A stretch of DNA of 64,000 bases from Ilex aquifolium (Eukaryota > Streptophyta > Magnoliopsida > Aquifoliales > Aquifoliaceae). The stretch covers positions 44,790,642 through 44,854,641 of the forward strand of contig OX637394.1 in assembly GCA_951799425.1 (NCBI GenBank). The letters are read 5' to 3'. How positions within the stretch are numbered: the first letter of the stretch is position 1; the number at the start of each line of letters is the position of its first letter. Position numbers and translations under genes: made by a program. The notes beneath the pieces are model-generated. The model did no database searches, was not told the DNA's origin, and saw only the letters and a list, made by a program, of their open reading frames with translations. This document shows positions 1 to 64,000 of this stretch, piece after piece.

Positions 1-749
1 AACATCTACTAACCAAACTATATAATCACTAATGCTTATATTGTTCAATATCTAAGAATTTTATGGTACTTTAGCACACTTTCAATTCATTTCTTATCCA
101 ATATGAGATTCTCATATATGATTTCCCAAGAATAATTTTTACATCTAATATCCAACTTAATCTAAAAACTTAATTTGTTCGGAAAAAAACTTAAAAACTT
201 AATACTTAGTTCATCCAATGTACATGATTCTCCCTTTGTCACTTTTTTTTTTATAATTATTATTGATTTGAAACTTAACCCTCACACATTATTCCAATAT
301 CTAAATTGCTAAATTAATCATAAGAAAATCCCTAAAATCTTCGAATACAACAGTCCTTCAATTTGAATAAACAAAGGTCATATAAGAAAGATGATGTGGA
401 TTCCAAATTGGAGATCCAATGAAAAAAACGAGCCTAAAAGACTCAACTCAAGCTCACATAATTCGGCTCGTTTATATACAAAATAGTCGAGCTACTCAGA
501 TTCGGCTCGGCTCGAGTTCCAAACGACCTGAGGTTGAACAATTTTTTAAACTCATTCAAAAAAAGGATAAAGATTTATTTAATTTTTTGTTACTATAACT
601 TTTTATCTAGGTAATACCACTGATATATTCAAGGTCTAATAGTTAACAAAACAAAAGGATAAAGATTTATTTAATAAAAATGGTTCAAGGCACCCGCTGG
701 TGCACGACACTCTGGATATTGTTTTATGTTGTCATTGACAATATAAATA
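1..749. other. Intergenic DNA with an older copy of the MYB-unit flank
   Basis: No gene is visible. Positions about 120-390 resemble 29460-29850 and 43090-43450, sharing for example the stretches around 'gttcatccaatgta', 'cttaaccctcacacatta' and 'cagtccttcaatttgaata'. This is therefore an older copy of the flank found near the end of each MYB unit. It lacks the SINE-like insertion that the two later copies carry. Positions 460-525 hold a GGCTCG/CTCGAG-rich stretch of a kind common in dispersed plant repeats; I could not classify it. Confidence 0.6.
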
Positions 750-1419
750 TCTATATAATAAAGTAGCTTACAATTCAAATATCAAAATATAAACAAAATG
801 ACTTTTGTTATTCGCGGTTGAGATCGCTTTAAATTTTACTTTAAAATTAATCTAACGGCTAATATTAACACTCTAAATTTAATAGGAAAAATAAGGTCCT
901 AAGGCTCTATTTGGAGTGATTTTTTAAAAGTACTTCTACAAAATAATTTTTCATAAATACTTTAAAAAAAATAATAGTGTTTGAAACCGCCCCACCACTA
1001 CCTCTACCCCAACCACCACCACCACCACCGCCGCCACCACCACCATCACCGTCGCCACCACCGACGGTGGCAACGTCGCCACCGTCGCCGCCGCCGTCGC
1101 CGCGACCACCACCGCCGCCGCCACCCCCCCCCCCCCCCCCCCACCACCACCATCGTCGCCACCACCTCTGCCGCCGCCACCACCATCGCTGCCGCCCTCG
1201 CCGCCATCCCCGCCACCACAGTCATTGCCACCTACCACAATCATCACCGTCTCTTACCACCACTACTGCCGCCCACCACCTCTCTCCCCCACTACAAACC
1301 GATACTTAAATTCTTTTATCTCTTCTATATGTTTGTGATTTGATTTTGGATATGAATACAAATATGTTTATTGTTTATCATTTTTTATTACACTGTGCCT
1401 TCAGACACAGGCAATAACT
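750..1419 (+). mobile_element. Helitron-like non-autonomous element, copy A
   Basis: It begins TCTATATAATAAAGTAG, a typical plant Helitron 5' end starting with TC and preceded by A. Near its 3' end a short hairpin at 1393-1410 (CTGTG...CACAG) lies about ten bases before the terminus, as in Helitrons. Its own CTRR terminus is not preserved, because a second element starts directly at 1420. The core, about 980-1280, is CCACCR/CCGCCR simple repeat with a C run at about 1125-1141. Proline- or glycine-rich open frames on both strands here are products of the repeat, not genes. No Rep/helicase is present. A MITE-like tandem repeat is the alternative. Confidence 0.5.
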
Positions 1420-2111
1420 TCTATATAATAAAGTAGCTTACAATTCAAATTTCAAAAGATAAATAAAATGACTTTTGCTTTTCGCGATTCAGATCGCTTT
1501 AATTAAATTTTACTTTAAAGTTAATCTAACGGCTAATATTAACACCCTAAATTTAATAGAAAAAATTGGCCCCTAAAAGTATGTTTGGAGTGACTTTTTA
1601 AAAGTACTTCTAAAAATTATTTATCATAAATACTTTAAAAAAAAAAAATAGTGATTGAAACTACCCCACCAATATCTCTACCACCACCATCGCCGCCACT
1701 GCCACCGCCACCACCATTGCCACCGCCACTACCACCTCCACCACCACCGTCGCCACCACCACCACCACCATTGCCGCCGCCATCGTCGTCGTCGCCACCA
1801 CCGCCTCCATCACCACCACCACCACCAATGTCGCTGCCGCCGTCGTCGCCACCACCACCATCGTCGCCACCACCGTCGTCGCCCTCGCCACCACCACCGC
1901 CGCCGCCACGGTCATTGCCACCCACCACAATCATCACCGTCTCTTACCACTACCACTGCCGCCCACCACCTCTCACCCCCACTACAAACCGATGCTAAAA
2001 TTCATTTATCTCTTATCTGTGTTTGTGATTTGATTTTGGATATGAATACAAATATGTTTATTGTTTACAATTTTTTATTACTCTGTGCCTTCAGGTACAA
2101 GCAATAACTAG
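1420..2111 (+). mobile_element. Helitron-like non-autonomous element, copy B
   Basis: This is a second copy directly abutting copy A, with the same TCTATATAATAAAGTAG start, the same 'ctaacggctaatattaac' block and a CCACCR-rich core (about 1675-1925). A hairpin at 2085-2098 (GTGCCT/AGGTAC) lies just before a terminal CTAG at 2108-2111 followed by T. That fits the Helitron rule of insertion between A and T with a CTRR 3' end. It encodes no transposase. The long open frames across it are shadows of the trinucleotide repeat. Confidence 0.55.
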
Positions 2112-2610
2112 TTTTTTAATAAAATAAATTGAAATCCTAATAAATCTCACTTATCAAACAACTGCCAAATTAAATAAAAATATAACAAATAGTATCATTT
2201 TCAAGTTTCCAGAAAAAGTTGGAGATAATAGAAAAAAATATTATATAATTTTTCAGAGAAGGTTTATTATTATAAAATATATTAATCTCACATTAGTCTA
2301 GGTATCCCATTAAGCTTAATTGAAAAGGATCCAAAATATTTGAGTGAGATCATCTCCAACTCACTTTCTCTTCAGTTCTCTTCTTAGTACATCATTTACC
2401 ATACATTCAAATGAGACTCATTATAAACAAGTGGATTCCTTACTCATTAATGGCAGAAGATGTGCCAAGAAAAAAATTGAAAATAAAGTGTACTAGAGAT
2501 AATGTGTACTCCAAAATATTTCCCATTAGCTGAGACTTTGTAGTTTTCATTTGTGGCCAAACATCTGAAACTGGGGTTGTCTGAGTGTAGGTGGGTTTGT
2601 AGAGAGAGAG
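2112..2610 (+). promoter_or_regulatory. MYB copy 1 upstream region
   Basis: This is the upstream region of MYB copy 1. From 2267 onward it is nearly identical to 30610-30964 in front of MYB copy 2, so the two genes share about 340 bp of proximal promoter. A possible TATA element, TTATAAAC at 2421-2428, lies about 190 bp before the ATG and is conserved in copy 2. A short GA tract directly precedes the start codon and is longer in copy 2. No other site can be named with confidence. Positions 2112-2266 are unique to this copy. Confidence 0.4.
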
Positions 2611-3820
2611 ATGGTGAGAACTCCATGCTGTGACAAGGCTGGACTGAAGAAGGGAACTTGGACTCCAGATGAAGATAGAAAGTTAATAGCTTATATCACC
2701 CAGTACGGGTGTTGGAACTGGCGTCAACTTCCCAAGCATGCAGGTACGAGTCTACTAAATAACCCTATTTCAGACGAATAAGAAAAATGATCGTCAAAAA
2801 CTAGATATTTCACCACCAACATTGCAGTTCGTGGCTTAGTCTAAAACTTCTGTGTTCATGTTTTCTTCCCGCTTAGTCTAAAACTTCCTTGCTTGCTTCT
2901 TAATTAAGGTTTATCAAGGTGTGGGAAGAGTTGCAGATTGCGGTGGATGAATTATCTACGACCAAACATCAAAAGAGGGAACTACAGCAAAGAAGAGCAA
3001 GATCTCATCATCCACTTACATAAGTCTCTAGGAAATAGGTACCCCCTTTCTCTCTCTCTCATGTAATGATTCACTATTTATACATGTGTTCTTGATAGCA
3101 TACAAACCAACTATAATGTAATCCATCATTAAGAGCAAAAGAACTTATGAACATTGTGTCGAGCGATGTAGATTTTAAAAATCGAACCACGTTAAATCTC
3201 ATCATGCAAATTTCAACAAAATCTATCTTCATGAAGTTATAAAACAGAAATATCAAATTTGACAAGCTGCACAAAGTTTTTCCCAATTAATAATATGAAA
3301 TCCTATATTGTTCTTTCTCTGCAGATGGTCAATCATTTCAGCCCATTTACCAGGAAGAACAGACAACGAGATTAAAAACTACTGGCACACCTACCTCAAG
3401 AAACGCTCAAAGCAAAACTCAACTCCCGATGAACCAAAAATGAGCTCCGACGATCATTCTCATGGTGAGACCAGCAGTACTGATCAACCATCTCCTTTAA
3501 ACCCTGAAAACCACCGAATCCTTGAAAGCTGCCCATTGTCTCCACAACTAGTTTCTGGTGAATTTTCGACTTCAACCACGGATTCTGCCGGAGAAAACGG
3601 CAGAGAGTTAGTCGGAGATGATGATGTTTCTCCGGCGGAAATATGTGCAGAACCGGTCGGAGATTTTTGGACAGAACCATTTTTGGAAGACAATTACAAC
3701 GACTTCGTGGCACCATTTTTAGATCCTGGGCTTTTGTATCCACCTTCTCCCATTACTGGGGTGGAATTTTCATGCTCAGATGGTTTGTATAATGATCAGA
3801 ATTACGCCTTAAACTGGTAA
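2611..3820 (+). CDS. R2R3-MYB transcription factor, MYB14/MYB15-like, tandem copy 1
   Basis: This is a nuclear DNA-binding transcription factor. Exons are 2611-2743 (133 bp), 2909-3038 (130 bp) and 3325-3820, the classic R2R3-MYB structure with GT-AG borders, giving 252 residues. The start fits the family N-terminus [18 protein letters not shown]2 has tryptophans at 17, 37 and 57. R3 has Tyr70 in place of the first Trp, then W89 and W108, followed by [18 protein letters not shown] at about 98-115. The C-terminus is acidic and Ser/Pro-rich with a [12 protein letters not shown] motif resembling the subgroup 2 (MYB13/14/15) C-terminal motif, so the subgroup is inferred. The bHLH-binding signature in R3 is degenerate (His80, Ser84, Ile91 and His95 at key positions), so bHLH partnership is unlikely. 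Copy 2 is about 95% identical. The gene appears intact. Confidence 0.93.
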
Positions 3821-5885
3821 TATTAACTAATCTAATGAAACGAGAACTTCAGAAAGCGATTGATTTCCGTCCAAATCTGGCTTCTACTTAATGAAAACTC
3901 CTGCATCAGCTTACACTCAGCTGCACTGTTCATGGTTCAGCTGGGCTGGACTTTCTTCTACACAGCAGGACTCCTACCTATCCAGATTAGCGAACAGCAG
4001 TAACTTCTTGGAAAAAGAAGACAAAATCAGTTGGATTTTGAGAATTTTTCTGTTTGTTTTTTAAATAACCTTATCACATGCAGGCAGACTAGACTCTGGT
4101 GAAATGAGGAGACTTCTCCACGTTGATCTTCGCTTCTTAGCTTGGGAATTTTATCAGCAATTTTTGCTGATAACGTTTCAAGGCTGCTCAGAGCCCAATG
4201 AAAGATACTCACCAGATCTCAGAATTTCAAGGCAAAAGATTTACAAGCTACTTAGGAGACTCAAATTCTTTTGAGTTCTTCTTATCTTTCCAGGCCATCC
4301 TCTTTGCTTTTAGCCTCAAGAATTTTAATTAATTCCTTTTCTTTATTTAAAATGCATTATGATGTAATTGCATTTTACATTTTTTATTTTGTTATACTCC
4401 TTAAAAAATGTTCTAATTACAGGGGTATCCCTTATCATTTTTGAAATATTATTCTCACCCCTATCAGATTTTGTATTTTACAGATATAAAAGAAAATAAT
4501 AAATAACATTACTACCACTATCAGAAATTTTTTTTTTTTTTGTCCTATACTTATCACTTATTTTGAACTTAGATTAAATTCTTATTTGACCATTATTAAA
4601 AGAATTTAATTATAGTTAAATAACTCTTATTTTTTATATATACACTAAATTAAATTAATTTTTTAAGTATAAATAACATTAGATTCCTGAATTAAGCCAT
4701 AATAGAATTGCTCTTTAAATTCACTCATAACAAATCTCTTACCACATCCCACCAATGAGATCATATTCCAACAAAAATTCAATCCAATTAAAGCATACCT
4801 CACAAGCAATGATAGATTTTTTCTCCTTCTTGTTTTTGATTGCAAGAAGGGGAGTCGAACAATATCTCTATGCCAAGGTTTTGAATGCACAGCTACATCA
4901 TAAGCATGTATCAGGTAGGCCTAGTTAAAGCCTAAACAAGGCCCACTTTTGATTTAGTAAAAATTGTTGAACAACTTGAAGCCCTATATGTATCCATGCC
5001 GAAATTAGAAATATTTAAAATGTCATTTTTTTTTTTTGTATCTCTTGATCTTTAATTTTTATTACTTTTTGATTTGGATTCCTCGTTTTACTAAAGTTAC
5101 GTTTCTATATATTCAATTTTATTCCTATTTATTTTAAATAATTTTGATTCTAGAGCTTCTCGTTATGTTTTTAGTTTATTATTTATTATTCTTTACTTTC
5201 ATCAATTAATACAACATAAATTCGCAAATAACATATGTCATAGGAGCTTATCATAAATTGAGGATCATGATCCTTGCCAAGGCTTTAATACATCAGCATT
5301 AACAAATTCGGAGCGTGACTCCCGAGAATCTTTCATTTTCACCAAGAATGACATGTTGGCACCAAACCTCTTTTTATACCCGTTTGTCGTATGTTAAAGT
5401 AGAGATTAATACAGTGGTCGTGAAAAGGGTGATGGTAGATCTTCACTCAATAGTTAATCTCATGCGTATATCGACTATTGAAGCGCCAAGCATTCCCATT
5501 AAATTTTGTATTCTAATGCTTTTTATTAAAGTAATTTATTTCTTTTTTGTATTCTAAGTATTTTTAACTTGTCAATTTTTGTATATTTGTTTTCAACTTC
5601 TTTTTTTATTCAGACTTGCTCGCTTTTGATGGTAGATCTTAGCGCAATGATAAAGTTGTTCGACTATAATATGAACGTCAATGATTTATCTCACGAAAAT
5701 AGTTTTATGTGTTTACAGGGATAAACTGTGCACATCTGACCATCCCGAGATCTTACATTAGACCATCATTTTTTCTTACTCTCTTAATAACCTTAATCAC
5801 AAATATAGTAATACACACATGTACAAATGTAACTACATTATTATTAATTTTTTTTTTTTTTGGGAATAAGCAAGAACATTATTTA
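3821..5885 (+). other. 3' flank of MYB copy 1
   Basis: No convincing gene is seen. Positions 3891-4391 (about 500 bp) are replaced in unit 2 by an unrelated 167-bp stretch (32194-32360), so the two MYB copies have different 3' flanks. From 4392 the sequence matches unit 2 again at 32361-32477, and after the Gypsy insertion at 39481-40671. Positions about 5208-5440 are missing from unit 2. A short minus-strand open frame at 4663-4890 recurs in unit 2 only because the DNA is duplicated; it shows no recognisable domain. Confidence 0.6.
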
Positions 5886-6038
5886 GAGCAACTCCAAGGG
5901 GCTATGTAAACCCACCCCTTTAGCTATTTTAGATAACCTTTTCACAAAATATTGCTCCAACGGACTAGCTATTGGGTTATCTAAAATAGATAAGCCCATT
6001 TTCACTCGGTAGATGTAGCTAGCGCTTCTCCCTCGCTG

Positions 6039-6096
<58 letters not shown>

Positions 6097-7314
6097 GATC
6101 GACAAGCTTCATCGATATTCAGCACAGCTCCACCGAGTCCACCGATATTCAGCACACAGGCTCCACCGATATTCAGCACAGCTCCACTGACTCCACCGAA
6201 GGCTCCACCGACTTCAAGGTATGGTTTCATACATACATTCAGATCTCCAAAAAATCTTCGGGTATTTGTTTGATGGGTATTGATGCTCCAACGGACATAC
6301 ATTGATGGGTATTTGTTTGATGCTTTGCCTGATTGGGTATTTGTTTGATGGGTTTACCTAATTTGTGATTTTTGTATTGTTGATCATTTATTTGTATCGG
6401 TTTACCTGATTTGTTTGTAATTTTCAAGGGAGTTTAGTTTTCTATGTTTTGATTTTATTGGGCAATGCTGGTCAGATTTTGTTTTCTATGGTTTACCTCA
6501 TTGTTGTTCATTGTTCAATGGGTGCATGAACCCATAGTCCTCCGGATTTGAGCTTGATGACTGTCATTCGAATGTTTGTGGAGACACTGTTAAAGCCCAA
6601 TGCTTGTTCTTGTTCAAACAGCCATATGCAATCTTTCACAGCTTGAGATTAGGTGTTAAAGAAAAATTTAAATGTGCAAAAACAATTCTCTACAACGTCC
6701 AACTTGAAATTTTTTTTTTTTTTCTCAAAGAAACAAGAACTGCTCTGCTCGTATGAAACAAAATTTTCAATGCTTGATAACTTGTCAATCTACTACTTGA
6801 GGACACAAACATATATAGAAAGCTGAATATAACATTTTGCACAAAGGGAGATAGCAGCAACCTAATGTTATCATCAAAACTAAAGTATGAAGAGCCTCTA
6901 TAGTACTGCATCATCAAGAACCAAGCAGCCATACCACAATGGACTTATAAAGCAAGCATCAATGCAATTATGTACCAATAAACAGAAAGTAGTCTCACAG
7001 ATTTTGATAAAAGCATAAACATGAATTTTTCAGATTTGTCAGATTATCATGAGGTAACCAGCTTGCATATGGACTTGGGTAAACATGGATCTTTGATCAT
7101 TATTAGTGGAAATTGATGCCTGCAATATACTCGTAATAACTAGAATATGTTGATGTTTATAGAAACCCAGTGTGTACTATATCTTGGATGCTATGTGTTG
7201 CCATGGAAAAATCATGCCCCCTTGACTTTATATTTGCAAAACACCAGCTGCCCATACTTGATTCAACACATTGAGGGGAACCTTGCTACTTGTCTCATCT
7301 TATAGGCATTACAC

Positions 7315-8371
7315 ATGGATCCATTCCAACATGGTGCGTACTTCACCAATCTCATGCATAATGAAACAAATTTAGGTGATGAGGTTATAGGTCAATCTTC
7401 ACCAATATCTCCTCAAGTAGAATCCACCACAAAAAAACAACGAGGTGGCAATTTTACATCAGAGGAAAACATTATGATAATCTCGGCGTGGCTTAATATT
7501 AGTTTGGATGCTGTACAAGGAAATGAGCAAAAATCAAAGACATATTGACATAGGGTTTGCGAGTTCTTCCACGAATACAAACCTAAGACATGCCCTAGTC
7601 GTAGTCAAAATTATTTGATGAATCGTTGGTCGGCAATTCAGCTAGCCACCAATAAATTTTGTGAGTGCTTTGCACAGATAGAAAGACTGAATCAAAGTGG
7701 CTTGACAGAGAAAGACAAGGTATGAGTGAATTTTAATGACAAAGACAAGGTATGAGTGTGGATACTTTTAATGACACGATAATGAGTTTTGTTGTAAATT
7801 TTTTCAGATTCGTGATGCCAAGAACTTGTACAAGGAACTCCATAACTCTTCTTTTCAGTATGAATATTGTTGGAATGAGTTAATGTATCAACCAAAATGG
7901 ATGGAGGATTCTCAAGTAAAGAAGCAAAAAACAAAACATAATGCTACTCCTGGCAGATCCGTGCCTTCTACAGCGGACTCCATAAATTTAGGAGATGACG
8001 GTGGGTCCTATGGATTCTTAAACAGGCCACCTGGAAGGAAAGCTGAGAAAGCGCGACTACGAAAATCAAAGAGCAAAGAAGGTGGAGGTGATGCAGAAAA
8101 TTCTGAACTTGTTCATCTGTTAGCAGAAATGAAGGAAGAGAAAAAGGTAGTGAATGAGAAGAAATTTGAAATGATGGAAAAATGTTATTTTCAAGAAGAG
8201 CAACGCCTGCTGCAAGAACAACAACGTCTACTGCAAGAGAAAGAGAAAATGCAAATGGAGCAACTAAAAGAGGAAGATCGAATAATGTCGATGGATACGA
8301 GTTGCATGTCTCCGGTGCAAGCTGAATATTATCAGCGCCGCCAAATGGAAATCTTGGGGAAGAAGATGTAG
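7315..8371 (+). pseudogene. Harbinger ORF1, Myb/SANT-like DNA-binding protein
   Basis: In PIF/Harbinger elements this accessory protein binds transposon ends and brings the transposase into the nucleus. Two exons are seen, 7315-7719 and 7808-8371, joined by a GT-AG intron with a TTTTCAG acceptor; they are in phase and total about 322 codons. The N-terminal half has the family signature around FTSEENIMIISAWLNISLD. The C-terminal half is a Glu/Lys/Gln-rich coiled coil (about 8140-8290). The only break seen is TGA at 7546-7548, where the family normally has Trp (KTYW). Such genes are often mis-annotated as glutathione S-transferase T3-like; no GST domain is visible. Confidence 0.8.
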
Positions 8372-8498
8372 TTCTTTTTTATTAATAGACAAACAACTTT
8401 AAGTAGTAGTAATGATGGTACAAGTACTGTAATAACATTTGCTTAAGTAGTGCCTAGTAGTTTCCATGCATATTCTACTGATGCTCGACTAGATCAGC

Positions 8499-9722
8499 TT
8501 AGAGTTTGGAATGACTTTCTTTGTCTCTGATGCAATGTTGAGTATTGATAAATTGCAGCAGTTCTGAACTCTGATCAGGTATGATTGTGGCAGTGGGATT
8601 CTCATCCATTATATCATAGCTAAAGTCCAACTCATTAGCATTCCACTCATCCTCGACAATCATGTTATATAATATTATGCATGCCTTCATAATATCCTTA
8701 AGCACTTCAAGTGTCCAGAAACGTGCTGGTCCACGCACTATAGCAAATCGTGCTTGGAGCACTCCAAATGCTCGCTCAACATCTTTTCTTGCTGACTCTT
8801 GAGATTTTGCAAAGTGTATTTGCTTATTGCCTCTTGGACATGGAATTGTTTTGACAAATGTTGCCAATTTTGGATATATACCATCAGCAAGGTAATATCC
8901 CATTGTATAATCGTTTCCGTTGACTGAGAAATTGACTAGAGGAGCCCGACCTTTTGAAATGAGAGCAAAAACAGAAGAGCGTTCTAATACGTTGATATCA
9001 TTTTGAGATCCAGGTAACCCAAAAAAAGCATGTCAAATCCAGAGATCATATGAAGCCACCGCCTCCAAAATAATTGTTGGTTCATGGATGTGACCAGAAT
9101 ACATACCTTTCCATGCTGTTGGACAATTTTTCCATTTCCAATGCATACAATCAATGCTACCCAACATCCCAGGAAACCCACGATTGGTACCCATTGCTAA
9201 TAATCTAGCAATGTCATCATTGTTTGGTGACCTAAAGTATTCATCGGAAAAAATTGTTACTATCGCCCTCACAAATCTTTTCAAACTTTCTATTGCGGTG
9301 CTTTCACCAATCCTCACATAATCATCAACAACATCTGCTGCAACTCCATAAGCAAACATCTTTATGGCAGCTGTCATCTTTTGAAGGGAAGACAAGCTAG
9401 TAATTCCAGCTGCATCTATTTTTTGGACAAAATATGGATCATAATCTTCCACCATTGATAAAATACGGAGGAAAATGGTTCGATTCATTAGAAACCTTCT
9501 TCGAAATAAATTTGGGGGATAGATAGGCGGTTCAACAAAATAATCACGATACAGTCTCTCGTGCCCTTGAACTCGATTGCGAAAAATAACTGAATGACCT
9601 TGAATGGAACCACGACGTACACCAGAGCTTTCTTCGCTATTCCGTTTGTTCATTTCGATAGCACAAATTGTTACCATCTCCAATTCATCATCGGAATCAG
9701 AATCGTCAAGAATCATCTTCAT
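8499..9722 (-). pseudogene. PIF/Harbinger DDE transposase (HARBI1/ALP1-like)
   Basis: This is the DDE-superfamily nuclease that excises and inserts the element. The minus frame runs from ATG at 9722 to 8499 (about 408 codons), the full family length. Visible features are an N-terminal helix-turn-helix region around YDPYFVQKIDAAGITSLSSL, a catalytic Asp in GSIDCMHWKWKNCP, KGMYSGHIHEPTIILEAVA, the LADGIYPKLATFV segment with the second Asp, and KDVERAFGVLQARFAIV with the catalytic Glu. One in-frame TGA (9033-9035, minus) replaces the Trp expected in DLWIWHAFFG; the frame is otherwise open. It converges with ORF1, as in autonomous elements. Confidence 0.87.
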
Positions 9723-9829
9723 TACAGGATGGTGAGCTATAACATAAACACAAAGAATAGTGCAATGTCAATAAATAAATTTTAGGTGTATGATAATGAG
9801 AGATGGAAGATCCTATTTATACATATCCA

Positions 9830-9925
9830 AAAATATGACCGTTGCAAATATGACCGTTGTAATATGACCGTTACAAATATGACCGTTACAAATATAACCG
9901 TTGTAATATGACCATTGAAAAATTC
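9830..9925. repeat. Subterminal TATGACCGTT repeats in the Harbinger element
   Basis: Five to six copies of TATGACCGTT, with slight variants, are spaced by about 10-16 bases just inside the right end of the element. The reverse complement, AACGGTCA, contains the AACGG core of a Myb recognition site. ORF1 of this element is Myb-like, so these are candidate binding sites for ORF1 or the transposase. That role is inferred. Confidence 0.6.
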
Positions 9926-10237
9926 AAATTTTAAATTTTTGAATTTTCTGACCATTATAAATATGACCATTATTTAAAAAAAATAAAATTTTAAAATTTT
10001 GATGACGTGGCGTAACACGTCATCATGTGTTGTCATCGATATGGTGATGACATGGTATACTACATAGTATTTTATATTTTAATAATTAAGAGTTAGTTGA
10101 AGTTAGTTGAAATGGTTAGCTAAAATAGATAACGTTGTTGGAGTGAGTTTGAAAAAATGGATAGTTAAAGTAAATAATAGAATAAAAAAATATATTTTGG
10201 CTAGCTAGTTTACGTAGTCTCCTTAGAATTACTCTTA

Positions 10238-13200
10238 CATGGCATGATTTATATAAATTACTTTTAGTACATAATGATGAAAAATGTTATGATGAAATTG
10301 CTTTTTATTTACATAGAAAAAAGGTTTAGGAAACGGTAGTTTAATTATGTAGAACGAAATCATCAAACAAAATGAACTTTTGATGTTCAATGATGATAGG
10401 GACGTGACATTTTATTTCATGATCTAACGTGAAATTCATGTGGCTTAAAGTACGTTTGACCATTTAAGCGACTAGGCTCCTCAGCAACATACCCTTCTGT
10501 TGGCTGGTCTTTGAACCCTCTTGCAATCCGTACGTTTGTTTTGTACTTTCGATATCATATATTTTTATTTATTATATTTATGATTATTTTTATTATATTT
10601 GTGAGCTTTTTATTACTGTTGTAATATATTTTAAAAAAATAATAAAAATAATTATTACAATAATTATAAAAATATCTATAAATATGATAAAAATACTCAT
10701 AAATATAATAAAAACACCCACAAATGTAATACTTTTTTTTGTATTAAAGAAAAATGCTAAAAATAGTTATCATAAATGTAATAAAAACACTCATAATAGT
10801 GATAAAAACATTCATAAAACCATACGCAAACAGTAATCAAGTCCCTGTACAAATACAAGTGTCTCTATTTTGACTTGGGTCAACCAAAACAGTCCATGAA
10901 TATTAGCTGGGGATTTCTGAAGGAAGCAGATACATTTCTTGATGACTCCAAAAGCAACCACAAAGGTTATTCTTTACTCAAAAGGTTTTTGAGTTTTTTT
11001 TTTTTTTTGTGAATGGAGGGGGGGGGGGGGGGGGGGTTCAATAGAATTCTTTACAATCGAAAATCACTCCAAACATATATCTTTTAGATTGTACTTACTG
11101 CTAAATACAGAATGCATGCAATATCCCATAAATCACTTGCATCAAGATCAATCAGAGAGTATTTTATGATATTTTAATTTGATATCTCGAGTTTTTAACT
11201 ATTGAACATCTATAAACTTAACTACATTGAGAAATTAAAGGTAATGGTAAATTTGGCAGATTTGCATTTTTTTTTTTCTCACAAGGTTGGGACTATTCCA
11301 CCTCATAAATCCTACCGCAACCTCATTATACTCTTTAATATAAGACAATTAGGGTAATGCTATCGATACTTAATTTATGGACCTAATTGAATAAAGTCAT
11401 TGGATTAATTATACATTCCAGTGTTAAATGAAACTCATTTTCAATAAAATACGATCCCCGACTCCACTAGATTCATGTTTCCTAAGATAATTAAATACTT
11501 CACTTTAGTCAATAAAGTTAAATAATTTATTTTGACCTCTAGACACACGCGGTGTGGAAAAGAAAACCTACAAGAAATCAAACTTTATATTCACAAGCAA
11601 GTTTGAACTCATTTACTACAAATGTTTGTGTTCCAACGAGAGTCTTATAATTGACCAAAAAAGAAAAGAACGTCCTATGTAGTATACTTTATCTCCCTAT
11701 ATTTTGAAATTTTTTAAATTAAATATTAGTATAAAAAAATAATTATACTCTTTGTTTAACATTTTTTTAATATTTTCTCCTAAATATTTTTATACAAACT
11801 ACAAAATCTACTTAATACATACCGAGTGGTGAATGAGAGAAAGGCTGGTTAATTTTGGAGAAAAATAATAAAAAATAATGTATAAATGTAATTTTAATAT
11901 GTTTTTTTATTACTTCCTAAAGGATCTAAGTCCTAAGTTTACAAAAGTTTACAGTATACAAAAAAAAAGAAATCATGCTAAGTAGTTGTGAGGGAGATCC
12001 CATAACTACAGCATCCTAAGATTCTACGGAGAATTCTTGAATTTAGCAGATATGAGCCTATCTATATCAAATCTTCTGTCAGATATAAATGAATTATGTT
12101 TATTTTATGTATATTAGAAAAAAAGATGGTATTTTAGTCAAAGGAAAACTACTCCGATATTTTAGTCAAAAGAAAATTACCCCTACATTAATATTTTATT
12201 TTGTGCGAACCAAACATCGAGTTTAAAATTAACCTAATCTCATTCCCTCTAATCCATCCTTCTTATCTTCTTTCGAGAGGTCGAATTAGATGAAATTATT
12301 TATTCAATTTAATTTTATTTATTGAACTAAACGCCCGATTAAAGACAAGTCAATGTTATTGAGAGATACTATACCGAAAGTTTATACGCAATCATAAATC
12401 TTATTTTGAGTTATTTATAGTTATTAATTATAAAAATAATAAAAAAATTAAATAATTAAGTAATAAAATATTAGACATGTCAATATGTAACTGCCAAAAA
12501 GAAAGGTGTATTCAAAACATTAAAAAAATTCAAAAAAATAGGAAGTTTGACTCTCCTGGATCAGCAATGGCTCTTTCGTAAACTTTGTCTATTTGTCCCA
12601 CAACTATTTGGGATAAGACTACCGTACCAAATGAGATTTGGATTTGAGTAATTTATAACTATAAAAATTATAAAATAAAAAAATTATATACGAAATATAA
12701 TAATAAATTAAAAAAAATATCACAGAGATATAATATCAAAACTAATCTGAAATCGTTAATTTTGGTTAAAATGATTTGTGACCGTTGATTAAAAAAACTA
12801 ATAAAGTAATAAAAATTCAATAAAATAAAATAAAAAACTCAAATTGTGATATGTTTTTATTGAATGAAAAATAGAAATATGATACTAAAAAATTAATTTT
12901 GGTACCGTAACCACACTCTTTCTCAAGATTTGATTTGACTTTATTTATGTTTGTGTAACGAAAATATAAATTTACTAGTAATTACTCGTGCCTGAAAGTA
13001 TTATGTTATTCAAAAAAAATTTTAAAAAATTTGCCCATACATAAAGGCACTATATAACACAATTTCAACAAAAAACAATTAAATTGACAACATTTATGTA
13101 AAAAAAGTCATGCTACGACTATAACAACATATATATTTCAAACATCTGAGAAAATTAATTTCACCGAAAAAGGTACCTATAGCCAATGGACTAATAGACT

Positions 13201-13776
13201 GGACTAAAAATAAATTAAACTCATAATACAAAATAAGCAATCGATACAAAGTATTTTTTTTGGTCATACAGAATGTTGAAAAACAACATGTGAAGCAAGC
13301 AATGAAATTAGAAGTACATGAATATGCAAATTTAAATTATGAAACAAATGCTAACCTTTGAAATAATCAACCACACCTCAAAGAGCAGAAAATACTAAGG
13401 AAGTTCATAAGAAAACTTTGAGCATCAGTTTACCCTTATACAACCTCTCAAATGCCACAGCTGTCAATCAAAAACAAAAAATATAATTCTGAAAGTGTAC
13501 AATTCTTAGTCAACAAAAAAAGTTTTTATAATACGACAATGAAAATAATTCATAAAGCAAAAAAAAAAAAAAAATTTATGAATTATTAACTCAAGAGTCA
13601 CTAACAAGAATTTGAATCCATCAGGTTGGATGTGTTGGTCCCTTTGGTAATTAACTCAATTACTCCATCATTTTTTAGTTACTACAATGGATGTAATTTT
13701 GTTTAAAATATCTCCTATAGACCATTTTTAGGACATTAGGAACTAAAGATAGAAATAAAAGCACAAAGATAACATG
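10238..13776. other. Unit 1 intergenic flank, no gene
   Basis: No gene is seen; the DNA is strongly AT-rich. Positions 10258-11804 are unique to unit 1 and include a run of about 18 G at 11021-11038 and ATAAAAATA-type repeats at about 10620-10800. Positions 11805-13776 match 40697-42876 of unit 2 at high identity, which gives a long non-coding yardstick for dating the duplication. Confidence 0.65.
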
Positions 13777-13781
13777 GTTCG

Positions 13782-14599
13782 TGTAAAAAACTAATTATAG
13801 ATTTTAAGCATAGATTTATAATTGGAATTAAATAAAATTGCTACTGAACTTTTGGCCAAATCAACAAATATTAGATTTATGATGTGAGCAAAATAACTAT
13901 GAGTGTTCGAAATAAAGCATGCAAACAGTAGTTAGATCATTAAAAATATAACATGCAATTTAAATAAATACAGAAAATGTATAAACATGTAATCTATATA
14001 AACCAAATAAATTTATTTAGAAAGAGCTGGCCTGCGAGTCCGAGAGGCGTGTGATCACTGTCCTAAAGCAGCTGAGCCTCCCCACGTGAGGGTACTAACG
14101 GACACCAACGACTCCAAGATCCAACTCAGACGCTCGCAGCAGCATCTTCTCAATGATCACATCCACTGGAAGGTTGAAGTGAACCTGACTCGAATCGAGT
14201 TGCCCAAAACAATATAATATATGACAATTGGAAAAGGTAGGCCAAATGTAAAAGAATTGATATGAACAATTGGAAAGTCTACTGATGTTGAAAAATTGTT
14301 GTACAAAAGAATTATTCAAAGCCCTTTATATAGCCGGTGTATGTGTGCAACATACACATGACTTTTCAATTTCTTTTTGACCGTTGGCCCATACTAGTGT
14401 AACCTACTAATAATATATTTTCAATGGATTTGAATGTTTGGCTTGAATAGCCATAAAACTAGATTTAAAAACAATAATTATTATTCTTGAATATACACAC
14501 TAAATAGGATCAAAAAAATTTGCAACTGAAATTTATTATTTAAACATAATTAAAATGAAAATTCAATAAAAGTTTTAAAAACTTAATTTTATTATTACA
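13782..14599 (-). repeat. Copia 3' LTR
   Basis: 818 bp, beginning TGTAAAAAACTA and ending TTATTATTACA on the + strand. It is about 98% identical by eye to the partner at 28479-29297. Short open frames inside the two LTRs are matching shadows, not genes. Confidence 0.9.
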
Positions 14600-14788
14600 A
14601 TCCCCCACAAGTTTTTGAAACTTCAATGTATCTTAAATATTATGTATTTATTTTAATATAGAAAATATGTTATACTGTGCAATAGGTGTAGGTGTCTTCC
14701 GGACTTGAACCTCACTTAGTGTTAACAGTTTTTCTGTGAAGAATCATAGTGACCAAAGGCTTGAACTAGATCCACTACAACAAAAATC

Positions 14789-15345
14789 GTTTTTTGCGAC
14801 GATTTTTTTCGTCGCTAAATTAAAAAATTTCGTCGCAAATTATTTTTCGCGACGTTTTTTTTTCGTCGCGTCTTCGTCGCAATAGCCTCGTCGCAGAAAG
14901 TATTTTGCGACGCAAAATTTTTTTTGTCGCAAAAAAAAATTTTTTGCGACGAAAAAAAAACGTCGCAAAAAATAAAAAAACGTAGCTAAAATCAATTCCA
15001 CCAGCGTAAAAAAATAAAAAATAATAATTTAATTAATTTTTCGCGACGTAAAAAAATCGTCGCAAATAATTTTTTACAAAAAAATGTAAAAAATAATAAT
15101 TTAATTAATTTTTAGCGACGTAAAAAAATCGTCGCTAATAGTTTTTTACAAAAATAAAAAATGTAAAAAATAATAATTTAATTAATTTTTAGCGACGTAA
15201 AAAAAATCGTCGCGAATAATTTTTTACAAAAATAAAAAATGTAAAAAAATAATTAAATAAATAAATTTGCGACGTATAAAAATCGTCGCGAAAAAGATTG
15301 TTCCTACAATTTTCGCGACAATTTTAATTTCGTCGCAAAAAAGTT
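14789..15345. repeat. Left subterminal GCGACG repeats of the CACTA element
   Basis: Repeated blocks of TTTTTAGCGACGTAAAAAAA and ATCGTCGC(G/T)AATAAT alternate in both orientations with a period of about 65-75 bp, forming many short inverted repeats of GCGACG with CGTCGC. One strong hairpin-forming pair lies at about 14900-14970. Confidence 0.75.
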
Positions 15346-17157
15346 CATTTTTTTTCTAAAATAATTCATAAAAATTGATATTCCAATAAAAATTTTCACC
15401 TGTACACCAATAATATATGTGTTCAATAAAAAACTAACATAATTAATACATTTCACATCTTTTCCATTCAACATACATTTCACATCTTTAAAAAAAAAAA
15501 AAAATTTATTTCGAAAAAGAATGAATTACAAGAATCAAAGAACAAAAAGTTCTAAAAATTAAAAAAATGGCTTTAATCCTTCAAGAGGATTTAAACCATC
15601 TCTAATTACATTTAATGTCTCTTAAACTTGAACAGCTCCAGCAGTCCAGCTTCATGCCTTGAAATACCATCTCCAAGGTCAACAGATCAGCACCAACCCA
15701 GACTGAAGTCGAATCAGAAAAATCAGGCCACAGTGCAGGTGTCTGATCCATTCAGCTCCTAACACTTTACAACAGACAACACCCTCTGAACATCATTATT
15801 TAACTTGTGATTGGAACAAAATCAAAATTGGTAACTTGTATGTTACAGCTTAGCTTTCATGAATTTATAAGGTGGATGGGCTAGTTTCTCCAAGAGAGGG
15901 TTTTGGATATTCTCGTTTCAACCACTCTCTTTAAGCATTGGATGCTCCCACTTTTGGGCACTCAATGTCCTGAAAGTATCCCGAAGTCCCCAACTCTATC
16001 AAGGAAAAACAAACGTAAGTGGCAATCTACTTATTGAAGTAATGAAGATTATGTGGTGCAATCTTGTCCATTATTTTTGAATTATTATGAGTTCCAAAAC
16101 TGAGGCCTAAGGAAACTTTGGAAATGATGACTCATTATATGAATTATGGTACAAAATTTATCATAAAAAAAATTATACATTTTAATCATAAGTTTGACAA
16201 TGTAAGGACTAAGAACTAGATAATAGTTATCAATCCTATCTAGTGTTTAAATAGGTCATTTATTCTAAGTTATTAATGTTGTCATGACAGAAATGCCCTA
16301 TATCCACTCTAATTCAATACCTAGTTTGGTGCATTATTTTTGAGCAAGTCTAAATCATAAGGACAAAAAACTATAAAAAAATTATTTGCAATGTTTACCA
16401 TATAAGGCCTATTAGTACGTATTTAAAATAATACTATACATAATACATAGACAAATTTAACTAACAAACACAGTATAAGACATGATTAAACAAATTTTAA
16501 TCCAATACAATGATTTATTCCCATAATACGGACCAAACAAGTCCTTAGTGTTTCCATAGGAAGTCCTGTTTTTTGTAGACATGTTGTAGGATTTATGCCC
16601 CTAAACATTTCATCATCTTGGGACATCCACATTAATGTTTGAAATACACCATCATGTTCCCCCAGCCATGGTAGAGTGCAACTAAAGATAAACCAAAATG
16701 AAGATATAAGCTGGCATTGTGGGGCCACCCCAGTACTTGCAATATATACTCAGGGGAACTACTGTCTATATAACTGGACTACTTCCATTAAGCTCCTATA
16801 GAAACTGATGAATAATCAGTCAAAAGATTTCGTTTAAACAGGATGTTCAACAGTACCATTAATATGCATAGAACATGGAAGTAGCAGAAATGTTTCGAGA
16901 CAACCATTCCACTTTTCATGTGTCTCAACAATGGAATGAAACAACCTGCAGAATGGTAAGTTTCTTTTCCTTGTAGCAGTTTCTTGTGTAATATAAGTTT
17001 TTGACTTTCAACACATTATGCTTTCCCGTACTTATTATGTTTTACATATATAAAACATAGTGATTGATACCTTCGGACATGTTGCTTTTCCTTTAGATGC
17101 TTGAATTAGTATGAGGAAAAGAATGAAAGCCTGCATTATAGCTTTCAAAATACTCAC

Positions 17158-18420
17158 CTATTTCCTTTTCTTCTAGCAAACAGGAAAAACCTCCTTCAAT
17201 CTCCTCATCTGATTCAACGATAGCTCTCCATTCTCTATCCTGCATCAATGAAGTCTCACTTCAGCCATAAAAGCAAGATATAAGATGATATAAGACAGTT
17301 TTCTAAAATGCAAGCATAATTATTTCCAGATAAGGGGACCTTAGCATGTTGTACCCTCAGCTTCAACTGCCAATATCGCAGTAGAATGAAAGAAAAATTT
17401 GACAATCAGGGTAAGTCTTAGTCTCCTGAACAGTACTCCCCAAACCCAGAAAGGAAAAACAGTACCGAAATACAAAAAAAGAAAGGACACGAAGAAATAG
17501 GAACTGAGAGTTACCAGACCAATGGGAGAGACCCTTTTCTGTTTGTGCCCGTTATTGGAATCTCTATTTGTGGAGGTAACTTGCTTATGTTTTACAGAGT
17601 TCCAGCTCCCCATTTCTATCTTTGGAACCAAACTAGCTGCTTGTATTTTGGGATAATCATTGTAAGAATTATGATAGTGATTGGACTAGCTATACAATAG
17701 ACTTTTGGGAATCCAAGACGTAGATAGTAATGCCAAATGCTTTCAAATCAAATGCAGTTCAAGCTTAAGACTACACTGCACAACCCAACAGAGAAGAAAA
17801 ATCCAATCTACTAAGCTGCAAACTGCTTCATTCCAAATATCACAGGGGAGATCACCACATTTACAAGGTCATGGGTGTTGACAGCAGTTAACAACATCCA
17901 AGAAGCTGATTTAGAAGATAAAGGAGTCTTACAACATACTTCTTGAGAGATGGCATTTCCTGTGGACTGGCTCGATAACTAATACCCTACAAATATGCAC
18001 ATGCAAAAAGTTTGTAGCAAGCATCTTGTAGTAACTTGGGTTCCTGAAAAATCTAAGAAGTATGTCCAAAGAAAATAAGTACCTTTGGAGAAAGGATGGT
18101 GGAAGTTGAATTTTTTTGATTGGTAATCTTCATGCTGCAAGCCATTGCCTGTTAATTAAACTTATAATATGTAAACCATTTCATAAGCTACTAATAGTGG
18201 TACAAAAATATAACTAAACACTTCTCAACCTCATCTCAAGGAAATATTTGGAATTTCTGCAAGTGTTCCAGCATTATCAAATTCAAAATTATACATGCCT
18301 GCAATTCTTTGGTGAAATTCTCGCGTAGATCGTTCTGTAATTTTGCTACACAGTCTTCAATCTTCTCTGGTAAAGCTGACAGCATTGACAAAATCTCCAA
18401 TAAACTCTCTCGATTCGGAT
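17158..18420 (-). pseudogene. Captured host gene segment, six phase-compatible exons; tentatively PRD3/PAIR1-like
   Basis: Six minus-strand exons are visible, keeping one open frame across splice sites: about 18420-18299, 18148-18083, 17986-17940, 17632-17515, 17366-17340 and 17239-17158. Introns are GT-AG except the first, which appears to use a GC donor (CAG|GCATGT). Readable stretches include LSMLSALPEKIEDCVAKL, NFTKELQ, GISYRASPQEMPSLK, PKIEMGSWNSVKHKQV, LKLRVQHAK and REWRAIVESDEEIEGGFSC. The continuous phase across six exons is seen directly and argues for a recent capture. The name is weak: the organisation recalls the meiotic coiled-coil protein PRD3/PAIR1, but I cannot verify it. Ends of the coding region were not found, so it is treated as a fragment. 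Confidence 0.6.
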
Positions 18421-18761
18421 TGAGAGAGAGAGAGATAGAAGGGGGCTGACGATGAGAAGGGCTGGGGAATCTGAGGAAGGGTTTTATCTGGGAAGAGTAT
18501 AAAACACCCAAAACGACGGTAGTGGAGTGAATCGATGGAGAGAGAGAGAGGAGGCGGCGACGATCGATGGTGAACTGACCTTCAGGGTGCTTGTGGCTTC
18601 ACTGGCTTGTGGCTTCCACTGGCAGGGAGAGGGAGAGTCTGTGTGTCGTCGACTGAAAAGGGGTTAAATGGGTCATACTTTCATTTTAGTTCGTGGCAGC
18701 CACACATAACCAAGAAAAATAAATTAGAAGAAAGGTACAATCGAACATGAATTAAAGTAAC

Positions 18762-19499
18762 CTGTGTATTTTTAATATGCTGAGAATGAATATCATGAAT
18801 TTGTTGTTCAAGCGACGTAACCCGCTTCATCATCTTCTGCAAGTGATTAGTTTTGCGGCCATATTCTTCTTCTAGCTCAAGCCTCTCTTTTGTAGCCTAC
18901 AAATATAACTTCACATAAATAAGAGTTGATGTTGTAGCATGACATTGTTAGCAAGCAAGAACAGTATTGATTCATGTAGCATGACATTGTTAGCAAGCAA
19001 GAACAGTATTGATTCATGTACAAGCATAGATCAATATAAGGACATCTGTCAGATACTACACTACTGTTTGAAAAAGAATCATGGATGCAGTTCAAAAACC
19101 AAAAAGCAGTAAGGAGACAAGTTTGTGTCCTTTGAACTTGCAACAAGTTGCAATTTGAACATTAGGAGGCAGGATTGACCACCTTGCTCATATAAAAAGG
19201 AAAAACAAAAAGAAGAATAAATAAATAAAAAAAGAGAAATACACAAAGGAGCATTAATGGCATCAGTTACACCGGGATATAAATACACTATGCATACTTA
19301 TTTGTCTCTTGTTGGCATTCTTTAGAAAAATAAGTAATACAATATTGCAAAATCAAGAAATTCATGATTTTCAGTATACCAAGGAAAGACTCTGCTGCAA
19401 TTCATCCTTCATTCTCCTCACTTCGGATGTCCTTTCCATCATACGTGCAATTTGAGATTTCTTCTTGGTCAGTCGATCCTTCAAGTCCTCCATTTTGCC
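18762..19499 (-). pseudogene. Captured coiled-coil exons upstream of the main captured segment
   Basis: Two minus-strand exons with clean GT-AG borders are seen: 19499-19380 (120 bp, 40 codons) and 18896-18762 (135 bp, 45 codons), both phase 0. They encode charged coiled-coil sequence, for example KMEDLKDRLTKKKSQIARMM and RLELEEEYGRKTNHLQKMMK. They may be upstream exons of the gene whose exons lie at 17158-18420, since phase 0 is compatible. The GA/CT-rich 18420-18760 stretch between them looks like 5'-UTR or promoter, so two separately captured pieces are also possible. The intervening 18900-19380 holds an approximate 43-bp direct repeat near 18938-19020. Confidence 0.55.
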
Positions 19500-20795
19500 C
19501 TGTCATATAAAAACCAATATACCATAGTATAACAAATCAATTCTACTCACTTTTGCTGTATATATCGGCATTCAGCAATCAGACCAAAGGATTACAAATA
19601 GACCCCCAGAAATAGATAATACACCACTTAGTTTCTACATCGCCCCCTTACCGGACATAAATTTAACATTGAACTCATTTCATTCTTTTTTTTTTCATTT
19701 TTTTGTAACAGTGAAGAACCGCCCCAACCACGAGAAAGCATATAGATCAATTAGAGCAACTTATGGCTTTTTTTTTTTGATAGAAGAGCAACTTATGAAC
19801 ACAGCAAAAGAACTATTACTGCAACAGAATTTGTGTTCTCAAAGAATCACAACATCGCATGTAAGTCTTAAACTTGGGTACTGATGTGGGTCTCTCTAAT
19901 TCTAGGCTTATTACACTCAAATGCTCACCACCACCACCCAATTGAAGGACCAAGTCCAATGCCTCACCGGAAACCTCACTGGAGGTGCGAAACCGAAAAA
20001 AAGAAGGAAAATAAATACAAAAAGAATTGTATAGATCACTGGACCAAGCCCAACTTCTACTCAAGAATTTACATCATCAAGCCAGTTCAGAAACTTAAGC
20101 TCCAAATATTTGAAATTGCAAACAATTTAATATTGCTCCAACACAGATAAAGTTCAGTGCTGGTATCTATTGTGAACCAGAGAAAAAAACAAACCCAAAA
20201 ACTCAGTCCGTGTGTGTGCGTGTGTGTGAGAGAGAGACAGAGAGAGTGACTCTGAGTGTGAGCCTCTGTGCGTTGAGTGTGAGTGAGAGAGAGAATGGGA
20301 CCTGATTGGGAGGGAGAAGAGAGAGCTTGGGAGGGAGAGCAGAGAGAAATCTTCTTCTTTCTGCTCCAAATCAAACCACCATCACCCATACTCACCTGTG
20401 TAAAACCCATTCCCACTTTGTACACCCTTCACTATCTCACCCAGAGCCGAGTCCAACCTCTCCGTAAAACCAGTCCCACTCGCCTGAGCAGTTTTTCATC
20501 AACCTCTTGTTTGGAAAGCAGTTTTTCAACGCAGATCCACAAAAAATCTAGCTGTCCATAAACAAGACCAATTTTTAGGGCAAATGTCGGTGGAGCCCGA
20601 ATGTCGATGAAGCTTCTGGTTCTTCGATGGGGTTGCCGGTGAAGCTTCAGTGAGCCTTCTTCGACGGAGCCTGCGATTAAGCCTTCTTCGGTCGCTGATC
20701 GGCAGAGAGAGGCAGACAGAGAGAGGCAGAGAGACAGAGAGTCTGGCGCGAGGCAGTCTAATATTTCATCTTCCTTCAAAAATAAAAATTAAGTT
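19500..20795. other. CACTA interior, possible captured 5' region
   Basis: No clear gene is seen. GT/GA microsatellite stretches at about 20204-20350 and 20695-20745 and a pyrimidine-rich bottom strand resemble a plant 5'-UTR or promoter on the minus strand, upstream of the captured coiled-coil exons. Short open frames on both strands come from the low-complexity sequence. Positions 15600-17150, on the other side of the captured exons, may hold further exons (for example around 15650-15770), but I could not connect them. Confidence 0.35.
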
Positions 20796-21125
20796 TTGGC
20801 TTCTGCGACGTTTTCTAAAAACGTCGCCAATAATATTAACATTTTTACCTTCCCACTAATAGTTATTTATTTAATTCAAAAATAAAGTTTTGAATTCTAC
20901 GACGATTTATAAAAACGTCGCAAATAATATTAAATATTTTCTCTTCCTACCCTACACTGGTAGTTATTTACTTAATTCAAAAATAAAATTTTGAATTCTG
21001 CGACGATTTATAAAAACGTCGCAAAATAATATTCACCTTTAAAATATTTCAGAGCCATTTCTCCCGCGAAATTTTTTTTTGGAGGGAATCACTTCTGCGA
21101 CGATTTATAAAAACGTCGCAAATAA
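20796..21125. repeat. GCGACG...CGTCGC inverted-repeat blocks, right subterminal
   Basis: About four blocks of TTCTGCGACGATTTATAAAAACGTCGC with variants, about 85-120 bp apart, matching the motif at the element's left end. Confidence 0.65.
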
Positions 21126-22085
21126 TCAAATTGACATTCGATAATTGACATCCAATTTCATCAAATTAACCTATAATTTCATCAAATTAACATTTAATTC
21201 ATCAAATTAACACCAAATTACATCTAATTAACATTCAATTTTTTCTAATAAGCATTTCATTCACTATATTAACATTCAAACTGAACTAATTAACATTAAA
21301 CCAATCAAATAAACTTTCAATTTAATTCAATAAACACTCAATTCACCAAATTAACATTCGAATTATCAAATTGACATCAAATTTCATCAAATTAACCTAT
21401 AATTTCATCAAATTAACACCAAATTACATCTAATTAACATTCAATTTTTTCTAATAAGCATTGCATTCACTAAATTAACATTCAAACTCAACTAATTAAC
21501 ATTAAAATCAATCAAATAAACTTTCAATTTAATTCAATAAACACTCAATTCACCAAATTAACATTCGAATTATCAAATTGACATCAAATTTCATCAAATT
21601 AACCTATAATTTCATCAAATTAACATTTAATTCATCAAATTAACACCAATTTATTAAATTGACATTCAATTTCATCAAATTAACATTCCATTTATCAAAT
21701 TGACATTCAATTTCATCAAATTAACATTCAATTTATGAAATGGATATTCAATTTCATCAAGATAACATGTAACTTCATCAAATCGACTTTCAATTTCATT
21801 AAATTAACATTCGATTTATCAAGTTGACATTCAATTTCATCAAATTAACATTCAATTCATCAAATTGACATTCAATTTCATCAAATTAACATGTAATTTC
21901 ATCAAATCGACTTTCAATTTCATTAAATTAACATTCGATTTATCAAATTGCCATTAAATTTCATTAAATTAATATTCAATTTATCAAATTGATATTTAAT
22001 TTCCTCAAATTAACATGTAATTTCATCAAATTAACATGAAATTTCATCAAATCGACTTTGAATTTCATTAAATTAACATTCAAAT
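21126..22085. repeat. AT-rich satellite-like array with short period
   Basis: About 960 bp of short tandem units of the type ATTCAATTTCATCAAATTAAC, roughly 18-21 bp, with higher-order blocks. For example 21126-21420 is largely repeated at 21370-21640. No coding content. It lies wholly inside the CACTA element. Confidence 0.75.
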
Positions 22086-23470
22086 TAAATTGATATTTTT
22101 TTTAAAATTTTTAATTGAAGTAAAAAGTTTATTTGCGACGTTTTTGGAAAACGTCGCGAAAAATCATTTAAATTGTTATTTTTTAAAATGTAAAATTGAA
22201 GTAAAAAGTTTATTTGCGACGTTTTATAAAAACGTCGCCAAAAATCAATTAAATTGTTATTTTTTAAAAGTTTTAATTGAAGTAAAAAGTTTATTTGCGA
22301 CGTTTTTAAAAAACGTCGCGAAAAATCAATTAATTCTTATTTTTTAAAAGTTTTAATTGAAGTAAAAAGTTTATTTGCGACGTTTTTAAAAAACGTCGTG
22401 AAAAATCAATTAAATTGTTATTTTTTAAAATTTTCAATTGAAGTAAAAAGTTTATTGGCGAGGATTTTAAAAAACGTCGCGAAAAATCAATTAAATTGTT
22501 ATTTTTTAAATTTTTTAATTGAAGTAAAAAGTTTATTTGCGACGATTTTAAAAAACGTCGCGAAAAATCAATTAAATTGTTATTTTTTAAAAGTTTTAAT
22601 TGAAGTAAAAAGTATATTTGCGACGTTTTTAAAAAACGTCGCGAAAAATCAATTAAATTGTTATTTTTTAAAAGTTTTAATTGAAGTAAAAAGTTTATTT
22701 GCGACGTTTCTAAAAAACGTCGCGAAAAATCAATTAAATTGTTACTTTTTAAAATTTTTAATTGAAGTAAAAAGTTTATTGGCGAGGATTTTAAAAAACG
22801 TCGCGAAAAATCAATTAAATTGTTATTTTTTAAAATTTTTAATTGAAGTAAAAGGTTTATTGGCGACGATTTTGAAAAACGTCGCGAAAAATCAATTTAA
22901 TTGTTATTTTTTAAAATTTTTAATTGAAGTAAAAAGTTTATTGGTTATTGGCGACCATTTTGAAAAACGTCGCGAAAAATCAATTTAATTGTTATTTTTT
23001 AAAATTTTTAATTGAAGTAAAAAGTTTATTGGCGACGTTTCTAAAAAACGTCGCGAAAAATCAATTAAATTGTTATTTTTTAAAATTTTTAATTGAAGTA
23101 AAAAGTTTATTGGCGACGATTTTAAAAAACGTCGCAAAAAATCAATTAAATTGTTATTTTTTAAAATTTTTAATTGAAGTAAAAAGTTTATTGGCGACGA
23201 TTTTGAAAAACGTCGTGAAAAATCAATTTAATTGTTATTTTTTAAAATTTTTAATTGAAGTAAAAAGTTTATTGGCGACGTTTCTAAAAAACGTCGCAAA
23301 AAATCAATTAAATTGTTATTTTTTAAAATTTTTAATTGAAGTAAAAAGTTTATTTGCGACGTTTTTGAAAAACGTCGCGAAAAATCAATTAAATTGTTAT
23401 TTTTTAAAAGTTTTAATTGAAGCAAAAAGTTGATTTGCGACGTTTTTAAAAAACGTCGCGAAAAAATTGC
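22086..23470. repeat. 81-bp tandem array carrying GCGACG/CGTCGC hairpins
   Basis: About 17 tandem copies of an 81-bp unit. Each holds TTGAAGTAAAAAGTTTATT, then GCGACG-T/A-rich-CGTCGCG, then AAAAATCAATTAAATTG. The GCGACG and CGTCGC parts pair as a short hairpin. Because 81 is divisible by three, long open frames appear on both strands (for example 22398-22988 and 22948-23433), translating to about 27-residue repeats. These are artefacts of the array, not a repeat protein. The array forms the right subterminal region of the CACTA element. Confidence 0.85.
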
Positions 23471-24131
23471 CAAAAATTGAAATTTGCGACAAAATTAGAA
23501 AATCGTCGCTAATAGTTAACTTTTTGCGACAAATTTAAAATCGTCGCAAAAAAATCGTCGCAAAAAATGCTTTTTGTTGTAGTGATCCTTTGAACCAGAG
23601 TTCAACATGTCACACACACAGTACCGATATTGGTCAAGATTCGCGGGTCAGTGGTATTAATGGTCTTGCACTTGATCTTGATTCTCATGAGAGTTTCTAG
23701 AAAATAGCTCAATTCTCATAGTCGCGGCCTCACGACTACTCTCACTTAGGTGAGCCCTCCAAGGGTACATGTGCACAATACCCTGCAGGAGTGTTCCTGC
23801 CTCGGTCTCATTCAGGGTAAAACACTTCCTTACCGTCACACTACATATGCACTTCTGCCATAGGGATGAGCAGGAAAATATCTCCTCTTGAATATTTCCT
23901 AAATAATAGTGCTAATGAGTCACGCAGTATGGATTGTTTATACCCATTGAACTTCCTTCATGGGGTCCCCAATCACAGAAGTTGGGTTACCTCCCTAGGT
24001 GACTCCCTTGTGGGCTTAAGCCCATCCCTCTTGACAGTTCTGAGACAGCTTTCCTCGAAAGCCCTTTAGTTAGCTAAGACTTCACAAAGTCTAGTGAGAT
24101 TATGCTTTTACTTAGCATTTTTTTTATTGAT

Positions 24132-24392
24132 TTATATCTCACTTTGTATATGTCTATTCATCTTTTTATTATTATGATTCTGCTTCACAAGCTCAATCAC
24201 TGCCTTACTATCACAATGTAATGAAATGGCAGGTATGTGTTTTTCCACTAGAGATATCTCTAGTAATAAATTCTTTATCCACTCAGCCTCAGCACACGTG
24301 GTATCTAAGGCTATAAGTTCTGACTCCATAGTACTTCTTGATATTAGGGTTTTTTTTTTAGATCCCCAAGATATGGCTACTTCTCCTAACAA
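24132..24392 (-). pseudogene. Copia RNase H portion
   Basis: The end of the Copia polyprotein: RNase H signature around SRSTMESELIALDTTCAEAEW, followed by LHCDSKAVIELV. It follows the main gag-pol frame on the minus strand and belongs to the fossil element. Positions 23588-24131 are its 3' non-coding stretch. Confidence 0.8.
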
Positions 24393-24542
24393 AAAGACAT
24401 AGCCAGTAGTGGATTTTATATCTAAACTATCGGTGATCCAATTTGCATCACTAAAGCCCTCAACTACACTAGGAAATCCACTATAACATAAAGAGTAATC
24501 TAAGGTTCCTTTAAGATACTTAAAAACTCTCTCTAAGGCAAC

Positions 24543-27500
24543 TCAATGCTCTTTACTCGGACTATGTGTATATCTACTTAGTCTCCTTACGGCATACGAG
24601 ATATCAGGTCTAGACTTATTTGCTATATATAATAAAGATCCAATCATTTGTGAGTACTTTAATTGTGAAATCGGTTCTCCTTTATTTTTCTTCAAATGTA
24701 CATGAGGATCATATGGTGTTGATACAGACTTACTATCATAAAAACCAAACTTTTTCAATATTTTCTCTATGGTACTAGACTGACTTAGAGATATTCCATT
24801 AAATGTTTTCTCTATTTTCATTCCCAATACTACATAGGCTTCTCCCAAGTCTTTCATATCAAACTTAGTAGATAAATAAGATTTAACATCATTAACAATC
24901 TCCAAGTTTGTCCCAAAAATTAGTATATCATCTACATAGAGACATAAAATCACACAACCAACATCACTATCCTTGTAGTACAAACATTTATCACTTTCAT
25001 TAATTTGAAAACCATACTCTAGAATTACTTTATCAAACTTCTCATGCCACTGTTTGGGAGCTTGTTTAAGACCATATAAATGCTTCACTAACTTACAAAC
25101 CTTATGTTCTTGTCCTTTTACCATAAACCCCTCAGGTTGTTTCATATATATCTCTTCATCTAAATCCCCATTTAGAAAAGCGGTCTTGACATCCATTTGA
25201 TGTATTACTAAGTTATGGATAGATGCTAGGGCTACTAGTATTCTAATGGTAGTAATACTAGTCACAGGCGAGTATGTATCAAAATAATCTATCCCTTTCT
25301 TTTGAGTAAATCCTTTAGCAACCAATCTAGCTTTATATTTATCTATACTCCCATCAGGTTTTAGTTTCTTTTTAAATACCCACTTACACCCAATAGCTTT
25401 GCTTCCAGGAGGCAATTCTACTATCTCCCAAGTATTATTAAGCAATATAGATTCAATTTCACTATTAATAGCCTCCTTCCAAAAAGGTGTATCTATAGAA
25501 GACATAGCTTCTTTATATGTCGTTGGCTCTCCTTCTACTAGAAAAGTAAAAAATCCTTCTCCTAAGTTCTTCTCTATTCTTGGTCTTTTACTTCTCCTTA
25601 ATTCTACATGTTGTTCTATATTTTTCTCTACGGGAGCAATAGAACTAGTAGAAGGTTGATCATTAGTTGAAGGTGTTTCTCTTACTTGACTAGGCATTGT
25701 ATTTTTAAAAGGAAAAATATCTTCAAAAAATGTAGCATCTCTAGATTCAATTATAGTATTGTTTGAAATTCCACTAATTTCTGAGTTAAAAACTAAGAAT
25801 CTATTAGCGCTACTATTTTGGGCATATCCTCCAAAAACAGTATCTACGGTCTTAGGACCTATTTTCTTTCTTTTTGGTTCGGGAATAGCTACCTTAGCTA
25901 AACACCCCCACATTTTCATGATGCTAAGGTTAGGAACTCTTCCCTTCCATATCTCATATGGAGTTTTCTCATTATCTTTAACATATACTCTATTCAAGAT
26001 GAAACAAGCACTAAGTATAGCTTCCCCCCACAAATTATCAGATAAGCCCGAACTAGTCAACATTGAATTTACCATATCCATTAAGGTTCTATTCTTTCTT
26101 TCAGCTACCCCATTTGATTGAGGAGAATAAGGAGGAGTCACTTCATGTATTATTCCATGTTCTTCACAAAATATACTAAGATCAGTTAGAGTATATTCAC
26201 CTCCTCTATCGGACCTTAGTCTTTTCACTTTTCTCTCTAATTGATTTTCAACCTCATTTTTATATATCTTAAACTTATTAAATACTTCATCTTTGTTCTT
26301 GATAAGGTAAATATAACAATATTTAGAGCAATCATCTATAAAAGTCACAAAATATTTATTTCCGGCTCTTGTTGGCGGTCTACTAGAATCACATACATCA
26401 CTATGTATAAGTTCTAGAAGTTGGGTATTCCTTTCTACGCTTTTATGAGGTTTTCTAGTTTGTTTAGCTTGTACACAAATTTCACATTTATGTTTAAAAT
26501 CTACATGAGATTTGGGAATAAGATTGAGATCCATCATCCTTTTGATTTTCTTTAGACTTGTGTGTCCTAATCTTCCATGCCATACATTGCAAGATTCAAC
26601 ATTGAAAACTTGATGAGAAATTTCATTAACTTCCGAAAGTACATTCAATTTAAATAAACCATCACAAATATATCCTTTGCCAACAAATATATCATTCTTA
26701 GTTATCACAACTTTATTTGACTCCATTACAACCTTATAACCTTGTTGGACTAAGGACGACCCACTAACTAAATTTCTTCGAACTTCAGGAACATGTCGCA
26801 CTCCCTTCAAGATTAATGTCTTCCCAGATGTCATCTTTAACTCTATGTCTCCAATTCCAAGTACTTGTGCGACGGAATCATTTCCTAGCGTTACACTTCC
26901 TCCACTTGATTTCTGATAAGATTTAAATAAATCACGATCAAAACAAACATGTATATTAGCCCCAGAGTCTAACCACCAATCTTTTTCTTGATAGGTAAAA
27001 TTTACTAGGGAACGATTATACCTAAAGGAGGGTTTGGCAGAATTATCTCCATCCACTAGAACATTGACTTGGGCTCTTGGACCTCTTTGATTTGGCTTGG
27101 GCTTTGGCTTATACGGTTCAGTCTTCTTGTAGTAGCAATCCTTAGCCAAGTGATTGGTTTGTCCACAAACAAAGCAAGACATCCTCTCTCTTCCTAAGCC
27201 CTTGAACTTATTATTATTATTATTGTTGTTGTTGTTGTTGTTTTGATAGTTTTGATTTTGACCGTTATTAGGACGACCATTAAACCTCTTATTCTTAAAA
27301 TTTCTTCCGCTAGGTCGGAAATTGTTATTATTGTTGTTACTATTTTCCACTAGGTTTATCTTAGGAGGTCTCTCATTTTGTGAGTTAGTACTAACCCTAT
27401 GCTTCTCTTCAACCCTAAGAGCATTTATAGTTTGGGTTAAGGTTAACTCTCCTTGCTTATGCCTAAGGGTCTTAGCAAAATTATCCCAAGAAGGTGGAAC

Positions 27501-27989
27501 TTTGTCAATTAAGCTTGAAACTTTAAAATCTTCACTAAATGTAGTTCCACCATGTTCAATTTTCCTCAAAAATTCTTGATATTCATGAATTTGATCACCA
27601 ACGAGTTTATTCTCCACCATTTTATAACTATTAAAATTAGAGATCATAAACCGTTTAATTCCTGCATCAACAATCCCATACTCGGCCTCTAAAGTGTTCC
27701 AAAGCTCTTTAGCGGTTGTCGTAATATTATGGTAGACATCATAAAGATGGTCAGAAAGAGTACTTAGAATCCTATTATAACAGTGATATTCAATTTGTTC
27801 AGGGGTATACCATGAAGAGAACTCTTGATTAGGTTGAGGTTCTTCTATAGCAGAAATTAAGCCTAGTACGGTCAACCAATAACGAACTTGTTTTTGCCAC
27901 CTACGAAAATTTTGACCACTAAATTTTTCGGGTTTGACACTATTAACTTCTTCTAGTCTAGTCATCCTTAATTTAAAATTCAAGGGCAA
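24543..27989 (-). pseudogene. Copia gag-pol
   Basis: An open frame of 1148 codons in a fossil LTR element. In order it shows gag (from residue 1), a CCHC zinc knuckle CFVCGQTNHLAKDC near residue 270, aspartic protease WLDSGANIHVC near 337, a pre-integrase zinc region HGRLGHTSLKK followed by CEICVQAK, an integrase core beginning HSDVCDSS near 528 with DDCSKYCYIY, and reverse transcriptase from IGCKWVFKKKLKPDG with the catalytic CLYVDDILIF near 1018. Integrase preceding RT defines Copia. The frame is largely whole. The Asn-rich linker next to the zinc knuckle is a codon-repeat tract (about 27205-27245). Confidence 0.93.
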
Positions 27990-28109
27990 AGAAACAATAA
28001 GAGATATGCAAAAAACCTGTATTAAATTTAAATGTCAACTGTCAAAACTCTGTTTGTAACGAAATTAAGAAAGGTGTTTAAATTATTGTAATAGCTCTTG
28101 AAACTTTAA

Positions 28110-28450
28110 TTTTTTTTTTCAAAGCAAGTAGCTATATATTTTTTTTTATTCAAACAAGTAGCTACTGGTTTTTTTTTTTTTAAACAAACACCTACTGTTT
28201 TATTTTTCCCAAACAAATAGTTACTGTTTTTTTTTTCCAGAAAATTGTTTTTCCAGAAAAAATTCCGAAAACAGAAACAGGTTTTTTTTTTCAGAAAACA
28301 GAAACAGTTTTTTTTCAGTAAAACAGTAACAGATTTTTTTTTCCAGAAAACAGGAACAGTTTTTTTTTCCCAGTAAACAGTAACAGTTTTTTTTTCCAGA
28401 AAACAGTAACAGTTTTTTTTTTTCAGCAAAACAAAAACGTTTTTTTTTTT
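28110..28450 (-). repeat. Tandem repeats in the Copia leader
   Basis: About ten imperfect copies, roughly 25-35 bp each, of a poly-T stretch plus CCAGAAAACAGTAACAG (read on +) lie between the 5' LTR and gag. The Lys-rich open frame here is a by-product. The bases next to the 5' LTR do not show the usual initiator-Met tRNA primer-binding site that I would expect for Copia. Confidence 0.6.
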
Positions 28451-28478
28451 AAACTACAAATGGTCAGCTGCTTTAGAT

Positions 28479-29297
28479 TGTAAAAAACTAATTATAGATT
28501 TTAAGCACAGATTTATAATTGGAATTAAGTAAAATTGCTACTGAACTTTTGGCCAAATCAACAAATATTAGATTTATGATGTGAGCAAAATAACTATGAG
28601 TGTTCGAAATAAAGCATGCAAACAATAGTTAGATCATTAAAAATATAACATGCAATTTAAATAAATACAGAAAATGTATAAACATGTAATCTATATAAAC
28701 CAAATAAATTTATTTAGAAAGAGCTGGCCTGCGAGTCCGAGAGGTGTTTGATCACTGTCCTAAAGCAGCTGAGCCTCCCCACGTGAGGGTACTGACGGAC
28801 ACCAGCGACTCCAAGATTCAACCCAGACGCTCGCAGCAGCACCTTCTCAATGATCACGTCCACTGGAAGGTTAAAGTGAACCTGACTCGAATCGAGTTGC
28901 CCAAAACAATATAATATATGACAATTGGAAAAGGTAGGCCAAATGTAAAAGAATTGATACGAACAATTGGAAAGTCTACTGATGTTGAAAAATTGTTGTA
29001 CAAAAGAATTATTCAAAGCCATTTATATAGCCGGTGTATGTGTGCAACGTACACATGACTTTTCAATTTCTTTTTGACCGTTGGCCCATACTAGTGTAAC
29101 CTACTAATAATATATTTTCAATGGATTTGAATGTTTGGCTTGAATAGCCATAAAACTAGATTTAAAAACAATAATTATTATTCTTGAATATACACACTAA
29201 ATAGGATCAAAAAAATTTGCAACTAAAATTTATTATTCAAAACATAATTAAAATGAAAATACAATAAAAGTTTTAAAAACTTAATTTTATTATTACA
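28479..29297 (-). repeat. Copia 5' LTR
   Basis: 819 bp, the partner of 13782-14599, with the same TG...CA ends. The outer flank GTTCG (29298-29302) is the target duplication. Confidence 0.9.
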
Positions 29298-29302
29298 GTT
29301 CG

Positions 29303-30609
29303 ACATATTTTGCTTACGTTCACAGACTAAAAAACTACATCGATATATTGATATTTGATTACTTAGTAACTGATTACATTATACTCAATCATATTTATAG
29401 AATGAGTATCTAATACGATAAACATAAAATATTGTCACCCATTCTTATTTGATTTAATTTGGGTATTGTTGAATATACAAGTCTTAAATCCAACTTAACC
29501 CAAAAAAATTAATATCAAGTTCATCCAATGTATATTATTTTCTTTTTTGTCAACTTTTTTATTATTGATGTGAAACTTAACCCTCACACATTATTTCAAT
29601 ATCTAAATTGAACCCTATGAGATAGTTCAAGTGATAATAGAAACGAATTGTAAACTCAAACATTCTGAATTCAAATTTTGACAACCCCTTGGAACTAGAC
29701 AATGAAGGATTTATCCTTCATGAATACTCTAGTCCGGCATAAATAACTTTCCTTTAACTGGATTGAGGAGAAAATTAGTCGAGGTGGTGCTCTCTAAAAT
29801 CTTCAAATACAGCAAAACAGTCCTTCAATTTGAATAGACCAAGCTCAGATCACATTCCTTTTTTTTTTTTTGCTACCCAGGGAAGGTTTCTTGTTCAGAA
29901 ATTCAGATAGTCTTCTTGTTAAATTCACAGAAACTGACTTTCCAATCTTTCCCACGTCCACCATGACAATATTTGGTAGAAAAAAAAAATCCTAATGTAC
30001 TAGCATCGTCCTCGTACAATATATGTTTTTCTCCTTCCTTGCCCTTCGTCCCTCCCCCATCCTGATTAGCTAATAATAAAGTTTAAAAAATTACCGCAAG
30101 TTACAGGTTATTAATCTAATTTTTTTTGAAAAATTATAAATGATAGTAAGTTGGTGAGAGAGTGAGAGTGGTGATAAGAACCAAGTTTGATCAGAGAAAA
30201 TCTTCATTTATTAATAAAAAACCAACATTAGTAAGAGTGAGAGAGGGTTGAAAGGTGAGTTAGGAGGAGTGAGAGAGGGTTGGAAGGTGAGATAGGAGAA
30301 ATGAGAGGAAAATAAAAGACATGAACATCGTGCATTGGACAGGGATAATTGTAGTATATTTAGATAACAATTAATGGGAAAATTTTAAAAATTATGGGGC
30401 GTTGCAGTAATAAAAACTAATTCTCTTGGAAAAATTCAAATCAATTGTTGTTAATTGGTAAGAGACTAGAAGAGCAGTTATTATAGGAACCAAAGTACTA
30501 GGTAGTGATTGGAGGATACCTTAGTTTAGTAATAAAAAAAATTAAGTTATAGGAATTTAGAAACCACGGAGAGAAGACTTCTTAAGTCATCTTGTTCATA
30601 ATTTGTTTG
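29303..30609. other. End of unit 1, with a SINE-like insertion
   Basis: No gene. It matches 42882-44315 in unit 2. Unit 2 carries a few short extra stretches here, for example about 43540-43600 and near 43635. A GAGAGGGTTGRAAGGTGAG motif is tandemly repeated at about 30238-30290 in this copy but largely single in unit 2. Confidence 0.6.
29611..29793 (+). mobile_element. SINE-like element (unit 1 copy)
   Basis: About 185 bp with a degenerate Pol III A-box-like start (GAGATAGTTCAAGTGATAAT), a B-box-like GAATTCAAATTTTGAC about 50 bp later, and an end resembling plant tRNA-derived SINEs (ATTAGTCGAGGTGGTGC). The unit 2 copy is at about 43217-43399. The older flank copy at about 318-345 lacks it, so insertion predates the unit 1/unit 2 duplication but follows the older split. 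Confidence 0.5.
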
Positions 30610-30964
30610 TTATTATAAAATATATTAATCTCACATTAGTCTAGGTATCCCATTAAGCTTAATTGAAAAGGATCCAAAATATTTTAGTGAGATCATCTTC
30701 AACTCACTTTATCTTCGGTTCTCTTCTTAGTACATCATTTACCATAGATTTAAATGGGACCCATTATAAACAAGTGGATCCCTTACTCAATAATGGCAGA
30801 AGATGTGCCAAGAAAGAAATTGAAAAAAAAGTGTACTTGAGATAATGTGTAGTCCAAAATATTTGCCATTTAGCTAAGACTTTGTAGTTTTCATTTGTGG
30901 CCAAACATCTGAAACTGGGGTTGTCTGAGTGTAGGTGGGTTTGTAGAGAGAGAGAGAGAGAGAG

Positions 30965-31405
30965 ATGGTGAGAACTCCATGCTGTGACAAGGCTGGACTG
31001 AAGAAGGGAACTTGGACTCCAGATGAAGATAGAAAGTTAATAGCTTATATCACCCAGTACGGGTGTTGCAACTGGCGTCAACTTCCCAAGTATGCAGGTA
31101 CGACTCTACTAAATAACCCTATTTCTGACAAATAAGAAAAATGGTCGTCAAAAACTAGATATTTCACCACCAACATTGCAGTTCGTGGCTTAATCTAAAA
31201 CTTCTGTGTTCATGTTTTCTTCCCGCTTAGTCTAAAGCTTCCTTGCTTGCTTCTTAATTAAGGTTTATCAAGGTGTGGGAAGAGTTGTAGATTGCGGTGG
31301 ATGAATTATCTACGACCAAACATCAAAATAGGGAACTACAGCAAAGAAGAGCAAGATCTCATCATCCAATTACATAAGTCTCTAGGAAATAGGTACCCCC
31401 CCCCC

Positions 31406-31438
<33 letters not shown>

Positions 31439-32125
31439 ATGTAATGATTCACTATTTATACATGTGTTCTTGATAGCATACAAACCAACTATAATGTAAT
31501 CCATCATTAAGAGCAAAAGAACTTATGAACATAGTGTCGAGCGATGTAGATTTTAAAACTACTGGCACACCTACCTCAAGAAATTTATATATGAAATCTT
31601 ATATTGTTCTTTCTCTGCAGATGGTCAAACATTGCAGCCCATTTACCAGGAAGAACAGACAATGATATTAAAAACTACTGGCACACCTACCTCAAGAAAC
31701 GCGCAAAGCAAAACTCAACTTCCGATGAACCAAAAATGAGCTCCGACGATCATTCTCATGGTGAGACCAGCTGTACTGATCAACCATCTCCTTTAAACCC
31801 TGAAAATCACCGAATCCTTGAAAGCTGCCCATTGTCTCCACAACTAGTTTCTGGTGAATTTTTTACTTCAACCACAGATTCTGCCGTAGAAAACGGCAGA
31901 GAGTTAGTCGGAGATGATGATGTTTCTCCGGCGGAAATATGTGCAGAACCGGTCGGAGATTTTTGGACAGAACCATTTTTGGAAGACAATTACAACAGCA
32001 TGAACGACTTCGTGGCACCATTTGTAGATCCAGGGCTTTTGTATCCACCTTCTCCGATTACTGGGGTGGAATTTTCATGCTCAGATGGTTTGTATAATGA
32101 TCAGAATTACGCCTTAAACTGGTAA
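30965..32125 (+). CDS. R2R3-MYB transcription factor, MYB14/MYB15-like, tandem copy 2
   Basis: A close paralogue of MYB copy 1 with the same design: exons 30965-31097 (133 bp), 31263-31392 (130 bp) and 31621-32125, giving 255 residues. All R2 and R3 core tryptophans are kept. Compared with copy 1 I count about 13 amino-acid substitutions and one three-residue insertion (SMN near the [10 protein letters not shown] motif), against only about six silent changes. Notable changes are Ile67 for the usual Arg in the R2-R3 linker (NIKIGNY) and Cys35 for Trp. Intron 2 starts with a run of 21 C plus a CT repeat directly after the donor, and contains a 29-nt copy of exon 3 sequence. The GA tract before the ATG is longer than in copy 1. 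The frame is intact; function may have drifted. Confidence 0.92.
31396..31438 (+). repeat. C21(TC)11 tract at the MYB copy 2 intron 2 donor
   Basis: It begins three bases after the GT donor (31393-31394). Copy 1 has only a short C5 and CT stretch there. Its length is probably unstable. Confidence 0.85.
31555..31583 (+). repeat. 29-nt exon 3 fragment inside intron 2 of MYB copy 2
   Basis: Exact copy of 31671-31699, the exon 3 bases encoding the [10 protein letters not shown] region. It occupies the place of about 120 bp of intron sequence present in copy 1, so it looks like templated filler at a repaired deletion. Confidence 0.9.
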
Positions 32126-32477
32126 TATTAACTAATCTAATGAAACGAGAACTTCAGAAAGCGATTGATTTCCGTCCAAATCTGGCTTCTACTTGGTGGC
32201 ATTTTGTTCTGATGTGCAATCATTGCTTCTACATATTTAATAATTTTTTATATTTTAGGGCATACCACATACCTCGTGTTGTGATAATTCCCTTTTAACT
32301 TTTTTTTCATGGACCCGATGTGACCCGAGGTTGTCTTGTCAATTATGAATAAATTTTGGTTATACTCCTTAAAAAATGTTCTAATTACAGGGGTATCCCT
32401 TATCATTTTTGAAATATTATTCTCACCCCTATCAGATTTTGTATTTTACATATATAAAAGAAAGTAATAAATAATAA

Positions 32478-33076
32478 TGATGCACAAATTGACTTTGTAC
32501 ACCGACTGTCAAGTTAATTGGAAATAAAAGCAGTAATTAAAGTAGAGAGAGAAGACGAGGATTATAGTGGTTCGGTCAATGCGACCTACGTCCACTTTTG
32601 AATGGCTAGAGCTGCCGGATTATTTTATTAACTCCGGTGAGTAGAGAAAACAGAGAGTACAAGTTCAGAGATGAAGATGAGGTATGTGCTCTGTTTTGTG
32701 TGTTGCCCCCCAAGTGTTTGTGGGACTTACATTTTATAGTCGTCCCCTAACAGATTGGGGCGACTTAATAGCAACTATCCAACTATTCTGGTGGGGCTTG
32801 CGACTTCTCCTCAATGGGTGAGACCGTTGAGGTGCTCTACATGAGACTCGCTCAAAGGATGAGAAAGGTTGACCGCTTCCAAGGTGGTAGAGGTGAGGGT
32901 CTTAAGTGCTCCCTTGTTGTCTTGCATGCTCCCCTGATGTAGCTCCTCCTAATGAGCTTGACCGGACGTGAACCACTTTGGGCGCTAGATCTCTTGGAGT
33001 TAGGCCATTGGGCTTGTAACATGAGTTGGGTCCTTGGGCTTGTAACATGAGTTAGGCCCTTGGGCTTGGCTCATCA
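32478..33076 (-). repeat. Gypsy remnant 3' LTR
   Basis: 599 bp, TGATGCAC...CTCATCA on +. It pairs with 38883-39480 and contains the GTGGTTCGGTCAATGCGACC block shared by both LTRs. Confidence 0.87.
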
Positions 33077-34588
33077 TTTGCCCCCCAATGCCCTGTGTCC
33101 AATGGAACTTGGAGAGGAGGGCATTCGGTTGAATTTTCGGCTGATCGGCATAACTGAAAAAACTTCGGGAGGCCAAAACCTGTGCTTTTAGGCATTTTTT
33201 GAGCTTTTAACAGAATCAATCACATCCAAAGGCTGTAAGTCTTGTAGGGCTCGCCGAGAGCTTCGATTTGATATATTATAAGCCTCATTTCGAGTAACGG
33301 AGTAAAAGTTACGGTCAAAACTTTGAGCAAAGAGTTGGGTGCACGGTTTTGGGCGACCAGACAGTTTTTGGGGGAGCACATAGTGTCTTGGGCGAGCAGA
33401 TAGGGTCCTGGGCGAACAGATTTTTTTTTTTTTTTTTTGAAAAAAACTTCGGGAGGTCAAAACAGTTGTTTCTGAGCCTTTTTTAGACTTTTTACAGCAT
33501 CAATCACAACCAAAAGTTGTGATTCTTGTAGAGCTCGTCAAGAGCTTCGATTTGATATATTATAAGTCTCATTTGGAGCACCTTGGGCGAGTTGGGGCTG
33601 CCTTGGGCGAACCTGGGGCTGCCTTGGGCACCTTGGGCGACTGATGGTGATGGTGAGGCGCCTCTGGTCAAGGCGAGCACGCCAAGGCTGGGCACCGGCT
33701 GCAGGGGGCGAGCTTTGATGCTCCTCGCGTGTCGAGGGCGACGCGATCTGTAGGGGCCCTAGAAGAGAGCTTGTGGGTCTTGGTGGAGAGCCCGTAGGAA
33801 CTAATGCTGCTCTCAGAGAGAAGGAGGCAGTCAGTGCCTAAGTAGAGGTGCTAGGCGCCGAGATGGGGGCTCCAATAATGGGCGAGCCCACTGTTTTTGT
33901 TAGAGAGACGAGATCTCAAGAGACGAGCAGCAGGGCGCCGCTTGGGCTACTCCGTCTGCGCTGGGCGCCTGGGAGGTCTTGGCTCCTGAGAGGTACTGGG
34001 CGACTGTGCTGGGTGCCTGGGAGGTTTGGGCGCTGTGCTGGGCGCCTAAGAGGTGTTGGGGGCCTGTGCTGAGTCCCTGAGAGGTGCTGGGCGCCTGAGA
34101 GGTCTGGGCGTCTGAGAGGTGCTGGGTGCCTGTGCTGAGCACTTGAAAGGTGTTGGGCACCTGTGCTGGTCGCCTGAGAGGTGTTTGGGCGCCTGAGGGG
34201 TGCTGTAAGGTCTAGGCTACTCAGGCTGGGCACCAGGAGGGGCGTTAGTACCCAAGAACAGGTGCCAGATGGATGAGGCTCGATTGTTGACATTTAATCT
34301 AATGTAGTCCCTTGGGTTGCAGATGACCTGAGTTTCAAGATCCCGCCCAGAGATGGCAAAAGAAATGTTATTTCAAACATTAAAATATCTAACACAATTA
34401 CCTGGAGAGAGAGGTAGGCTGCTTGCGCGAGAGCAAAGGCAGAGTATGAGGATTGCTCGTGAGAGAGCTACATCTTTTGAGACCGAGCTTTTGGCGACCC
34501 ATGAGAGAGTCCTTAAGCATGAGGTATAGGCTGCCTGTTTGAGAACAGTGCAGGGGTAGGTGGGATGCCTGCTTGAGAGCAGTGCAGA

Positions 34589-37581
34589 CAGTGGCGGAGG
34601 GAGAGCTGGGCCAGGGTGGGCAAGTGCCCCCCCTCAAAAAAAAAAAAATTTTTTTAGTAGGGTATATGTATTATATATTTATATTATATATTATGTGTGC
34701 CCCCCCTCATTTATATTAGGCCCACATTATTTACCCAAAAAAATTAAAAAATTAAACCCATTTAAAACAAAAAAATTTGAGCCCAATATTATCTACCCAA
34801 ACCTATCACAAAAACTTTTGACTCAACATTAAAAAAATAAAATTTTTGGCCTAATATTAAAAACAAAACTTTTGGGCCACAATTAAAAAAATAAAGATTT
34901 TGGCCCAACATAATAACATGGGTTGAAAGTTGGCCACTTCCCTAACATAAAAACAAACTTTTTTTTTGTCTGTCTCACAATTCATTCACTCCCCCACTTG
35001 CCTGTTGGCTCTTGCCCAGCTGAAGACGAACAGAGACCTTGTTCAGAGAATCAGAGTAAAGGTGCTTCGACACTGTAGGGCCACCACCAACCGAGGAAAG
35101 GTTTTTGTCTTTCGTTGCATCGACACAGTAGGGCCACCACCAACCGATTAAAGTAATTACTCACTCACTCTCTCTCTCTCTCTCAACACACACACACGCA
35201 CAGCACAGTCTGTGCACACAACAAACACAATAAATTAATTTTTAACAACACTGTGCACACAATACACTTTTTGTGCATGTTAATTTTTAACCCTAATTTA
35301 TATTTTTGTGTATTTTGCCCTTATTTGAATTTTTATGCATTTTTCCCTAATTTATTTTTTTGTGCATTTTGCCCTAATTATTTTCTTGATTTGTTATAGC
35401 TCGGATTAGTAATTGGGGATGCCTTGAAGACCTTGAGTTGCGGTTATTGAGTCGACAGTGAAAAATATTTTTTGGTAACTCTCAATCCGAACCTATTTTT
35501 AATACTTTGAATGATATTGCTTGGATTTATTAAAATTATGAATTAGATACTTTTATGTATTTGTACTTGTATTTGTTTTCTAATACAATATATTTTTTAG
35601 AATGATAGCGATTAAATTGAAAAAATAGTTTGTTTAATAAATTGTAGAAGTGTATGTATAAACCCAATTTCTTGAATAATTTTTTGAAACAGTCATGGAA
35701 AAGTACTTCAAGAGAAAGCCTGAGTCAGAGTTATCACCACCTTCAAACAGAGGTGGTGATTCTTCAAAGAAAAGTCATGTAGATATTAATTTGGCGGATC
35801 TTTCCTCAGATCCCGGACTACGGCCTCAGATTATGGATTATAATCCTAATGATCGAGACCAAATTCGTAGAGCTTATCTACAAAAGGGTCCTTGTCAACC
35901 CCGCAACCATAATTTTCCACAAAAAGGATTTGGTGTTAAACTACGACGATTTAACAAAGCTTGGTTTTCTCAGTTTGGTAACTGGCTTGAGTATAGTATA
36001 ACAAAAGATGCAGCATTTTGTTTGTGTTGTTATCTTTTTAAATCAGATATGGGAGAACAATCGGGTGGCGAAACCTTTGTTAGCTCGAGCTTTTCAAATT
36101 GGAAGAGAATAGAGAAGTTCCAAATGCATGTTGGAGGCGTTAATAGTTCACATAACCAAGCTTGGAGAAAATGTCAAGATTTATTAAATTCAAAGCAAAG
36201 TATTGGAGCTATTTTCTTCAAACAGTCAGACCAAGTTCGAAGTGAGTACAGAACCCGGTTGAATGCATCAATTGATTGTATTCGATTTCTTTTAAGGCAA
36301 GGGCTTGCATTTCGTGGTCACAATGAATTTGAGAATTCAAATAATCAAGGAAACTTCCTTGAGCTTCTTAGATTTCTTGCGGATCACAATGAAGATATTA
36401 AAGATGTTGTGTTGAAAAATGCTCCTAAAAATCTCAAGTTGACTTCACCTGAAATTCAAAAAGACATTGTAACTGCAGCTTCTATTGAAACGTGTAATGC
36501 TATTGTGACCCACCTTGGTGATGCACTTTTTTCTGTTCTTATTGATGAATCATGTGACATATCAACAAAGGAGCAAATGGCTGTTGTGTTGCGATTTGTG
36601 GACAAGAAGGGACATGTAGTTGAACACTTTTTAGGTTTTGAACATGTTACTAATACTAGTGCTCTCTTACTTAAGGCAGCTGTAGAAGATTTATTTGCTA
36701 GACATGGGTTGAGCTTGTCAAGATTGCGCGGGCAAGGTTACGATGGGGCTAGTAATATGCGAGGTGAGTTCAATGGTCTCAAGACACTTATAATGAAGGA
36801 GAATGAATATGCATATTATGTCCATTGTTTTTCGCATCAATTGCAATTAGCTCTTGTGGCCGTTGCAAAGAATCATATTCAAATCGCGACTCTTTTCAAC
36901 TTGGTTGCTAATATTGTTAATGTTGTGGGAGCCTCATGTAAACGGCGAGATATTCTTAGGGAGAAACAAACGACTAGAGTTATTGAATTAATCGATAATG
37001 AGGAGCTTTCAAGTGGGCGAGGCCTAAATCAGGAAACTAATCTTACACGTGAGTGATACACGTTGGGGTTCACATTATAATTCTTTGATCAGCTTGATTG
37101 ATATGTTCTCATCAGTGGTTGATGTGCTTGATATAGTCTCAGAAGATGGTATAAATGCAGAACAATTAGGGGAGGCAAATGTTCTTTTGGATTTGCTACA
37201 ATCTTTTGAGTTTGTATTCAATCTTCATTTAATGAGAAGCATTTTGGGAATCACAAATGAGTTGTCGCAGGCATTACAAAGGAAAGATCAAGATATCATG
37301 AATGCCATGACATTAGTTCAAGTATCCAAGCAACGACTTCAAATGATGAGGGAAAGTGGTTGGAGTTGTTTTCTTTATGATGTCACATCTTTTTGTGAAA
37401 AACATGAGATAGTTGTTCCACAGATGGACGATATCTTTAAAGCTCGAGAGAGGTCAAGAAATTTTAAGTATTATATATAATTTAAAAAAATTATTTGTCT
37501 TTAACATTAATACTTCAGAAGACAAATTTTTAAACTTATAGTTAGTGCCCCCCCTCATATAAATTCCTGGCTCCGCCCCTG
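34589..37581 (+). mobile_element. hAT transposon nested in the Gypsy remnant
   Basis: 2993 bp with hAT-type ends: left CAGTGGCGGAG, right, reversed, CAGGGGCGGAGCCAGG. It has exact 8-bp target duplications AGTGCAGA (34581-34588 and 37582-37589). A subterminal GTGCCCCCCCTC motif occurs near both ends. It encodes a partial transposase on +. The copy is probably dead because the transposase is frameshifted and lacks its C-terminal dimerisation domain. Confidence 0.93.
35695..37480 (+). pseudogene. hAT transposase (TTF zinc finger/DUF4371 type), truncated
   Basis: A cut-and-paste transposase of the type often annotated as zinc finger MYM-type 1-like. It starts MEKYFKRKPESE. A TTF-type zinc finger spans about residues 65-160 (AAFCLCCYLFK ... 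NWKRIEKFQMH). The DUF4371/catalytic region then shows VLIDESCDIS, GQGYDGASNM and HCFSHQLQLAL. The first frame ends at 37056 and the protein continues in another frame from about 37049 (SDTRWGSHYNSL), so there is one frameshift at about 37048-37056. The C-terminal hATC dimerisation domain is missing; the element ends about 100 bp after 37480. About 595 codons remain of a usual 750-800. Confidence 0.85.
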
Positions 37582-37944
37582 AGTGCAGAGGTAGGCTGTC
37601 TGCTTAAGAGTAGTGCAGAGATAGGTTGTCTGCTTAAGAGTAGAGCAGAGATATGCCAAGCTTTTTTGGCGACCCGCAAGAGGCAAGTCAATCTTTTGAC
37701 GATCCGCGAGATGATTCACCTCGCCTAGACCTGTTGATTTCCTCAACATTCATATATTTTTGAGTTTTTGCCAATAGTTATGGCATGCTCTTTGGTGGTC
37801 GTTTCATTACTAAAAAAAGGAAGCTTGATGACCGGAGGCCTCCCAAGAAGGCGGTCATGCTGACCTTTTCATCGGGCTTCTCGACCTGAAGGACTTTCTC
37901 GTTAAAACGAGTGAGGTAGCTCCTTAACTCTCATCTGGGTCCTG

Positions 37945-38820
37945 CTATATGCTGAGCAGGTGGGTGGCAGGTTTCTGGTGGCGGCGTCCTCCAATTAACT
38001 GTGTCACAAAGGATCTGCTCAGTTCGGCGAAGGAGCCTATGGAGGCCGGAATGAGTTTGGCGAACCATTGTCGCGCTGATCCCTTCAAGGTAGTTGGGAA
38101 CGCTTTGCACATAATTTCGTCGGGGACGTTGTGCAGCTGCATCAAGGTCTTGTAAGTTTCCAGATGGTCCAGTGGATCCTTCGTACCGTCAAAGGTCTCC
38201 ACGGATGACATTTTAAACTTTTGAGGGAGGGGGTAGTTCGCCACGTCAAGTTTGAAAGGCGTATCAGTTCGTCTAACAAGGTAATCCACAGTCTCAGGTC
38301 CTTGCGCCTTCATGGCGTTGAAGACGTTACCCAGTTGGTTTTGCACATCTTTTATCTTTTTGTCCCACTGGTTGGGAGCTCCTTTGTAATTGTCATGAAA
38401 ATGGCTTCCATGCTCTGGTTCTCCCCCTCGTCCTCTTGAAAATGGGAGTTTTCATCATGGGGAGCAGGAGCTGGAGGTCCCTCATAGGGAGCTCCCCCAT
38501 GCTGGGCGCCTAAAGGGGCTCCCATAGGTGGGGCGCCCAAATGGGCTCCAAAGGTGGCGCCATGATGGGGTGTACCCGTATGGGGAGCTCTTTGACGCTC
38601 AAGGCGTGGAGCTCCTCTCACTTGAGGTCCAGGTAGTGCTCCTCCTTGCGCAACAAGCATCAGTTGAAGGATTTTCTGGTTCTGGGCCACAAGCTCCTAC
38701 ATGGTCTCCAGCATCTGCTGCGTACTTGGGACAGGATTGGTTGGGGGAGGAGCAACCTCCTCTTCTCTTGGTGAATTATCTTCATGTTGGTTCATCGATC
38801 TGGTAGTGATTGCCATCGAA
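37945..38820 (-). pseudogene. Gypsy gag remnant
   Basis: Minus-strand fossil gag with FDGTKDPLDHLETYKTLMQL and AFPTTLKGSARQWFAKL, closely matching the gag of the Tat element at 57220-57600, preceded by a Pro/Gly/Ala-rich N-terminal part beginning MAITTRSM. It is broken, and the pol that should follow is not recognisable. Confidence 0.83.
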
Positions 38821-38882
38821 TCGACAGAGGGAATGATTAGAAGTGAGAAGTTTGTCGTTTCCCACAGACAGCGCCAAACTGA

Positions 38883-39480
38883 TGATGCACAAAATAGGTT
38901 TGCACACCACCTGTCAAGTAATAGTAATAAATGTGATAATTTAGAGTAGAGAGAGAATACGAGAATTATAGTGGTTCGGTCAATGCGACCTACGTCCACT
39001 TTTGAATGGCTAGAGCTGCCGGATTATTTTATTAACTCCGGTGAGTAGAGAGAACAGAGAGTACAAGTTCAGAGAGGAAGATGAGGTATCTGCTCTGTTT
39101 TGTGTGTTGCCCCCCAAGTGTTGGTGGAACTTATATTTTATAGTCGTCCTCTAACAGATTGGGGCGACTTAATAGCAACTATCCAACTATTCTGGTGGGG
39201 TTTGGGACTTCTCCTCAACGGGTGAGACCGTTGAGGTGCTCTCCATGAGACTCGCTCAAAGGATGAGGAAGGTTGACCGCTTCCAAGGTGGTGGAGGTGA
39301 GGGTCTTGAGTGCTCCCTTGTTGTCTTGCATGCTCTCCTGATGTAGCTCCTCCTAATGAGCTTGACCGGACGTGGACCACTTTGGACGCTAGATCTCTTA
39401 GAGTTAGGTCATTGAACTTGTAACATGAGTTGGGCTCTTGGGCTTGTAACATGAGTTGGGCCCTTGGGTTTGACCCATCA
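38883..39480 (-). repeat. Gypsy remnant 5' LTR
   Basis: 598 bp. The first 60 bp or so (+ strand) differ strongly from the partner LTR, while the rest is closely similar. Confidence 0.87.
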
Positions 39481-39485
39481 AATAA

Positions 39486-42400
39486 CATTACTACCACTAT
39501 CAGAATATTCTTTTTTTTGAACTTAGATTAAATTCTTATTTGACCATTATTAAAAGAATTTAATTATAGTTGAATAACTCTTATTTTTTTATATACACTA
39601 AATTAAATTAAAATTTTAAGTATAAATAACATTACTCTATGTTCTTGGATTAGATTTCCAAATTAAGCCGTAGTTAAATTGCTCTTTAAATTCACTCATA
39701 AAAAATCTCTTATCATATCCCACCAATGAGATCATATTCCAACAAAAATTCAATCCAATTAGATTTTCCAACAAACAATGATAGATTTTCTTTTTTGTTT
39801 TTGATTGCAAGAAGGGGAGTCGAACAATATCTCTATGCCCAGGTTTTGAATGCACAGCTATATTATAAGCATGTATCAGGTAGGTCTAGTTAAAGCCCAA
39901 ACAAGGCCCACTTTTGATTTACCGAAAATTGTTGAACAACTTGTAGCCCAAGATGTATCCATGTCCAAACTAGAAATATTTAAAATATCATTTTTATTTT
40001 TTTTGTATCCCTTGATCTTTAATTTTTATTACTTTTTGATTTGAATTCCTTTTTCTACTAAAGTTATGTTATATATATTCAGTTTTATTCCTACTTATTT
40101 TAATTAATTTTGATTCTAGAGCTTCTCGCTATGTTTTTAGTTTATTATTTATTATTCTTTACTTTCATCACTCAATAGTTAATCTCATGCGTATATCGAC
40201 TATTGAAGCGCCAAGCATTCCCATTAAATTTTGTATTCTAATGCCCATTCAAGTAGTATTTGTTAAACGGAGATAGTCCCCTAGTAAATTTTGCTAATCT
40301 AATCAAATTATTAACTTAAGTTTCATTTTCTAACGCTTTTTATTAAAGTAATTTATTTCTTTTTTGTATTTTAAGTATTTTTAATTGATCTCTTTTTGTA
40401 TATTTTTTTTCAACTTCTTTTTTTGTTCGGACTTGCTCGCTTTTGAGGGTAGATCTTAGCGTAATGATAAAGTTGTTCTATTGTAATCTAAACGTCAATG
40501 ATTTATCTCACGAAAATAGTTTTATGTGTTTACAGGGATAACTTGTGTACATCTTTTCTTACTCTCTTAATAACCTTAACCATAAATATAGTAATACACA
40601 CATGCACAAATGTAAGTACATTATTATTATTATTATTTTTTTTTTTGGGGAATAAGTAAGTACATTATTTACATGGCATGATTTATATAAGGAAATCTAC
40701 TTATACAAACTACAAAATCTACTTAATACATACCGAGTGATGAATGAGAGAAAGGCTGGTTAATTTTGGAGAAAAATAATAAAAAATAATGTATAAATGT
40801 AATTTTAATATGTTTTTTTATTACTTCCTAAAGGATCTAAGTCCTAAGTTTACAAAAGTTTACAGTATACAAAAAAAAGAAATCATGCTAAGTAGTTGTG
40901 AGGGAGATCCCATAACTGCAGCATCCTAAGATTCTACGGAGAATTCTTGAATTTAGCAGATATGAGCCTATCTATATCAAATCTTCTGTCATATATAAAT
41001 GAATTATGTTTATTTTATGTATATTAGAAAAAAAGATTGTATTTTAGTCAAAAGAAAACTACTCCGATATTTTAGTCAAAAGAAAATTACCCCTACATTA
41101 ATATTTTATTTTGTGCGAACCAAACATCGAGTTTAAAATTAACCTAATCTCATTCCCTCTAATCCATCCTTCTTATCTTCTTTCGAGAGGTCGAATTAGA
41201 TGAAATTATTTATTCAATTTAATTTTATTTATTGAACTAAACGCCCGATTAAAGACAAGTCAATGTTATTGAGAGATACTATACCAAAAGTTTATACGCA
41301 ATCATAAATCTTATTTTGAGTTATTTATAGTTATTAATTATAAAAATAATAAAAAAAATTAAATAATTAAGTAATAAAATATTAGACATGTCAATATGTA
41401 ACTGCCAAAAAGAAAGGTGTATTCAAAACATTAAAAAAATTCAAAAAAATAGGAAGTTTGACTCTCCTGGATCAGCAATGGCTCTTTCGTAAACTTTGTC
41501 TATTTGTCCCACAACTATTTGGGATAAGACTACCGTACCAAATGAGATTTGGATTTGAGTAATTTATAACTATAAAAATTATAAAATAAAAAAATTATAT
41601 ACGAAATATAATAATAAATTAAAAAAAATATCACGGAGATATAATATCAAAACTAATCTGAAATCGTTAATTTTGGTTAAAATGATTTGTGACCGTTGAT
41701 TAAAAAAACTAATAAAGTAATAAAAATTCAATAAAATAAAATAAAAAACTCAAATTGTGATATGTTTTTATTGAATGAAAAATAGAAATATGATACTAAA
41801 AAATTAATTTTGGTACCGTAACCACACTCTTTCTCAAGATTTGATTTGACTTTATTTATGTTTGTGTAACGAAAATATAAATTTACTAGTAATTACTCGT
41901 GCCTGAAAGTATTATGTTATTCAAAAAAAAATTTAAAAAATTTGCCCATACATAAAGGCACTATATAACACAATTTCAACAAAAAACAATTAAATTGACA
42001 ACATTTATGTAAAAAAAGTCATGCTACGACTATAACAACATATATATTTCAAACATCTGAGAAAATATATCACTTGACAATATTCAATGTAATTTTTGTT
42101 AATTCAACATCCATAATTTCAATATTTTTAATCAACTTTATCTCAACTTCCAAAAAAAATGTTCACCAACTCTCAAATTCTAAAAAAATGTTGATTGTTC
42201 ACCAATAATTATGTAGAAAATTAATTTCACCGAAAAAGGTACCTATAGCCAATGGACTAATAGACTGTACTAAAAATAAATTAAACTCATAATACAAAAT
42301 AAGCAATCGATACAAAGTATTTTTTTTGGTCATACAAAATGTTGAAAAACAACATGTGAAGCAAGCAATGAAATTAGAAGTACATGAATATGCAAATTTA

Positions 42401-44315
42401 AATTATGAAACAAATGCTAACCTTTGAAATAATCAATCACAACTCAAAGAGCAGAAAATACTAAGGAAGTTCATAAGAAGACTTTGAGCATCAGTTTACC
42501 CTTATACAACCTCTCAAATGCCACAACTGTCAATCAAAAACAGAAAAATATAATTATGAAAATCGTATAATTCTTAGTCAACAAAAGTTTTTATAATACG
42601 ACAATAAAAATAATTCATAAAGCAAAGAAAAAAATGAGACAAAGGAAATAATTCTGTAACCAATCGTAAATGACAAGTACAATTTAAACACAAGAGTCAC
42701 TAACAAGAATTTGAATCCATCAGGTTGGATGTGTTGGTCCCTTTGGTAATTAAACTCAATTACTCCATCATTTTTTAGTTACTACAATGGATGTAATTTT
42801 GTTTAAAATATCTCCTATAGAACATTTTTAGGACATTATGAACTAAAGATAGAAATAAAAGCACAAAGATAACATGGTTCGACATATTTTGCTTACGTTC
42901 ACAGACTAAAAAATTACATCGATATATTGATATTTGATTACTTGATAACTGATTACATTATACTCAATCATATTTATAAAATGAGTATCTAATACGATAA
43001 ACATAAAATATTCTCACCCATTCTTATCTGATATAATTTGGGTATTGTTGAATCTCTATAAATTCTATCACATGTCTAATATATAAGTCTTAAATCTAAC
43101 TTAACCCAAAAAAATTAATATCAAGTTCATCCAATGTATATTATTTTCTTTTTTGTCAATTTATTAATTATTGATGTGAAACTTAACCCTCACACATTAT
43201 TTCAATATCTAAATTGAACATCATGAGATAGTTCAAGTGGTAATAGAAACGAGCTGTAAGTTCAAACATTCTGAATTCGAATTTTGACAACTCCTTGGAA
43301 CCAGACCATAATGGATTTATCCTTCGTGAATACTCTAGTCTGGCATGAATAACTTCCCTTTAACCGGACTGAGGAAAAGATTAGTCGAGGTGGTGCTCTC
43401 TAAAATCTTCAAATACAGCAAGACAGTCCTTCAATTTGAATAGACCAAGCTCAGATCACATTCATTTTTTTTTTTTTTTGCTACCCAGGGAAGGTTTCTT
43501 GTTCAGAACTTCAGATAGTCTTCTTATTAAATTCACAGCCGCGTGGAGAAGTTGAGCCCCAAGTCTTTTTGATACATTATTTTTGGGAAAAAAATCACAA
43601 AAACTGACTTTCCAATCTTTCCCACGTCCACCATGATTGAATATTCAGCCCAAGCTAATCAACCATGACAATATTTGGAAGAAAAAAAAATCCTAATGTA
43701 CTATCATCGTCCTCGTACAATGTATGTTTTTCTCCTTCCTTGCCCTTCGTCCCTCCCCCATCCTTATTAGCTAATAATAAAGTTTAAAAAATTACCGCAA
43801 GTTACAGGTTATTAATCTAATTTTTTTTGAAAAATTATAAATGATAGTAAGTTGGTGAGAGAGTGAAAGAGTGGTGATAAGAACCAAGTTTGATAAGAGA
43901 AAATCTTTGTTTACTAATAAAAAACCAACATTAGTAAGAGTGAGAGAGGGTTGAAAGATGAGTTAGAAGAAATGAGAGGAAAATAAAAGACGTGAACATC
44001 GTGCATTGGACGGGGATAATGGTAGTATATTTAGATAACAATTAATGGGAAAATTTTAAAAATTATGGGGAGTTGCAGTAATAAAAACTAATTCTCTTGG
44101 AAAAATTCAAATCAATAGTTGCTAATTGGTAAGAGACTAGAAGAGCAGTTATTATAGGAACCAAAGTACTAGGTAGTACTAGGTAGTGATTGGAGGATAC
44201 CTTAGTTTAGTAATAAAAAAAAATTAAGTTCTAGGAATTTAGAAACTAGGGAGGGAAGACTTAGAAACTAGGGAGGGAAGACTTATTAAGTCATCTTCTT
44301 AATTTGTTTGTTATT
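39486..44315. other. Unit 2 intergenic flank, no gene
   Basis: It matches unit 1 (4507-5885, 11805-13781 and 29298-30609). Differences include a deletion relative to unit 1's 5208-5440, an extra stretch at about 40243-40335, loss of the 10258-11804 segment, and about 150 bp extra at about 42066-42216 bounded by GAAAAT direct repeats. A SINE-like copy lies at about 43217-43399. No gene is seen. Confidence 0.65.
43217..43399 (+). mobile_element. SINE-like element (unit 2 copy)
   Basis: The duplicated counterpart of 29611-29793. It has GAGATAGTTCAAGTGGTAAT as A-box-like and GAATTCGAATTTTGAC as B-box-like sequence, closer to consensus than the unit 1 copy. Confidence 0.5.
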
Positions 44316-44374
44316 TATATTTCATTAGAAACGTTTTTGTCTACCAGCCCTTCTTTGGGAATAAATTGATCATA

Positions 44375-44612
44375 TGACCATAGTGTTTAATATATTGATA
44401 GACAGGAATCATACTAAATTCAGATGTTATAAATTTAAATTTTTGCAATTCTGTAGGGTTAGGTTATGACAGATTTATTTTGCATGAATACTTTAGTTTT
44501 TGACATGAATTACTTGCCTTTAACGGAACCAGAGAGAGAATTAGCCGAGGTGCGCATAAATTGTCCCGACACCCCTGATCATTAAAAAATAAATAAATAA
44601 ATAATGACTAAA
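44375..44612 (+). mobile_element. SINE-like element, separate copy with A-rich tail
   Basis: A more diverged relative of the copies at 29611 and 43217. It ends GAATTAGCCGAGGTGCGCAT followed by CCCGACACC, typical of plant tRNA-derived SINE 3' parts, and an A-rich tail with AAATAAATAAAT at about 44585-44605. Its start is uncertain. Confidence 0.45.
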
Positions 44613-44896
44613 GGGTACTAATTGTCTAGGAGACATGATGATCATTGTCTCTACAATTCATATCTAAATAGTATATAATTTGATTTATGTTGTGTTAGCT
44701 TTGGATCTTATATAAATTATGTATCATTGGATTCGTGTAATATATAACTGTGTTCCCATCAATCTATATATTAAACGGGTCTATCTACTCAACTTGATAA
44801 TGACTGAAACCACACATTAAATCCACATCCATTTACTTCGTATCAATTGCTTCTACACAGTCGCACAAACCGTGTTAAATATTGTTAACCCTAATT

Positions 44897-45400
44897 GTGA
44901 GACTAAGCTAGACAAAGATGGGAGAGACAGCTCTGTCCCCTACCAATGTAAAACAAAGGAAGATGCCTCACCTTTCAAATTTGGCCACTGCAAAATTTAA
45001 AATTAATGGGAAAATTTTAAAAATGAAGAGAAATTGCAGTAATAAAAAACTAATTCTCTTGGAAAAATTCAAATCAATTGTTGTTAATTGGTAAGAGACT
45101 AGAAGAGTAGTTATTATAGGAACCAAAGTACTCGGTAGTGATTGGAGGATACCTTAGTTTAGTAATAAAAAAATTAAGTTATAAGAATTTAGAAACAAAG
45201 GAGGGAAGACTTCTCAAACCATCTTCTCCATAATTTGTTTGTTATTTATATTTACTAGCCAAGGCCCTGTGTGATGCACTTAATTTCAAGGGAAATTTGG
45301 AGGCCGGTCCCCTTTGTAAGACTGAGCTAGACAAAGATGAGAGAGACAGCTCTGGCCCCTACCAATGTAAAACAAAGGCAGATGCATAACCTTTTAAATT
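44897..45400. repeat. Rearranged repeat cluster including a third copy of the unit end
   Basis: An 85-bp direct repeat (44897-44982 and 45316-45400, with GAGCTAGACAAAGATG and CCCCTACCAATGTAAAACA) flanks 45001-45256, a diverged third copy of the unit end (compare 30360-30609 and 44041-44315). This third copy continues past the point where the tandem units break. Confidence 0.75.
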
Positions 45401-45460
45401 AATTTATAATGGCAACGTCATTGCAGAACATTTGAATCTTTTAAAGACATTAAGACAAAG

Positions 45461-46908
45461 CAGGGGCGGCGAGAAGCGAAATCTTGGGCGACACCCTATC
45501 AATTTTTAACATAATAAAAAAGATAATATTATATAATGATTTAAATATTAAATACTATTTATTAAGAAATATTTTTTAAATCTATTGAGATGTGAAAGTG
45601 GTAATTACATCTTTGTTCCAAAGTTTTGTTAAAATATCTTTTTAGATAGATAATATATTACTAATCCATTTAAAGTCGAATGGTTTTGAATAGAAAGATG
45701 AAAAATTATTCAATTTTATATCTGTCACAATCAATGAGAATAAAAATTAAAGAAAAATAATATTACCAAAAAAAAAAAAAAAAGGCTCGGTGCACGAAGA
45801 AGTCGCAACACTAAAATATTTTTTATCCTGTCGTCTACTATGCAATTTAGAGTAGGTATGAACAATTTCAAACATACGAAAATATTTTTATCTTTTTATT
45901 TGGCTTAAAAAATTACAATTCGCAGATAATGATATTGCATTGAACCATAATAGTATGTAGAAAATAAAACACTCCAATTGGGGTGTTGAGTTTTATAAAA
46001 TGATCAAATTCCTTTCCGAACATATCTATTGCTTACAAAATATTATTAACATAATAATTTCAAAATATTTTTTTTGAAGTTTTAAAAAATTGTGTGAGTT
46101 TGTATAAGATCGACTATGTGACAAACAATAATAAGTTGGTTGGCTGAATTATCAAATAGAAAATGATGAGTTAGGCTGTTAGCATAACTTGTAGGTAAAA
46201 TTTTAAATTGTATAGAAAAAAAAGAGAGAAGAATTAACAGTAGAGTATATTTGTTAGTTTTTTTTGGTTCTAAATTCGTATGTAAATTATTTGCAATTGA
46301 CCTACAATTGATCTCTTTTTGTTTAAAATTTATTTCAATTGGATTCTAGTGGTATTATTACCCTTATTTTTTAAGTTTTTATTTGATAGCTTTTCTAATT
46401 TTATATAAAATATAAAAAGATGTTAAGGTCAATTATAAAGAGATGTAATACGTATGTCAAGTTTGTAAGAGTTGTAATTGATTTCTTTTTATAGTTTTTT
46501 TCTTCATATAAGATATATGTATCAACTTTACCCATTTTGACTTAAAGAGCTTTTATTTTATGAGATATAATATATTATCTTACTTTTATCTTATATATCT
46601 CTATATACGTATGAATCTAGTGTAATTAGAGATTGAATTCAATATGATTATTTGGTAAATACTAATATTATTTGATAATAATCTTTTTCGTTTGTATTAA
46701 AAATATTTTTGACACTAAGCTTTTATAAATTTTTTTGTGGGCGGTTTAGATTTTAATGGAGTTTAAATTTATGATCTATATTAGTTTATTAACATATATA
46801 AAATATAGGGTCATCTTTGTAAAAACCTAAAGTCGTTAATCTCTTTATGCTAGATCCGATCCTAGTTAAAATGTCCACTTTTAAGCCAATTTCTAGCTCC
46901 GCCCTTTG
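45461..46908. mobile_element. Possible decayed hAT-like non-autonomous element
   Basis: The left end CAGGGGCGGCGAGAAGCG and the right end, reversed, CAAAGGGCGGAGCTAGAAA resemble the TIRs of the hAT at 34589-37581. No 8-bp target duplication is recognisable and no transposase is encoded. The interior is AT-rich without genes. Confidence 0.4.
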
Positions 46909-47378
46909 TATGGAATTCTAGAATGTTAAAGATTAATGGCTAAGCAGTTATAATGGTCAAGAAGGAGATGATGGTCATTGTTTCTACACAAAGCCCTCTA
47001 TGTGCCATGGGGTCATGACTTGGGTGGATTGTGGGTAGGGTTGACAATTGGTTGTGTTAGATTAATTTCGTATCTATTTAAGTTTTATAATGCAAACTTT
47101 GTTCAATGCATATCTCCTCCATGTATATGAACACAAAGTTTCTACCATATTTAATTGTTCAGCCCTCTTTTCTTGATTTCATGTAATACTTGAAGCAACT
47201 CTCCTTGTTCGTTCTGCTTCTTTAGTGAAACAATTTCAAGTCATTTTCTTGACACCTTCTCACGTGGGCCCGCGTTTTAATTTGTCAAGGCATATTGTAT
47301 ATAAATAAGAGTGAGCTCTGCAAACTTTTTCTTCAAGCATTCTTGTAAGGGAGGAGCAGAAAGTAAGGTACTCAGAAA
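46909..47378 (+). promoter_or_regulatory. MYB copy 3 upstream region with TATA box
   Basis: TATATAAATA at 47298-47307 lies 72 bp before the ATG in good TATA-box context, so transcription should start at about 47330. It is unrelated to the promoters of copies 1 and 2. No other element is certain. Confidence 0.6.
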
Positions 47379-49275
47379 ATGGTGAGAACTCCTTTCTTTG
47401 ACAAGAATGGATTGAAGAGAGGTTTATGGAGCGAGGAAGAAGATAATAAGTTGAGAGCCTATATTAAAAGATATGGTCATTGGAACTGGCGTCAACTCCC
47501 CAAGTACGCAGGTAAATACTACTTTTTCATTCTTCAACTTTGTTGTCGTCGTTGTCTGGTGGAATTAAGGCATTAAGCCGATGACAAATGAATGTAAAGC
47601 ATGGTCGTTGATTGGAATGATGTCTTCTCAAATCCTCCAAGAAATTGTAATGAATTGTATTCATACTTTTTTTTTAGGGTAAATAGAATTGTATTGAAAG
47701 TCTATGCAAATTTACAGTCCATGATTTGCCCAAAACAACCAAAGAACACTTGGTTATTGTTACAGATTTCCCCTTGAACAGTGGATTGTCTTCAACAGTT
47801 TAAAAGCTAACATCTCATTTAAATTAGCTAGCCAGGCTCAGTCTTTCAATCTTTCCCCTTCCCTCGATCTTGATCCCAGGGAATCGCTCTTATAGTAGAG
47901 TTGGAGGTTGACTATGTCTCCAACTTCTTTCTATTGGATCAAAACCCAAAAACGGCTACCACCGCCAAAGTTTTCATGCACAAAAAAGAACATTAGGGTC
48001 ATTGTTAAGAAATGGCTCTGCAAAACTGGGGTCTTAGTTTTTGGTTTTCAATAAATTCAATGGACTTCTTACATAAACTATTTCAGTTTTCTAACTTATC
48101 TTTTGTAAAAACTGAAGAGCAAACAGAAAAATGAGAAGAATGAAGTAGGATGGAATGGCTTAGTAGTACTCTCCACGTATACCTAGTTGTATATTGGACC
48201 TAATTTGGCATTATATTTTTTAGGTCTTTCTAGATGTGGAAAGAGTTGCAGATTGCGGTGGAAGAACTACTTGCGCGCTGATGTGAAACTCAGGAACTAC
48301 AACAAAGAAGAAGAGGACACTATCATGAAATTACATGACAAACTTGGAAACAAGTACGTACTATAATCTTCTAACTTTAACCCTAATTTAGAACTGTATA
48401 TGTTGATCAACACAAGCTCTTATATACCATCTTTTATCATGGCTTTTAGCATTCGAATTCATAATTGAACCAAGTACAACAACTTTTTATTTTGGTAAGT
48501 AAGTAAGCCTTATTTCATGAAATTACATGACGAACTTGGAAACAATTAGTATGGACTATAATCTTCTGACTTCAACCCTAATAGAGAACTATATATGTTG
48601 ATCAACAAAAGCTCTTGTATGGATTACAATTTTTTGTTTTGGTAAATATATAATTTTCAAGACAAACAAAATCATTTAGTCCATAAGATGGCTTTGATTA
48701 TATTTGGCAATAATGTGTGTGTGTGTGTGTGCGCGTATGTTCTGACATTATGTATTTCTCTCAATAACAGATGGTCAGCCATTGCTGCACATTTACCAGG
48801 AAGAACAGACAATGACATAAAAAATTACTGGCACACCCATATTAAGAAACTTGGGAAACCAAATCCAACGTCAGAGGTGCTTGCTCAATCAAATGTATCT
48901 TTCCAATTTGAATCAAAACAAAAAGAGAAATTTCATGAAACTTCCCTAAGTGAAGGCAACAAAGAGAGAGAATCAGAACCCGAAAATGTTGTTTCTGATA
49001 CTGCTTCACACAAAGCTTTAGAAAGCATCCCAACATCCTCCAAAGCATCTTCGAGTGATCAATCCTCCTTAAGCTATATTACATCTACTTTCAAAAGCAC
49101 CAATTGGGTTGAAGAAGATAGCATTGCCATAACTTCATTGGAATCGTTCTACGACACCAGTGAAAGTTTCTGGAGTGTTCCATTTGTGACAGACACTATC
49201 TACGACCAAAATTATTACACATCACCTTCAACACATGAAGGGTTTTTGCCTCCATACATGTGGTTCTATTACTGA
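47379..49275 (+). CDS. R2R3-MYB transcription factor, diverged copy 3
   Basis: A nuclear transcription factor, 255 residues, from exons 47379-47511 (133 bp), 48224-48353 (130 bp) and 48771-49275, with GT-AG introns. It starts [18 protein letters not shown]2 has W17, W37 ([13 protein letters not shown]) and W57; R3 has Tyr70, W89 and W108 with [18 protein letters not shown]. The R2-R3 linker [11 protein letters not shown] differs from the common LRPxIKRGNY. The C-terminus carries [10 protein letters not shown], matching [10 protein letters not shown] of copies 1 and 2, so all three likely share a subgroup 2-like ancestor. The bHLH-interaction signature is degenerate. Intron 2 contains a duplicated piece of the exon 2 end. 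A (GT)n run lies 30-50 bp before exon 3. The gene appears intact. Confidence 0.92.
48516..48617 (+). repeat. Duplicated exon 2 end/intron 2 start inside intron 2 of MYB copy 3
   Basis: It matches 48323-48421 with several substitutions and begins CATGAAATTACATGACGAAC. The splice donor of the original is not preserved (AACAATTAG instead of AACAAGTAC). Confidence 0.88.
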
Positions 49276-50506
49276 TATGATAGGATACAAATAGATTTAT
49301 CATTATTAATAAAGTCTGGTTATGAGTGATATTAATCACCACTCTATGTTTGATACAAATTGTATACTTCAACACATCTTCTGAGTGTATCAACTTGGAG
49401 GAGAGTATTGGGCTACTAGCTTTATGATAGAATTCAAAGAGATCCATCAATTTCTAAATAATCGGGATAAGAATTAATACTGATGATAAGCATGAGTGAT
49501 TTAGCTTTATCCAATGTATGTTCTCATTCTATAGACAGGAATAAGTTTGATGTAACCAAACCATCAAGGAATAACATATATCTGTAGCTATTTGGGCATT
49601 TAGTTTGTGTATGTAGGAACTATATGGAGAACAATGTATGTGCTTGTGTTCTATTTTTCCTTCATTTTCTATCATGCCTTGTTTATTTTTCCACCGAATT
49701 CCAGGTGACTAGTGAATGACAGTTCCTATTGGTCATCGGATTTGCGCTCCAGTACTGTCATTTCATCTTAGGAGAAATTCATAAAAAGAGTGATTGGAGA
49801 TAGGAAAGAGAACTAAAATAGAACAAAAAACACTACATGTGGTTTGACACGTACTACATGCGTCAGCAGACTAAATGTCCACTGAAAAATATTGATGTGT
49901 TATTCATTGATGTTTGGTGAGAAATAAATAAGATAAATATCAGTATACTTATCATCTATATTTATCCAGACTATACAGATAGTTATAGTTCTCATTGGAT
50001 TTTACCATATCTCAATCACTAATATCACAGAAAGCCAGTGATTGGAATAGAAGCCATGTGCGTGAGTCTGTGAGCACGAAGGCTACGAAAATAGAGATCT
50101 GGCTCATCCAGTACTGTTGAGGACTTAAAATCATTAATCAAAATGGGGTTGTATGAAAGTTTAGATCTTTGTATAAATAGAAAGGTGAGGCAAAACTCAA
50201 AATAGCTCTAAATTTATGATTCAACAATGAATTATGTGTCGTGGGTTTCCACACAGTATTATTATTCAAGGATTAAAATTTCGTTTCGGTGAATAGTTTC
50301 GGTGGATTGGGAAACAGAAAAGTTTTGGTAATGTTTCAGAAATAAGGAAATAAAGAAAAATTTAAAAATTTATTTCCGAAACATAAGTTGAAATATACCG
50401 ACATTTCAATATTTATCGAAACATCTCGAAACCTTACCGAAACATCCCAAAACATAGTAATTTTGATATTTAATCAACGATTCATTTCGATTTTCATGAA
50501 AACAAA
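49276..50506. other. 3' flank of MYB copy 3, no gene
   Basis: No gene. Positions about 50280-50480 are rich in CGAAACATYYCGAAAC-type motifs, a common plant dispersed repeat of unknown class, and precede the poly-T end of the LINE. Confidence 0.5.
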
Positions 50507-53500
50507 TTTTTTTTTTTTTTTTCCAAAGCCACCCAGTGTGGGTGGGGGGTTTGGCAGAACCCCTACCTGTATATATAACTAAAAGGGGAAAAATACAAGT
50601 GAGGAGGACAAAGAGAACCTCCAGAAGTATAAAGTGGGAGGATCAAAGCAAAAGCAAGGTGGTGACTCACCACCAAAAACATTAAACAAAATAACTGAAA
50701 ACATAAATGAAAATAAAATTAACCGACGAACGTGAGGAGTCTGTCGAGCATCCAAGGCGAGGATGCCAGCAATCCCAGAAAGAAGGGATGACGAATCAAG
50801 AAATCGCTGATTGAGCTGCTGAGAACAAGCCCAATTAGCCATGAAGTCGGCTGCCTGATTTGCCTCCCTTAGGACGTGGCAGACGCGAGCCGAGAGAGAA
50901 GTGCACAGAAGCCGAATCCGAGCAAGCAGGTAAGCATAAACCCATCATCCAGTACCCTGAGAATAAACCCAAGAAACCACTGTAGCTGAATCTGACTCCA
51001 CTACCAACTCTGAAGCTCCCAAATCTGTGGCCAGCTCCAATCCAGCACAAATAGTCTGCATCTCCGCATATAGAATAGGCTGATGCCCCAAAAACAAGCC
51101 AAAAGCCCTGAGAACTTGACCCTGGTGGTCCCGAATAACACCCCCTGCCGCAGACAGCCCTGGATTGCCTTTAGAACAGCCATCAACACTGATCTTCAGG
51201 CAACCTGGTACAGGACGAGTCCAAGCAACCAAGCAAAGAGGCCGAGGAACCAAGACCCTAAGAGAACCCACAAACTCAACCGACTCATCCCGACGCAACT
51301 GACTCGGAGCAAACCCAAAAGCAAGCCCAATCAACTGCAAATCGGCCATAACCCTCTAAACCACAATAGACACCTAAAACGGCCATCGAATCTATAAGCA
51401 TTACGCGCCTTCCACAGGTGCCACATAATAAAACACGGTAGTAGTACCCGCACATGACCTGCAAAAGGAGCACAACGCCGCCAACGAAGCATTAAAGCAT
51501 AAGGAGTCTGAAACGGCCAAGATCTGATCCCAAACATCTGATAAAAGTGACCCCACACCTGAACTGCAAGCGGACAATCCAAAAAAAGATGTCTAAGAGT
51601 CTCAACAGCCCCACCACACACACACCGGGATACTACATGAAAACCCCGTCTCTCTAATCCATCATCTGTGGCCAGGAAACCATGAAACAATCGCCACATA
51701 AAGAAGGAGACCTGAGTCGGAATATGCCTCTGCCAGACACAAGAAAACTCAGGCCGAACTGGAGCCACACCCCGAATATCAGCCCAAGCAGTCCTCAAGG
51801 AAAAATCCCCATCCAAAGACAAACTCCACCTCATTTGATCAACCCCCTGATCCGGAATCGGAATCTGCACAATCTGCTCAACAATTGAAGAAGGCAAAAC
51901 CCCCAACAATCGGCCTCTGTCCCACGGCCAACCCGCCCAGTAAGCAGAAACAGGAACCCCAGGAACTGCCCCTGGACACACTAAAGCCAACGGGTAATCT
52001 CCCTACCAACAATCATACCAGAAGCTGACCTCACCTACTAACCACCTGATCTTCGGCTCAGCCACGGATCGAATCCCACACAATCGCCTCCAAAGAGGTG
52101 AAGCTGGGTAACGAAACTCAATCAGCCTAGGATGGGTGGACCTACAGTACTTGGCCCTCATAAAAGTGGACCAAAGTGACTGTTGAGCACGAAAATTCCA
52201 CCACAACTTCATCTCACAAGCCTCAGCTAAGTCAGAAAAAGAACGCACCCCTAAGCCGCCCTCCTCTACAGGGTAACATACCTCAGCCTAGTGACACCAG
52301 TGAATCCTCCGATGGGTAGCTGTGTCACCCCACAGGAAACGAGTGAACATCCTCTCTAACTGGTGGAAAACATCCGCAGGAGGCCTCAGCACATGAAACA
52401 AGTGGATAGGCATCGACGCAAGCACATGACGAATCAAAGTGAGCTTACCTCCAAAGGAAAGCAAGCGATTTGCCCATCCACAAATCCGCTCGCGCACCTT
52501 CCGAATCATCTCATCAAAGTATGAAATCCGAAGATGACCCAAGTAGATAGGGCACCCCAGATAAATAAATGGAAGGTCACGCCTCTGAAAACCAGTGGTC
52601 TGTCGTGCAATCACCTCTCTAGAATGCGAGGCACACGAACTGATATAGAAACTGCTCTTGGCCTGACTAACTAACTGACCAGAGGCAGCCTCATAGTGAT
52701 GAAGGAAATCCATAACTCGCTGCAAGCTCGACCGGCACCCATTAGCAAAAATAATAATGTCATCAGCAAAAGCTAAATGTGAAACCGAAACCCCAACTCC
52801 AGTACTATAAGCCACCCCAGGAAATCTAGCATACAAAGAGTCCAAGCCTCGAGAGAGATACTTTGCAGCAATGATGAACAAACAAGGAGAAAGGGGGTCA
52901 CCCTACCGCAGCCCTCCCTGTGATTGAAAAAAGCCCTGACTAACCCCATTCACCATCACAGAAAACCACGGCCCCCAGATAGCCCGCCGAACCAAAGAAA
53001 TCCAGCCCTCAGAGAACCCAAAAGCCCGCAACATCTGGAGGATGAATGACTAAGACATCCTGTCATATGCCTTAGCCATATCAAGCTTCAGCACGATATT
53101 CCCACCCCGGGAACCTCTCCCCAAATCACGAACCAACTCCTGAAACAAAAGAACACTGTCCTGCAACACTCGGCCTGACACAAACTCATTCTGCGTAGGT
53201 GATATGATACGCGGCAACAAGGATGACAGACGAGAAACGAGGATCTTCGTGATCACCTTGTTGCTCATGTTACATAAACTGATTGGCCAAAAATCTACCA
53301 AGTAAAAGGTGACTCCTTCTTGGGCAAAAGCACCACCAACGTGCTCATGAATCCTCGTGGCATAGGAGAACCTCTGAAGTAATCCTGAATTGCAGCTAGC
53401 AAATCTGTTCCCACAATGTCCCAGCAAAACTGATAAAAGCGACTGCAATACCCATCCGGCCCCGGCGCACTATCAGAATCAATAGAGAACACGACCTGTC

Positions 53501-54560
53501 TTACCTCCTCCAAAGTCGGCATAGCACACAACCCAACATCATCTGTATCAGTTACAATAGCTGGAATAGCCGAAAAATCTGCAACCTCAACCTGACTAGC
53601 CCCTACAGAGAACAATCCCTGAAAAAAGGACACTGCCGAAGCACCAATAGCCCCAGGCTCAGTAATCCACTCTGCGTCATCACCCCGGATCTGATGGACT
53701 GAAAGAACATGCCGCTTCTTCCTCACTAAAGCATGAAAGAAGCGGGTGTTCGAATCCCCCTCTCGAAGCCAACGGACACGGGACTGCTGTCTCATAAAGG
53801 ACTCCTCACACTGTAAAGCCTGCTGCAACTCAGCCCTGGCCTGATAAAGGGCAGCCCGATCTGAAGAAGACCCTGACTGATCATGTGCCACCTCTCTCCT
53901 ACTAACCTCGGCCTCCGCCTCCTGAACCCGCTAAAACACATTGCCGAACACTTCCTTGTTCCAGACCTTCAGGGTTTGTTTCAACCGAATAAACTTCAAT
54001 TGAAACGCAGACATTCCCGAAGCAAACACAGGAAGGGTCCAGCTCTGCCGCACAACCTCCAGAAACTCTCTGTGCCTGGTCCAAGTGTGAAGAAACTTGA
54101 ATCGGCTCGGTCCTCTACTCTGACGCTGATCTCCAGAGATCAACAATGGTGAATGATCTGAACAAGTTCGATTCAGGTGGGCAACCCGAAACACAGAAAA
54201 ATAAGAACTCCACTGAGCATTCACCACTACTCTATCCAATCTCCTCCAGGTACGTCCATTTGTCCATGTGAACAGAGTACCCTCAAACCCAGCATCCTCC
54301 AAACCACTGGACAACAAAGCTAAGGAAAAGGCATCAATAGCAGACTGAGACTGAGTATGACCCCCCCGGATCTCAGAATGGGACTCAACAACGTTGAAAT
54401 CCCCACCAACCATCCACGGACCATCATGAATGCTCCCAAACAGTGTCAAGGCATCCCACAAACCCTGTCGAACAGAAGCCACACAACTGGCATACACAAA
54501 GGAAACAAAAACTGGATCCGGTAAGGAAGAATGCCGCACCTGGCACACACACACTCACTG
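50507..54560 (-). mobile_element. L1-type LINE with C-terminal RNase H, 5'-truncated and decayed
   Basis: On the minus strand. The 3' poly-A appears as a T run at 50507-50522 on +. Domains in order from the 5' side: APE-type endonuclease (53931-54554, GPWMVGGDFNVV and SDHSPLL); RT (about 52290-53890, including NVIL-type KLDMAKAYDRMS and LAFADDIIIFANG with the catalytic FADD); zf-RVT (about 51500-51800, WRLFHGFLATDD and CVCGGAVETLRHLFLDC); and RNase H (50945-51260, ISVDGCSKGNPG, AEMQTICAGLELA and VVESDSATVV). The ORF1 region and the start of the endonuclease are absent. Several stops and frameshifts break the frame (the open pieces are 53931-54554, 53295-53891, 53050-53448, 52288-52881, 52003-52248, 51331-51990 and 50945-51349), so it is dead. 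It is much more GC-rich than its surroundings. No target duplication is certain. Confidence 0.9.
50945..51349 (-). pseudogene. LINE RNase H domain
   Basis: The C-terminal RNase H of the LINE. It starts after a short Gln-rich linker. Catalytic acidic residues are visible in ISVDGCSKGN, YAEMQTICAGLE and VESDSATV. The 3' part is broken. Such RNase H domains occur in plant L1 elements, where they follow zf-RVT. Confidence 0.8.
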
Positions 54561-54589
54561 TTGTTCACTTGCATATTGAGATGTGAAAA

Positions 54590-55079
54590 AATGAAAAGAA
54601 TTAGCCCCATTAAATGATATGTATATGTAGCATCTAGAGTAAAAGAATGGGCAATATTTTTACAGAAATATTGTATTGGGAAATATTTTGAAAAATAGAA
54701 TTATTTTCAGGAAAAAAAAAAAGTCAATTTTGGTCAGTGTAGGGTTGCCATAAAATGGTCCTAGGCGTGAAGTTATTGCACGGACGAGCATCAAAAAAGC
54801 CTATGGAGGTTTACACTTCACAGAAACAAAATATAATTAACAAGGCAATGTTTTAATTATTCAATAAAACTAAGGTTGCATGTTTTTACTCTCTCTTTTG
54901 GTTTTTGTTCTTATCAGCAATGGAGTCTCAATTTAGCCAAGGTAAGGGCTGTACTCAACCCAAGGAGACGAAGTTTCATGTTTTCTTAAGTGGGGCTGAC
55001 ACGGGCATCTCACAACTAAAAGCGAGAACAATACAACACAACAAGACTCAAACAGGGGCCAACCCAAGATTGGGCATAC
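54590..55079. other. Intergenic, no gene seen
   Basis: AT-rich sequence with an A run at about 54711-54722. No coding or repeat signature could be assigned. Confidence 0.4.
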
Positions 55080-55920
55080 CCTCCCCCCTCCCGCCATCAC
55101 TTTCCAACAACAGGAATCATTACAATTTAATGCATATGTTGATAAGCAATTAGAAACCATGTTACAAGTTCGTCTAACCCAAGAGATGGAGGACTCCACC
55201 AACTGATCCGCGTATTTGTGGGCTTGATGAATGAATGAATGTCTCAATTTCAGATAGGTTCTTCTCATTTTGCTCAATTTCACTAGTGATTGTATTTGCA
55301 TCTCCTTCCAACACAACCTTCTTAAAACCCAGCTCCGCCACAAACTTGATCGCAGCAAGTGTTGCCATAACTTCCACATGCTCTATACTCAATGAACTTC
55401 TAATAAGTTTGCTAAACCCCACCACGAATTCCCCATTCCAATCTCTAACTACCACTACTAGAAATGGTTTAAATATGAAATAGAGAAATCCACAATCTGG
55501 CTATAGGCGTGGACCTCTTGATCAAGCAAGCTCTATTTCTATTATAATGCCAAACCGACTAAGCTAACACAATAACCAAACAAACATCCTTTGGAGGAAG
55601 CTCATGTAAGATAGTCACCAGCCACCTTTGGAAAGTTAGGATTGGTTCCAAAGAAAGCTTAATCATACAACATTGTCATACTTCGCTTCATGAAGGTACA
55701 ACTTAAAAATAAACTTGCCATCAAGGTTTTCTTGCGGCGCATCGCAGAGGAAGCAAAAGTTATCCACTACCATCCTTTTCCTTGCTAGATTGCACTGTCA
55801 GTAAAATTTATTTGGAATGTTCAACGCCCAGATAGACTCCCCAATCCACCTTCCCTCACTACTGTTTGCCTCCTCTCGTACCCTCTGGTCCATTATGATA
55901 TGGTATGCACTCTGGGGAGA
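55080..55920 (-). mobile_element. Second LINE-type remnant (zf-RVT and RNase H), decayed
   Basis: On the minus strand, 55740-55880 reads WIGESIWALNIPNKF followed by CNLARKRM and NFCFLCDAPQEN, which resembles zf-RVT. Positions 55174-55455 read VVVRDWNGEFVVGFSK and VVLEGDANTITSEIEQN, typical of the RVT_3 RNase H domain. The domain order and strand match a plant LINE 3' half. Stops and at least one frameshift are present. It may instead be a decayed host RNase H-like gene, but the zf-RVT piece favours a LINE. The Tat element starts at its upstream side. Confidence 0.7.
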
Positions 55921-55937
55921 TTTTGACAAATAGATAT

Positions 55938-56428
55938 TGACGAGCCCGAAATTGACCGGGCTGAGCCTAACTTATACGGACCAAAAAAGCCCAGAGAAAA
56001 GCCCAAAGTACTGCCCCAAATCGATACGGGGTACAAAATCCAAGTCCATGGACCAAGGGGACGCCGCCCATGGGAGGCACCTTGGCCACGCCCAAGTGGG
56101 CGCCGCCCATGGGGGCGCCTGCCTAGCCCTGGTTTCCTCCTCCTCCTTTGTCTCCTGACTCCATGAAGGCCTCCTCCGACTCAAGCCTAGCCCACTCCAA
56201 GCCTAGTCCAGCTCAGGACCTCCTCCGACGGAATAGGGACACGAGGGAGAAAATATCGAGATACACACCGGAGATCTAATCCTACCACAACTGTACCTAC
56301 CAAAGTGGTAGAATCCTACCATAACTATACTTACCAAAACAATGGTGATCGCCTCAACTCACCGCCTTAATAAACCTATATAATGTAAGCTCTCTCCACT
56401 TGGAGAGGCATCCGATAATCTACACATT

Positions 56429-56467
<39 letters not shown>

Positions 56468-56691
56468 GCTCTGTAACACTCCGGTGACCCTCATTCATCA
56501 ATAAAGAACACCGGCCATCGTTGCCATTCCAGAGAATAGACGTAGGTCATCTGAGACCGAACCACTATAAATCTCTGTGTTGATTATCTGTTTATTGCTT
56601 TAAGGTCCATTGATTGTCATTGATTGCTCATTAATTGCATCGTAACTCATACTTGACTGTTGATCTTGCACAAAGACAATTTTGTGCATCA
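55938..56691 (+). repeat. Tat element 5' LTR
   Basis: It begins TGACGAGCCC and ends TTTTGTGCATCA, the same end as the LTR of the Gypsy remnant read on its own strand. It contains a likely TATA region (CTATATAATG at about 56374) and two GGGCGCCGCCCATGGG-type repeats at about 56058-56115. The left border is inferred, because the partner LTR is outside the window. Confidence 0.7.
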
Positions 56692-56745
56692 TCAGTTTGG
56701 CGCCGTCTGTGGGAAACGACTAGTCTTCCTACTCTCATTCAATCC

Positions 56746-59700
56746 ATGGCAATCACTACCCGATCAATGAGCCAGCAACCGGGAGAAAACAACCAGGCTC
56801 ACCGGGAGGAGGCTCCGCCTCCCATCGTACCTGGGGAACCTTCTACTACTGTTACTCCCGCCACCGGACAGCAACAACTCCTCCAGACCATGCAGTTGCT
56901 GGTGAGCCAGAACCAGCAGATCATCCAACTCATGCTCTCCCAAGGAGGAGTCCCACTCCCTCCACCAAGAGAGGAACAACCTGTCCCTTCTGGACGCCAG
57001 ACTGCCCCCCACCATGGGGTCCCTCACCATAATGCTCCAGGGCCACGACAGGAAGCCCCTCGTCCAGTAGTCCCTCCTCAACACGCAGGGAGTTCACGCG
57101 TTCCCCCTTTGCATGTGTCTGCCCAAGAGGACACAGGAGAGAGTCAATACGGAGACCACGAAAGCCAATATCCGACCAAGGATGTCCCTAATCAGTGGGA
57201 CGAGAAGATTAGAGAGGTGCAAAACCAACTGGGTGATGCCCTCAATGCTATCAAGGCACAGGCGCCGGAGACCTTGGACTACCTGGTAAGACGTACCGAC
57301 ACTCCTTTTACTGCTAATATAGTAAATTACCCTCTGCCCTCAAAGTTCAAGATGCCCACCATCGAGATTTTCGATGGCACCAAAGACCCTCTAGACCACT
57401 TGGACACCTACAAGTCCCTCATGCAACTCCACAACGTGCCTGAGGAGATCATGTGCAGAGCTTTCCCTACCACCCTGAAGGGGTCTGCTCGCCAGTGGTT
57501 CTCCAAGATGAAGCCCTCCTCCATCCATTCTTTCGCAGAGCTCAGTAGGTCTTTCGTCTCCCACTTCATTGGGGGACGTCTCTATCAGAAGCCAGTGACC
57601 CACATGCTCACCATCAAGCAGAACATGGACGAAAGCCTCAGAAGCTACCTTGCCCGTTTAAACGACGAGGTCCTCCAGGTTGAGGAGCCAGATGATAAGG
57701 TAGCCTTAGCTGCCTTTATCGCCGGCCTCCGCACCTCCAGCTTCATGTTCTCTGTCCTCAAGAAACCACCCTCCAGCATGCCCGAGCTGCTGACCAGAGC
57801 ACAGAAGTATATGAATGCTGAGGACGTCACTAAGGCCCACCGAGGTGAGTCCTCACGAGGAGGGGAGAAAAGGAAGGACAGCCGAGAAGATAGAAGGGAA
57901 ACCGAGAACAAGAGAAAGAAGGCCGAGAGAGTCTCGGTAAAAGACCGTCTCGGGCCATTGCCCCCAAGAGACCGGCAACCATTCACTCCACTCAACGCCT
58001 CAGTGGAGCACATCTTGCTCCAGATACAGGATGACCCAGCCATCCGTTGGCCTGGGAAGATGAAGTCTGACCCCAAACGCAGGAACCCCAGTAAGTATTG
58101 TCGCTTCCATCGCGACCATGGACATGACACGGATGACTGTTTCCAACTAAAAAAACAGATTGAGGAACTTATCCAACGGGGTCATCTCAGGCAGTATGTA
58201 GCTGGTCGAGGACCAGTTCCCCCGAACGAAGAACGTGACCGCCAACAGCCCCTTGGTGAGATTCAGACCATCGCCGGAGGGTTAGTAGGAGGAGGTGACT
58301 CCAACTCCGCCAGGAAGGTGCACGCCCATAGAGCCAGACAAGTAGAGCCTTATGACTCTCGCCCACTGAAGACCCCCCGACATGGGGAGGAGGAGGTCAT
58401 CACCTTCTCAGACAGAGACCTTGAAGGAGTCCAGGTCCCACACGATGACCCTCTAGTCTTGACTCTGATGGTGGCCAACTACCAAGTCAAGAGGGTCCTG
58501 GTCGACAGCGGCAGCTCAGCCGACGTCCTATTCGCCACTGCCTATGACAGCCTTCACCTCGGCAGGGAGAGGCTACAGCCAGTCCGTACTCCCTTGGTTG
58601 GTTTCTCGGGAGAGAGAGTCCAGCCTTTGGGATCCATCACTCTGCCTGTCACAGCAGGGACTGCTCCTAGAAGCTCTACCATAATGGTAAATTTTCTTGT
58701 ACTTGATTGCCCTTCTGCTTATAATGTAATTCTTGGACGTCCTGCCCTCAATGCTTTAAGGGCAGTACCCTCTACCTACCACCTTCTCCTTCGTTTCCCA
58801 ACCTTCAACGGGATCGGGGAGATAAGAGGAGATCAGGTCTCAGCCAGAGAGTGTTATGTGGCCTCTATGAGGGCTAAGAGACCGCATGAGACTCTCCAAG
58901 TCGAAGTACTCGACCCCAGGGATGACAGCACCTTGGAAAGAGGTGAACCTGCAGAAGAACTCCAGCCAGTAGTACTCGACGACAGCCTTCTAGAGAGGAA
59001 GGTCTACATAGGCTCCTCACTCTCCCAAGAGCTGGCATCTGCTTTAGTAGACTTTCTCAAGCAGAACAGAGACGTCTTCGCCTGGTCCCACGAAGACTTG
59101 GAGGGCATTGACTCTGAGGTGGCCACCCACCGACTCAACGTTGACCCCAAATACAAGCCTATCCGCCAAAAATTGAGAACTATAAGCACTGAAAGGGGGC
59201 AAGCTATGGAGAAAGAAGTAGACAAGTTGCTGGTGAATGGATCAGTGAGGGAGGTAGCCTACCCAGACTGGCTGTCCAACGTGGTAATGGTAACCAATAC
59301 CAATGGGAAGTGGCGCCTCTGTGTGGACTTCACAGAGCTCAACAAAGCCTATCCCAAAGACAGCTACCCTCTCCCCTGCATCGACCTCCTCATCGACGCC
59401 ACTGTGGGGCACGAGCTACTAAGTTTTCTGGATGCCTACTCCGGGTACAACCAGATCAGCATGTCCCCCCCTGATCAGGAGAAGACCTCATTCATCACCC
59501 CGAGAGGCACTTACTGTTACAGGGTGATGCCTTTCGGACTCAAGAACGCCGGAGCCACATACCAGCGCCTCGTTAACAGGATGTTCGAAAGGCAGATTGG
59601 GAAGACCATGGAGGTTTATGTTGACGACATGCTAGTGAAGAGCATAGCTGCAGTAGACCATGTAGCACATCTCCAGGAGACCTTCAAAGTGTTGAGAGCC

Positions 59701-62467
59701 TACAGAATGAAGCTGAACCCTGAAAAGTGTGCCTTCGGCGTCAGCTCAGGAAAGTTCTTGGGCTTCATGGTCCATAAGAGGGGAATAGAGGCAAACCCGG
59801 ACAAAATTAGAGCTGTATTGGAGATGAAGTCCCCTGCATCCACCAAGGAGGTCCAACGCCTTAATGGGAGAATAGCAGCCCTTAACAGGTTCGTTTCTAA
59901 GTCCGCTGATAAATGTCTTCCCTTCTTTAAGATACTCTGCAGGTCCTTCCAGTGGGTCCCAGACGCTGAGGAAGCCTTCCAGAAGCTCAAAGCCTACCTG
60001 GCCACACCGCCACTACTCTCCCATGCTGTTCCAGGGGAGGACCTCTACCTTTACCTCCTTCTCGCCCTCTGCTGTCAGCTCTGTCCATATCAGAGAGGAC
60101 GGAGGCATCCAGAAGCCTATATACTATGTAAGTAGGGCGTATCAAGGGGCAGAGGTAAGGTACTCGAAATTAGAGAAGTTGGCTCTTGCCCTTATCACTG
60201 CCGCAAGACGCCTGCGCCATTACTTTCAGAGCCATACCATCAGGGTGGTCACGAACCAACCACTCAAAAGGATATTAGGGAAGCCTGATGTATCCGGTCG
60301 ACTACTCAAGTGGGCCGTTGAGTTGAGTGAGTTCGATGTGCAGTACCAGCCGAGGGCTGCCATCAAAGCACAGGCACTTGCAGACTTTATTGCCGAGTCC
60401 ACTCCATCACATGAGCCTGAAGAGGGGGCATCGGACGCCTCAGCGCCCACCTGCATGGTGCACACTGACTCCATTCTCCAGGAGACTAGTTTAAATGTAT
60501 TTCACGAAGAAATCCATGCACCAAAGGCGAAGCTGGACGCGACCCCACAGCCTGAGCAGCCCGGGGCGCCGCCCACCTTGCCATGGGCGCCGCCCACCTT
60601 GCATCCCTCACCTTGGGCATCGCCCACCTTGCCTAAGGCGCCGCCCACCTTGCCTCCCTCACCTTGGGCGCCGCCCACCTTGCCTAAGGCGCCCACCTGG
60701 CCTGTGGTGCCGCCCAGCTTGCCTAAGACGTCGCTTTCATTGCCCACCACATGCTGGAAGCTCTATGTTGATGGGTCTTCCACCAACGAGGGTGGCGGAG
60801 CTGGGCTAGTATTGATCAGTCCACAAGGCACTCCATTGAAGTATGTTGTCTCCCTCCACTTTGCCACCTCAAATAATCAGGCTGAGTACGAGGCCCTCGT
60901 ATCAGGCTTGAAGTTGGCGTTGGAGATGGAGGTCCTCTACTTGACAGCCTACAGTGACTCTCAGCTCGTAGTCAACCAGGTGAGGGGACACTTTGAAGCA
61001 AAGGAGGAAAGAATGCAAGAGTACCTCTCAATGGTCCAAGCCCTTCTCACAAAGTTTGCTTACTTCGACATCCACCACCTGCCTCGAGAAGAGAACGCCA
61101 TGGCAGACGCCCTCGCCAAGTTTGCCTCTGCTAATGTTCTCATGGGCCCTGCACTGACAGGCCATCAGTTTGAGCCTAGTACCACCAAGACAGAAGAGAA
61201 CAAGGTCCACTGCGTATCCTCGGAGCCTAACTGGATGACTCCTATCCGAACTTACCGAGAGGAGGGTGCTCTCCCAGATAGCCCGGTGGAGGCCAGGAAG
61301 CTCAGGATGAGAGCATCCAGGTATGTCATCCTACAGGACACCCTCTACGAGAAAATTCATTCTCTCCCACTGCTTCGATGTCTCACTCCCGAGGAAGCAG
61401 ACTACGCCATGAGGGAGATACATGAGGGAATATGCGGAAATCATTCAGGAGGACGTACCTTGGCTCAAAAAGCAGTTAGGCAGGGATACTATTGGCCTAC
61501 CATGATCCGAGACACCCGAGATTTTGTCAAGAGATGCGACAAGTGCCAACGTTTTGCGACCGTGCCCAGACAGCCACCCGAAGAGCTCACCACCATCCAG
61601 AGCCCATGGCCTTTCTCCATGTGGGGGATCGACATCCTAGGTCCTCTCCCTATGAGTAGAGGCCAGTGCAAGTTTATAGTCGTGGCCATCGACTACTTCA
61701 CTAAGTGGGCAGAGGCTGAAGCCTTAGCCAGAATCACAGACCAAAAAATAAAAGACTTCATATGGAGGAGTCTAGTCTGTCGCTTTGGAATACCGCACGC
61801 CATCGTAAGTGACAACGCCAAATAGTTTGATAACAAGCTCCTAAACAGTTTCTGTGCAGACCTACAGATCAAACAACCCCACTCCAGCCCCGTCCATCCA
61901 CAGGGAAACGGGCAAGCAGAGGTCACTGTCAGGACCATACTCCGCAACTTGAAAGCCAGATTGGAGACTGCAAAAGAGAAGTGGGTATATGAACTCACAA
62001 GAGTACTATGGGCATATCGGACCACACCAAGAAGTCCTACGGGTGAGACCCATTTTTCTCTAACCTATGGGACAGAGGCAGTGATACCCGTTGAAATCGG
62101 GGTACACTCCCTTAGGGTCCAGCATCATGACCCTACCAGTAATGAAGAGGACATCCGCATCAACCTCGACTTGGTGGAGGAGGAAAGGAAGATAGCCATG
62201 CTCAGAAACGCAGAGTACAAACGTCGCATGACCAAGTACTACAACTCAAGGGTGAAGCCTCGGTCCTTCTTACCAGGGGACTTTGTCCTAAAAAAGGTCA
62301 TCCTATCTACCAAAGATTCCCGAGAAGGAAAGGTAGGACCCAACTGGGAAGGACCTTACACGGTCACGGACATAGTAAGGCCGGGTACCTATAGAATCCG
62401 GAATTTCGAAGGAAAGGTCCTGGCCCATCCATGGAATGCGGAGCACCTAAAGAAATACTATCAGTAG
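56746..62467 (+). pseudogene. Tat gag-pol region
   Basis: Fossil coding region starting MAITTRSM. Domains: gag core about 57220-57840 (FDGTKDPLDHLDTYKSLMQL); CCHC-like zinc motif CRFHRDHGHDTDDC about 58099; aspartic protease VLVDSGSSADVLF about 58495; RT about 59266-59790 with YVDDMLVKS at 59617; RNase H about 60119-60280; a proline-rich linker of WAPPTLPKAP-type repeats at 60567-60750; archaeal-type RNase H 60753-61130 (ADALAKFA); integrase zinc region about 61416-61555 (CDKCQRF); integrase core from WGIDILGPLP at about 61622; end at 62467. The region appears largely preserved, with about two breaks. GC-rich codon use contrasts with the AT-rich MYB flanks. Confidence 0.9.
60567..60750 (+). 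repeat. Proline-rich linker repeats between the two RNase H domains
   Basis: Short tandem units of GGGCGCCGCCCACCTTGCC type encode W-A-P-P-T-L-P and K-A-P-P-T-L-P. The repeat separates the RNase H and archaeal-type RNase H domains of the Tat polyprotein. Confidence 0.75.
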
Positions 62468-62693
62468 CTGGGGGCAGTGAGTCATGAGTTGGTGACCACC
62501 ATCTAGGATATTTTACCTTGTTTGTTGATTTTTTATGATTAGTCGATTTCCCTCAAACATTTACTTTGAGCAATGAAATAAAATTTTCCATGTTTTCTCA
62601 AAAAGGAGTTGTATTTCATTTAAATCCATGAAATTTTTACAAAAGGTGACACATATCCTGCCAACGGAACAAAAAAGCAAAGGCACCACACTC

Positions 62694-63945
62694 CTACCGG
62701 CTCTCACTGCCTCCACTCACATAATCTTCATCATCACTATCGGGGGCCTCATGAGGTTGAAAGATAGTGAAGTCATTATAAGGATATGCTACTGTGACCT
62801 TCCTCCTAAGCTCCTCATATCCGTCAATGAAGGCACCAGCCCTGCCTCTCTCAGCGGCATCTCTCTGAGCCTCTGCCTGGGTAGCCCTCTCAAGTGCTAC
62901 ACGGAGGTCAGCCTCAAGTTGAGCAGTCCTCGCATGCGCCTGCCTCAACTCCTCAGCGGCATCCTCTCGCGCCTGCCGCTCGAGCCTCAGCTGCTTCACG
63001 GCATCCTCTCGTGCCTGCCATGCTAGCTCCGCGACATCCTCTCGTGCCTGTCGCTCAATCCCAAGCTGCACCTCAGCAGCCTCACGTGTCTGCCTCTCCT
63101 TCACTTGGCCACTGATAGCCTCCTCAATCTTCAAAGTGTTGTCAAATAAACAAGGCAAGGCAGCCGCCACCTGCAAACATTCAAAGGAAGAGGTCAAAGA
63201 CTAAGTCAAAAAATATGCAGAGAAAGTCAAGATACGAAGAAGGGGTATGGGACATACCAATGCGAAGCCCTCTACAGTAGCGTTGACTACGCCAACTGGA
63301 CCTCGAGAAGCGACCTCCTGAGTATCCGAGTAACTCACAAAGTCACAAAACCTCTCTCTGGACAGAGCTACGTCCGGCAGCATGGACACCGAGGCACCAC
63401 CCGGTGCAGGGCGACTCTGCAAGCTCTCAGACCTGGCTGAAGATGACGTCAGAACCTCGGCCCCGGCACTAGAGCTACCCCTCGGGGGCGAAAAGCCATC
63501 AAGAGAAGAAGGAGGAACATCGTCAACCTCGGCCTCCAGGGGACCAACCTGTCCAATGGACCCCGGCCGAGGAAAGCAGGGGGCATTAGTCCTCGCTCCC
63601 TTGGCAGGAGGAACAGGAGGATGCGCCACCCTAGAAGAAGCGACTTCCACTACTAGGGACCTGTCAATGGGTGAACCTGTGGACATAGTATAAGGTAAAA
63701 ACCCATGACATCATATTTTAACAAAATAAGTCACGTACCTCTTTTCCCTGGCTTGGAAGGAGATGTAGAAACACCAGCCGCCGACATGATCTCTGCAAAA
63801 TCTGTCGTTGGATTGCCGCGGACCGTCTCGAGCAATCTCTCCTATTCCATGGATAGAGTTGGCGAAGCTGTAAAAAGACAATACACCACATAAGAAAGAT
63901 ATACATGGTAACCAAGACAAGAGTTAAAGGTAAAATTCTCACCTA
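62694..63945 (-). CDS. Antisense coiled-coil gene in the 3' region of the Tat element
   Basis: A gene on the opposite strand to gag-pol, in the space between integrase and the 3' LTR. The main 3' part (63197-62694) encodes an Arg/Glu/Ala-rich coiled coil with repeats of the type RQAREDAAEELRQA, ending in an acidic tail (DSDDEDYVSGG). Upstream is a Ser/Pro-rich part (about 63675-63255), and further upstream a piece at about 63850-63740. Borders between these parts look like GT-AG splice sites (a donor near 63255 and an acceptor near 63176; a donor near 63739 and an acceptor near 63680). Tat-lineage elements are known to carry extra, sometimes antisense and intron-bearing, genes here. The function is unknown, and the 5' end may be incomplete. 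Confidence 0.65.
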
Positions 63946-64000
63946 GCCTGGTCTTGAGAAGTGTATCCCATCGAGTGGGAACCTTGCTACGATCAGTTTC

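Follow-up and report, generated by a model that had tools for sequence, protein, structure and literature searches.

Results

Two head-to-tail units within a larger MYB array

The window, by which we mean the whole 64,000-nucleotide stretch analyzed here (G000:C4:44790642-44854641, from an 800-Mb genome), contains two consecutive units, U1 and U2, each carrying an R2R3-MYB gene whose two MYB repeats are spread across three exons (Table 1). Coordinates are window positions, obtained by subtracting 44790641 from the C4 coordinate; negative values and values above 64000 denote the flanks on the same chromosome. Self-alignment paired 2262-30614 piecewise with 30605-44322, bearing out the correspondence of the two units that had been proposed in a preliminary description of this DNA.

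Reading the window together with its C4 flanks (284 kb), we located 15 MYB loci by tblastn. Six are of type A (A0-A5, all with open exons), and U1 and U2 correspond to A3 and A4, respectively. Type B accounts for four loci, of which B5 contains a stop, and type C for five, four of them with a stop; in the C copy near -88k the exon piece that carries the stop is detached. Of the four stop-bearing C copies, two gave no exon 1 match. The C- and B-type copies with stops or without an exon 1 match are situated in the C4 flanks near -80k, -40k, -5k, 79k, and 118k, indicating that the array holds decaying genes. When the genome was searched with the A-type MYB gene, copies with at least 93% identity over at least 600 bp fell in one C4 stretch only, and weaker MYB matches occurred elsewhere in the genome (among the best 40 of 235 candidates).

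Assembled from several repeats, the order of the array repeat appears to be C(MYB)-u-A(MYB)-h-s-M-B(MYB)-t. The stretch from C through B is displayed by the A5 repeat; B is absent from those of A1 and A2. A block-h match lies further upstream (C4:44511534) and MYB matches continue downstream (C4:44973-45006k); the array is therefore probably larger than the 284 kb read. Other sequences also recur: paired adjacent CCA-rich repeats of 0.67 kb, 82% alike (750-2109 in the window), are found to the left of A1, A2, A3, and A5, and a minus-strand block in which reverse-transcriptase-like frames were recognized by eye (50500-54545) was probably copied along with the array repeats, since it is common to several of them. 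A Pfam search with one frame of this block returned no match.

Table 1 Features of the two MYB units and their surroundings, in window positions
Feature	Position	Strand	Details
Unit 1 (U1; array copy A3 + spacer s)	2267-30609		piecewise alignment with 30610-44315; TTATT 2267-2271
R2R3-MYB gene A3	2611-3817	+	exons 2611-2745, 2908-3039, 3323-3817, open; frames, tblastn, PF00249
Poly(A)-tailed insertion, 3'-truncated copy	~3890-4386	+	U1
Harbinger-type element	5886-10234		4,349 bp; TSD TTA 5883-5885/10235-10237
Array DNA, block h, right of Harbinger	10235-11781		deleted in U2
Interval corresponding to crossover	11248-11299		last h=h2 site 11247, first following h=h1 site 11300
Tract near-identical to U2 40693-42066	11782-13155		11/1,373 differ
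Copia element	13782-29297	-	LTRs 13782-14599 and 28479-29297; TSD GTTCG 13777-13781/29298-29302; U1 only
CACTA-type element nested in Copia	14773-23584		termini CACTACAACAAAA/TTTTTGTTGTAGTG; TSD ATC
Junction of spacer s and gene block A4	30605-30614		TTATT microhomology 30610-30614
Unit 2 (U2; array copy A4 + spacer s)	30610-44315		piecewise alignment with U1
R2R3-MYB gene A4	30965-32122	+	exons 30965-31099, 31262-31393, 31619-32122, open; frames, tblastn
LTR element ("Gypsy" of the preliminary description)	32478-39480		7,003 bp; LTRs 32478-33076 and 38883-39480; U2 only
Empty Harbinger TTA + 19 bp right flank, then deletion edge	40669-40702		U2
Type B MYB gene, within A4's array repeat	47379-49272	+	tblastn

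Transposons inserted after the U1 and U2 lineages split

The preliminary description held that every large insertion in one unit has an intact empty target in the other. We recovered all three target site duplications and their empty counterparts, with the qualification that the right flank of the Harbinger site is incomplete in U2. Harbinger carries matches to PF04827 and PF13359, which we take to be Harbinger-type transposase families, and these, together with its TTA duplication and inverted ends, place it in PIF/Harbinger. Copies of the family elsewhere in the genome begin their match at query base 1, end it at base 4349, or both. A plain alignment of U1 with U2 opens its first gap at 5886-11781, of which Harbinger makes up 5886-10234 only; A0, A1, A2, and A5 each carry at least some of the DNA of the remainder (10235-11781). 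Beside its empty TTA (40669-40671), U2 has thus lost approximately 1.5 kb of block h and kept 19 bp (40672-40690). Across the six A copies Harbinger is present in A2 and A3 only; the site is empty in U2, A1, and A5, with both flanks intact in A1 and A5, and A0 is without the site. At the edge of the U2 deletion (40690-40725), ten bases at 40693 recur 22 bp downstream, at 40715. They may represent templated filler; they may alternatively be array DNA changed at three positions (40697, 40699, and 40700), and this second reading weakens the case for filler.

The Copia element possesses RVT_2 and copia gag matches, LTRs, and a 5-bp target site duplication, features that assign it to Ty1/Copia. Its site is empty in U2 (42877-42881), A1, A2, and X6b, and X6a reads through it with one changed base; A5 lacks the site, and A0 has no alignable site. 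The 15,516 bp between the outer LTR ends comprise approximately 6.7 kb of Copia and a nested 8.8-kb CACTA-type element, classified by its CACTA termini and 3-bp target site duplication. The nested element holds long tandem repeats of a GCGACG-bearing unit, and all of its listed frames of at least 120 aa fall within these repeats.

The LTR element of U2 is flanked by AATAA (32473-32477/39481-39485), and its site is empty in all five A copies other than A4, including U1 (4502-4506). Two of its four listed frames of at least 120 aa were searched in Pfam, yielding gag and DUF4371; the gag match is weak (24.3 bits against a cut-off of 24.1), and reverse transcriptase was not found in these two frames. 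Because DUF4371 (35695-37056), which we take to be usually hAT-related, accompanies a gag match of this strength, the element may be composite. A smaller difference between the units is a 155-bp deletion in U1 relative to U2, between 7-bp AGAAAAT repeats (13149-13155).

Together, Harbinger, Copia, and Gypsy amount to 26,868 bp (4,349 + 15,516 + 7,003), in agreement with the approximately 27 kb of gained transposon DNA previously estimated. Polarity drawn from the other array copies likewise upholds the earlier proposal that all three inserted after the U1 and U2 lineages had split.

A shared insertion and segment trees separate U1 from U2

A fourth, smaller insert, which the preliminary description missed, bears on the relationship between the units. 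This poly(A)-tailed insertion occupies one position in A1, A2, A3, and A5 (broken up in A1, and with a tail of 25 A in A5), and both A4 and A0 are empty there, with CTACTT running uninterrupted into GGTG. On C8 the insertion has a relative (87%), and the genome contains repeats of its 3' part.

We compared trees for five segments: the A gene, the DNA downstream of A, and the spacer segments Sa, Sb, and Sc. Sisterhood of U1 and U2 was rejected by the approximately unbiased (AU) test in three of these (p-AU 0.00017 for the A gene, 0.0067 for A downstream, and 4.4e-6 for Sc), with A2 placed beside U1 in the constraints for the A gene and for A downstream and with A0 left out of Sc. For Sb, where tree and test were made without A5 and X6a, the AU test gave p=0.029 and the KH and SH tests 0.132. 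The Sa tree joins U1 and U2 as sisters (98%); its AU output compares two equal trees and is uninformative. The groupings also differ among segments. A3/A2 group with A1 and A5 in the A-gene tree (100%), the A-downstream tree separates A4, A2, A3, and A5 from A0 and A1 (84%), and A4 pairs with A5 in spacer Sc (96%); in the exon tree A0 pairs with A3 (86%) and A4 branches off outside the other five A copies (62%). These conflicts suggest that the units are mosaics, and they also blur any single order of events.

Divergence between U1 and U2 is similarly patchy, ranging from 0.8% to 13%. K2P distances are 0.042 in the A gene (63 of 1553 positions differ), 0.131 in A downstream (153 of 1282, or 78 of 1046, 7.5% raw, without a 236-bp hypervariable stretch), 0.008 in Sa (11 of 1373), 0.037 in Sb (23 of 630), and 0.049 in Sc (60 of 1281). 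Heterogeneity is significant (chi-square 45, p=9e-10) in a comparison that takes the non-coding part of the A gene with Sa, Sb, and Sc and leaves out A downstream. Synonymous divergence between the units is 0.042, and the non-coding part of the A gene has diverged by 0.056±0.009. Within U2 41054-42267 three aligned sites differ from U1, and in Sc U2 differs from A5 at 6 of 969 positions. Such near-identical tracts against a background of 4-7% point to conversion or local exchange, by which the U1-U2 tract at approximately 41054-42267 and the U2-A5 tract in spacer s would have been homogenized.

LTR divergence (K2P) provides a further comparison. That of Copia, 0.022±0.005, is below the U1-U2 divergence in four of the five segments. 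That of Gypsy, 0.078±0.012, exceeds it in four of five, contrary to the expectation of the preliminary description that no LTR pair would be more diverged than the units, although it lies within approximately 1.5 standard errors of the non-coding A gene. Gypsy thus looks too old for four of the five segments, and yet its site is empty in all five other A copies, a combination consistent with an old A4 lineage and later homogenization of parts of the unit. We also considered methylation-driven decay as the source of A4's long branch near Gypsy. C>T or G>A changes make up 36 of 104 A4-only singletons, and the excess peaks in 40200-40399 (49 of 183 sites); on these counts the explanation is rejected.

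An unequal crossover duplicated 34.9 kb beside the junction

The flank from -59106 to -22345 matches -24199 to 12550 over 36.8 kb, reflecting a tandem repeat of approximately 34.9 kb that includes the left part of U1 and whose copies differ by 12 substitutions and six indels between the crossover markers. In a three-way alignment, the repeat at -24199 to -22345 (h; C4:44766442-44768296) is a hybrid of two diverged h repeats. On its left, 25 of 26 informative sites are like the window copy h2 (10733-11247) and one is like the far copy h1; on its right, from 11300 on in window numbering, all 19 are like h1. Gap columns were excluded from this count, and seven of the 26 left sites adjoin an indel by a G run where h differs in length from h1 and h2. 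Of the 49 matches obtained for 10704-11781 (from the best 40 of 814 candidates), those that cover the crossover part all lie on C4, at 44.51-44.90 Mb.

The inner junction of the direct repeat thus blends two diverged repeats that flank it, which shows that the 34.9-kb duplication was made by unequal homologous crossover, placed within 52 bp. Being to the left of the crossover, Harbinger was duplicated along with the gene, and Copia, to the right, was not. A crossover inside Harbinger is ruled out, as the element ends at 10234 and the crossover interval is array DNA. The earlier statement that unequal exchange between transposons played no part accordingly stands insofar as the crossover is outside them, but unequal exchange between array repeats did occur.

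One could instead suppose that the 34.9-kb repeat, and it alone, is an assembly artefact in which a repeat was walked twice or two haplotypes were joined, a supposition compatible with any of the histories discussed below. Only 12 substituted sites in approximately 34.9 kb would fit, and a path through the h repeats would yield the same hybrid. The 12 substitutions and six indels are, however, spread along the copies and are more than a copied path should show. We consider such an artefact improbable, and the non-sister relationship of U1 and U2 is independent of this repeat.

The 30610 junction is most likely a microhomology-mediated deletion

TTATT occurs at both ends of U1 and U2 (2267-2271, 30610-30614, and 44311-44315), and at the 30610 junction it is the few-base identity shared by otherwise non-homologous flanks, the hallmark of microhomology-mediated joining. 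Random breaks would give microhomology of at least 5 bp in 0.9-1.0% of cases. The junction is inside no transposon that we found. A 201-bp query across it had 32 matches in the genome, of which the window itself was the one of full length; the others span no more than query positions 1-127 or 96-201.

The two sides of the junction have known neighbors elsewhere. Block u adjoins A on the left in four of the five other A copies (A0 is without u and breaks at 2527), and spacer s continues into M in A1, A2, A5, and U2. Both sides are therefore broken relative to the array, and one event joining the s of one repeat to the A of another and removing M-B-t-C-u accounts for the head-to-tail pair. The preliminary description was right about the TTATT microhomology, but the joint that it took for the breakpoint of the tandem duplication is more simply read as a deletion. 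We infer that 30610 is most likely a microhomology-mediated deletion between two array units and not the founding duplication, the identity of the missing M-B-t-C-u block being deduced from the array order. In front of A4, only approximately 355 bp of array-type upstream DNA remains. Microhomology-mediated end joining and template switching are both known routes to such joints, and at 30610 their products look alike, as do deletion and duplication when read from one haplotype.

Discussion

We consider it probable that U1 and U2 are non-sister units of a larger array shaped by unequal exchange, patching, and deletion, including the deletion at 30610. Under this history, the gene-block lineages of U2 (A4) and U1 (A3) split first; the poly(A)-tailed insertion and the separation of A1, A2, A3, and A5 came afterwards, an order shown by that insertion and the A-gene tree. 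Following the split, Gypsy entered A4, Harbinger the A2-A3 ancestor, and Copia the A3 spacer, as the filled and empty sites show. The crossover in block h duplicated 34.9 kb, in which a MYB gene and Harbinger lie, and so produced A2 and A3; the data accommodate either order of this event and the Copia insertion. Short tracts would have been homogenized between copies, a pattern that is visible in the alignments and for which conversion is the putative cause. A microhomology-mediated deletion of M-B-t-C-u between the A3 and A4 repeats would most likely have set the A blocks head to tail. Loss within the array has other instances, in the B genes missing after A1 and A2 and in the 155-bp deletion of U1.

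A single founding duplication can be retained if it is placed early. An A-h-s tandem duplication through TTATT would then have created the 30610 junction, and the other A copies would have arisen later, with unequal exchange removing the second copy. Such a duplication gives the same map as the deletion, with u-[A h s]-[A h s]-M-B having exactly the structure of a tandem duplication, and the basal position of A4 in the exon tree, as well as the A4-first order generally, would also fit it if homologous losses followed. It predicts, however, that the units are sisters unless it was early and was removed elsewhere by later exchange, which requires loss of the junction from the A0, A1, and A5 repeats. 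The shared insertion and the AU tests in three of five segments reject its simple late version, which makes the two units sisters. We regard the early duplication as a serious contender, if an unlikely one. The account originally given, one tandem duplication followed by nothing more than three transposon insertions, explains the piecewise alignment, the empty sites, and the microhomology, but it is scarcely tenable in light of six A copies, non-sister units, patchy divergence, the 34.9-kb duplication, and Gypsy LTRs more diverged than four of the five unit segments. The shared insertion by itself refutes it, barring independent insertion at the same site or precise loss from U2.

Turning to the preferred history of exchange and deletion, its closest parallel is the maize p1/p2 locus with the P1-wr cluster, likewise a tandem head-to-tail MYB array. 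Within one 379-kb interval that locus combines nested LTR elements with illegitimate joining, gene conversion, and unequal crossover (PMC2686159). For maize bz, the same paper refers to conversion tracts 1-1.5 kb long. The maize cluster, as portrayed there, consists of eleven nearly perfect 12-kb repeats (PMC2686159); the repeats studied here are older and more diverged, their units hold as many as three MYB types, and the stretch read contains one near-identical pair. Compared with NAHR in tandem arrays there is no difference in kind, and the 34.9-kb crossover adjoins the junction under study. The locus is therefore a fresh example of a known set of processes and ordinary in kind.

These results carry a caution for dating by empty sites. 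Where the window takes in only part of a larger array, a comparison of two copies can give a false picture: the insertions here do postdate the split, but that split was no private duplication, and the wider context is what separates junction formation, homologous exchange, and the timing of transposons. We give roughly even weight to a fuller stratigraphy, in which a microhomology-mediated deletion fused non-sister repeats and gave A4 a foreign distal promoter, and in which a crossover placed to 52 bp and conversion tracts of kilobase length reshaped the neighbors. If true, illegitimate and homologous exchange alternate within one stretch and can be separated by the order of transposons, and A4 would be flagged as a copy with a replaced upstream region.
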